Translations under genes and position numbers: made by a program
Part shown: positions 1 to 64,000 of the stretch, in pieces
How positions within the stretch are numbered: position 1 is the stretch's first letter
Layout: each line of letters starts with the position of its first letter
Notes under the pieces: generated by a model
The model's input: only the letters and a program-made list of their open reading frames with translations
Told to the model about the DNA's origin: nothing
Databases searched by the model: none
Assembly: GCF_963576615.1 (NCBI RefSeq)
Contig: NC_088711.1
Span: 7,558,869 to 7,622,868, forward strand
DNA from: Watersipora subatra
Taxonomy: Eukaryota > Bryozoa > Gymnolaemata > Cheilostomatida > Watersiporidae
Direction: 5' to 3'
Length of the DNA: 64,000 nt

Positions 1-264
1 TTTATGCTGTGTAAAATAATTTTTAGACTTCAAAATTTGTATTCGATTGTACAATGTTAAGCATTTCTACGATTATAATCATGTACAGAAAAACCTTACC
101 TATTTCCTTAGCTGTTGTATTATATCCTTTATTTTATGTAAATATAGTCTGTACAGCAAAATACGGCAAAGTACAGCAAATTTTAATCTACTGGTGAAAT
201 AAAAGTCGTTACTCCTTCATAGGTGTGTTGATTATTCTGCTTGCAAGATATTGTCATGGCGAGG

Positions 265-3200
265 TCATTTTCTGAGAAAGATACCTCTTCCCCTTCCTAG
301 AACAATATTCAATTTAACATCAATGCTATTTTTTTCTGCAAAGTGTAGTTAGTACTACATACATACAGTAGTTAATACTAGTATAGTTAATAGGTTTATG
401 GTTGGAACTGCAAGATTTTTTGCTCGAAGGTTCATTCAGAAGTGGGTGGGTACACCAATTGAGCAATTGCTGATTTACTCGTATAACAATACTACACATA
501 GTACATACTTAGATGTAGGACAGATGCATTCAAATCGGTAGAAAACATTGCGCCTCCACGACCACCTGCGATGGCAATCAAGTACTGGTATGGCAAATTT
601 GTGATGTATACACTAAATGCTTTTTAAGCAAACCCAAACAGCAGTTACAGGTGACTGCTACAGATACATTATCAAAAAGATACATTTCTCTGTTTTCATA
701 ACACTTAATAAAAAGAGGAGACAACCTGTTGTAATGTAGTTTTGTTATACTTATGCAAACTCTTGATTTAACTGATGTAATACTAATTTAATGAACAGAT
801 GTTCTAAAAAGCACCGCTCACCACTGGAACTGGAATTCGGAGCAAATTGTAGTTCTTGTTCGACACGTGTTTTTTGCTCAAAACCAGGTGGTGGTAAGCC
901 AGTGAATGATGATTGCGGGTTAGGATAGCGCACTCCAAAGCCTGGAGGTGGGCCAGTGTCACGCCGTCTGACCATATCTTCTGGAAAGTAGGCACCTTCT
1001 CTGGGAGGCGAATGTTTAGGGGTTGGTAATGGTGTAGCGTGAGGAGTGGCTCTTGGTGTTGATGCAGGTGTTTTTCTTCTACGCCACGAAGCTCCTGAAC
1101 GAGAGTTTGGCACCCAAGTCGCTTCCCTATTTACTGCGAGGTTGATATTCTTGGATGATGATGATGCTGTACACACAAAAGCTACATATCAACTACAGCT
1201 ATAGAGGGTGCAAATTAAGAAACATTCATTATTATAACAAGTAAAAGGATGTCTGAAAAATGTTTGAGTAGTTTGGACAGTTAGTGTAGATGCGCAACAC
1301 CACTCTTCACCCACAATCAGTCTATTCAATTGGCACATTCTCACCTCTCGGTCAGTCTTAATCACACAACATCTTGTCACATAGACTTCAGATATAAATT
1401 ATTTTTTGATGTAAAAGCATTTTTACAAACAACTTAATAATATCTTCCCAGTAAATACGAGTTCAGGTGACCATACCATCTTCATGAATGGATCTTATAA
1501 AAATGATGCAAGGTTGCAATAATTCAACTAGAAGGAAGATTCTTTGACGCAACCTGTGATTTTACACCTGTTAACGAGGTTGGTATATCATAATAAACAC
1601 AATTTTCTGGTTTATGTGTATCAAAACTAATTTACTATCCTATGCAAACTTTGGTCACTTCATTCACGATGTTAACTTGTTACATCGGCTGTTTCGCGTC
1701 TAACTGTAGTGGTACGCTCCGTTATTTTTGGTTTGTACCACCACTGATTAGAAGTCTCACTAAAATTCCATTGGATTACCTGATTTGTAAGATGAACCAA
1801 TTTGCAATGAAGAGAGAATACTGTTGACTGTCGATGAGGTAGAATTGAGTGGAAGCGATTGTACACATACGATAAAATACCCTACTGAGTGTAATTTAAA
1901 ATAGTGATGGAAGTTGTGGTGCCCATTAACCTTTTACCATATGAAGATGTGCCTCCAATACCTCTAAGACAATAGCAAATTCTGTTCCTAAATAATGAAC
2001 ATTCATGTTTTATAAACTATATTTCCATGAACTGAAAAGCCGAATGATGATTGCTTACTGAAATCAACTAACATATATAGAACCCAAAATCTGATCGAGT
2101 TAATATTCAAGTAGGTATGCTCACTTGGTAAGTCTACTGCCACGTGATGTGGAGGAGACGAGGAATAATTAGTAGAAGGAACGTTAGGTCTTGAACCTAC
2201 AAGTGACAGACGCAAGTCAAGCTGATGAGGAATTTGTTCATGAAAAGGATTTATCACAAAAAATTACCAGTCACTGGCTTGCATATGCTTTTGGAATCAA
2301 ATAAATAAATAATTTAAGGTCAGGCAACTTCAACATAAAAACCTATGCAACATGTCATATGAACTGGTTTTAATTGTTTTCAAATTTATCATTACAAATA
2401 AAATAAGTGCTTCAACACTCATTAATTTTCTCACCAGATCATGTAACTATTGTTACGGTATATATTTTTAAAAAGTATTTCAATTTATTTGCACATTGTG
2501 TAGACTGTAGAGCATGTGATAAGAGGGAACAAGAATTATTTCATTATTTCCATCATACGCATAATATTAGAAAGATTGCTATCTGAAGATCTAAAAACCA
2601 ATAGAACACTGATCACGAGTGGAGGATGGGTTATTTGGGGGATGGGCTAGTTGGGCTATGGAATAGTTGGGGTATGGAGGTGTGTTACAGTTTGTCAAAC
2701 TACGATTAAATATAGCTGCACCACACAGCAGTTGTTTCCCTTGTTCCACCAACATAGGTGAAAATAAAAAGAAGACAAATCCTTAATATCGTACTAGTTA
2801 TCTGTAATCACTACAACGAATTAAGCCTCAGATTACTAATGCTTTAGTTGCTTCGTCTCCAGATTATCAACTTTTTTTCTAACTATCTAACTTCTCTTAT
2901 TCTAGTTGCTAAAAATCATCTGATGATCTTTCGTTGTTATGAGAACACAACTGACAACCAGAATTACGTGAGCTGATACACCTGTTTGCTTTGAACTAAT
3001 TATTAATCTGAAGCATTTTAAGAAATTGTTCCGATATAAACTGCTAGTGATATTTATTATTTTTTAACAGAATGTGCTTTAACCAAATTACCATGCTGCA
3101 GTAAGTGCCAGCGTTTTACACCAACACGTAAGACAATGTCTTTCTAAATCACTAGTACGATTGATTTAAAGAAACTAACATTAAAAGTATAGCTCACAAT

Positions 3201-6200
3201 TATAGATTATGCCTACTAACCACCAACTTTTAATTAGATTTGTACAGCTTAAAGAACCAGGAGGAACATACCGAAGGCTGCGACCAAACTGCGAAGTGCT
3301 CTACACAAGAAGAGCTCAACAGATATAAGCGACAATGCTATACAACAGAGAAGCACAGATAAATTGAAGTTCACGATAAAGGCTTACCAAAATTAGACTA
3401 CGGAGCCGGATGTCGCGCACCGTGTTGTTGGAATCTCATATCACTGGACTTATTTTTATTTTTAGCATAGTCTAAATTTGCAGCGCCAGCAGGACGGAAG
3501 ATTGGGGCAGGCTGCGCTACTCTAGCCAGCACCGACTCTGTTTTTGGAAGGTTGGCTGGAGTCTTGAAGGTCTACAATATTTCAACTTTCATTCGTAGAA
3601 GTGCCAAACTGAACATGCATTCACATTGCAGCATCTAACAGTGAACACTGACAATTGGATAACCAGATGTGAAATGAAGAAAGCTGAACGATTAAATTTA
3701 ATCTGGAACATAATAAAAACTTAAATGCAGTTTTGTATACAGTAGATAAAATATAATCACTTTAATTAACTGTGATTCTATTACAGTTGAAAGTAACATA
3801 GCAGTGCCATAAGTCCGCCTAAAAGACCTACTGGATTTGGTTGAATGGTGGGTTTTGGGGGAACCCAACTTTGTTCATCCTCATGTGCTACGACAAACTG
3901 GGGGTCTTTAACTGTTGGAAGATGGGTACGAGGTTTCACCTCATAGTCGTATAGTTTCTTTAGAGCATCGGCAATTGCATAACTACAAAAAGCCTGAATA
4001 CTATTCAATAGCAAAAATACTGTATTGAAATACATAAGAATGAGTCAGAGTACAACATACACTTATTTTTAATAATACGTATACAATGCATATGTAAATA
4101 GTGGGAACAAATGACCAGAGCAGTTTCCGGTTATAAAACCATTACTTACCAGAACTTACGCACCCAAAGTAGGGAACAGTGCTTGCATTCCAAATCTTCA
4201 TGGTAATTGCACTTGAGTCCTTGATGGTAATCGTGTGTGGTGCTTGTCAGCACATCATTGGCCGCAGATTTGGTTGGCCCGCCTTTACCAGAGTGATTAA
4301 CCAAGCCAACCAGAAGGCTCTCAAGCTCATAAACCTACGTAACGAATGAGACTGATAACACCGCAGAGACACTAGGTGAGAGCAGAGTATATCAAAGCTC
4401 TCAGCTAATGCAGGTTTCGTAATGACACTGAAAGCTTTGTAATGAATAATGTCGTATTATTTAACAATATATAAAATTCAAGTCTTTATACAAGTCTAAA
4501 ATACAGGGTTGGCGTTGTATTTTTTAAAGGGCTCGTCAGAATTTTGGGACGATAAATTTAGTACTTTTACGAGTGAAACAAATGTCACCTATATATTGCT
4601 CATTTTCCGGTGGAACGATATTAAACCTTTTAGATGCAATAAATCTGCTAACATAACTCCAACTTGTCAAAGATCTCTTAATAAGTATGCATTAAGAAGC
4701 TGAGAAATATCTCTACTAGTTGACTACTGCTTGCAATTAACCTGCGATGATATTATAGCCTATGTACTGCTTTGCAATTTGTTAGAGCTTTCAATTTTTA
4801 TTTCATTCTGAATTTGAAAATATGTTTTTATTTTATATTTATATTTAACAATGTGACATAAAAGCTCATTGCACTCATTGGTATGTTTGCTACAGTTTGC
4901 AACTAGAACTGTATTTTTATGTGCAATAGAAGAGGAGTTATGAGCGTCGATCCATTGTGAATCGTTTTAAGATAGCCGCAAGGATGCTATTAAATAATAT
5001 GCTACAAATCTGCAAACTTATAAGTTACATAATGATTATCAATCAAATGCTACAAATATATATAGTCATGAACAAGTGACATAAACGAATTGTACTTATA
5101 TTACACGCAGAAACAAAAGTTAACAATTTTAAAACAAAAATATTTGCATCGTTTGCTCGGATAGCTGCGTTCTGATTGTTGCTTTTGATGGAACGAACAT
5201 CCTCTGGTTGTCCAATACTTTCCACAATGTCTTCTGACCTCAAAGTTTTTCCGCACTGCTGAACTAGTCAATATTAGCGTCCAAACAATTTTTTGGTAGA
5301 GCAATACTTTTACGTGATGCATTTAGCACAAATGCAATGCATAAGTTTTCCTCATTAAGCCTTTAGCCTAAAACTAGTCGTTCATCTACCATCATAAATG
5401 TAAACCATTTTTATATACAAGAAAACAAGCAAACAAGGAACTACTATTAACCTGACACAGTTGTTTTAACAGAAAAAAAAAACGAAAAGCTTTGGAGTTG
5501 GATAATGAGAGAATTAATTGTTATTGAGGTAAATGATTCATTATTAATATGATTTTGGGGACACTTTTCTATTGATCAATTGATATTATGTGTTCGTAAA
5601 GATCAGAGATTGTCAAAGTGGTGGTCAAATGAAGGTGGCGTTTAATTAGATAGTGGCGCTCTGTTTTTCAACTCTTCCCTCACATGTGTGGCAGTCAAAT
5701 AGAGGTGAAGTTCAATTAGAGGTTTTACGGTACATGTGTTTTGGCTTGATAGTTTCTCATTGAGTGCAACATTACTGGTGATGAGGTGCATCATAGTAAT
5801 AGACAACTACAGAAAAGCAAATCTTTAAATAAATCAATTGCAATGAAAAGCACGATCTTAAAATCACATGGAAACACTTCAAATGCATGAAAAAAACAGA
5901 CTATTACTGCACCGGTTAATTCAAATGCCAGCAATGTTTACCTTAATATTGGCAGCCCTTCGGCCGAGCTGTGAATTTTGCTTAATAAAATCTAGAGTAA
6001 AGTGCACTTTCTTCCATTCTTCTCTCAAAGCAAATACAGGAGGATAATAAGACAGTTCTCCAGAGTGGTTGAGGAAGTTCTCGAGAGAGTTCTGAACTGA
6101 GAGGTAACTACTGTTTGCATCTGGATGGCCTTCCACCGGTATCTTGTGTGTATCTTCACCTGTGTCAATATGAACCATGAGCTGACAATTACAGGAGAAA

Positions 6201-7600
6201 CTTGACAAAGTGTAGCGTAATATAAACCAATGCTGTGACGGCTTCACCCAATGAGTAACTTCTGGCCAAAGCATCAGAGTAAATGCATCTAGCATTTCAC
6301 AATGCTTACTTGAGCTGAATCTAGTTTTTTTGTCATCGAGATTTACGCAAATAAATTATGATCATGAGGTTTATAATACCAATTGTATGCTTCATAGTAT
6401 TCATTTTTAAAACAGCTTTTATTCAACACGGTGTTATTCTGCTTTCAAGCAATACAGTGTCTATTTTAAGGAGAACTGCTTTCTTTCCGCATGGTTCAGG
6501 TTTTATTTTAAACTAACTGACGACTAGCTAGCCAATCAGAATAAAACGGCGGGCGTAAATATCAAGCGCGTCTAACGTATGCGAAGACACTGGAGCTCAA
6601 CAATAACATCAGCAGTGCCAACACCTTCAAATTCACCAGCAATATCTCTTTACATATATTTATTCAGCCTTTACTGGACTAAATGTTATTAATTTGACAT
6701 TGCTGAAATCCAGCTCTATCATGCCTGTTATGAGATTTAGAATGTCAACACAACTTATTAGACAAATCAAGGTAGACAAAGTCAAAAGCAGTTAGGAGCT
6801 TAAATGAAATGACAAAAAGTTGCTCTTTATTAAAATGGTACAATTCTCACAGCTTCTTTATTTGAGTCAGTATGCTCATCATAGCATAAATCTGTCTATT
6901 ATGATATACATGTATATATATACTATGGTATATACTCATTATAATACATAATATTAATATTATACATTTAAGCGGAAAACTTAATTTCCTGATTACCACG
7001 CAAGTATCCTGAAGAAAACCGACAAACAAGGAAATAAAAATTCTTTTAACAATTGCCACGGTTGCGTTATATTTAAACTTCACAAGCTTGAAAGATAGAA
7101 AAGTATAAATGTCAATATTATATAGTATATAATATAAACACAGTTATATAATATTAATATATTATATTTTTTTATCTAGATTTTTCCAATGAGCCTGTCA
7201 AGGTAGAGATTGTCTACCAAACTGCTGCTAACAGAGACACATTAAAGGAGACTGATTCAAACCCTATATGAGTGTCAAATATAAACAAGCTTGTACATGT
7301 ACACATACCATAATGGAGGTTATAGTTCTATCGAGAAACATCAACAATGCTTCCGAGTGGTGAGATAGAAACACTGCAAGAGACTGGTCAACCGAATATA
7401 TGATCACTCACTTTGACTCATGCACTCGTATCTCATGCCAGTCTGTATTTCCCCAGGCTTAAGGAACTGATGGTAGGCTTTTTTGATGCCATCTTTGAGT
7501 GAGAACTCGATAACAGCGATCTCCACAGGCATGTACCGACCATCGCTTGTTTTGCACAAGCTTTGAACATCAATGAAGTGGAATAACTCTTCCGTTATAT
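265..7600 (-). pseudogene. Headless inverted copy of maelstrom (exons 4-13), with a premature stop
   Basis: This copies the last ten coding exons of the maelstrom gene at 12856-23721. Exons in transcript order: 7600-7412, 6159-5942, 4334-4150, 3982-3832, 3571-3388, 2196-2125, 1884-1780, 1166-822, 565-509, 296-265. Every exon keeps AG and GT splice sites and the same phase as its partner. The first three exons (start codon, HMG box, linker) are absent because the duplication starts inside intron 3. The first two copied exons translate identically to the intact gene. The third keeps the C-x2-H and following Cys residues of the MAEL domain, and later exons show many replacements. Exon indels relative to the intact gene are +6, -3 and +6 bases, all multiples of three. 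In the exon 3571-3388 a CAC codon is replaced by TAG at 3400-3398, which would cut off the disordered C-terminal tail after the whole MAEL domain. No upstream start exon was found, so pseudogene is likely, but a MAEL-domain-only product with an unseen first exon is possible. Confidence 0.85.
4506..5730 (+). mobile_element. TA-flanked MITE family, copy 1 (left arm only)
   Basis: This lies in the intron between the copied exons at 4334 and 5942, making that intron about 1.6 kb against 0.45 kb in the right arm. The right end reads AATTAGAGGTTTTACGG followed by TA. At the matching site of the right arm the flanking TA is present without the element. The left end is truncated or diverged. Related copies lie at 32335-33500, about 44395-45526 and 59052-59967. 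There is no transposase reading frame. TA target sites and the terminal repeat suggest a Tc1/mariner-like non-autonomous element; that class is inferred. Confidence 0.75.
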
Positions 7601-8379
7601 CTGTAACCAAAAACCACAAAGGCTATTTGAAGGAGGGAGCAGAACAGGTTCTTTGACACCAAGTATCAGTTTTTGGGTCTGCAACTGCAATGTTTAGAAA
7701 CGAGCTTTTTATTTAGAAAATGGGTTTTCTATATTAAACAAATTAGAGTAAAGGCTTTCAACTTAGCTACGCTTACTAAAACCTGCTAACCAGTTTATCA
7801 TGAGGGAAAAACATGATTACTATGACTAGCTATGATAACACAGAAAAACAAGACATACAGAGAGCAATAAAGGCTTTACTAAACAGTGATTGATGCCAAA
7901 TCATAAACAATAACTCATAGTTATAGCTACAACAGTGGAGGTGGCAAAATAATAACCTCTAGGAGGAGTCAAACAGGGCACTTCAATGTAGTTGGTGTAT
8001 TCATTGTAGGGCTGTAAAAAAGATACATGAAATAATTCTTAAATATTCTCCTTTATACATTGGCCCTGCTTTTTACTAAAGGTTCAAGGGTGCTACGATA
8101 CTGTAAGCATGTTGATTGATAGAACGAGAAAGGTTAAAATAGTCAATTCTATGAATTACATGATTGATGCAACAACGGATGCTTACAAAAGTTATCTTCT
8201 TTTTAAAGTTGCTTGTAGCCATCTGACTAGCATGCATGTGGTTTAAAAACAAACATTTGTTAGCATTGTTTAGTAATATTCACTCCAAGATGTCATGACT
8301 AGTATCGCCTGTCTAACCAATTATTATTCCTACATGCTGGTAAAGATACGGAAGATCATAAAGTCAATTAGCCAAAACA

Positions 8380-8475
8380 TTAGCGCCTGCAGGTAGCGAG
8401 TCATTCTACCAACGAAGTTTTCCCAGTTATTATTCAGCCCAGAGTTCGATTCTGTCTCAACCACTATTTTTTTGC
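8380..8475 (+). repeat. tRNA-derived SINE-like fragment (left arm)
   Basis: A T-arm-like segment, CAGAGTTCGATTCTG, has a four-base stem around a seven-base loop and a B-box-like GTTCGATTC. It is followed by a short T run. The A box upstream is poor. The inner breakpoint of the inverted repeat lies about 100 bp away. The same fragment appears reversed in the right arm. Confidence 0.35.
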
Positions 8476-8854
8476 ACAGATTTGCATGATGCACACAAAT
8501 TTAGCAAATTTTTTTGCGGTAAACAACTGGAAGGTAAAAGTTAAAGATTATTAAAAACAATATGAAGACATTCAGAGTACAACATTGTACTGACACCTCT
8601 GTAGGAATTGATAATCATCACTTCTCACTACTAGCTTTAGTGGTTGAAACATACTTTGATTTAAGACAGCACCACTTTGCCAACTTAAGAAACCTAGATT
8701 TACATAAAGTGAACATCAGACATAATGCTAAAAAAACATATTATTTAGATGACAGTGAACTGTTATGTGGCTGTGACATAATTTGTCTATAGCCGATTTA
8801 AGTTAGTATTCATTTTAAAACTTCTCTATAATGTATAGAGAAGTCATACAAATT

Positions 8855-9245
8855 GTACGGTTTGCAGGCATGTAGTAGTTCAATTTATTATATGATTTAT
8901 ATATACTATAATACTATTAGACGTTATATTAGGGTCATCAGAGCATCTTGCTCATTAATTTTTTATGCATACATCATTTATTTTCTGAATCACAAAAAAT
9001 TTTTATGGTCAAGCATAATGTAATTAAGATTTATAGTTTGCTTTATATATGCATACAATTTGTACAGTTCGAAGGCATTTAGTTGTTTAATTTATTATAT
9101 ACTTTTTATATATAATGCAATTAGACATTGTATTAGCATCTGAGCATCTGGCTCATTTTCTATGCATAGATCATTTATTTTCTAAATCACAAATCAATTT
9201 TGTGGTCAAGCATACTGTAGTTAAGATTTATAGTTTGCTTTTGGT
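8855..9245. repeat. Diverged tandem duplication, unit about 195 bp
   Basis: Two successive units share, in order, TTTGCAGGCATGTAG-like or TTCGAAGGCATTTAG-like starts, a TAATTTATTATAT segment, a CATCTGGCTCATT-like segment, TCATTTATTTTCT, and an ATTAAGATTTATAGTTTGCTT end. It lies in the palindrome spacer just inside the left breakpoint. The rest of 8580-10500 is AT-rich, and I see no gene in it. Confidence 0.7.
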
Positions 9246-10518
9246 CTATATCAATGAATAACACATATAAATATAACACAAATCAAGATATATTGAGTGT
9301 TGGGACCTACTGGCGCAATAGCTAAAGCTAATTTAGGCTCGAGGCCAATCCAACCACTTTTCGAACAAAGCAATGTAGGTTGCAAGATTTTAGTCAAAAT
9401 TAATGTATAAGTATAATGTATTAAGTTTTGATCAGTGATCTCTTATTAGATAGTCAATAAGTTTTAAAGCTAAAGTTCACTGGGCTGGTAACACGAGCGA
9501 TGCCAATGATACCCTTAAATCCAGTGGAAACATCTGTTGAATAGAAATGCTAATTATATAGAGCCCATACAGAGTTGTCTGCCTATTGTTGAAATCATAC
9601 CAATAGCCATCTACAACAATAACTTATACCGTAGCCTAGAATCTGTAGATCTTTATCTAGCTTGATTTTGATATATAGATTGAATGAATATGTAGATCTT
9701 TATCTTGATTTTGATATATAGGTTGATCAAGATTGGGGATGGATAAAAGCACCCACAAGCTCATTGAGATTAAATGTTGTACAATGTTGCTAGGTTACTA
9801 CCTATAAAAGGGAGCGTGACCATGTAGCATTGACCAAGGTGGCACTCAAATTGTTACGCGGGTAAATGACTTTGGCCATTCAGTATTCAGTACCCCACTA
9901 TGACTATCTATCTTATCTATGAGTACCTGATTGCATTAACTCACTTGCTTAGCACTATCTATTCAGTGCCTTTGCAAGTCATGTAGGTATGGAATTGCTT
10001 TACATAATAAGCATATATTAGAGTAATAAACTATGAAAATCATTTTTTTAATATGAGCAATAATTACTATCTTAACTGTGGAAATTCATGATATATTGTT
10101 TAACCATTTTCATGGCTGATGTTATTAATCTAGTCAATCATTACGATTGACTAGCACAAAAAAGGGGCGTGGCCTAAACGCTTCTTGTTGGCACCAGAAA
10201 CGTTCTTGTTGTTATCACTCTAGGGGGAGATATCTCTATGGTCTACCATGTCGTTTGTGTTTGGTGTGTGCGTGGCGGAAATTCTTGAGTGCGTGACTAG
10301 GCTAGCCCGTGGGCAGAACATAGGGCTAACAGATTAAAAAGTTTGCGTGTCAAAACTACCGTATGTGGAAGTGTAGAATACGTACTAGTTGTTGACATTG
10401 ACCACAGTCATTATCTTGTAGTTGTATATAGCCGTCCGTTGTCAGCCTCTTTGTTCATATTGACTCACTCATCTGTTATGTAATTCTTATGTAATAATCC
10501 TTTTACTCTCTTGTCTCA

Positions 10519-10555
10519 CTTATGTAGTAAGTCAGTTGCTGACTTACTACATAAG
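10519..10555. repeat. Perfect 17-bp hairpin
   Basis: The arms CTTATGTAGTAAGTCAG (10519-10535) and its exact complement (10539-10555) are separated by three bases. It lies in the spacer upstream of maelstrom, 185 bp before a larger foldback element. No transcript or function is implied. Confidence 0.8.
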
Positions 10556-10740
10556 CTTCCAAATATACAAGACTAACAAGCATAATGATAATGCAGCGTT
10601 GTTAGCGCTTAAAAGGGTAAAAACAGAATTGACTATCTCAACAAAGTCCGCTACGATGATCCTCCAACGTAAAAATACAAAGAAAGAACTCTGACTAAGC
10701 GCGTTTAACCAAAATAACGCAAACGCAGCACTGTTTTATC

Positions 10741-10871
10741 TAGCCTGTCTTGACAAGCTGTTGTTTTTGCGAAGTTGTCTCCCCGTCGAACGGCGAGCAA
10801 CAACGTTGTTGTTGCTCGCCGCTCGACGGGGGGACAACTACGCAAAAACAACAGCTTGTCAAGACAGGCTA
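10741..10871. mobile_element. 131-bp foldback MITE with 9-bp target duplication
   Basis: The ends are TAGCCTGTCTTGACAAGCTG and its complement, and the inverted arms run nearly perfectly to the centre (about 62 bp each). TGTTTTATC occurs immediately on both sides (10732-10740 and 10872-10880), which reads as a 9-bp target-site duplication. Long terminal inverted repeats with a 9-bp duplication are typical of Mutator-like elements, so a MULE-type foldback MITE is the best guess. It is GC-richer than its surroundings and can form a strong cruciform. Confidence 0.8.
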
Positions 10872-10916
10872 TGTTTTATCGAGATCGCAGCTAAATAGGC
10901 TTTATATTACAATTGG

Positions 10917-11085
10917 TCAATTTCGGTCATAGCTACCCAACTTATTTTCATCGAGTTTTAGCACGTTTAGGCAGGTCTGAACCCTTTTCGCTCCATCAGC
11001 ATCTCCAACAGATATTTCGCTTATAGACAAAAGCGAATTTAAAAAAGTTAGAACATCATTTACAATTTGTGACTGGAAAACAGGT
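10917..11085 (-). CDS. Unassigned coding-like exon
   Basis: An open frame on the minus strand follows a possible acceptor (CTGTTTTCCAG at about 11086-11096) and ends in TGA at 10917-10919. Its roughly 55 residues look protein-like rather than random: a predicted helix with leucines (VNDVLTFLNSLLSIS), then acidic and lysine-rich segments, then a C-terminus ending LGSYDRN. There is no in-frame ATG upstream, so it would be the last exon of a gene running away from maelstrom, but no companion exon was found. I do not recognise the family. It could be an orphan fragment. Confidence 0.25.
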
Positions 11086-11357
11086 GTCTTCTTTTCATGT
11101 TTGTGGAAGTGTATAGATGACAATTAATATTTTTATTATGAGTCAATTTTCAAGGATTTTCATTTGAAATATGCTTTCTAATTAAAAAAGCTTATGAAAC
11201 ATATTATGGTTTTTAGTTTTGAGCTTTCTGCGACTTTGTATAAACTACGTACAGCCATAATTATAGCATAATAATTATAATAATAGCATTAATTAATATT
11301 CGTGCGACATGATTGGCAGTTATTTCGTCGATCGGCGCGATCTTTTGGTAGGCGTAA

Positions 11358-11364
11358 TATAAAG
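11358..11364 (+). promoter_or_regulatory. Candidate TATA box for maelstrom
   Basis: TATAAAG lies in a locally GC-richer patch (11295-11420) about 1.5 kb upstream of the first coding exon. That exon is preceded by an acceptor (TTATTTGCAG ending at 12850), so at least one non-coding 5' exon must lie upstream, and this patch is the best-looking source. No experimental support. Confidence 0.3.
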
Positions 11365-12855
11365 GCGAGGATTGTAGGCGAGTTTCGTAATAGACAACTC
11401 GACTTGAATACAGTTCCTGACGCAGAGCAAACCCAAAAAGCTGTTTCTTTCTCATATCAAATTTATTTGAATGAGGTTAATCATATCACCTGGCTCATTT
11501 TACTCGTACATTAAATCTGGCCTGGTTTTTTCCTAACCAACGTAATAGCTAATCGGTAAGGTACAATATTTTTGCTTGCCTAACCGCAGTTTTTTGTATT
11601 AGCTATCCAGTGAGCACCTTTTATATGTGCACAACATTAAAAAACTTCGGTATTTAAAGCTCATTTATTCTAAAGCATTGTGCTCGGTGAAACTTTGTGT
11701 GTTATTCATACAGTTATTTCGTTCTTTAACAAGTAACACAGCCTTGTTTATTGAGAATACAATACAGTTTTGTGGCATAAGTTCGAATCTAATTTGCATC
11801 ATTTTACACGTTTGGTTGCACATATGTTTATATAGTTCATATAAAATAAGGTATGCTGAAAACACATTTTATTATGTCATATTAGCTTGAAATTTTATAT
11901 GCTATTTATTAAACACTCTTGCTACTACTGTGTTATCTAATTGTTTCTTTACTGTATGTGAGTATTTCTAGATATAATAATTTGATAATTGAAAATGTTT
12001 ATTTTCTATACTTATTTTTCTTGAACCTGCAATGAGCTAAGCTTGAATTAAACTCAAGCTAAACTCATATCCAAAAGCTGAAATTATTTTACATTATAAG
12101 TGTAATGCCATGCTTTCAACTGCACACATTGTCTATACATGAATTTTAAATGGACCACTATTGTCTACAATAATATTTCATAGTGCTCTATTTAATTTTG
12201 TTTCAATCCATTTTTTGTCTGACTTAACCATAAAATGAAGTTGAAACTAAAAACACTAACATCATGATTCATCCTGCTAATCAATGTTTTTTTTATAAAA
12301 GTTGGTTTATATTAGGATGCCAATATGGCTTTCAGGGCCTTGTGTAGGCCTGCATCTCATAGAGAGTAGTTCCTATATAGTTTGAGGCAGACACCCATAT
12401 TTATTACCACATCTGATTCCAGAAATAGATTGCAATTAGATGTGAGAATGATTGCCTGTTCTTTGATACTTTAGCTAATGACTTGTTTGATTACTGAAAT
12501 ATGGCAAAAACCCAAGTTAAGTTCATGAAGTCTATTAACTTCCAATAGTATGAAAAGCTGAGCCAATGTTTGATTTTTGAAAAGTTTTGGCAGCATACTG
12601 TTTACCCTAATATTGTGAAATCACAAACATCTGTTAGAAAAGAAATTTTACTAATAGGTTAATTTATGTCATTCAAGTGTTCTATTGCTAATGAGTTGTG
12701 AATCGCTGTTTTTAGCAAATGGTATTCATTAATCTGCAAAAAGTTCATCAAATACACAACTGTTAGCTTGTTCGTTCTGTTATTGGTAACAATACTTTAA
12801 CAAGTGTGTGAATAGAGAATGGAAAAACATCTAGTATCTTTTATTTGCAGTTAGA

Positions 12856-15800
12856 ATGCCTGGCAAGAATAAGCAACAAAAGAATGCCTTTTACTTCTTC
12901 ATGCAAGAGCTTATGCCTGAGTTAAAGAGAGAAGGAAGAGTCTTTCCAAATGGCATGGCTGATGTGGTGCCCATTGCTCATCCAAGGTTTAAAGTACGTA
13001 GTTGTTGTTTCCCCTGTGAGCTGTAAAATTGCTCACTGTTTGTATGCAATTGTTGGCAGGGTGGTTGGTATAAATTTGCATTAATGTTTTTATGGTACTG
13101 TCTAGATGCTGTCAGAGAAGGATAAAGAACGATACGACAACATGGCTAAGGAAATGAAGCGAAGAATGAGAGGCCAGCCAGGAGATGCCATAAGGCAGGA
13201 CAACGTTGGCAACATTATAGCTGTAAGCAAGTTCTGCATTGTATGGAACCTTTAGTGCCATTGGTGCATGTACTATTATAGACTGACTGATTATTAGTAG
13301 GAATATTGGTGTCCCTACTGAAGCTTGTGATATATAAGCTAAGTTCTCAGATAGTTATGGGTTGTATGAGTGAAATGAATTCCTCGCAATTTGGAATAAG
13401 GGAGGAGCGTTAAAAATGTTTTTTTCTTCTCAAATTTTAGTACTATTCTTGCTAAGTGAATAGTTTACTAAAACATCTGTCTATAAGAATCAAATTGGGT
13501 TAACATTTTTTGTTGGTGTAAAAGTCAACCAGGCTCTATCATTGTTTGGCCATGCTGTCATTATCATTTTCACTCGGCAGCTACAGTAATTGTTGAGCGG
13601 AAGTACCTAAAATCACCATAAACAATAGGTGATTGTTCGCTATATTCTCCTTGGTTTCAACGGCTGGTAGCTTCACGTACATGGTTATTCACTTTCTTGG
13701 CTAACTGCCAAATACACGCATACACAATCTATTTTATAAGTGTTCAAGATCGTTATGATTTAGTAGTGTAAACTGATCTTTCTTTCAAGTTTGCTTACAC
13801 TTTTGAGTGTTCTATATTTCTGAAATTATTTAAATAGTCTTGTTTTGTAGTTTTGGGTAGAATGATATCGGTCGGTATAATTGGGAAGATGTTCCAACAA
13901 TGTTGAATGTAAACAGGATTGTTACTGTTTGTCTTTAAAGGTCACATGTTACTGTCCTCATTTAAAGTCTTTTGGTAAAGTTAGTATAAAGCTAAGCAAG
14001 AGTGGTCCTGATATACAATAACCCATGTTATCAATATTTGCATAGCATCGCCGAGATGAGGTGTCAGAGTATGAGCAAGAGCGGGAGAAAGAAATTCGAG
14101 AGTACATGCGTCTCTGGCCACAAAAAGGTGTGTTTTATAATAGGAGACTGTATAGCACCTGTGTAATAGATTATAATAAATGTTCCTCGACTTCCCTATG
14201 TGTCTTCATATATATATGGAGATCGGTTATGGAGAGTAGACTAGTGGTATAAAGACAGTGAATAGAGAATATTTGCAGTGTACAAGAAGGATATATCACG
14301 CGTACAGGGATGGTGCTGGTAGAATATATGTACTCCCCTATCCATCTTATCATATTGTATGTCTGGGTTAGCTCGCTATATTGTCTGCATACTCTAGAGG
14401 AACGAGCTTGGTGCGCACAAACTAATCTGTGAATGATAAGTTAACAGAAACTATAAATTTGTTAAGTTGAGGGAGGCGTTGCATCTTGTACACTGACATT
14501 AGCTTACAACATGTCTAGCTTGCTCAAGTGTTAGTTGAATTTATTCATTACTCGTAAGTAGAATAATCGACACAATGGCTTCCACATTTCATGATGGTAA
14601 AAATATGAAAATATTTGTTCAAGTCTAAAGGTGTAACACAAACGCTTGGTATCAAACTAGAAAGTTATTACTTGCTTTTAATATTTTAGTGATTTTCTAA
14701 TGCTACATTTAACTGATATAGAAATGAGTGAAGGCGCTGTAATTTGTATGTTAGGAGAAGACAACTTGTAATAAATATACTAACAAGTAAAATGTTTCTT
14801 CCAACCAATATTTTGGTTTGCATTTCAAAGTTTTTAAAGAAAGAGAAGTTCAGTTGAAGCACTTTTCTGATTGAACAAAAGCTGGTATGTTACTGTATGT
14901 TACTATTAGATAGGTTAGTAAACAGGTTTTGCTGCTTTCAGGTAACAACTTCAATGTTGCAGTTGTCAGCTCTTGCAATACAATTTTTTTCTTGAAAACC
15001 ATTGTGTGAACTCTGAATGTCTTCATATTGTTTTTAATAATCTTTAACTTTTACCTTCCAGTTGTTTACCGTAAGAACACTTGCTAAATCTATGTGCACA
15101 ATCATGCAAATCTGTGCAACAAATTGGTTGAGACAGAATCGAACTCTGGGCTGAATAATAACTAGGAAAACTGCGTTGGTAGAATGACTCGCTACCTGCA
15201 GGCGCTAATGTTTTGGCTAATTGACTTTATGATCTTCCGTATCTTTACCAGCATGTAGGAATAATAATTGGTTAGACAAGCGATACTAGTCATGACATCT
15301 TGGAGTGAATATTACTAAACAATGCTAACAAATGTTTGTTTTTAAACCACATGCATGCTAGTCAGATGGCTACAAGCAACTTTAAAGAGAAGATAACTTT
15401 TGTAAGCATCCGTTGTTGCATCAATCATGTAATTCATAGAATTGACTATTTTAACTTTCTCGTTCTATCAATCAACATTCTTACAGTATCGTAGCACCCT
15501 TGAACCTTTAGTAAAAAGCAGGGCCAATGTATAAAGGAGAATATTTAAGAATTATTTCATGTATCTTTTTTACAGCCCTACAATGAATACACCAACTACA
15601 TTGAAGTGCCCTGTTTGACTTCTCCTAGAGGTTATTATTTTGCCACCTCCACTGTTGTAGCTATAACTATGAGTTATTGTTTATGATTTGGCATCAATCA
15701 CTGTTTAGTAAAGCCTTTATTGCTCTCTGTATGTCTTGTTTTTCTGTGTTATCATAACTAGTCATAGTAATCATGTTTTTCCCTCATGATAAACTGGTTA

Positions 15801-18800
15801 GCAGGTTTTAGTAAGCGTAGCTAAGTTGAAAGCCTTTACTCTAATTTGTTTAATATAGAAAACCCATTTTCTAAATAAAAAGCTCGTTTCTAAACATTGC
15901 AGTTGCAGACCCAAAAACTGATACTTGGTGTCAAAGAACCTGTTCTGCTCCCTCCTTCAAATAGCCTTTGTGGTTTTTGGTTACAGATATAACGGAAGAG
16001 TTATTCCACTTCATTGATGTTCAAAGCTTGTGCAAAACAAGCGATGGTCGGTACATGCCTGTGGAGATCGCTGTTATCGAGTTCTCACTCAAAGATGGCA
16101 TCAAAAAAGCCTACCATCAGTTCCTTAAGCCTGGGGAAATACAGACTGGCATGAGATACGAGTGCATGAGTCAAAGTGAGTGATCATATATTCGGTTGAC
16201 CAGTCTCTTGCAGTGTTTCTATCTCACCACTCGGAAGCATTGTTGATGTTTCTCGATAGAACTATAACCTTCATTATGGTATGTGTACATGTACAAGCTT
16301 GTTCATATTTGACACTCATATAGGGTTTGAATCAGTCTCCTTTAATGTGTCTCTGTTAGCAGCAGTTTGGTAGACAATCTCTACCTTGACAGGCTCATTG
16401 ACAAAATCTAGATAAAAAAAATATAATATAATAATATTATATAACTGTATTTATATTATATACTATATAATATTGACATTTATACTTTTCTATCTTTCAA
16501 GCTTGTGAAGTTTAAATATAACGGAACCGTGGCAATTGTTAAAAGAATTTTTATTTCCTTGTTTGTCGGTTTTCTTCAGGATACTTGCGTGGTAATCAGG
16601 AAATTAAGTTTTCCGCTTAAATGTATTATATTAATATAATGTATTATAATGAGTATATACCATAGTATATATACATGTATATCATAATAGACAGATTTAT
16701 GCTATGATGAGCATACTGACTCAAATAAAGAAGCTGTGAGAATTGTACCATTTTAATAAAGAGCAACTTTTTGTCATTTCATTTAAGCTCTTAACCTTTT
16801 TTGAATTTGCCTACCTTTATTTGTCTAATAAGTTGTGTTGACATTCTAAATCTCATAACAGGCATGATAGAGCTGGATTTCAGCAATGTCAAACTAATAA
16901 CATTTAGTCCAGTAAAGGCTGAATAAATACGTATATGTCAAGCGATATTGCTGGTGAATTTGAAGGTGTTGGCACTGCTGTTGTAATTGTTGAGCTCCAG
17001 TATCTTCGCATACGTTAGACGCGCTTGATATTTACGCCCGCCGTTTTGTTCTGATTGGCTAGCTAGTCGTCAGTTAGTTTAAAATAAAACCTGAACCATG
17101 CGGAAAGAAAGCAGTTCTCCTTAAAATAGAAACTGTATTGCTTGAAAGCAGAATAACACCGTGTTGAATAAAAGCTGTTTTAAAAATGAATACTATGAAG
17201 CATACAATTGGTATTATGAACCTCATGATTATGAACCTCATGATTATGAACCTCATGATAATTTATTTGCGTAAATCTCGATGACAAAAAAACTAGATTC
17301 ATGTCAAGTAAGCATTGTGAAATGCTAGATGCATTTACTCTGATGCTTTGGCCAGAAGTTACTCATTGGGTGAAGCCGTCACAGCATTGGTTTATATTAC
17401 GCTACACTTTGTCAAGTTTCTCCTGTAATTGTCAGCTCATGGTCCATATTGACACAGGTGAAGATACACACAAGATACCGGTGGAAGGCCATCCAGATGC
17501 AAACAGTAGTTACCTCTCAGTTCAGAACTCTCTCGAGAACTTCCTCAACCACTCTGGAGAACTGTCTTATTATCCTCCTGTATTTGCTTTGAGAGAAGAA
17601 TGGAAGAAAGTGCACTTTACTCTAGATTTTATTAAGCAAAATTCACAGCTCGGCCGAAGGGCTGCCAATATTAAGGTAAACATTGTTGGCATTTGAATTA
17701 ACTGGTGCAGTAATAGACTCTGTTTTTTCGAAAGATGTAATTTATTTAAAGATTTGCTTTTCTGTAATTGTCTATTACTAAGCTGGCCTCATCGCTAGTA
17801 ATTTGGCACTCAATGAGAAACTATCCAGCCAAAGCACAGGTATTTTCACAAATAAACAAAATGAAAGTGCTCTACATGTCTCTCACAAGTCTATAAAACA
17901 CTTGTTGATTAGGTCATGCCATGGCCTGACATACTGTAGGTCCTATTACTGCTATTTCTAGTATAGAAATAGCAGTAACATGACCTACTTTAGCAATCTT
18001 ATTAAGAAGAATGACTTCGCTATGCTAATTGCAGATCTCTATATAGTCTGTTAAAGATTGCAAGCCCTCATGAGACCTCTCTTGATAAGACGTCTCTGTG
18101 ATGTTATAAATCTTATGTCTTACTTAGGTTTATGAGCTTGAGAGCCTTCTGGTTGGCTTGGTAGATCATTCGGGTAAAGGCGCGCCAACCAAAGCTGCGG
18201 CCAATGATGTACTCACAAGCACCACACACGATTACCATCAAGGACTCAAGTGCAATTACCATGAAGAGTTGGAATGCAAGCACTGCTCTCTCCTTTGGGT
18301 TCGTAAGTTCTGGTAAGTAATGGTTTTGTAACCTGAAACTGCTCTGGTCATTTTTTCCCACTATTTACATATGCATTGTATATGTATTATTAAAAATAAG
18401 TGTATGTTGTACTCTGACTCATTCTTATGTATTTCAATACAGTATTTTTGCTATTAAATAGTTTTCAGGCTTTTTGTAGTTATGCAATTGCCGATGCTCT
18501 AAAGAAACTATACGACTATGAGGTGAAACCTCGTACCCATCTTCCAACAGTTAAAGGCCCCCAGTTTTCCGTAACATATGAGGATGGAAAAAGTTGGGGT
18601 CCCCCAAAACCCACCGCTCAACCAAATCCAGTAGGTTTTTCAAGCTAACTTATGGCACTGCTATTTTGCTTTCAACTGTAATAGAATCACTGTTAATTGT
18701 GATTCAGTATTATCAATCACTATTAACAGTGATTTAATAACTGTTAATAGTGATTGCATTTTATCAACTGCATATATATACAAAATTGAATTGGTAGGTA

Positions 18801-21800
18801 AGTTTTTGTTATGTTCCAGATTAAATTTAATCGTTCATCTTTCTTCATTTCGCATCTGGTTATCCAATTGTCAGTGTTCACTGTTAGATGCTGCAATGTG
18901 AATGCATGTTCAGTTTGGCACTTCTACGAATGAAAGTTTAAATATTGTAGACCTTCAAGACTCCAGCCAATCTTCCAAAAACGGAGTCGGTGCTGGCTAG
19001 AGTAGCGCAGCCTGCCCCAATCTTCCGTCCTGCTGGCGCTGCAAATTTAGACTATGCTAAAAATAAGTCCGGTGATATGAGATTCCAACAACACGGTGCG
19101 CGACATCCGGCTCCGCACTCTAATTTTAGTAAGCCTTTATCGTGGCCTTTAATTTATCTGTGCTTCTCTGTTGTATAGCATTGTCGCTTATACCTGTTGA
19201 GCTCTTCTTGTGTAGAGCACTTCGCAGTTTGGTCGCAGCCTTCGGTATGTTCCACCGGGTTCTGTAAGCTGTACAAATCTAATTAAAAGTTGGTGGTTAG
19301 TAGGCATAATCTATAATTGTGAGCTATACTTTTAATGTTAGTTTCTTTAAATCAATCGTACTAGTGATTTAGAAAGACATTGTCTTACATGTTGGTGTAA
19401 AACGCTGGCACTTACTGCAGCATGGTAATTTGGTTAAAGCACATTCTGTTAAAAAATAATAAATATCACTAGCAGTTTATATCGGAACAATTTCTTAAAA
19501 TGCTTCAGATTAATAATTAGTTCAAAGCAAACAGGTGTATCAGCTCAGGTAATTATGGTTGTCAGTTGTGTTCTCATAACAACGAAAGATCATCAGATGA
19601 TTTTTAACAACTGGAATAAGAGAAGTTAGATAGTTAGAAAAAAGTTGGTAATCTGGAGACGAAGCAACTAAAGCATTAGTAATCTGAGGCTTAATTTGTT
19701 GTAGTGATTACAGATAACTAGTACGATATTAAGGATTTGTTTTCTTTTTATTTTCACCTATGTTAGTAGCACAACTGGAACTCAGGGTTCCAGTTGTGCC
19801 CTGAACAACTGGGCAAAACTGTTCAGTTGTGCCCAGTTGTTTCATGGGCACAACTGAACAGTTGTTTCAGTTGTGCCCATGAAACAACTGTTCAGTAGTG
19901 CAGCTGTATTTAATCGTAGTTTGACAAACTGTACCACACCTCCATTTCTCATGAAAATAATGAAATGATTCTTGTTCCCTCTTATCACATGCTGCACAGA
20001 ATGCCCGCATATTGTGCATTATCGTGCTTTTATACCAAACTGGTTGATTATATTTTCCTAAATTGAAATATTTTTAAAAATATATATCGTAACAATAGTT
20101 ATAGGATCTGGTAAGAAAATTAATGAGTGTTGAAGTACTTATTTCATTTGTAATGATAAATTTGAAAACAATTAAAACCAGTTCGTATGACATGTTGCAT
20201 AGGTCTTTTATGTTGAAGTTGGCTGATCTTAAATTATTTATTTGATTCCAAGAGCATATGCAAGCCAGTGACTGGTAATTTTTTGTGGTAAATCCTTTTC
20301 ATGAACAAATTCCTCATCAGCTTAACTTGCGTCTGTCACTTGTAGGTTCAAGACCTAACGTTCCTACTACAAATTATTCCTCGTCTCCTCCACATCACGT
20401 GGCAGTAGACTTACCAAGTAAGCATACCTACTTGAATATTAACTCGATCAGATTTTGGGTTCTATATATGTATATATATATAGATATATATGTAAGTGGA
20501 TTTGAGTAAGCAATCATCATTCGGCTTTTCAGTTCATGGAAATATAGTTTATAAAACATGAATGTTCATTATTTAGGAACAGATTTTGCTATTGTCTTTG
20601 AGGTCTTGGAGGCACATCTTCACATGGTAAAAGGTTAAAGCACATAAATTACATAATTTTTTATTATATATTTCAGTACATCAGAGTCTTGGCTTTCGAA
20701 TGAGCCTATATTCAATACACAAAGAATAATAGAACTATGAAAAACGGGGTGTCAAAAGTACGTCCTGCAAAAAGAAAACACTTGGTTCAGGTACTCAAAA
20801 TGTGACGTCCTAATTCTCATTTAGCCTTAGGTCGTCGATCCCTTTCGCTGCCATTGAGGCTGCGTTTTTCTGTGACAATCGGTGCTGTTAAACTCGCGTT
20901 GCTAATACAATACTCGCGACCAATACAAACACATGTTCTGGGTTAATTAATTATGCTTCAAGAAATGTACTGTCGTTGATAAAGGTAAAGAAATCACATC
21001 AATTAAATTATGACCTGCTGTTGCGTGGCCTTTGGACTAAATGTCAATCGCACTCTTGCGAGATCACGCAATGCTTGAAATTAATTAGTCTCAGTCGTCA
21101 CCCTCAAAATCACATTAAAAATAAAGAGCTAGTGCATAATATCATCGAGAAAATATAGTATGGTTCTTATATATAATTGATATTATATATAAATAAATCT
21201 TTATAAATAATATAATATTCTAATATAGTATGGAGTCTGAGGTACTTATCATAGAAATAATATGTACATGGAGAACTAATGACACTGAATCCTATGTCAT
21301 CTTTATTCGTTTTCTGGAGTTGTCCTACCTTCGCCTGCCACTAGCGTCATTATCGTAGTTGATTAATAAGCGGTAAGAGCACACAAAAACGAATATGAGA
21401 ATTGTGACATCACAATTTTCGAGACTGCCAGTAAACTTTTTCGCGGTAGAGCTCTGGGGAAATCCTATTAACACCAACCAATGTCTGTCTCATCATGGCA
21501 AACAATAGCTCATTCGAAAGCCAAGACTCTGATGTATTGAAATATACAATAAAAAAATTATGTAATTTATGTGCTTTAATGGGCACCGCAACTTCCATCA
21601 CTATTTTTAATTACATTCAGTAGGGTATTTTATCATATGTGTACAATCGCTTCCACTCAATTCCACCTCATCGACAGTCAACAGTATTCTCTCTTCATTG
21701 CAAATTGGTTGTTCATCTTACAAATCAGGTAATCCAATGGAATTTTAGTGAAACTTCTAACCAGTGGTGGTACAAACCAAAAATAACTGAGCATACCACT

Positions 21801-23721
21801 ACAGTTGGGCGCGAAACAGCCGATGTAACAAGTTAACATCATGAATGAAATCACCAAAGTTTGCATAGGATAGTAAATTAGTTTTGATGCGCATAAACCA
21901 GAAAATTGTGTTTATGATATACCAATTTCGTAAACAGGTGTAAAATCACAGATTGCGTCAAACAATCTTCCTTCTAGTGGAATTATTGCAACCTTGCATC
22001 ATTTTTATAAGATCCATTCATGAAGATGGTATGGTCACCTGAATTCGTATTTACTTGGAAAATATTATGGAGTTGTTTGTAAAAATGCTTTTACATCAAA
22101 AAATAATTTATATCTGAAGTCTATGTGACAAGATGTTGTGCGATTGAGACTGACCGAGAGGTGAGAATGTGCCAATTGAATAGACTGATTGTGGGTGAAG
22201 AGTGGTGTTGCGGATCTACACAAACTGTCCAAACTACTCAAAAACATTTTTCTGACACCCTTTCACTTGTTATAATAATGAATGTATCTTAATTTGCACC
22301 CTTTATAGCTGTAGTTGATATGTAGTTTTTTTGTGTGTACAGCATCATCACCATCCAAGAATATCGACCTCGCAGTAAATAGGGAAGCGACTTGGGTGCC
22401 AAACTCTAGTTCAAGAGCTTCGTGGAGTAGAAGAACAACACCTGCATCAACACCAAGAGCCACTCCTCAAGCTACACCATTACCAACCCCTAAACATTCG
22501 CCTCCCAGAGAAGGTGCCTACTTTCCAGAAGATATGGTCAGACGGCTTGACATTGGCCCACCTCCAGGCTTTGGAGTGCGCTATCCTAACCCGCAATCAT
22601 CATTCACTGGCTTACCACCGCCTGGTTTTGAGCAAAAAACACGTGTCGAACAGGAACTACAATTTGCTCCGAATTCCAGTGGTGAGTGGCGCTTTTTAGA
22701 ACATCTGTTCATTAAATTAGTATTACATCAGTTAAATCAAGAGTTTGCATAAGTATAACAAAACTACATTACAACAGGTTGTCTGCTCTTTTTATCAAGT
22801 ATTATAAAAACAGAGGAATGTATCTTTTTGATGACGTATCTGAAGCAGTCACCTAACTGCTGCTTAGGTTTGCTTAAAAAGCATTTAGTGTATACGTCAC
22901 AAATTTACCATATTTGGTTGTCATTGCAGGTGGTCGTGGAGACGCAATGGTTCCTACCGATTTGAATACATCTGTCCCACATCTAGGTATGTACTATGTG
23001 TAGTATTGTCATATGAGTAAATCAGTAATTGCTCAATTGGTGTGCCCATCCACTCCTGATGAGCCTTCAAGCAAAAAATCTTGCAGTTCCAACCATAAAC
23101 CTCTAACTATGCTGGTATAGTCAATAGTCAACTATGAACTATCTTATTATAGTTAAGATAAACTATATTATTATAGTTAATAGGTCTATGTTCCAAACCC
23201 ACTCAAAAGTAAACGCTTATGTTAAACAACAGAGAATATTGTTTGTAACTTTGTGATAATTTATGTACCCTGCCCGGCTGCTCATCAAAACAAATACTGG
23301 ATATGTTACTAGCAAACAATATTCTAGTAGCAGTAGGTATTATCATCCCAAAACATTGGTGTCGTCTCGAAAATATTGAAATTACTCAGGATCGATTAGA
23401 TAATATCTAATATTTGTAAAAGAACCGTATAAATGCATCCGCTACAAGATCAAAATGTCATGTGGGATGGCTGTTTCCCATAGCATCTGAAGCACCACTG
23501 CCAAGTCCTAACAAGGACAAAACATGACTGACTGTCAGGAGTATATTTTTATTATTGATCACAGGTTTACACCGCAACAAATCAACTTGAGATATATATA
23601 TATATACGGTTGCAAATTCTCAAAGAAAAATCCGTTTTCTACACTTTGCAGAAAACATCGCATTGATGTTAAATTGAATATTGTTCTAGGAAGGGGAAGA
23701 GGTATCTTTCTCAGAAAATGA
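12856..23721 (+). CDS. mael: Maelstrom, piRNA-pathway protein (complete, 13 coding exons)
   Basis: Coding exons: 12856-12993, 13106-13222, 14046-14127, 15987-16175, 17458-17675, 18128-18312, 18480-18630, 18951-19128, 20346-20417, 21621-21728, 22343-22681, 22930-22986, 23690-23721. They splice with matching phases into 621 aa. Residues 1-85 form an HMG box (starts MPGKNKQQKNAFYFFMQEL; continues EKDKERYDNMAKEMKRRM). Residues from about 113 form the MAEL domain: the FLKPGEIQTGMRYECMSQ and EDTHKIPVEGHP segments match the family, and near 300-310 is the conserved zinc-site region CNYHEELECKHC. The C-terminal 300 residues are disordered, rich in Pro, Ser and Thr, with a GGRG motif at about 593 and GRGRGI near 612, candidate methylated-arginine sites. 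In other animals Maelstrom acts in germline nuage and nucleus in piRNA-guided transposon silencing. Exons 3-10 are joined by mixed but consistent phases; the exon at 21621 is supported mainly by phase and by an in-frame 3-bp difference from the left-arm copy. The last exon is only ten codons. Confidence 0.93.
15112..15207 (-). repeat. tRNA-derived SINE-like fragment (right arm)
   Basis: Mirror copy of the fragment at 8380-8475, inside intron 3 of maelstrom. The B-box-like GAATCGAAC is read on the opposite strand. It predates the inverted duplication because both arms carry it. Confidence 0.35.
17217..17262 (+). repeat. Tripled ATTATGAACCTCATG motif
   Basis: Three tandem copies of a 15-bp unit lie in a maelstrom intron. 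The left arm has only one related unit at about 6357-6375, so the expansion postdates the duplication or was lost there. Confidence 0.8.
17943..17990. repeat. Near-perfect short palindrome in a maelstrom intron
   Basis: Arms of about 22 bp containing ATTACTGCTATTTCTA and its complement surround a three-base centre and are bounded by AGGTC and GACCT. It occurs only in the right arm. It could be a minute foldback insertion; the near absence of a loop argues against a microRNA precursor. Confidence 0.75.
19768..19905. repeat. Cluster of nested foldbacks around a CAACTG motif
   Basis: Interleaved inverted repeats are built from GCACAACTGGAAC, TGGGCACAACTGAACAG and their complements. They give several alternative hairpins in 140 bp. 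The corresponding stretch of the left arm (about 2700-2760) lacks it. It lies within the intron between exons ending 19128 and starting 20346. Confidence 0.8.
20639..21575. mobile_element. 937-bp TTAA-flanked MITE inside maelstrom (right arm only)
   Basis: Terminal inverted repeats of about 65 bp begin AGCACATAAATTACATAATT at both ends. TTAA flanks the element at 20635-20638 and 21576-21579. The left arm has the uninterrupted site at about 1925-1935 (GCCCATTAACC), which gives a clear empty-site comparison. There is no coding capacity. TTAA targeting is typical of the piggyBac superfamily, but these ends do not begin with CCC, so the class stays open. It lies in the intron just before the exon at 21621. 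Confidence 0.9.
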
Positions 23722-23836
23722 CCTCGCCATGACACTATCTCGCAAGCAGAAAATCAACACACCTATGAAGGAGTAACGACTTTTATTTTACCAGTAGATT
23801 AAAATGTATTTTGCTGTACATGCTATATTTACATAG

Positions 23837-23842
23837 AATAAA
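23837..23842 (+). terminator. Polyadenylation signal, maelstrom
   Basis: AATAAA lies about 115 bp after the maelstrom stop codon. A signal on the other strand (TTTATT, 23782-23787) could serve ATF7IP. If so, the 3' ends of the two convergent transcripts overlap. Confidence 0.5.
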
Positions 23843-23993
23843 GGATATAATACAACAGCTAAGGAAATAGGTAAGCTTTTCTTGTACATGATTATAATCG
23901 TAGAAATGCGTAACATTGTACAATTGAATACAAATTCTGAAGTCTAAAAATTATTTTACACAGCATGGAAATCCTAATTTAGGCAGAAAATGT

Positions 23994-26900
23994 TCAGTTT
24001 AGCTTGGTAGATCGGGGTGCACCAAAAGGTCCTGTTCGTCCTAATTCATCCACCGCACGAACAGCAAAATGGTATTTGTGACCAGTTTGAAACTGAGTCA
24101 AGGTGCAGGCCATTGGCAATGGTAAGGCTTTTAAATCACCAACCTACAAAAGGAGATACTCACAGCTGTAACTGCCTTGTTGGTATATGTTCTAGGTACT
24201 GAGGCTTTTGTAATAACACTGGGTGCAGAAATAGCCATTTTGCATTGCAATTTAATGAGACATGCACCAACCGAACCAACCATAACATGACAATTTAACT
24301 TAGGAGTTATATTTTTGCTAATCGTTGAAAATTCCAACATCTCAATGAATCACATTTTTTTCTAATAATTATGTTTACGATATTCACATGAAAAACTAGA
24401 TTTACCTTTTAAAGATATTGTTAGGACACCGGAAAAGGTTCCAAATGGCAGCACCGATGTTTGTTTTTATTCCGCAAAGATGGAAATAGCCATTTACGGT
24501 AAATACTTTTATTAAATTGCCGGGCAGAATTATTTGTGAATAGAAATATTGATCAGACATCATTGGAAATATTGGGTTAAATGATCCTCTAGAAACTAAT
24601 CATGGTGATGAAGTTTTACTGGAGGTCATTCACTTTCAATGTTGTAAAGCAAACGAATGCTACAGTGAAAATGTTGATGGAAGACCTAGCAAACAAGCTT
24701 CTACAAGTGTAGTAGAATAATCCAAGCAGAAATCCACAATCCACAGAAATACATTCGGAGCAATCCACAGAAATACATTCCAACTCTTGCGGCTACTGTT
24801 TAAATCTTGTGGATTGTGATTTGGTTAAGTATGGTAACTAAGCAAGATGCAGGTATATCATAGCGAATAGGATTGCATTTGGTGTACCTTTGGGTTATGA
24901 TTACCCTATTATACAATTTTTTCGCCAAGCAATTTACAACATGCTGATTTTTCACTCTCTCCATATGAAATATTTTCCGCCATACGAAATCAACAAAAAT
25001 TTCTCTTGAAACTTAAGTTTGGCAGTCAGTGTGTTGATCACGTCAGAATAAGAAATATACCGATATGTTATTTGCCGAAATCCCTCTAACAATAAATGAA
25101 AGAGATACAATACTCGATTTCGCTCAGTTATTCGTTATTAGTTATTGTGAAAATGAAACTGGAAACAGATAGGTGATAAAAATAAATGGAGTGGATACAA
25201 TGCTTGATCTTGCTCAGTTCGACATTATTAGTTATTGTGAAAACAAAACCGGAAACAGGTGATAGAATTTTAGCATTGCAAAAGTTGAAGGTCTGTAAAG
25301 TAGTTAAAAATACATACTAAAACTTAGCTCAAAGTATGTGCTTAGTAAGCTAAATTCAGCTCAGTTAAATTCAATGTTTATTTTAAACGTCAGTCTTGAA
25401 GGTAAGAACTCCCTACGGTATGTACTGCACATATTACATTGTAATGTTACATTTTGTCGCAAACCATAACCACTGAATGCATTTAAGTTACTGTAGGTAA
25501 CTATAGTTACTAAGGTTAACATAATATTTGTTTCTAATATGTACAGTACCGTACATGTAGCATGTACAGTATATAAAATTTGGATATTTTTCACCAAGGG
25601 GTGTTTGCATTAAATGATTACTATGAATTTTTATACCAATCTATACGACATTGTTGCCTTACGATGCCAACATATGAAAATAAGTAAAATCGTATTGCGA
25701 GGGTCCACTGTACTATCAAGTATTAAATGTGCTACCTTTATAATTTGTGTGATTGCAACTATCACTAGCATCAGTTCTTATAAACATCTGTGATTAACGC
25801 TAAGGAATTTAAACAGTTTGGCAATTTAATTCTCGAAGGATTAACTAGAAATTTACATTCAACTTTTGGATACATTCTCATCTTTCACAACAACCTAAGT
25901 CACCTTTCAAATCTACCTAAATATCATTGACAGCATGAATGGAAAAATTTATTTTAATAGTTTTAAATATGCAGCTGCATACATGGTTTCCATGACAGAT
26001 TATGTAACTTTTTGACAGCGTGAAACACAGCACAAAAACAACCGACAGCTCGTAATGGCTTAAATAACATGCAATTACCTTTTTCCATTCCAAGCCAGTT
26101 ATCGGTCCTGGCCGCTCCTTGTATCCAAATATTTGATAGGTAGCAATACGTGCATGATTTTTGGTAAGAGTCATGCTCCACTGTAAGACTATTCCTGCAA
26201 TAGCAGCACTATATTCCAGTGCTCCAGTGAACAAATTTTTTTAAAGTATTACTAAATCAGTATAGCAGTCAACAGCAATGGACAGAAGAACAGCAAGAAC
26301 AATAGCTCAGAATACTGACGAAGATATAAACAATGAAGTACTCACTTGAATGACAATTTTCTATAACACAAGTATCAATAGTTTGACAAAAACCAAGTAA
26401 TTCTTTGAAACAAATGCTGAATTGTCTGCCTTCCTGCAACAAAGTTAGGTCAATCTCAATTGGACCTACCATCCTCCTTGGAAGTGAGTTCTAGGCGAGG
26501 AGCATTGGGCTTGAGCAAGTCACCAGACTGTCCAGTCAAGGGACATTGAGGTAGAGGAGCTGGGTGGATAGGTTGGGGTGTTGACACCATGGTAGACTGA
26601 CTTCTAAGTGTTTCTACAGCAGCAACACCGCTACATTGCCAATACTAACGCTTATATAATCCTACCTAAATTAGGTTTCACTGCTGAACAATAGGCTGTC
26701 ACAACTGAGGTTCTACCAAATCACTAGTGAGAAAAGACCAGCTTATGTAAAACTGGAATAGGAAAGTTGCTTCATACATGTCATAAAAAATGCTCAAATC
26801 ATACATTTGACAGTAACATGATACAAAATTAAAAAATCTCTTGGCATGCATTGACCATCAAGAACACACACTAAATCGGACCCCTAATAAGTCAGTTGCT

Positions 26901-29900
26901 TGATGTTCAGTTTTAGTTAAAACTCTTTTTAACTTTGAAATGTTTAAACTTTAAAACTGATACAAATTCATTTTTCAAGTCTAACAATTTAAATAATGAC
27001 ATTGATATAGTTTATAATGAACTTCAAAAAATGGAACAATGGTGTAATACAAACTAATTAATGATAAATATGGACAAAAGAATGCACATTGTAATCAGAA
27101 ATTATCAAAAGCAAATTAAATTAGAAATCAATAAAATTATTTAAATTGGAGTTAAAAGAGACATTTTATCTTCGATAAAATTCTTAGGAATTCATGTGGA
27201 CAGTCACCTGGTATGGGATACACACATTAATAAGCTAAATAAGCAGATCGAATCTAATAGATGTTCTAAACTTTTACCCAGAAGTGTTATGAAACTAATA
27301 TACAACGCGTTTATCAACTCTAAAATTAGTTACTGTCTGGAGTCATGGAAAATGCTCCAGTTTTTTATTTGAAAAAAAATTAATATCACGAAAACGTCTA
27401 ATGCGCATAATCTTTAATAAACCTCCATGATTTTGTCTTGGTCTCTATTTGTTCAGCTGTTTGTGTTCTGTTGATAAACTTTACCAGTATAAAATTATCT
27501 CGATGACTCATTCAAAATTTTATTCAAGTGATGACAAAGCAAAAAAGATTCACACTATAACACCGGATTTTCAAAAACCAATCTACCTTTACCATTATTT
27601 TTTACTGTTTCCAATAAAAAAACTATTGAATACAGAGCACCATCACAATGAAACAGTCTGCCAATAGACTTACGCAAAACTTCTGCATTTACTAGTTTTA
27701 GAGTTAACGTTAAAATCCATTTGTTAAGCTTGTATTAATTCAGACCTACGCCAATTCCTGTGGATCCAGCACCTCGACTAGCTGCGGTGCTACTGCGCAA
27801 GTGGGCCTCACCATGCCTTATAAAGTAGGAACTAAGCGTTCATTTATTTTGTTCAACTTAATCAATATTATAACCATCTCTTCATTTTGCTTAATGTTAT
27901 ATCTCTACAAAGATTACAAGAATAATTCTTCTTGAAACGGCCACGAACTTAATCAAATGAGTTATATCAAGTTTGAGACGCCCATTTTTTTAATCTAAAT
28001 ATAATTCCAGAATAAAATAGATTTTGTATTAACCTTTGAAAATACAAATGAGCCATAGATTTCAACTAATACTGTTCGGCTTTGGATATATAATTATTTT
28101 CATAGCCACAAAAAATGATTTTAATGTTTCATCTTTGGATAAAGTGAATCACTGAGAATCTTATGAGGTTATTTACTTGCTTTTTAGTAACTATTATTGC
28201 CACTATAATTGATTCACATTAAACTTTATTTTAACCTTGAGATTATGTAATTATCACAGCTGTAATAACAATGTAATCATTTAAACTGTTGTTAAATGAT
28301 TTATAATGGAGTATAAATTACTCAAAATGGTGAAAGATATTTAACTTTACTGTTAGTATACCACTCCACTGCCTTGATGCTACATTAGGCTTCTAATAGA
28401 TCTGTGTGTTGGTAGGCTGTAAAAAGACTTCAAGCCTTTGTAATAAGTAATTTATGCTATTCACTTTAACTCTTTGCATGCAATCAGCTGGGCAACAAAT
28501 GCATTGCAAACACATAATATCTCACCAGATGTTGGCTTAGAACGGCCAACACAAGCGGAAGACATTGGCGATGTTGGCTTGGATGAGTCCTCCTCCGATG
28601 TCAAATCTATCACCTCATTACTAGCTGATGATGCTATCTTTTGTCCAGAATTAATGGTTTTGCTAGGTGGCTTCAGTGATGGCGAAGACTTGATGTGCTG
28701 CGTAGCAAACATATCAAAGATTATGCTTGCTGCAAATTTAACAGAAACGAAACTGTTAACAGCAATATGATGTCTCATGAAATGAAGAAGAACCATACCC
28801 TGTTAGCAGCAGCAGCAGCTGCTGCAATCCTGGCCTTATCTTCAGCAGCCTTTTTGGCAGCTTGCTCAGCAAGCCTTACCGCATTTGCCTCAGACTGCTG
28901 TTTCGCCTGCCAATCATCTCGCCCTTTGTTCACAGCTGCCAACAGTTTTGCAGACTCGATAGCTTTGCGCTGTTCTGATAAAGCTTTGTGTGAGAGCACT
29001 GTGCTTTTGACAACTTTGACTCCCGAATGATTCAGCGGTACTTGCAGCTAAAAATTAATCGTAGATCCATGAATGAAAATAAACAAAACGGAAAGTTGAC
29101 AATTTCAACGCAACTAGTTTACCCTGGAGTGATACCAATACTTACATTAAAAAATTATCAAATACAGTGGAATCTCATTTCTCGAACATAATCCGTTAGA
29201 GAAGGTTGTTCGAAAACCGAGTTGTTCGAGATCCAAAACAATTATTACCATTTGAATTAATGTATGTAAATTTTAATCCGTTCCAAGCTGAGATAACTGC
29301 CATAAAGTATTGTTTTAACATTTTACACCATAAACTGTACTGCATACTACATACTAAAAAAAAATAAATATGGGTGGATATAGATCGTGTTCATTTTTAA
29401 TAAAATACTTTCTATCTATGATGATGAAAACAAAACAAAAAGTAAACATTTCGTATGTTTTGCTCTTAAAATATCGAAAACAATCTACGTTAAGATACGA
29501 TACCAAAAATTGAATAATTAATAACGAAACAGTGAAAAATGCAACAGATCAGTTACATCATAAACCCTGTGAGAAAGAAAATATAAACAGCAATGGCACG
29601 TTCACCTCACAATTTTTAAGGAGAATTTTCCTCCATAACAATTTAGGGTAACGCGACTGGAGGAGTTGTCTCTCAAGCAAAATCTCTTCAGCAGAGGGAC
29701 GTCGTCTCAGATGGTTCCTTCCTTTTTGTAAAGAATTGATGAAGCGTAATTTGCTTCTCCCTTTGTTAACGAATGTTTCCATGCTGTTTCCGGAGCTGTT
29801 CCAATTGTTTAATTCTAATGCGCATGCTTCGATTTGGTCAAGAATAGAATTCATGTTCAAGATCCGAGATGAACAAATCTCATTTTTTTCGGTAAAAAAC

Positions 29901-32900
29901 TGAATTGGTCGAAAACTGAAGTGTTCGAGAACCGAGGTTCCACTGTATATAGAATACTTATGGATAAATGGTGAACCTAAAAATTTTGTTTAATTTTGTT
30001 TGTGACAACTTTCTACCCATCAAAAACTAAATGCAACTTTTATTCTCAATGGGATTTCAATTACACCAACTAACTTTCATTAAAACGAATGGATGAACGA
30101 TATGGGTGATATGTATGGGTGATCATCGAAGAAACATCGTGATCACTTTCAGCAGTCATATCGCAAGTTTGGGTAAAATTCAGTAAAAGCGTTACGTGAT
30201 CAGTAATTTTAGCCTAATAGGTAGCTTTACAAGCCTGATATGTATTGTTAGTTTAATCACTCGGGGAGTTGCTGAGACTTGTGTCCTCCAGCTATTCAAA
30301 TAAAGATAGAAAAATAGCATCCAAAAAAGGTTGATGCCCTTTGCAAGGCTATTTTAGAAAATGCTGTAACTGACAGTCACCAATGAAGTTCAAGTACGTA
30401 AAATAAAAAGGTAATACATAATATAGTAACACACCTTTTCCACACTCAGCTGAGTACTGACTGATCGTTGTGCAGGCCTTATATTAATCAGTTTTAGTTT
30501 TTCTCGTACAGATTTCATTTCATGCAAAATCTTTTGAATCTTCTTGGAGTCCATATTGTTTTTAATTCTTAGTTCCTTGTGTCGCTGCTTAAGCTCTTCA
30601 TGATAGCTATCTTTGACAACATCTGATTTGATAATGGCATCATAAAAAGAAGCTAGACCCTGCAAAATCCAGAACACCATGGAGAACAGCGTCAGAACTA
30701 AAAGTTTAATAAATACTACGTAATTTTCCCATACTACTAATTTAGAGAGAAAAAATGCTAAAAAACCACTTCTGTTCTCAGAGACATGGAATTTCCATGG
30801 CTTACATTCTTTTTTAGATGTATCGGCTCTAAACCATCATCCTCTTCATCATCAATTATCTCATGTATTACAGGCTTGGAGGTAGGTTCGTCTAATGCAG
30901 TGCTTAGGTGTGAGATCAGCTAAAAATGGAATAGCAATGCTGTGCTCAATTAAATAGCAATTCAGTTAACCAAGTATTAAATTAACGTGTTACAAAAACT
31001 AATAATGAAACGTATGCATGAACAGTTCATCAAAAGCCGTTTGATAAGTCAAGTATATATAGTCTTTGCTGTTTGGCAAAAAGTTAGTAACACAATTAGT
31101 GAGCAAGCTCAGTATCATGGGCCTACCGTGAGCACTAAATATGCAAAAGATCATCAACTAATAACATCTTCATAGTAATGCATGAGCCAATCTTGATTTA
31201 AACTAATTGATTAAAAACGAGCAACCTTACCATAATCTGGATAACAAATTTCAACTTGGGCGTACAATTTGGTGGTCAAATGGATATTAAAACAAAGATT
31301 GAAATTACTTAACAATCGATATTCTACAGCGCAGTAATAGGATTATAAATATACAGAAAAGTCTTTAATTTTTATGAAAATGAGAACAGCTGTTTCATCA
31401 ACACTTGGGGAACAAAAAAGCAATATTTTTAGAGCTGTTTTTCTTGATGATTTAGGCATTCCGTATACAATACTTCTAAAGTTGAATTGAATAATTAGCA
31501 AGCTCTTTGTCTTGAGTTTTGAGATGACTGTTTGAGTAAAAGCGCCTATTGCTAGCTTAGCAATTGCCAATAATTCAGCTAAGTTAGAAGATGAAAGGTG
31601 GAAGCTGAAGTTAAGGTTTAAGGCTACACTTCGCGAAAAGTATAGCCAAAGCATAGTGCACATATATTTGCTATAGCTACACACCAGTGTTACTAGGCAA
31701 TGTGGCGTGTTGACAAGTAAATTGATCCAATGAGAATTGGCCTCAGTTGTGTGAAGGCCATGACGTGCTTGCTGGATTCCCTATGACTGCTATCCAAGTA
31801 TGAACTTATGTATTATCTGATAAGAATCAGCAACAACTTGAGATAATCAATAAGGTTTGTGAAGTTATTTGCATTGCGAATTTCGCTCAACAAAGAAATG
31901 CTTTACATTAATGATGAAAACAAGCAGTTCCAAAATATTTTAGGTTCACAGGAAATCAAACTAAAGAAAAGAAGAGTTTGACAGATTTAAATGTTAAAAC
32001 CATTGAATAAAGGGTTTTATAAAAAGTTTCTCTTTACATTAGTGACGATCTTAGATAAAACTAGCTTGTTTGGAAATGAAGAAAATAGATTAAGAATTGT
32101 TAGAATCATATATTTCACTCGATCACAGATGTGTTGATTTCCTCTCTACTGACATAAACTAAGAAAATAAAAGGCACTGTTAGAATCCCACCATTTCATT
32201 TGGCAACGCACCATTTCTAACATCATGAAGCAATATAGGGTATGCACATTGCAACAGTACTAACTTGGAACTTGTTTTTGTGGGTGCTGAGTTAATTAGT
32301 GATTTTGTCTTTAGTGGTTTCTTAAAGGCATCTACCATAAAACCTCTATTTAAATGCCATAGCGCTCTATTTTTCATTCTTTTCCCTAGAGTGGTGTTCA
32401 AAAAGATGTTGCGTTCAAATAGAGGCTGGCGTTGTATAATTTTTCAAATAGCTCGTCAGAATTTTGTGAAGGTAAATTTAACAGTTTTACGGGCGAAGCG
32501 AATGTCGTCATATTTTGCACTCCCCTTCAGGCGGAGCTATATTAACCCTTTTGAATGCAACAAATCTGTTAACTCTTCTCTATCTCTAAATGAATATGCA
32601 TCGGGAAGTCAAGAAATATCTCTACCAGTTGATATCTATTGCTCGCAATTAATCTGCGATGATATTATAACCTGTGCCTTGCTTTGCAATTTGCTAAAGC
32701 TTTCAATTTTCTATTTCATTCTAAATTTGAAGGCATACTTTTTTATAACTATTATTAATAATGTTGCATAAAAGCTCATTGCAGTCATTGATATGTTTAC
32801 AGCCAAAACTGGTTTTTATGTGCAATAGAATAGGAATTAGGAGCGTCGATCCATTGTAAGCCGTATTCAGATAATTACAAGGATGCTATCAAATAATATG

Positions 32901-35900
32901 CTATAAATTTGCAAATTTATTAGTTATACATGTACAATAACATTCTAGCAAATGCTACAATTATATATTCAAGAACACATGAAATAAACTAACCACACTT
33001 TTACGTGTTGCATTTCGCACAAATGATAAAATGTTAGCCACATGGGTGCTAAGCACGACCTTAGCCTAAAACTAGTTGTTTATATTCCATCATAAACGTC
33101 AACCGCTTTTTACATACGTCAAAATATTAAGACCGGGTTAAACAAGGGACTTTTACTAGCCTGATACAGTTATTAATTATTTTTATGGTGTTGCTTTCAA
33201 AGTTTTAATGGAAAACTAAAAACTTGGAATTGGAAAATGGTTTTGATACCAACAGAAGCGACAAAAGAATTAATTTTTATTGATGCATTCGAGTCATTAT
33301 TAGTACGATTTTTTGGGCACTTCCTTACTGATTACATGCTATTTTGGGTTCGTAAAGATCAAAGAATGTCAATGTATTGGTCAAATGGAGGTTGAGTTCA
33401 ATGAAAAGGTGGCGCTTTACTTTTCAACCCTGATCCTACAGTGGCAGGCAAATGGAGCTGGTGTTCAAATAAAGGTGGCATTCAATTAGAGGTTTTACGC
33501 TATCTTTGAGCTAGAATGCTAGAACACAAATTTGTATGGAATTTTAATTAGTGCAAACTTCTGTTAGTCATCATAACTCAAAATATGAGTTATTATCCTA
33601 AACACTTTAATTATGATACAGTAAAAAGGGGACAAGGGCCACAGAACTGATTTATCAGTACTGATAGGCATAGCAAATAGTAAGACGTTTCAGACCTATG
33701 GAGGTAATCCCAAAAGTTTTTTGTAGGTAAATAAGTTTTATGCCCTAAACCTCGATTTGGAAAGTGCGAAAGGGATTCGCCAGAAATTAGTGGGGTCATC
33801 AACAGATAATGGGATTACAGAATTTTAATAGATAAACTGCAAAAAAGTGGCCCATCTGACATAACGATTGCGCTTAACATTAAAGATATTTCATTTCATT
33901 GTTCGCAATTTTTATTTGTGTAGGATGGACAGTTACCGCTATACTTATTTTATAGAGCAAATTCAGTTATTTGATAACCATTCATATTTAGTTCCTTGAT
34001 AAGTTTGAAATATAGCATTGCTGGAATTAAGTTCATACAACAGCATTAACGGGCAGCAAAAGAGAAAATCGATGACAGTGTAGTGACAATACAGTAATGG
34101 CACTGTCAGAATGCAAATGTGAGCCCCGCTAATCAGTCTTGCAATTGCGCCTAACGAAGTATTAATGTCTAGCCGACAGCGCAGAATCTATAATAAAATT
34201 TTCTCTTAATGAAACCATTGTAAATCTTTGTGTGCAATGCAAGATATGTTACTGCTTAGTCGCATCTCGGTTAACAGTACGCAATTCACAACCTGCTTAG
34301 GAACACTTGACAAACACATGTTTCAATAAATTCAATTCGCAGTTTAGTGAGCAAGTCCAATATGCCATGAACAACTATGTGCACTACAAGTTACAAACCA
34401 AAAAGATATGAACTGGTTTTTCTTCAGTCTAATCATTATTAAGAAAAAAGCAAACAAATCGTTATCACAATTTTTTTCACTAAAAATCATCAAGCTTAAT
34501 TCCACATTTATTGAGCTGATAATTATGTATTCAATAAACAGGACATAAAGTTTCTTATCACATATATATATATGTATCTGCTCAGTATAGTATCAATCAA
34601 AACTTGATGCTCTGATAACGAAGCTTACACTTAAAAAAACATTTGGTAGGTAATTACTAACCTTGTTTAACCTATCATCAGGTTCTACCGCAGATGAGGA
34701 AAGCTTGGCTTTTTTGCAAGGGATGTGTCCATCTTCATCATCAGATGTGATGCAGGTGCTACCCTTATGATCAACATACAGTTTGTGAGATTCCCTCTTA
34801 CATTTGTGAACCATTGTTGGTTCTGTAAAATTTGCATCACCTAAATTTTGACACTCTTTCAACTCAGGTTCAAGACCTAGCTCTGAGGAATTTGCACTGC
34901 TAGGTGTATTCAGATCCTTCATGCAACGCTTTAGTTTGCTACTAGCATTTTTTTGATTTGATCTTTCTGTGGACTTCTGACAAATCAAGGTTGGCTCATC
35001 GTTTAGCTGCGGTGGAGAGATGACTTCATCATTGACATCTGCTCTGAGCTCTTCTGGTGATAGGAGCGGCTGAGTGTTGCTGGGTAAATGTTCGGCTGAT
35101 GCATCTAAATTAAAATCACTAGATGTCAACACAATTACAATAGGCGATGAATTTTCGGAATCTCCTCCTGGCTTAGTGGTTAATTCTGCTGTAGCTGAAA
35201 GTTTGACGTCGGAATTCACTGGGCAGTCGCTGTTTTTCGGCAGTCCTAAAGACCTTGTTTGGTTCAAGGTGTGAGAAGATTGTTCCGATGAGCCCACTTT
35301 ACTGAGCCCATTTTTTTGAGGATTATCACAAATTAATGACTTTGTTGATTTCAAACAATTATTTAATATTCCTGAATTGTTCTCAAAATCTTGCTCTGTT
35401 GTGGATCTATTTTCGTCAACTATTATAGGTTCCGAGTTCTTTTTAGTATTTGCTGCAATCACAGCTTGAATTTCATTATTACTTGCCTGTTGTGTAACGT
35501 CATTACTACTGACTATAGGTGCTTTATGAATAGTCACAGAGGATACATCTTCTGAAGACTTGTCAGGTCTTGTTTCATTATATAACGTAGAAGGTAGAGA
35601 TTTTAAAATTGGTAATGTGTTAGAAACCTTCAACGCGGGGACTGACTTGAAAGCGGCTTCTGTTGTATTGGTGGACTGACTTGTACTCAACAATTGCTTG
35701 CTGTTTGATTGCATTTCATTAGCAGCTAGAGTGTTCACAGCTGTGCAAGAAGAGGCAGGTTGACTGTTAGAATCATCCATTAAGTCAATGCCTGAAATAA
35801 AAATTGTAAAAGAAATAAGGTGCATTGCAAGTTTGAAATTAAACCAGCTTATTAGTGTGAAACAGGCAATGAAGCTAGCTTCAAGCAAAGGTTTTCTGAA

Positions 35901-36277
35901 AATTGGAAAACACAGATACAAACATCACTTTGATATGCAGTTAAGGCGTCAGTACATAAAACCATCTTTATACCTTCCAATAGGGTATCATCGCAATTTT
36001 GCGCTTCTGCATCTTCTTCTTCAGATTCTCCAAGAATGGCATCCCCATTAGTTTCATCTACGGTGACAACTTCAGATGCTTGTCGTTGCAACTGGTGGTC
36101 AGCACTGTTTTTGTATCCATTAGATAAGTGGCTTTCTAATGGCACCATTTTTTTAGCATGCCTTTCAGGAGATTGTCCAGTAGCACTTTTGTTTAGACCA
36201 TTCAGCACAGATTGAAGTCCAGCTTTAAATCTTCGACCAATTGCTTCTGGGACTGTGGAGGTTGGACAACTTTCCAT
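23994..36277 (-). CDS. ATF7IP: ATF7IP / MCAF1 / Windei homologue (nine coding exons)
   Basis: Exons in transcript order: 36277-35974, 35791-34662, 30919-30806, 30659-30435, 29047-28799, 28697-28526, 26613-26470, 26194-26079, 24143-23994. Phases agree throughout and give 867 aa starting [12 protein letters not shown]. Residues 1-480 are low-complexity and Ser/Thr/Asn-rich, with a basic cluster PCKKAKL near the end of exon 2. Residues 479-516 are acidic (EIIDDEEDD). Residues 517-580 and 592-674 are charged helical, coiled-coil-like segments, the first at the place of the SETDB1-binding region of ATF7[11 protein letters not shown] near 703 is a SUMO-interacting motif, as in the vertebrate protein. 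Residues from about 745 carry the HPAPLP segment and then the C-terminal FNIII domain ([49 protein letters not shown]). From family knowledge it partners and stabilises SETDB1 for H3K9 methylation. It is shorter than the roughly 1270-residue human protein. Introns contain a LINE remnant and MITEs. Confidence 0.9.
24895..25710 (-). mobile_element. pogo/Tigger-like MITE, copy 1
   Basis: The right end, read in reverse, is CAGTGGACCCTCGCAATACG with TA outside, the form of pogo/Tigger ends. A diverged copy in opposite orientation lies near 43.07-43.6 kb; both contain GTAACTATAGTTACTAAGG or its complement. The left end is not well defined. An internal stretch (25090-25260) is itself tandemly doubled (GCTCAGTT...TTATTAGTTATTGTGAAAA). 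It lies in the last ATF7IP intron. Confidence 0.5.
26965..27430 (+). mobile_element. Degenerate non-LTR retrotransposon (LINE) reverse-transcriptase remnant
   Basis: Conceptual translation gives fragments typical of the C-terminal part of a LINE reverse transcriptase: KMEQWC, then [17 protein letters not shown], then [14 protein letters not shown] and KISYC. Several stop codons and shifts interrupt it, so it is dead. It lies inside an ATF7IP intron in antisense orientation. A CR1/Jockey-like clade is possible but not determined. Confidence 0.7.
29165..29945. mobile_element. 781-bp pogo/Tigger-like element in an ATF7IP intron
   Basis: The ends are CAGTGGAATCTCATTTCTCG and, reversed, CAGTGGAACCTCGGTTCTCG, each with TA outside (29163-29164 and 29946-29947). 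GTTCGA motifs recur near both ends. A 100-codon open frame on the minus strand (29558-29860) lies inside the element. It might be a transposase scrap but has no motif I recognise, and it is not counted as an exon of ATF7IP. Confidence 0.75.
32335..33500 (+). mobile_element. TA-flanked MITE family, copy 2 (most complete)
   Basis: The left end is CCATAAAACCTCTATTTAAA and the right end, reversed, GCGTAAAACCTCTAATTGAA. TA flanks both. The interior matches copy 1 at 4506-5730 in the same order (CTCGTCAGAATTTTG, GCATAAAAGCTCATTGCA, GAGCGTCGATCCATTGTAA). Subterminal stretches repeat variants of TTCAAATAGAGGTGGCG. No transposase frame. Confidence 0.8.
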
Positions 36278-37838
36278 TTTATGTCTCCTAAATGTCTACA
36301 AACCATTAACACGGAGAACATACAACCTTGTCAGGCTGCAAACTAACAACACAAATTTTGATTTAGGGCAAGTGAAGTATTAACAACTATTTTTATTTGA
36401 TATCTTACATGCGGGAATGGCCAAAAGCTTCTACATGGAATGCTTAGGGATGAAAAGAATGCCTATCAAACCGGAATGCTAAAACAAAATGGCATGACCA
36501 AAGGCATATAACAGCTATTTAAAGCACACCTACAAAATGAAGACTGGAAACTAAAGTGAGGAGGCAGATGAGAATTTCCAAAACGAAAGTCTTTTAAAAA
36601 ACTATTTAGTGAGTGGATAGTTGATATGCAGCTGAATAATAGAAATGAACAGTAGTATGCGAGAAACATGAAATTGAAGCTTATTTCTTCAAACCATCTG
36701 TAGGCAAAAATAAATGGATTATTTTAGAAGGACTTCAGCAAAAGTGCTTTTATTCATTTCCAGTATAAGATCTAAGACTATTGAATGTCGATATTTAGCT
36801 GACCACTCAAAAATGTTTATATACAAACCAGTGTTAGCTTGATATATATCATCGATATATATCGCCGATAGATATGCTATTTTTGAGTAAAAAAGATCGA
36901 TATTTTTGAAAAATATCCATTTTATCATTCCGTTGTCACCTTACAACTATTACTAACAGTCTAAAAATGCTAAATAACACCTAAAATCATCAAATACTTG
37001 CATAGGGTCCTATTAGGCTTACCCAACACAGACAAACAAAGACAGCCAGAACAAGGAGGTGACATTGGCTACAGTCCGCTAGACCAATTAATTAATGTTT
37101 GAGTTGAGAAGAGTTTTTCAGATCTAAATTGTATTCCTTCATCCCAGTACTATCTCCCTAACCTGATTATCTCATCTCATGTTAAACTGTTATATTTTAT
37201 TGCCTTATTAGAAGACCAGCCTGCTGAAAACCCTTTGAACTTCATAATCCATGACTTTGAAATGAACAATTTGACAACCAGAAACGGATTTGTAAACACA
37301 TTACACTGAGATGACAGAGTAACTCATCTCATCATTTTCTGTAAAAATCTTTTAATGAATATTTTAAAGGATTCTGGCTCAATATAAAATCTATAAATAT
37401 GATGATATAACTCTGACTGCTAGTGTTGAGTGTGTGTTTTCATCATGTGGACTGGTTCACAGCAAGTTGAGAAATCGTCTCAGTGTGGTGAAGGCTAGCA
37501 AGCTGGTGTTTGTTTACAAATACCTAAACTAGACAAGAGTAGGACATTAGAACATGCTGGGACTATTATAGTGTGTATTTACTATTTGCACTATTTTGTT
37601 TGCACTTTGCATTCATGTCATGATTTCCAATCCAATCTTTGACGAACATTTTCATATTTATAAATATTATTATACTAGGCTTACAATAAATCAAGTGTTT
37701 GGTATTAAACATTGCTGACTGGTCCCATACAACATTTAAAATACGTCAATCACAATGTAAACGCTATACAAGTTCGACCTAGCTTCAATTTTTTTTCAAA
37801 AATGTCATTTGTTTCAAAAATATCATAAATATCAATAA
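36278..37838. other. Intergenic region upstream of ATF7IP
   Basis: The likely ATF7IP promoter and 5' untranslated region lie at the left end. Beyond about 36.5 kb I see only AT-rich sequence, with ATATATCGATATAT-type palindromes near 36.85 kb. No gene is supported. Confidence 0.5.
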
Positions 37839-38905
37839 CCCTTTCGCGGGCAAATTTTCAAAACTAAATCAGACCCCCATGGGCGAATTAATTTTCCAAA
37901 AAACCAATTTTTTTTTAAAAGGTTCATACACTTTTCTGTGTGTTATTATGTGCATATATCTATGTTTAAAGGTGCATATGTATACATGTATATGTCCATA
38001 GGCATATATATATATATATATTATAAACGAATAAAAATGTATAACATAAAATATATGCTTTTCATAATAATTGTCTATTTACGAATGATATTTTCGAAAG
38101 CATTCTCCTTTACAAAGGCCCACATCACAGTCTTTGCACCATGTACTTATTCGTGTAACAAAGAGCTCCCACAAAGATGTACTTCCTGGATTGACAGGCT
38201 CAAAAAACTTTTCAAAATACTCTACTGATTGAGCATCTACTGGAGTAAATACTGGGCCTGTCACTGCTATAAACTGCTGAATTGTAGGAGATTTATCTCT
38301 GTTCATGTTGGTTATATTCTTCCAGGCACTGGCATCACTCCTACTCACATCCTCATCAATACCGCTACCAGCCTCTTCATTACTGTCACTTCCAATTGTA
38401 GTCATTCCAATCACAATCCGAACCTGATTCACTGTCATCTTTTGCTACTAAATCTAAAAAGTCACTGTCAGCTCTGAATCTCTTAGTAATTTCGGTACTA
38501 GTACTTGCTTTATTAGAATAATCTCGGGAGGTTGTTTTAGAAGTCGCCATGACGGTAAACTAAATTCAAACTCTCGAAAAATTCGGTAAATAAAAGCTAA
38601 AACCGAACCAAGAAAAATAAAAGTTGATAAATTATTTAGAACAATTTTCTAATTTTTTTTAAAAGTTTATTTAGTTATCACTGCTGAAAACGATCGTTTT
38701 TTTTCAACCTTGAAGTCAATTTTTGAGGCTAACCAAAACTACTATATCGTAGCTTGCTATTGGTAACAAAAGTAAACAAAAACCGGCATTTAGCTAACCA
38801 GAAACGGCAATAATAAAATACGTTACTGAAACGACAAAAACGTCGCACTGCCCATTAGCAGCCGTATCGCGAAGCGACAAAAACGTAGCTCTGCCCGCGA
38901 AAGGG
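37839..38905 (-). mobile_element. Internally deleted piggyBac element
   Basis: The ends are CCCTTTCGCGGGCA and its exact complement. TTAA follows the right end; the left flank is ATAA, probably a mutated TTAA. On the minus strand an ATG at 38550 opens a transposase-like N-terminal acidic region (MATSKTTSR...). A frameshift follows, then a piece with the family's early segment (TGPVFTP..., EYFEKFF). It then jumps directly to a cysteine-rich C-terminal piece, CKDCDVGLCKGECFRKYH. The central catalytic DDD domain is missing, so this is a non-autonomous derivative. It is inserted in a palindromic (ATATC)-rich element whose right end, near 38985, resembles a hAT end (CAGGGTTGGC on the minus strand). 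Confidence 0.88.
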
Positions 38906-39156
38906 TTAAGTATCAAAAATATCAATAAATATCATGATATATATATCAGTGATATATTTTTAAAAATAACGATATTTTTGCCAACCCTGATACAAACACC
39001 ATTTAAACTTGCAAATCATTTGCTAAATTATTTTGAGTACAAATAAATACTAACTTGTTTATCCCAGTATTAAAAAGTGAGTTGAAAAAATCATTATTCC
39101 TATCTATAGCAATCTGACATAGAGGTGCGCGAACCAGTATGCCACAACACTATTAA

Positions 39157-42100
39157 AGATGTGGTTGCGTCAAAAAGGTCGATTTAATGAAATTAAGACC
39201 AATAAAAGGCTAAAACATCAGCTACAATTTGATGTCATTTTGTCTTTGTAGACTAACCCTGTCCAGAGATATATGCGTGTAAATGAGGCCATCTTTTAAT
39301 AAGTTCAGATTCCAGCGGGTGCTTCATTCGTGACGTAACAAGTGATACATGTGAAAAGAGTCCACGAACGATAAATATAAGATCTCTTCTTTAGCCAATC
39401 ATCGGGACGAAATTTTTATATAGGTCATGTTAATTGTTATCGCTTGTAAAACAGTTTGTCTGTGATGTCAAAGATTCTCGATGTTAGGGAGATTTACTAA
39501 TTGAATTTGATTTACTAGCCAGAATTACTAGTTAGTTACACGCATCGACTACTAATAGATTCTACTAGTAGATTCTAGTAGCTACATGCATCGACATATT
39601 TATTTTATACTAATCATCAGACAAGTTATGGTTAGAGCTGACAGGCGTCAGCAGCGTTAAGGGGTGGTCACACGAGCGCCGAACCGAACTAAATGACGCA
39701 AAACGACGTCGTTTTCAGCTCTAAAAAGTTCGGCTGAGGACATTTCTGGCCGAAACGAACTATTTCGGTACTGCTCGAAATTTCGTGCCGAACCCTTGCT
39801 CTTATTGGCTGGTTAAAATTCTAAAATTCTAGCGAGCACGCGTCACATTTCTTCTTACGTGCGTGTGAGTAAAGTTAAAAAAGAAATGGGACGATACTTT
39901 TATTTCATTAAATAAACAACATGAAGCAATTTACGACAAGGTTCACCCGGACTTGTGATTGGGTTGCATAAATGTAAGATGTTGCACTTAAGTTTTGCAT
40001 AAATGTATGGGAATGGTTGTGATTTTCTTTCGTGTAGAATATAAGTAATGTGTCATATTCATCCTGATGAACTATCGTTGACTGATTTATTTATGTAAAA
40101 CCACAGTACTATGATAAAGACTGTTTTTGTTTGTTATGTACTCAGCATAGAAAAACATTCATATGTTAATAAAAAATATAATTATGTTGATGGGAAGGGT
40201 TAGCAAAATATTTGTATCGAGTGATTTATTTTGAGCAGCCGAACGATCTTCTGATAAATCTGCTGTTTAATTATAATTTATAATTGTTCCTCAAAGTTCT
40301 TTTTGTTTACAATAGAAATATTTAACTCAAATACATAACAACTACTAATGAAACCGTGTCCTGTCTCTATACGTATGGTATCTAGGAAGCGAAGTTACTT
40401 CGGTGGCCGTGTGACATGTGCCACGAACCGAACCATCCTCCGAACCGATCCTACGTCGGTTCGGTGCTCGTGTGACAACGCCTTTATGCTGCACAGGAAG
40501 ATAGGAGAATGGAGGTAAATTTATCTTCAACTTTGAGTATCCTATACATATATTCTAAGCTAACGGTAATAATTTTAGTATTCATGAATACATCTACTAA
40601 TAAGTAAAATTATAACTCTTTGCTATCACAACTATCGTTGCATAATTTTGTAATCGTTTCAGAACTTTTTATCATTTCACCTAGCTATAGCATTTTCTTT
40701 GGCATTTTTAGCTAGTAAATTTGATTAAGATTAGAATTTATGTTCAGTGTGTAAAAAGTGAGGAAAACCGATTGATCAATGCTCATCTTCAACTCTCAGA
40801 AACAAAGCTTCGAATTGTTGGCTTGGCATATTTATGCTTTTATTAAACATTTATTCGTTTTGAAAATTACACTTGCAATCTATCTAACTCTTAAATTGAA
40901 AGCTTTCAGTAAATATGCGTTAGAACGACATATATATATATATATGAATGACATTTATTACATTTGTTTTAATGTTGCAGGATGTTTATGTTTACAGGTT
41001 CACTAGAAGAGCAGTCGTGTCGGTCTGGAAACTGCCATAAATGGGAAAGAGAGTGCTGCACAAACCATGTTTTATTTGAGTTTGCTGCAGTAGACTAATT
41101 TGTCCTATTATATGAACTGAAACTATGTGAATGGCCGCGACATGGATGGATGTTTTTAATAAGAACTTTGTGCTGCGATGAAAATTGTTTGGCTTGTAAA
41201 AATTATATAATAAAATGATATTGTTGAAGACAACGCAATACATGATTTGCAGAACATATTAAATACATTATAGCCCTGTTATCATCTGTGCTAAAATCTT
41301 CTCTGATATATGGATTTATGAAGTGTAATCAGAGCTGTATTGGCAGGTACTTCTGCATAGCTCGACTCAACTTCAACAGACCAAATACGTATCAAGTTGA
41401 AAAAATTTTATGCTCCATCCTTCTAAGTGAAAACAGGTGAGCCCACAAACCGCCAACCAGGTGCAATAATGGTTTTATTAATCCTTAACCAGAATCGGTG
41501 GGTTAATTGATTTCGACGAACTTGACGTTGTTTTGCATTCACTATTTCGGTCAACTCATAAAACCATTCGTTTTTTTCTTGAATTAACTAAACGAATGAA
41601 CCAGTAAAATTTTCTACAAATTGATACTAATAATGACTAGATAACATAGACTATACATGACTTTTTGGGATGCAGTTGGTTTCGTCATATATTCGAACAT
41701 AGGGTATTATTTTCAAAGATGGCGACGTGCCTATTTTATTTAGTAGCTAGTTTCCGGTGGACGTGTAGCAACTGAGAACTTAGCTGATACAAAAGCGGTG
41801 ATGAAATAAGCTAACTCGACGACCTAATTACCGTAGACCAACAGAATTGGTAGTTAGTACTCAAATGTTTACACAGCATTTAGAAGAAGTTAATATGACA
41901 AGTTTTCAATTTCCCTTATTTGAGGTGGTTGAAACATTCATAATAATGTATCTGTAGCTGGATTTAAAATTTTATTTTAGCTAACATGAGCAAATACAAA
42001 ATAAAATATATAGCATGAGAGCCGCGTAAAACTAGATTTTTATCGCTTTAGCCGATGTGAATACGAGAGATAGAAACAGATTGTATCAATCGTTACATCA

Positions 42101-42281
42101 TTTTGGGCAAGTCTGGGCATGTTTTTATCGCCTGAACGTTTTTACCGCGATCAATTTTTTTTTATTTCAATCTTCAAATATCTTGACGATGAGATCGCCT
42201 AACACAACAAACAACATATCAACTGACAGACAAAAAAATACTTGGTTTTAAAATCAACTCAAATTTGACGCAACCACATCT
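39157..42281. mobile_element. 3.1-kb TTAA-flanked element with 18-bp inverted ends
   Basis: AGATGTGGTTGCGTCAAA stands at the left end and its complement at the right end. TTAA lies immediately outside both (39153-39156 and 42282-42285). A complete Harbinger-type MITE is nested at 39660-40483. No open frame longer than about 85 codons is present, so it appears non-autonomous. Superfamily unknown; the target site is piggyBac-like. Confidence 0.7.
39660..40483. mobile_element. 824-bp PIF/Harbinger-like MITE
   Basis: The inverted ends are AGGGGTGGTCACACGAGCGC and AGGCGTTGTCACACGAGCAC (reversed), followed by a shared CGAACCGA. TTA lies on both sides (39657-39659 and 40484-40486). A three-base TWA duplication with GGG/GGC-type ends is characteristic of PIF/Harbinger. 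No transposase. Confidence 0.85.
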
Positions 42282-42285
42282 TTAA

Positions 42286-44394
42286 AATCATATTACAACA
42301 ACTATCATTTTTCCGATAGAAATAGTATTATAATATGAACTGATTTTATTATAACTGCATCTTGCTTCAAGAGTTTTCAGTTTTATTACTATTATATAGG
42401 TTATCTTATAAAATCGAAGACTATTTCATCAAACTTTTTTTTAGTTCATCTAATTTTTTGTCGCCAAGATCCAGTAATACTTGTACTCTCATAAAATAAC
42501 TGAGAATACTGCTGAGTTTATTGTCGGTAAGAGTATGACTATAAGGTAAGGTAAGAATATAAAAAATTAATGAGTAGATTTCCGAACCAGTACAAAGAGG
42601 CTAGTAAACTGAGTGACTACAATGGAAGAGCATATAACTTCATTCAAATGTTAACTTGTGTTGAAGCTGAAAATCAATCTCGTTTCATATAGGCCAATTA
42701 GTCATAAAATATTTTATACCACTGACATTTAAAATTCAGGGCACTTATGTTGTTGAAGAATATCCGTTCAATTTCAAAATATTTGTTTTTATTATTAATA
42801 CTTTCAGTAGGATAAGTCATTCTGTAGTGCGCATATTCCTTTGGTAAGATATCCATTGGTGCTATTTTCAGACCATCGCCAGACAAGTAAAATACGATAA
42901 ACGTACATTTAATGGAACAAAATTCAACAGCACTTTCATTTTTAAATAAGGCTCACACAATAAGTTTATGCTGTCTTGTACATATAAAGTATAAAATGCA
43001 TTGTTTGTTTTGACAATAACTTAGTAAAGCACCATATCACAATGTTTGTGGAATAACGGACTTGTGTATGTGGCTTGTAAATACAGACGCTTTTGGGATA
43101 CAATTTTAATCCATTCCGGGTTTGGTATTGTATGGCGAAAAAAATCGTGTGAAAGGGTATAGAAAACATAGTAATTATATAATGCAAACATCCCCTGGTA
43201 AAAATGGTCAACATTTTATATAAGTGCTGTACATATTAAAAGTTAGTAACCAAATGGTATGTTAACCTTAGTAACTATAGTTACCTGCAGTAAATTTAGT
43301 GTATTTGGTGTATTTATTTAATGATCTGCATTAAAATCTAACATTACAATGTACCACTATATGCGGTATGTATCGCAATATGCGGTACATATCGCAGAGT
43401 TCTTCCCTTCGAAATAGACATATGTAAGCTTTTATATGTATTTTTAACTATGTATGTATTATTTTAGTGAATTTCAACTTTTTATCATCAAGTTTTATCA
43501 CCTATCAGTTTCCAGCTTCGTTGTCACTATAAATTTTAGCCAACCACATTAAAACCTTTTTCAACCTAAGTCAGCAAGAAAGCTCGAGCGATGCTGTTCT
43601 CGAAAATGTTCTTTTTAATATGTAATAAAGCGGATTTTTGTTAAGTTAAGAGAGGTTGTCTGACCACTGACCTGTTTGAAGGGATCGCAACTTCAACTTT
43701 GCAACCAGTTTTAAAAGGAAAATATTTCTGTTTTTCACACGAAAAATGCTGAACTGAGAGAAATCGGTCATCATGTTTCTTTCGGACGTTGCGAAAATGT
43801 TTTTAGCGAACAGCATTGGTAATCATATCCTGAGTGTGCACAGTATTTGGATTTAAATGCTGTCCATTGTTTTTAACTGTTTACTGAGTAAGCTATAAAA
43901 TAGTCAGAACAAACTTTCCTAAAGCAGAGGTTTCAGTAAATAACTACTAATTTGTACTTTCTTTTGATATTTTGTCATGATAATTGATTCCTGAATAAGC
44001 CTTATAAATATCCGAAAGGGGCTCATTTGTTATTTCCCTGTTAGTCGATGGTGCTCAGCAATGGGCTTGAGAGGCTCAAAATCTTAAAACGAAATCTTTG
44101 TTGAATGCTTATAAGTTTCTTTTTATTTCGATATTGTTTTGTCATTCTCAATAGGGTTAGCATAGAATTTCATCTATCACAATTTTTGTGCTTCACAAAC
44201 ATTTTCTTCTTGTGGATATTTCGATGCGATAGTTAAGAAGAAATTAAAATAGCATAGTTGAGAGAACCTTGATGACATAATTGCATTTATATAAGAAAAT
44301 TTCTACTTATGATCCCTTTAACAAATGAATCTTTCAACATGCATGGTAAAATTTGAGGGAATATTGGACCAAGCAACCGAAACACTGTCGCAGT
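42286..44394. other. Intergenic, repeat-rich
   Basis: AT-rich sequence without a supported gene. 43.07-43.6 kb is a diverged, inverted relative of the repeat at 24895-25710, recognised by the GTAACTATAGTTACCTGCAG segment and neighbouring sequence. Confidence 0.5.
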
Positions 44395-45526
44395 TTTTAA
44401 TTTACATTTCAATTTAAATTTGAAGACATATTTTCATTTTATATCTTTATTTAACAATATTGCATAAAAGCTCGTTGCACTCATTGATATATTTGCTACA
44501 GTTTACAGCTAAAACTAGCTTTTTATGTGCAATGGAAGTGGAGTTATGAGCATCGATCCATTGTAAGCCGTGTTAAGATAGCCGCAAGGATTCTATCAAA
44601 TAACATGCTATAAATCTGTATATTTATAAGTTATATAATGATAATCTACCAAATGATACAAACATGTATTCATGAACAAGTGACATAAACGAACCATACT
44701 TATATTACATGCGGAAACAAAGATTTACATTTCCAAAACAAAAATATTTGCATTGTTTGTTTGGATAGACGCGCTCGGATTCTTGCTTTCGAACATATTT
44801 CAGTTGTCCAATACCTTCCACAAGATCTTCTGGTCTCAACTTTTTTTCTGCACTGCTGAGCTAGTCGATATTAGCGCCCAAACAATTTCTTGGCAGAACA
44901 AATCTTTTACGCGCTGCATTTAGCCTAAATACAACGCGTTAAAGTTTGCTCACTAAAGTTTGCTACCTTTAGTCCAAAACTTGCAAACCGTTTTTATATG
45001 CATGTTCTTCGAAGTATTAAGACCGCGGTAAACAAGGAACTACTATTAGCCCGAGACAGATATAAATTATTTCTATGGTTTTGCTTTCCAAGTTCATCTA
45101 CCAACGTAAATTTGAACTGTTCTTATATGTGTATGTAGGCAACTTCGACGTATTAAGACCACGTTAAACAAGGAGGTACTATTAGCCTGAGACCGTTATT
45201 GATTATTTCTATGGTGTTACTTTCGAAGTTTTCACGGAAAAAAAAGCAAAAAAGCTTTGGAGTTGGACAACAAGAGAATTTATTGTTATTAATGTAAGCG
45301 ATTCATTATTAACACGATTTTGTGGACATTTTTCTACTGATCAATTAATATTATGGACTCGTAAAGATAAAATAATGTCCAAGTGGTGGTCAAATGGAGG
45401 TGACGTTCAAATAGAGGGTGGCGCTCTGTTTTTCAACCCTGCGCTCGTAGTGGCGATCAAATAGAGGTGGCGTTCAAATAGAGATAGCATTCAATTAGAG
45501 GTGGTGTTCAATTAGAGGTTTTACAG
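44395..45526 (+). mobile_element. TA-flanked MITE family, copy 3 (5'-truncated)
   Basis: The right end is AATTAGAGGTTTTACAG with TA beyond. The interior matches copies 1 and 2, from GCATAAAAGCTCGTTGCACT onward. A segment around TTGATTATTTCTATGG is present twice (about 45065 and 45197). The left terminal repeat is missing. Confidence 0.7.
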
Positions 45527-45528
45527 TA

Positions 45529-48500
45529 TATAAAATTATGTGCGAACTACAGGTAAATTAGTAGAGTAGAGCTACTAGCAGTTTCACACAACGTACGAAT
45601 AAAAGCTAGATACACAAGAGCAAATAAAAGACAAAGAAATAAAAAAGGCATGAAATATTTAAGCACATTCTTCCTTGTTGTGATAGATACTGTTGATTAT
45701 GCGAAATATAAATACCAGCTTTCTAGTTTTTCAGTACCCTTCTTTTTTTAGTAATTTTGTTTTTGAATGAACAGAACAAAAGAGGAGAATACTTTTTCGA
45801 TGCTTACACTGGAACTAATTGCAATGAAGAGCTTTTGTTAGTATTGTCAAAAATCATTGTCAATACCAGTAAGAACTTCCACCATGTAATGGGTGTTACC
45901 CTATTGACTTCTTCATCGGTAAAGCGATGTGGCATAAAAAAGAGCCTCTTTTACTTGATGATTTATCAAGAGTGGTAGAAACTTTAAAATTCACTGACTG
46001 CACATGCATGTCAATGTTATAGACTTCCCCCTCAGTCAAGTGCTCATTTCCATTTGGGCTTGAACAGATAAGACAAATAATGATCTGGTGCTACATTGGC
46101 ATCCACAATACACATGCAGTCAACTACCGTTATCACACTTGCTAGTTCATGACAGGTGCATTTACAGATTTGTTACCCACACATCAAAACAAGATTGTTT
46201 GTCGAGAAACGCTGATTTATGCAAATGCATACCAAAGAAAAATTTTAAAAAAAATTGATTTAAATTAATGCTTTAAATGATTTGATTTTTTATGTCAACC
46301 CTGATGAAGGGGCTAGGAAAATAAAAAGGGAAAACATAAAAAATGTAAAAATAAAGAAGACTGAAGCCAAGCTAGTTTACAATTTACTCAGTTGAGGTCA
46401 GAGCATACTGCCTTGCATATTACTATCTTCACTTTTATCTTTGAACTGTCAAATCATTGAGACTATACTTTTATTCATTAATCTCCAAGGTTAATTGACA
46501 ATAAAAACCGCTTCAGTGACTAAAAATGTAATAAGTCAGTTTGCTGCACATATGATATAGTATTTTGATCTTATATAACAGCTGCAATTTTATGTTGTGT
46601 ATATCTACTTGGAAAAACTATTCAGAGGTTATTATGGGTTTTTCTGGTGAGAAATCTACCGAAAAGCTTAACCTAAAGTGAACGCTCATGGAAAGATTTG
46701 CCCCAACATCTGACAGTTTTGACACATGAAAGTATGAAACAGATCTCAAAATGAATCAAACTTGTACTTAACAGTTAGAATATAGTAGAAAAACTATTAT
46801 GATAGTGTGTTGAAATATGTCTATTTATAGAATGGCAACTTTAAAAAGGCCACAATTAGTAGCCGAATTTTAATCATTCTTACCTCCTTGTTGCTTACTA
46901 TTTATTTTGGCAATTGACAGCCATATTGATCAATTTGATTTTAGTTATGAAGAAATATTGCATGAAGTAAAATGCATGTCAGTTTCGTTCAGCGTAGTTT
47001 TTGTATAAATATTGCGAAGGATAACAACACCGCAGTTGACACTCAATCTATTTGTTTAATTATAGCGTACACAATTAGTTTTAAGCTGCATGTATCAGCA
47101 CTTCAAAGTAAAGACGACCAATTACAACGTGAATAACAAATAGTTAATGTTGGTGCCGAACTACGTGGTATATCACCATAATAAAAAATACTTGACAAAT
47201 ATTTAGCAGCCCTTCACTCTGTAATAGATGGCAAACTGTGCAATAGAAGTGTTTCAATAAAATATTAGGCCTCCGCTGAACAGCTTAATAAAAATAATGT
47301 TAAGAAAATAACATGTTATATTTAAGCCCTATATAAGACAGCTATTTGCACTAATGAAGAGCGTTAAAACGCCGGCTTTTATATTAAAGATGATTTCATT
47401 GAGTCCGTGAAAAGATGTAAATATAGAGCTAACATCATCGATGAACTAAGAGACAATATGCCTAAGCAAGTGTGAGTTGTTCAATCTACCTATTGCAAAA
47501 CACTTACAGCGTGATGACCTCCTATCCGCGCACGCCGCCATTTTCGACTTTAACTTACATACGCGTAGTATTTGACTTACTACCTACAGACTTACTCTGT
47601 GGAATGACAATTAAAATCTCGTGTTCCATTGGCTGATCCGTTCTAGGTTGAGAGCGGTCTATTTTCAAATAACCTACATAACTAGCCAATGAATGAATAC
47701 GAATGTAGCAAATATAACAAGGTTTTCAAGTTTGGTGGGGCTATACATTGAGCGTGCCGCAGCAATCTAATCGTTAGAGCGAAAATTCGGGAAACATAGG
47801 GGATTTTTTTCTAGGTCGGTGCCCTAGTTTGATATGAGTCTATTAACTCTTCTATACTGCTAGCGATGTGTAAGTGTAGTACATTGTCCAACATGTTGTT
47901 TGTTGGATGTACGTAGTAGAGAGACATGAATCGCCTATTTAGCAATGCATGTACAACTTCAAAATTGTTTTAGTAAGTTGTATTGTAAATTCAAATCCTA
48001 AAATCAATTGTAAAAAGATAATGAGCAGACTGCAGCTTGAAGTTTAATAAATGCCATCCTGATCACAGTCGAAGTGTGAAATCTCCACAACAAATATTTA
48101 GCACATTAGGTGAAATTACAAAAAATCACCAAAAATAATTTATAAGACTGCGATAATTGTTCTTCTTTTAGCCACGTTTACAATTTATGTATAAATCTAC
48201 ATTTACCTACATTATATATATATATATATATTCACACGCTCAGTTGACTGTCATGCTAGCTTATGAAGGCAAAACTCGTAATGACCAAAATAATCATTTT
48301 GTTATTTGAAAATTGTGTTTATGCAATTAAGCATAAGCATAGAACAACAAATAGAAAATTTAGAAGTATAAGACAATTGTTGAAGTACCACACTTTGATA
48401 ATTGGCATTGATCAGGCTGAGTGTATTATTAGTATCAATGTGGTTAATCAGGATGGGAAACAGGATTTATCAACTATGTGGATATATATACCCACCATTT

Positions 48501-48822
48501 AAAAAAGACAACATTGGCAATAGTGGAACCTACACATTTATCAGTAACACATTAAAGAACTAACAAAAAAGAGGCGAAGTCGTGATGCCTAAAACCTCAG
48601 TTTTACAAACTACTCGCTAAGAGAGCGTGTTAACTATGCATTTGATAGTCTTGCTAAATAGTTGTTCTTAATTCCCTCACAATTCCACATGGTTATTTGA
48701 TGCCAAACAATTTTGATTGTTTTAAAATTATTTTTTAGTTCAGATAAAAAATAGTTTTCTGCTAAACCAAAACCAAACATGGCATATATGTATTATTTCT
48801 AAGGGAAAAAGTTATTAATTTC
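45529..48822. other. Intergenic region, no gene seen
   Basis: AT-rich. Open frames are short and unconvincing. The stretch ending near 46300 (ATGTCAACCCTGATG) resembles a hAT-type MITE end. A (TA)n run lies at about 48210-48232. A GC-richer patch near 47.5-47.8 kb might be regulatory, but nothing in it identifies it. Confidence 0.4.
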
Positions 48823-50685
48823 TTAAAATTTGACTGCATACATATAGCATATATTGCTGGTAGCAAGCAAATAATGAAACAAGTCAACATTGGGCACGCC
48901 AAACCTCAATCCATCTGTACCTGTACCTGCAGCAAAGATTATAACCAAACTAGATGCAATTCCATACACATTCCATGCAATACTGCAGATGAGCACCATT
49001 GAAAGAACTGAAACTACAGAAAGAGCAGCATTGCCACAATCTCTAGCAGCTTGGGGCAGTATCTTGTATAAAAATAAAAATCCTAAAGGAACATAAGTGA
49101 AGATTAAGGTAATGTCTGTATAGCCATGGTGCTTGAACAGTCCTGCTGTTAGAAGTGGCACTCCTACAATGCTTCCCAGCCACGAAAAAACTTTATGAGC
49201 GTCGATGAGGTCTAAACCTAAAACAAATGCATATTAAAATGCAATTACAATGTATAACTACTATTCATACACGTATATATATTGTATATATACTGTATAT
49301 ATATTGTATATATACTGTATATATATTGTATATATACTGTATATATATTGTATATATACTGTATATATATATTGTATATATATTGCATATATATTGTATA
49401 CTAGCTGTGCCCGGTAATAAAAGTCTTTGGACAGAAAATTGATTTGTATTTAACATATAACAACATTTCCCATTCTAACTTTCAAACTACATATCATGAG
49501 AAAAGCGTTTTGTGCAGTTGAAATAAATTAAGAGAAAAATAAAAACAACTGTAAAGGTTTTAAAACTTTGTCAAACAACTGTAACTTTCAAGCTATTAGC
49601 ACATTACATTAGGCACATTACCAATGGAAAACTCCAGTAAGCTAGTTAATAAGCGCTAGGCTTCTAAAGACAGTACGCCATGACGTTGAGTCATCATTGT
49701 CCAACTACGCTATTGTAATAATAGCTATAGCTGGAGGGACACACATACTTTCACATTTATATATGTATATATATTGTATATATATATATATTGTATATAT
49801 ATTGTATTTATATATTGTATACATATTGTATTTATATATTGTATATATATTGTGTATATATTGTATATATATATTGTACATATATATTGTATATATATTG
49901 TATATATATTGTATATATATATATATTGTATATATATTGTATATATATATTGTATAAATATATTGTATATATATATTGTATATATATTGTTTATATATTG
50001 TATATATATATATATTGTGTATATATACATGCACATAAATCTCAGTGTTTGTCGTGTTGTTAAACCCTGTGTCCAGTTATAACAATTAAAATCTAGCAAT
50101 GAAAAATCCGCATGGCACTGGATTTGATCTCAGGACCTCCAGATCTTGAAACAGCAAAATTAACCATCGCGCTACACAGAATATGATGAAGTCATTGGTC
50201 AAATAAGAAATGTTTTTCACTAATCTGTTTCAGCTATGCCTCAAAATTTTGAATATTTGAATTATGCCTTGGCCAAACACACACGGAATTAAACAAATAC
50301 TTTCATGTAAAAGCTATAATGGTAAATATTGTTTATGTTGGCCTATGTTGATAAAAAATAGATTTTTGACACAAAAACATTTTCCTTACCTGTGCAACGC
50401 TGGACTTTCACCTAGTATATACAGTACATACATGTCAAACAAAGCCAAACAAACGATAACATTATATATTTAAAACTTGTTAGATCAAGAATAAATTATG
50501 ACTACAATCGTGATTGGCTTACTTGGATTTGTTAGAGCGAATCTGAAAGCTCCCAAACTTGCTGCCAATCCAATGACTAGCAACCCGTAAAATGACTGAA
50601 ATGGGTGGCCATTTATGCGATATGCTGCATAAAAGCTCGATAGTGCAAGAACTAGATCAGAAACTGCTGTAGAGGTCTGTGCCAT
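48823..50685 (-). CDS. Small multi-pass membrane protein, family not recognised
   Basis: Two coding exons, 50685-50523 and 49217-48823, join in phase 1 to give 185 aa. The start MAQTSTAVSDLVLAL was chosen because it is the first ATG after a likely non-coding-exon acceptor (TTGTTGCAG) and is followed at once by a hydrophobic helix. Six or seven hydrophobic segments cover most of the length (for example LLVIGLAASLGAF, LIFTYVPLGFLFLY, VVSVLSMVLICSIAW, IASSLVIIFAAG). Short polar loops lie between; one is FKHHGYTDITL. The stop follows MYAVKF. There is no signal peptide beyond the first helix and no catalytic motif I can name. It is transcribed away from the UPF0728 gene, with start codons 1.16 kb apart. 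The single coding intron (1.3 kb) carries a Helitron-like element, two AT microsatellites and a tRNA-derived SINE. Confidence 0.75.
49268..49399. repeat. TATATATTGTA/TATATACTGTA microsatellite
   Basis: An 11-to-13-bp-period AT microsatellite directly abuts the 3' end of a Helitron-like element at 49401. It lies in the intron of the membrane-protein gene. Confidence 0.9.
49401..49755 (-). mobile_element. Helitron-like element, copy 1
   Basis: Related, reversed, to 53223-53609. The 3' terminus is at 49401 (complement of CACAGCTAG followed by T). Shared blocks include CAAATCAATTTTCTGTCCA, ATATGTAGTTTGAAA and AGCTTGAAAGTTACAGTTG (complements). The 5' end, which in the other copy begins TCTATATATATATTTCTC, is lost in an expanded AT microsatellite. 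Confidence 0.75.
49752..50027. repeat. TATATATTGTA microsatellite at the 5' end of the Helitron-like element
   Basis: About 275 bp of TATATATTGTA-type repeat stands where copy 2 has its TATATATATA-bearing 5' end. The repeat probably grew from that run. The long tyrosine-isoleucine open frames here are by-products. Confidence 0.85.
50090..50185 (-). repeat. tRNA-derived SINE head
   Basis: On the minus strand TGTAGCGCGATGGTTAATTT gives an A box. About 35 bases later CTGAGATCAAATCCAG gives a T-arm with a B-box-like ATCAAATCC. A tail continues toward 50040. Mismatched stems rule out a working tRNA gene. Confidence 0.6.
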
Positions 50686-51840
50686 AGTTATTGAAATTGA
50701 AATCGCTTCTTCTGGCAATCTGCAACAAGATTGTGGTATGCTATACCGAGCAGGATTTGATATTTCCTTATTACATTTTCAGTTGTGCTACTAATACTGG
50801 GCTAATACCATCATTTTGATAATTATACAATATTTATTTGATCTCTCTATTCTAATATGTAACCGTTTGCTAACAACGAACAGACAAATATAATCCGGAT
50901 AACGTTAATCCAAGACATTCAGTCAATACCACAACTACTCCAGAAAAACAAGACATCCATTTGCATTCAACAAATTGCTAGACATAACACTCTTTCAACG
51001 CAGATACACAATAGTAGTTAGAAACACCATAACATTTTGCAACTCAATCTATTGTTTAGTTTGTCAAATTTCTTAGAAAAACATTGACTCGATAGGTACG
51101 CCCACGTTCCATCAAAATATTTTCTTTAAAATGACATAGTAATTGACCAGTGAAATCATGACACCCATGAGAAATGAGGCTAATGATAAGTCAGTAAAAA
51201 GTGGTGAAATTAATAAACAATAGACTTCGGCATAAATGACGTTGGGACCGCTTATTGTTAAACCGAAAACAGTCTTGTTTTGAGCTTGTTACTAGTGGCA
51301 AGTGATTTAATTACTTTTTATTCCTTAGGTGTTGTGAAATAAAAAGTGACAGAAAAGATAATATAACTGAAATAATAAAAAGCGGTGTTGATTTTTGTAA
51401 AAAGTATACGCTCGTGTACTACGCGCATCGTGGGTAGTGGCAATTCGCAGCGCATTAGCGTTGAATTGTTTTCGCTGCTGAAAACCTGTATCCGGTTAAG
51501 TAAACTGCAAACGCTTATAGTTGGCCTCGTGGAAATAGTCATACGCATTCGTTTTGAGTGAGACAATACATTGCACGGGGTACACCTACAATAGACAGTC
51601 GTGAACTCGATTCTGCACAAAAGTCGTAAGAAATATACATGTGTATAAAACGCTATGTCAATCATAAAGTGGATTAGAATGTTCTATTTTCGATATCTTG
51701 GAATATTTATTACGTGCACAGACAACTGATCTCGGACTAGTTAACTTTCGCCATGGTGACCAAACCTCTCGGTCACCCGCACAACACATCTAATATCGAG
51801 AAAAAGAAGCTAATTTAGAAAATTACATATCGGTAAAGTA
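50686..51840. promoter_or_regulatory. Shared upstream region of two divergent genes
   Basis: The start codons of the membrane protein (50685, -) and UPF0728 (51841, +) face away from each other across 1.15 kb. A non-coding 5' exon boundary of the membrane gene lies near 50715. No clear TATA box. A bidirectional promoter is inferred from arrangement only. Confidence 0.4.
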
Positions 51841-54800
51841 ATGGATGGCTCGAAAAAGCACGTCTCAGTCTTATATGGACCTTATTCCTCTTGTGGAGTA
51901 GTGACACACAGAACAGACAGACTTGATGGGTTACAGAGTAAGCTGATATCGTAGTTTTGTATTTGGACAACGCCTGCAATGAATTGCAGTTCCAAGCTAC
52001 GTGCTAGTTGCTCTTTAGTCAAACATCGTATAATCTCAACAAATATCCATCAGATAAACTGCAATTAGATTTGTTAGATATTAAAATAGTTAGTTTTGCT
52101 TTGAAAACCTTTTTTGTCAACTTCCAGTCTACTTTATGTGTTGTTTGCAATTTTGTACCATAGAACTGATTAAAACCTCAAGAAAATTGTATTGATGAAA
52201 CTACGTTATTGGTGAATATGGAAAAACTGTGTTATGCCTAACTGATCTGAATCCACCCACAACACCAGTGTCGAATTTGCGTTGTCATTTCATTCTATTT
52301 TGACTATGTTAAGTTTGTGTACTTTTGCTTTGTCATATGGGAACTAATTTGATTATTACTGGTTCAGGTACAAATGAAAGTGTTAAGCTATTGTAAGCAA
52401 TACTGATATTTACCAGTAAAAGATATTTTTTTGTTCTATAAGTCAAACTATTAAAATACACAACTAACAAAATTCTAAACAATAATATTAATGACAAAGG
52501 GTTAAAATAGCCAATAAAAGTTACACCCTTACTCGACCGGTCGTTCTTGTTTGCTTGTTTGGTCCATACGGCTGTGAGTTTCAATAGTCAGATAATAGTC
52601 AGATCCTTATATGTAGAGGCTTGGTAGTTGAGATAGGGAAGTAGAAAAGGATCAGCTGATGGTAAAAAATGAGGCTCCATAGGTAGGGAAAGGATAGAGG
52701 CTCCAGAGGCAGAAAGAAGAGAGAGAGAGAGGGAGGCTCCAGAATCAAGGGAACGCACCTCAGCAGGTGGAGAGAGCTTCAGCAGGTCCTTGAGAAGGAG
52801 AGATAGATAGATCAATCTGGTAGATAGACAGACACTGAGTCATTAGAGCTGTTCTCTTTTATAGATGTCTCTGTTAGCCTGTGAGAAGGTGTTTAGAAGC
52901 TCAGGTTCTATTATTTATGTTGCACAGGGTTAGCAATTGAGTGAACTTTTAGCAGTAAAATTATTGGCATTAATGACTAACTCCAATCGTCTTGGTTGTG
53001 TCTGGTACAGGTCTGATATCTTTTAATGGTTTTCTGACATGTCAGTTCATGTCTCTTTTCTCATGGGCTACTTCCACACGGGGTTTTTAAGCTGCTTGTA
53101 GATGAGTATGTGATGACTGCCTTTATTGCTGGTTCTCCAATGTATTAGGTTATGTTCATTGTAATATTGCGTATGTCTTCGGTGTTTAGTCGTTTTTCTA
53201 TTATGCTATCTGCTTTTATCAATCTATATATATATTTCTCAAAGTATGTTCATGTGTATGTCGTATGTCTGTCTTCATTCCGGCTATAGCTATTATTAGA
53301 ATAACTGCAGCTGAACAACAATGCTGACGCAATGTCATGGAGTACCGTCATTAGAAGCCTAGCAGCTTACTGCAATGTTCCATTGGCAATGTGCCAGGCT
53401 AACAGCTTGAAAGTTACAGTTGTTTGACAAAGTTTTAAAACTTTTACAGTTTTTTCATTTTTCTCTTAATTTATTTCAACTACACGAAACACTTCTCTCA
53501 TGATATGTAGTTTGAAAATTAGAATGATAAATGTGGTTATATGTTAAATGCAAATCAATTTTCTGTCCAGACTTTTTATGACCCGGGCAACGCCGGATAG
53601 CACAGCTAGTACATCTATACAACAACTAAATTCAGTGGTTTATAATTGGCTAACCTGTAGTTAGTCATTAAGTACATGTAGATGCACCTGCTCAGCTCTT
53701 TTTTTTATTTTCGTCCCTTTTGTTGTTTCAGGTCAGCCAGTGTAGCTATACAATATGGCTTCAGAACTCGAATATCGAAAACCATAGCAACTGATTAGTT
53801 AATTCTGTTGATGGTTATTGTTATAATCACATGTTTTTTTCATAAAATGTCTATCTTCGTCTGCCTCTCACATTCTGTTGTATTGGCAGAAGGGGAAAAA
53901 TTAAAGTGGGTGATCGATCAGTATTCAGCAAAAAAACAACGATTTGCATTATTCGTTGTTTATTTTGTTGAATAATATGAAACCATATTATTAATCTGCT
54001 TTTTATTTTATATATATAGATAAACTTAGATTTAATGTTGTTTCATATACTTCAACAAGCAGCTCTTCATTTCGAGTTTATTAAAGATGATGACATTAGA
54101 TATCTGACTATAGTAAGCCATAAATAGCTATTTGTGAACACTATTAGTTCCATTGTAGTGCAAATATGCAAGAGTTCATTATAATAACATTGTGAAAGTT
54201 AAAATGTATTATTATAGTATGAGGAACAGAGTAAGTATTTGTAGTGGCCTAGTCAAGCTGAAAGCCTCACTGAATTGTTTGCCACACCTAACATTAAATT
54301 TCATCTAGTCTTTAAGGTTAATGTTCTAGTGCGCAACGACCAAGCAGCAAAACAACACTTATCCACAAAGCTGAGCAGCACACATAACTTTTATGATAGG
54401 CTTAAATCTCAGATAATACTGCATATTTAGTATGTCCTTCACCTTGTTGGTTTTCTACTGCTTGTTAAATACATCATCATTTACTAGTTAAAATGAACAG
54501 GCATACCAACGGAACTATATGAAAAACATCTGTGCTTACCTGAATACATACTGCTTACCTGGATACATCAGTGCTTACTTGTGCAAAAAGATTGTTAGTT
54601 CAATTTGTTCAAACTGTTGAAGTTTAAGATCTCTTGTACAGTTTATTTACAAACAAAATGCTCATAACATTAGCAGCAACAAGCTTCTAAGTAATCATAT
54701 GCTACAAAATGTGTTTTTAACTAAAAAAGGTCAATAGCTCTATGTTGGTTCAGAGTAGTCGGAGTATTCCAGGCAGCAATTACCGGCTCCGACATTAATA

Positions 54801-55600
54801 TATTCTACTATCATGCGGTTGCATATGAAAATTAATTTTTTGTTCATTTTTATTATTTTTCATGTGTATTCTTTTTGCACGAGTTAATATATTGGCACCA
54901 GAATGTAAGCTATGTATATAACGCCATCCATAATGCTGTGATAGGTTTAATAGGTTAATAATACCAAAATGTCTCGAGTATCAACATTTGGAAATTGCAT
55001 TTCCACAAGTAGGCAAACAACTTTGATTCATTCTGCCTTTTCCACTTTTTTGATTTTTGATCTCTCAGAAACATTTTGTTAATGCTACAGTATTTACTGT
55101 CGTGTTGGCAAGACCATGAAGTGGTAAAATTGTATTGATTAGTGGCTTGTATGGCCTATTAACTGGCACGAACTGAATATCAAAAGACTCTTGTTTAGAA
55201 AGTCGTTGTCAGTTTTATGAGAACAAAATGCTGGTTTCAGATGGTGCTGCTAAACCAATCTGAATATAATTGATTTCTGTACCAAATTTGAGTCATGATA
55301 CACTTTTGCCTCTTTTAGCCTTGCTGAAATCAAATGGACACAAGGTCGACCTGAATGAAATGGCAGACAGGAATTCAGTGCAATTATGGGTAAAAGGAGA
55401 ATTAGTCTACCAGTGCAGCATAACCGACTTAGAGTTTGGTATGTGTGTCTATTCGGTTGATCCCTGTGCATATCGTAACTAGCTTTAGTCAAAGTTACTC
55501 AAGTCTTTTTGCATATAAAAGCTCCATATTGACAGGAGGCGATGGACTGATGGATCCACTTTGCTCAGAGGCGTTGAAGGCAGTAGACAGAGCTTTTTGA
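51841..55600 (+). CDS. UPF0728 family protein (C10orf53-like)
   Basis: Three coding exons, 51841-51937, 55319-55438 and 55536-55600, join in phase 1 each time into 93 aa, the usual length of the family. The N-terminus MDGSKKHVSVLYGPYSSCG has the family's YGPY motif and is followed by THRTDRLDGLQ. The middle has SNGHKVDLNEM and NSVQLWVKGELVYQC. The end has the hallmark DLEFGGDGLMDPLC, then SEALKAVDRAF and a stop. The function of UPF0728 is unknown; no localisation signal or membrane segment is visible. It is head-to-head with the membrane-protein gene and tail-to-tail with OGDH (stop codons about 555 bp apart). Intron 1 (3.4 kb) contains a purine-rich repeat and a Helitron-like element. Confidence 0.9.
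52660..52810. repeat. Purine-rich GGAGGCTCCAGA-type repeat
   Basis: Low-complexity AG-rich sequence with GAGGCTCCA occurring three times and a GA run (AGAGAGAGAGAGGGAGG). It lies in intron 1 of the UPF0728 gene. The minus-strand open frame across it is a composition artefact. Confidence 0.7.
53223..53609 (+). mobile_element. Helitron-like non-autonomous element, copy 2 (387 bp)
   Basis: It begins TCTATATATATATTTCTC after an A and ends CCGGGCAACGCCGG (short hairpin), a spacer, then CACAGCTAG before a T. A TC start, a CTAG end preceded by a hairpin, and insertion between A and T without target duplication are Helitron hallmarks. No Rep/helicase frame. Copy 1 is at 49401-49755. Confidence 0.75.
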
Positions 55601-56155
55601 AGAAATCGCGAGAAGAAAGGAGTTCCCAGTATAGTGTGATATTCAAACTTCTGTATGCAGGCTATATTAGAAGACATAAAAATATATCATTCACAAACAT
55701 CATATGCGTGGGCCTGTCGAATGTGTGCTCCAAATGCAGCACAATGTACCACCGAAAAAAATGAATTGCACTATCTATCAGGAAATACGGCGCTGCCATA
55801 AGACATTCATCACACAAAAACAGCCCACTTTAGACAGAGTTCACTTTATGTGGTTGAGCAATTCAATAACTAAAGATCCTAGCTTATTTATCTCATGTTC
55901 ATAAATAATTTCGCCCTTCGGTTGCATCACTTTCAAATAGCAGTGAAACCGCTTCTGTTTCTGATTTAAGATTATAATAGTTTATAGAAAGGGGTGAAAT
56001 AACGCCAAAGGAAATATGCATCAGAATAAGGCACAAGGATCCTAAATATATCAGCCCAAAACGCAGATACAGAAAGATGAAATGAAGGTAGAGCTTGAGC
56101 AGTGGCGGGATGTGACGCAGACGAGTGAAAGGAAAGGGTTGTAGTCTTGGGATAT

Positions 56156-59100
56156 TTATGACAAGGCTTTCTGTTCAGGCACAGGGGACAAGTCCATAGC
56201 ATCTTTCATAAAATGTGAGATTTCTGTTAAATGCGCTTGCTTGTTGCCAGTAGCAGTGGAAGCGGCAGGGAAGCGTCCAATATATCTGCAAGAAAATAAT
56301 ATATCAATTATGACTGGACCAAGTTCAGACTATGCGAATGCGATCTGTATGTATGAGTTCTCAGCTTGTTGTAAATGATGACTTTTCTTCCTATCATTTT
56401 TTCCTTAGCTGGCATCATGTTGCGCCATCTAGGTGGATAACCCATATTTCTAGCCTGTTAAATATTATGCATTGTTTCCCTTTTTTGGTAGAGAATGGCA
56501 AGTTACAGAGCCGAGATGTTTGAATTAGTGTAAGACCATCATGGGCTTTGGCAATGTATCCATTCGCGGATAACATCGGGGAGCTGCTGGTTGTACCAGT
56601 ACTCTTTTAATATCAAGGCCAGTTTAACTACGAGGGATGCAACAAGGGTTTTGCTACTCTTTTAGATTGAAACGCATAGACACGATCCCATGAAGTACCA
56701 GGCCTACTAAGGCCCGGAAAACCAGAAGTTGAACCCTGCCAAATGTTTATCATTAAAAACAATAAAGTAAAGCTGGGGCGGAATGCCTGATTCTCGAATT
56801 GAGAGTCATGGGTTGAAACTAAATAAAATTGAGGGTCATATACCAGCCACCCACTACAGAGTAGCAAAAAGACCAGCTATGGTACTTAAAATACGCCTCT
56901 TCCTACAATTTTTTGTTAATGATAGTATAGCACTGTCACAGTTGGTTATTCTCATCAATTCAAGGGCTGTGTTAAACAAGCCATGCTCACATGGCAAGAA
57001 CTTGAGGTTAAATAGCCTAAAAGATGAAGCAAAAATAAATATTCCTATAAGGAACTTTCTGTCAAGACTTCTTCAAGTCATTAATTATAAATAGGAAACA
57101 CAGGACTCAACTGATAAGAAACTTCTGACCAGAAGCTGATGAGGCACTTGTAATTACTATCTAGTTTGAGAAAACTTGGGAGTGAATTTTAATGCATGAG
57201 GTGATAACTCAAAATAACTTCAATAGCAGAACGGTAATTTAAAGGAGATGTGACATCAGTAAAGTATGAATTGTATAGAAATGATTTGTAAAAGCCGATT
57301 ATTTTAAATCCAAAGTAATTGTCTGGTGAAACAATTTGTAAGAATTTGGTATGCTCGCGTTCAAGCACTAGCACCAATCACTGACAGGGAATTGTATCTC
57401 CAATGCTTTCTAAAACAGCTACTCATTGGGCAAGTTGAAAACTTCAATATTTTAAAAGACTTGCTCAGCATTGCTGTGTGATAAGAATGATACGAGATAT
57501 ATACAGTATTGCTGTGTGATAAGAATGATATGAGATATATACAGTATTGCTGTGTGATAAGAATGATACGAGATATATACAGTATTGCTGTGTGATAAGA
57601 ATGATATGAGATATATACAGTATTGCTGTGTGATAAGAATGATACGAGATATATACAGGATTGCTGTGTGATAAGAATGATACGAGATATATACAGTATT
57701 GCTGTGTGATAAGAATGATACGAGATATATATAGTATTGCTGTGTGATAAGAATGATACGAGATATATACAGTATTGCTGTGTGATAAGAATGATATGAG
57801 ATATATACAGTATGGCTGTGTGATAAGAATGATACGAGATATATACAGTATTGCTGTGTGATAAGAATGATACGAGATATATACAGTATTGCTGTGTGAT
57901 AAGAATGATACGAGATATATACAGTATTGCTGTGTGATAAGAATGATACGAGATATATACAGTATTGCTGTGTGATAAGAATGATACGAGATATATACAA
58001 TAATAACTTTTTTACTACTGATTCATGTCAAAACCATATTTAGGTTTTGAGGTTTTAGAAGGATAGATTTACAGGTTTTTCCATTATGCGATGCATTCAA
58101 ATGCCATCGATGACTCATTTATATTGTTACCAAATACTTTGTATTGAGGTCTAGTGAAAAATAGAAAAAAGAGACCTGTTATAATGTAGTTAAAAAAGGA
58201 GATAATGACTTTGCTATTTTTGTAATAAAAAATTTGATGAAAACAAAAATTGCAATAATTTCAATTAATGCTGAATTTCAACTTTCGCAATAGCAATAAA
58301 TTTTGCTCATAATAATTGACATCGCCTCATCATATATTTAGACTCTTTGACAATGCACACTTGAAAAATTGTGTTTGATACCTGCCCATACAACATTTTA
58401 TTAGATTCATTGCATCATGAATGCTAGGCTATCCTAAGAAAAGGTCTACGGAAGAGAAAAGAACATGATGTGCTAACAATGCGTTACTGATAGCCGAAGT
58501 TTTGAAGCTAACAAAGTAGATAGTCTACTACATAGCTCTAAGCGCAAGAATTCATATCAGTATTTGACCTGCACTACTGCTCATTTGAAACCATGCCAAA
58601 CAACTTTTATTATAAAATCCAGTTGTTTATTAGTCTCACAAAATATGTTCACTTAGCTGGTGTTAGACCACCTTTAAGTAAAACCTAATACTTGTCATGA
58701 AAACCAATACTATCACTAACGTAATAGTAGTTACTTTGTTATTTATAAGAAATCCTGAGGTGCGCATTGTTAATAATTCAAATTAAGTATTTTGGTCCAT
58801 ATTATATTAACATCTTAATATTTTTAAAACTACCAAAATTGTTAATTATATTTTGCTTTTCCTGAACGCCTATACATTATAAAATCATAACGCAAAATCT
58901 CCTAGATCTAGACACACTAGAAAAAATATCCCATTTCTATAAACTTTTCACTCTATCCGCTCATTTAACCGCAGTACTTAAAAATACAACTGAGAAAATG
59001 CAATCAAGAAGAGACCAATCTCATTTTAGTTTTGGTATGCAATAAAAAATTCTGTAAAATTTCTCTTTGAATGCCATCTTATTTGACCGCCATTCCTAAT

Positions 59101-62100
59101 AGAACGCCACCATACGAGAAGAGTTGAAAAATACAGTGCCACCCTTTAATTGAACACCACTTCTATTTTGACCACCATTTTGACATTTTTTGATCTTTAG
59201 GAACCCATAATAGAAAGTGATAAGTAAAAAGTGTCCAAAAAATGGTACTAATAATGACTCGTTTACATCAATAACAATTTATTAATCCATTGTTGCTGTA
59301 GTGGTTGCCATGGTTTTAGTGACAGTGTACATGAGAAGATCGATCATCACAATCATCAGAACTACACTCTGATTCGAAGTCACTTCAAAGTAAATCCAAT
59401 CCATTGTTTTCAGACTCGTCCATAATGTGGTTTACAATCTTAACTGAAGACTTTAAAGCGTTTTAATGAACGATGAGAATACTCTTTAGGGACACAGTAT
59501 GATGTAATAGCACCCATTGTTATGCCGTATCGAAACCCGTTTTCTAACTCCAAAGCTTTACGGTTTTCTTAAAACTTTGAAAGTGACACCATCAGAATAA
59601 TTAATAACTGTATGTGGCTAATAGTAGTTTCTTGTTCACTCGGTCTAATACTTCAACGTATATGAAAAACAATTTAGCAAAAATGCTGAGACCGCCGGCA
59701 TTAATGCCGTTCCACCCAAATGAAAGTGCAAACTATAAGCAAAGTTAGCAAAGCAAAAAGTGCTGAGACCGATGGCATTAATGTCACTCCGCCGAAAGGA
59801 GAGTGAACAATATAGGCAACATTAGCATAGCTTCGCCCGTAAAAGGGTTATATTTATTTTCTCAAAATTCTCAAAACCTCTATCTGAATGTCCCCTCTAA
59901 TAAAATGCCGCTGTAGGAGAAGGGTTGAAAAATACTGCACCAGGACGTTCAACTAGAGGGTTCACGGTATATTATAAATAAGTTACTAATTCTTATCATT
60001 TCTCAAATTCTTGTATCACACTTTCTGATGAGAACTCAGTTGACTTAACATGGCCAAATAGAAAAAGATGGCAGACTGGAGAGAAGCAATCAATGTAACA
60101 ACTTACTCAACTCGCTTGGTGATGCCCATCTTAGTTCTCAGCAATGTCTTCAATCGTGGAAAAACGTATGACCAGGCGCCCATGTTCTTGTGCTCTTCCT
60201 GAGCCCAAGCAATTCTCGCATTAGGGTACCTTTCAATTTCCTTCTTAACAAGGTCGTATGGAAAGGGAGACAACTGCAATGGAATAAGACACTCTTATGC
60301 TACTTAATGGTCCAGGGATTTCACATATTTTAGAGCATTGCCTTGCAACCTTATGAGCTGAACAGATGAATTCTTCAAGAATTTCTGGTAAAAAAAGTAA
60401 TAATGGCGTGCTATGAAGAGATGGTCAGCTTTGTGCTATGAGTAGGTTGGACTAAATGACACGCGTACTCATCATGTAATAGAAAAAAAAAACAAGCGCA
60501 AAAGCCTGGGCAGTACTTCTACTTAAATAAACCAATGAAATGGTTCTCTCCAGAATACTGCGTTGTTTGCTATCCCAGAATCTTTACCTGTTCTATTCTG
60601 CAAAGAGCAACCTTAGAGTTGTTCTCTGTCTCCACCCTCATAGTCTTCATGTCATAGTAGACCTTACCTGCAGTGATAGTAATAGCTATGTACATGTATT
60701 ACATTACCTGCAATGATAGTAATAGCTACATACATGTATTACATTACCTGCAATAATAGTAACAGCTATATACATGTATTACATTACCTGCAATTATAGT
60801 AATAGCTATATACATGTATTACATTACCTGCAACGATAGTAATAGCTACGTACATGTATTACATTACCTGCAATGATAGTACAAGCTATATACATGTATT
60901 ACATTACCTGCAATAATAGTAATAGCTATATACATGTATTACATTACCTGCAATGATAGTACAAGCTATATACATGTATTACATTACCTGCAATAATAGT
61001 AATAGCTATATACATGTATTACATTACCTGCAATGATAGTAATAGCTACATACATGTATTACATTACCTGCAATAATAGTAACAGCTATATACATGTATT
61101 ACATTACCTGCAATTATAGTAATAGCTATATACATGTATTACATTACCTGCAACGATAGTAATAGCTACGTACATGTATTACATTACCTGCAATGATAGT
61201 ACAAGCTATATACATGTATTACATTACCTGCAATAATAGTAATAGCTATATACATGTATTACATTACCTGAAATGATAGTACAAGCTATATACATGTATT
61301 ACATTACCTGAAATGATAGTAATACCTATATACATGTATTACACTACCTGCAGTGACAGTAATAGCTATATACATGTATTACATTACCTGCAATGATAGT
61401 AATAGCTATATACATGTATTACATTACCTGCAATGATAGTAATAGCTATATACATGTATTACACTACCTGCGATGATAGTACAAGCTATATACATGTATT
61501 GCATTACCTGCAATGATAGTAATAGCTATATACATGTATTACATTACCTGCAATGATAGTACAAGCTATATACATGTATTACATTACCTGCATAATAGTA
61601 ATAGCTATATATATATATATATGTATTACATCACCTGCATAATAGTAATAGCTATATACATGTATTACACTACCTGCAGTGATAGTAATAGCTGATTACA
61701 ACATCTCTTTATATTTTATAATAATATCAATAAATATTCTAATTACTGTATTACCTAGCTCTGTACTATGCAGAATTGCGTTACCATGCAAACTATTTTC
61801 TGATACAAAATATTAACATTATTTCAATTACACTTGCGAGTGACTAGTAACTGGATATGATAGCTACAGACACAAAGTAAAATAATTTAAAATATAAAAT
61901 CAAAAATGTTAATATATAGACAAGCAATGTTAATTCAAGATTGATGTAGTCAAGGTTAGAGTATCTCTGTATCTTAATGACTATTTTTACTTATGCACCG
62001 TCTGTTTCCTGTGTCGCCAAGGCTATATTTCTAGTCACAATGTAGTGACAAGAAAAGCCTCATTTGATTGATAATTACTATTTATATCACATACCATTTA

Positions 62101-63813
62101 GTTTTTACATAGTTTATATAATACATACGTTTTAAAGCTATATGTAATTATGTGAAGTATTTATCATCGCGATTTTGAGCTGTAAAACAAACTAAATGAA
62201 ACACAATGTATTTTTATAAGATTATGTGATCCTACATATGATGGTCTCGCTATTCAAAGCAAGTAAGACAACGAATTAACTTTCTATATCTAGGTTTGAC
62301 TGCAAACAGAAATAGCATAGCAGTGTTTAATTCTAAAATCCTTTTACATTATCCGAAAAAGGATGAAATTATTAAACAGAATAATGGTAATCAGATAAAA
62401 ATTACAACTGAAACTGCTGTGAGTTTTTATATTATGACGACTGATTCACAGCCCTTGTGGTCCACTAAGCCACAGCGAAATATAGTAAAAGATGTACAAA
62501 ATCAGAAGAGGTGAATTTTACGCAAGGATGTGATTATAAGAGGTAACCTACCATGAGTATACTACAGCAACCAGGCCACAACTGATGGAACTTTGTCACC
62601 CCTTACTATGTTCTAATTCATGCCTTTTCAAGCAATTACTACATCGCTGCGCATCCAGAGGCTATGATATACAAATAACCACCGTTACTGACCAGTACAG
62701 AAGATAAGCTTTTCAACATTACTCGGGTCAACACTCGATGGTATGAGTCGCTGAAATTCTGTGCCATCGGTGAAGTCATCAAAGCTCGATCTGGCCTCAG
62801 GATGTCGCAGCAGATATTTTGGTGTGAAGACAATCAGCTGAAAACAAGCATAGGCGTTATATTCGCAAATACTTGAGTGAGGAGTCAGATTCAAAGCAAG
62901 CAGCGATCACTTACAGGTTTTCTGAATGCCAGATGAACCTGGCGCCTAAGCAGGTGGCACATGTTGGCAGGGGTAGACGGGTTGCAGATGAACCAGTTAA
63001 TCTCGTGCAGCTGCTGCATCATGAAGTTGTCATTGAGGACAGGTACATGCTCTTCATCGTCATTGCACATCTGTAGGAACCTTTCCATCCTGCCAGAAGA
63101 GTGTTCAGGGCCCATACCTACATGGTAAGAAGTGGTAGAAGCCAAATTGGAGGCAGCAAGAGTACATACTGCAGTGGAGGCAGCAAGAGTACAAACTGCA
63201 GTGGAGGCAGCAAGAGTACATACTGCAGTGGAGGCAGCAAGAGTACAGACTGCAATGGAGGCAGCAAGAGTACAGATTGGAATTGCTTCCCTTAACCTAT
63301 CATCACATCAATAGAGTATTGAACATTTGCATTTTAGAATTGTATTTTAGATTTGTCATATAAAAACGAATAAATAGATTTAGCGGGTTAAGAATTTTGG
63401 GCTATCTAAAAAGAAAGTTTTCACCATTTCTCATTGCAGTCAATCTACATATTATTATAAATTATACAATTGGTGTTAATGGTATTGAATTGTATGCTAG
63501 CTATTGATATAGATGTGTCTAGTAAAATATGTAAAAAACTAGTCAATGCTAAGAACCAGAGCCAGTTGTCACAACCAATACAGTATATATAGTGATCAAA
63601 TATACTTTATAAAAACATTCTCTACATAAGACAGAATACCTTCGTAGCCATGGGGTAGTAGCATAACAAGCCCGCTCTGTCTCACCCATTTGGCTTGGCC
63701 CGAGCTTAGAAACTGGTCAATAATACACTGAGCTGTGTTAGCAAAGTCACCGAATTGAGCTTCCCAGATGACTAGAGCATTAGGGTTGGTCAGAGAGTAG
63801 CCCAGCTCAAAAC
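56156..63813 (-). CDS. OGDH: 2-oxoglutarate dehydrogenase E1 component, C-terminal part (5' part outside window)
   Basis: Six exons in transcript order: 63813-63640, 62915-63117 (read 63117-62915), 62837-62693, 60667-60588, 60273-60107, 56285-56156. Phases match throughout and give about 298 residues ending in TAA at 56156-56158. The sequence carries the transketolase-pyrimidine segment [19 protein letters not shown], then [90 protein letters not shown] and [12 protein letters not shown]. The order matches human OGDH. The EHSS and QMCNDD spellings, SPFPYDL and AWAQEEHKN fit OGDH better than the paralogue DHTKD1. The enzyme is the thiamine-diphosphate E1 of the mitochondrial 2-oxoglutarate dehydrogenase complex in the TCA cycle. 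Large introns (3.8 and 2.0 kb) hold minisatellites and MITEs. No disabling change seen. Confidence 0.95.
57471..57998. repeat. 38-bp minisatellite, about 14 copies
   Basis: The unit is TTGCTGTGTGATAAGAATGA plus TACGAGATATATACAGTA, nearly identical in all copies (TACGAG/TATGAG variants; one copy ends ACAGGA, one has ATATAG). It lies in the last OGDH intron. Because 38 is not a multiple of three and no stop arises, the minus strand is open for 182 codons; this is not a gene. Confidence 0.97.
59052..59967 (-). mobile_element. TA-flanked MITE family, copy 4 (diverged, inverted)
   Basis: Both ends resemble the family ends (CTGTAAAATTTCTCTTTGAA at left; AACTAGAGGGTTCACGG then TA at right). Interior blocks are complements of the other copies (for example TCTTTAGGAACCCATAATAG). 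The part at 59690-59850, with twice-repeated GCTGAGACCG and a CCCGTAAAAGGGTTA end resembling piggyBac termini, may be a nested fragment. Confidence 0.65.
60668..61692. repeat. 40-bp minisatellite, about 25 copies, abutting an OGDH splice acceptor
   Basis: The unit on the plus strand is ACCTGCAATGATAGTAATAG plus CTATATACATGTATTACATT. The array starts at the very base where the OGDH exon 60667-60588 begins. On the OGDH (minus) strand each unit contains TTACTATCATTGCAG followed by GTAATG, almost the same as the real intron end TTACTATCACTGCAG followed by GTAAGG. Variants (AATAGC/ACAAGC, CAATA/CAATT/CAACG) recur in blocks, pointing to higher-order duplication of several units. Confidence 0.97.
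63149..63283. repeat. 27-bp minisatellite, five copies
   Basis: The unit is GGAGGCAGCAAGAGTACATA plus CTGCAGT, with small variants. It lies in the OGDH intron only about 30 bp upstream (transcript sense) of the acceptor of exon 63117-62915. The nine-residue repeating open frames on the plus strand are by-products. Confidence 0.95.
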
Positions 63814-64000
63814 CTGCAGCGAGTAAAAAATACATGAAACACAGACTAAGATACAAAATCTAACCATCAAGCTCAATGAAACGAGTCAAAGAGAGACTAG
63901 CAGTAAGTTTGAACAATCATCACCGGCCTCCCACTACAAAAGTTTTCTACTACAAAATTAGTGATGAATAGATGTTCAACGATAGGTGACATATGCTATG

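Follow-up and report, generated by a model that had tools for sequence, protein, structure and literature searches.

One complete maelstrom gene, accompanied by an inverted and 5′-truncated relic of itself, accounts best for a 64,000-nucleotide stretch of Watersipora subatra DNA (the window), and we give this reading, in which gene conversion has kept the relic partly similar to the working gene, a probability of about 0.72. The complete gene lies on the right and the relic on the left. The left copy contains exons 4–10 of 10 with a premature stop codon, divergence between the two copies rises outward, and a broken third copy of exons 1–2 lies upstream of the window. Maelstrom is a germline transposon-silencing gene of the piRNA pathway.

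A complete maelstrom gene on the right

The right-hand gene (+ strand, 12856–22752) has ten exons and 585 codons, with an HMG box and a MAEL domain, and its introns (9 of 9) are GT-AG and in phase. Like other members of the Maelstrom family it carries both domains above the curated cut-offs, scoring 117.6 bits against Pfam Maelstrom PF13017 (cut-off 22) and, at its N terminus, 47.2 bits against HMG_box_2 PF09011 (cut-off 22.4). This supports the gene identity proposed in an earlier, sequence-only reading of this DNA. The protein also aligns with the solved Maelstrom chains 9nhc, 5af0 and 4ybg and with the HMG-box chain 2cto. Two of its motifs, VEIAV and CNYHEELECKHC, can be aligned with the corresponding parts of solved MAEL chains; the latter, a C..H..C stretch encoded in exon 6, aligns with their zinc-site region, and candidates for the E-C-H-C zinc residues of metazoan MAEL were picked across the two motifs by eye. 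The start codon and HMG box are found in the coding part of exon 1 (12856–12993), the HMG box continues in exon 2 (13106–13222), and exon 3 (14046–14127) encodes a linker. Exons 4 (15987–16175) and 5 (17458–17675) encode MAEL-domain sequence and are followed by exons 6 (18128–18312), 7 (18462–18630), 8 (18951–19128), 9 (20346–20417) and 10 (22343–22752, stop codon included). A GT donor at 22682, within exon 10, could be used to give an alternative 3′ end.

Geometry of the inverted repeat

The left arm (− strand) occupies positions 1–8583 of the window and extends outside it to −821 (genome C4:7558047), consisting of a partial inverted copy of maelstrom exons 4–10 and their 3′ flank. The right arm (+ strand, 15006–24721) holds exons 4–10 and the 3′ flank of the complete gene, and a 6.4-kb spacer (8584–15005) separates the two. 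After removal of zones that align poorly, the arms are 96.0% identical across 7,384 columns. Self-BLAST aligns left 4–8587 with right 15000–23966 in pieces, mostly at 91–97% identity, with one 104-base piece at 88%; this length and identity exclude chance resemblance. The sequence-only reading had described about 9 kb of the maelstrom locus as present twice, head to head. The long inverted repeat stands; to speak of a duplicated maelstrom gene is too strong, the left arm having only exons 4–10 and an in-frame TAG. What had been taken for spacer includes exons 1–3 of the right-hand gene (12856–14127), which encode the HMG box and are single there, preceded by a cut-off transposon and the 5′ flank. 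The left arm does continue past the window edge, as had been suspected; the end of the right arm lies at 24721 rather than at 23966. The proposed agreement of splice sites and phases between arms holds for the exons that they share.

When the whole assembly was searched, 13257–15005 matched one place only, no second place was found for exon 3, and the sole second place for exons 1–2 was a broken relic. Looking beyond the arm and elsewhere for the missing middle (13257–15005) returned nothing convincing. In one segment (4371–5730), which has relatives at 32417–33476 and 44392–45528, the left arm exceeds the right by about 1.1 kb; the roughly 250 right-arm bases opposite it (17843–18091) are unalignable. 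Searches of the whole window for tRNAs and Rfam families gave none of either. A search for COX1 was negative, and exact TTAGGG and TTAGG repeat patterns had no match in the assembly, nor TTAGG any in the window, although the limits of the pattern search make these absences weak evidence.

Transposon pieces and the possibility of a misassembly

A transposon piece (8580–9881, + strand) adjoins the left arm on its inner side and has 39 other places in the genome at 83–91% identity, among the 40 scored out of 3962 first-look candidates. We regard it as cut off at 8580 because all seven copies inspected extend to the left of this point. A frame in a related copy gives a weak TNP-like_RNaseH_C match (21.5 bits, below the 24-bit cut-off), and the element is presumably of P-element type. 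Inversion through recombination between two copies of this transposon was considered and set aside: the spacer element had no second piece within 59 kb upstream of the left arm, and sequence from four other copies, representing the element past 8580, had no match in the 124 kb examined. An upstream match at −6688 to −4682 belongs to another element, which sits inside L025, one of those four copies. The right arm alone carries a transposon-like insertion of 937 bases (20639–21575) with inverted ends and a TTAA target duplication, for which the left arm retains the empty site.

These features bear on whether the repeat could be an assembly artefact, in which two haplotypes, or a fold-back read, were joined in inverted orientation. 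Divergence of 4% is attainable between haplotypes of very polymorphic animals; a fold-back read, in contrast, should produce near-identical arms. An allele would be expected to have exons 1–3, which the left arm lacks, and the graded divergence of the arms likewise speaks against this origin. A haplotype misjoin appears unlikely because of the missing exons, the junction at a cut-off transposon, the insertion gained by one arm while the other kept its site empty, the broken third copy of exons 1–2, and the absence, among the assembly matches listed, of another arm copy as strong, in a search where 17729–22199 was queried via its exons only. Overall, an artefact of either kind seems to us quite improbable.

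The left copy is probably a pseudogene

Left exons 4 (7600–7412) and 5 (6159–5942) are identical to their right-hand counterparts, while differences number 13 in exon 6 (4334–4150), 11 in exon 7 (4000–3832), 6 in exon 8 (3571–3388) and 2 in exon 9 (2196–2125). Exons 8 and 10 (1166–751) are each 6 bases longer on the left, and both length changes preserve the frame. Splice sites are kept at the parental positions, with AG at 7 of 7 acceptors and GT at 6 of 6 donors (exon 10 carries the stop). The retained introns led us to reject a retrocopy origin, and the left copy would have arisen by genomic duplication. Exons 1–3 are absent from the arm, so that the N-terminal HMG box is missing; a TAG in left exon 8 (3398–3400, − strand), at position 312 of the reading frame and opposite CAC in the right copy, takes away most of the tail behind the MAEL domain. 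In both respects the left copy departs from the Maelstrom family, and its coding sequence is disrupted by the stop and the loss of 5′ exons. Protein-altering changes relative to the right gene are also present. Both arms nevertheless code for MAEL-domain exons: over exons 4–7 the left domain scores 121.7 bits versus 121.1 for the right, although single exons searched alone matched below the curated cut-off. Polarising the left/right changes by MAEL profile score gave no useful difference.

Unprocessed (duplicated) pseudogenes keep introns, miss the 5′ end and contain premature stops. The left copy resembles them in all three features and differs in being inverted rather than tandem and in having a MAEL part that is open and partly identical to its parent. 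Since it is partial, lacks the start of the gene and contains a premature stop, an old relic is the most likely interpretation, rather than a second working gene; judged from its sequence, it is probably a 5′-truncated pseudogene. With the HMG box absent, no start exon noticed and a stop within exon 8, it is most likely non-coding, and we infer that it yields no useful protein. Several points run against the relic reading, namely the full MAEL score, the kept splice sites, the frame-keeping length changes, the identity of exons 4–5, and an excess of synonymous over nonsynonymous divergence in exons 6–7.

Between arms, pN is 0.026 and pS 0.044 overall, and for exons 6–10 the values are 0.038 and 0.059 (p 0.20), about as expected if one copy is constrained and the other free. 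Exons 6–7 give a hint of constraint, pN (0.054) being lower than pS (0.114; p 0.07), while in exons 8–10 the two are nearly equal (0.028 and 0.032). No difference occurs in the 407 positions of exons 4–5, versus 46 in 2247 inner noncoding columns (p 0.0007), and this identity could be due to purifying selection rather than conversion.

The identity of exons 4–5 and the values for exons 6–7 would suit a reading in which the left copy is a living MAEL-only gene. Transcribed from a newly acquired promoter, perhaps the maelstrom promoter region working backwards, it would make a MAEL domain with a shortened tail that binds RNA without an HMG box and modulates full-length Maelstrom or competes with it. 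An intact frame through exons 4–7 also fits, and a Bombyx construct lacking the HMG box is reported to have bound single-stranded RNA (PMC4408791). The same source, however, describes HMG-less mutants as non-functional in vivo, left exon 4 stays open for only seven residues upstream and contains no Met there, the first Met within the exon falls inside the matched MAEL domain, and the TAG removes most of the tail. We consider a living gene of this kind doubtful. Selection on exons 4–5 through use of the left copy, whether as a MAEL-only decoy that binds RNA or by way of small RNAs against maelstrom made from the inverted pair, is likewise unlikely.

Graded divergence suggests gene conversion between the arms

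Outward along the arms, four successive stretches show noncoding divergence of 2.1%, 3.7%, 4.6% and 7.6%, and 1-kb bins are strongly heterogeneous (chi2 75, 9 d.f., p 1.6e-12). An identical run of 513 bases (15758–16270, + strand), spanning exon 4 and flanking introns, is a candidate conversion tract; none of 2000 shuffles across the arms reached this length, and 12 of 5000 did within the inner part, so identical tracts between these homogenised arms exceed chance. Selection on exon 4 may be part of its cause. Together, the 513-base run and the outward rise in noncoding divergence (2% to 8%) suggest gene conversion, which would act from arm to arm, most strongly near the centre, and keep parts of the left copy nearly identical to the working gene.

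The pattern also bears on a hairpin-RNA locus, in which read-through from the left would join left antisense and right gene sequences into a long double-stranded RNA, yielding small RNAs against maelstrom. Arms of 9.4 kb at 96% identity permit this geometrically, and hairpin-RNA loci of Drosophila simulans are reported to suppress X-linked meiotic-drive genes (PMC10317233, PMC10292708, excerpts). Arms of several kilobases that contain introns, around a loop holding a gene start, would nonetheless be unlike a purpose-made hairpin, and divergence is greatest in the outer arms; we rate such a locus as very improbable.

A third relic and the order of events

The broken copy of exons 1–2 is in direct orientation, 26 kb upstream of the real exons 1–2, and is 83.4% identical over 566 columns. 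Its start codon is lost, and it contains stops and frame-breaking length changes. If our preferred reading of one gene with an inverted relic is correct, this third piece would be left over either from the same tandem duplication of the whole gene, the 3′ half of which became inverted afterwards, or from an earlier, separate event. Two independent duplications, an older direct one of the 5′ half and a younger inverted one of the 3′ half, have on that condition a little under an even chance. Substitution identity is 83–85% for the 5′ relic (about 16% substitutions) versus 96.0% for the arms (about 4%), as two ages would predict, but conversion may have reduced arm divergence. The pieces, moreover, appear complementary, one ending after exon 2 and the other starting before exon 4, and both adjoin the gene, which would favour a single event.

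Discussion

Maelstrom is usually single-copy, as the sequence-only reading stated, and PMC2628886 agrees while also reporting that MAEL has expanded in particular lineages (mosquito, sea squirt and amoeba). PMC6505081 describes maelstrom duplicates in Drosophila obscura-group species, including an expressed D. pseudoobscura copy that moved from an autosome to the X. What these cases share with ours is a second copy of the gene or domain, and duplication as such therefore appears to have precedent. The left copy differs from that of D. pseudoobscura in being adjacent, inverted, partial and interrupted by a stop; the sections of the maelstrom literature covered here contain no description of an inverted partial maelstrom copy. 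Gene-bearing palindromes on mammalian sex chromosomes, as portrayed in PMC8981503 and PMC3723533, similarly have inverted arms and evidence of arm-to-arm gene conversion. Their arms are reported to be >99% identical, whereas here identity averages 96% with a gradient and one arm is broken. The argument that inverted duplications of this length are unstable retains some force, weakened by the 4% divergence of the arms and the 6.4-kb spacer.

What looked like a gene duplication is thus revised to a single gene with relics. This affects counts of piRNA-pathway genes and also annotation, where automated methods could predict two maelstrom genes or merge their exons. The inverted pair is also a naturally occurring example of probable conversion between arms, along a gradient that can be measured. 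Were it expressed, the left copy would amount to a regulator of a transposon-silencing gene derived from that gene itself; and if it were used, as a decoy or through small RNAs, a piRNA-pathway gene would be under the control of its own inverted relic.

A complete maelstrom gene and an inverted partial copy

Exons of the maelstrom gene on the + strand (the right gene) were assigned by eye, with open frames, splice sites and similarity as guides. Exons 1–10 lie at 12856-12993, 13106-13222, 14046-14127, 15987-16175, 17458-17675, 18128-18312, 18462-18630, 18951-19128, 20346-20417 and 22343-22752; they join in phase into a frame of 585 codons that has a single terminal stop, and GT-AG borders are present throughout (9/9 introns). 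The predicted protein scores 117.6 bits with Pfam Maelstrom (cut-off 22) and 47.2 bits with HMG_box_2 (cut-off 22.4), and also matches solved Maelstrom chains. Judged on its sequence, the right gene is a complete maelstrom and an ordinary member of the family. Since an acceptor-like AG immediately precedes the start codon, a 5′ untranslated exon may exist, and a GT donor at 22682 means that the 3′ end could differ from our model.

The left copy, on the − strand, consists of equivalents of exons 4–10 at 7600-7412, 6159-5942, 4334-4150, 4000-3832, 3571-3388, 2196-2125 and 1166-751. Acceptor AG (7/7) and donor GT (6/6) are retained, and two length changes of 6 bases each keep the frame. Exon 8 carries a premature TAG at 3400-3398, position 312 of the read, where the right gene has CAC. 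Unlike the right gene, the left copy lacks an HMG box; exons 1–3 are those of the right gene, on the + strand in the spacer between the arms, and an assembly search found no second place for 13257-15005. The open frame of left exon 4 reaches only seven residues upstream and contains no methionine there. Its MAEL domain scores no worse than that of the right gene (121.7 versus 121.1 bits), which disfavours advanced decay of the left copy. Lacking the HMG box, it is best classed as a duplicated pseudogene whose MAEL part still reads open. The sequence-only reading, in which about 9 kb of the maelstrom locus is present twice, head to head, was right about the rearrangement, but what it took for two genes is one gene plus relics.

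Extent and divergence of the inverted repeat

Self-comparison of the window (C4:7558869-7622868 in a 783.7-Mb assembly of 239 contigs, G000) broke the inverted repeat into pieces of mostly 91–97% identity. Extending the comparison 60 kb upstream (negative positions) places the left arm at -821 to ~8583 (9,405 bases) and the right arm at ~15006 to 24721 (9,716 bases); excluding poorly aligned zones, they are 96.0% identical (297 differences in 7,384 aligned columns). Assembly-wide, the MAEL profile matched twice, each time at this locus. Assembly DNA searches with 15000-17728 and 22200-24900 listed no third arm copy, the remaining matches being short and of 68–89% identity; 17729-22199 was searched through its exons, which match this locus only.

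Divergence between the arms is uneven. Noncoding differences in successive stretches, from inner to outer, are 46/2247, 39/1043, 55/1199 and 112/1476; exons 4 and 5 differ at 0 of 407 positions, exons 6 and 7 at 24 of 354. A run of 513 identical bases (15758-16270) spans exon 4 and intron on either side. Shuffling gave a run this long in 0 of 2000 trials over the arms and in 12 of 5000 trials restricted to the inner part. Gene conversion would best explain both this run and the outward rise. Selection acting on exons 4–5 is a possible alternative, and their divergence is indeed lower than that of adjacent noncoding columns (p 0.0007). Across exons 6–10, pN is 0.038 (29/771 sites) and pS 0.059 (14/237 sites; p 0.20), a ratio about that expected for one constrained and one free copy, in what is a weak test. 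Values for exons 6–7 alone (pN 0.054, pS 0.114, p 0.07) hint at some constraint there; those for exons 8–10 are 0.028 and 0.032.

Insertions, a third relic and the order of events

A 937-base insertion with inverted ends and a TTAA target duplication (20639-21575) is confined to the right arm. The left arm retains its empty site, and the duplication therefore predates the insertion. A transposon piece (8580-9881) starts where left-arm similarity ends; among the 40 places scored, of 3962 candidates, it has 39 others, at 83–91% identity. All 7 of the other copies retrieved run past the 8580 point, and this one was therefore cut by the rearrangement or arrived with it. A search of 124 kb for the missing part of the element gave no match. 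The flank beyond the cut-off transposon (9893-10218) recurs, rearranged, beside another copy of that transposon ~0.8 Mb away (C4:6767738-6768668), and may be a long inverted terminus belonging to a larger element. Also in the spacer is a near-perfect palindrome of 131 bases (10741-10871), a short element with dozens of genomic copies at 85–96% identity.

Upstream lies a third relic, a broken direct copy of exons 1–2: 10581-13256 corresponds to four pieces within -23538 to -13123, with an ~8 kb interruption; substitution identity is 83–85% in the longest three. The relic's exon 1 no longer has its start codon, and each of the two exons has stops and a frame-breaking length change. Between this relic and the left arm sits a 2.8-kb repeat (L009:360-3170, window -9640 to -6830) with short inverted ends and, among 39 places scored, 34 others near full length at 94–97% identity.

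In what we regard as the most economical order, the whole gene would have been duplicated in tandem long ago, the upstream copy's 3′ portion inverted and its middle lost, and the arms converted afterwards. Two separate partial duplications are almost as likely. An assembly artefact, in which an allele was joined backwards, is improbable: such an allele should carry exons 1–3 too, and would be expected neither to stop at the cut-off transposon nor to become more than three times as divergent along its length.

Elsewhere in the window, an exon-like frame at 62891-63304 (−) matches residues 62-131 of 2-oxoglutarate dehydrogenase E1 (PDB chains 7wgr, 8i0k; Pfam Transket_pyr, 36.2 bits). A 27-base tandem repeat (63148-63274) comes before the match in that open frame. 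A frame at 38079-38444 (−) that weakly resembles zf-Tnp_2 (22 bits against a cut-off of 24) is perhaps a transposase gene remnant. Long tandem arrays at 57466-57999, 60664-61693 and 49758-50027 have units of 38, 40 and 11 to 24 bases.

Relation to known maelstrom duplicates

Most species are described as having a single copy of MAEL, with expansions in some lineages (PMC2628886), and a maelstrom duplicate is noted in the Drosophila obscura group (PMC6505081). Among the matches listed in a search of open-licence papers, none concerned an inverted partial maelstrom copy. The rearrangement is real but ordinary, and would gain interest if the left copy were shown to be transcribed. PMC4408791 describes in vitro RNA binding by a MAEL domain that lacks the HMG box, but HMG-less mutants reportedly fail in vivo.
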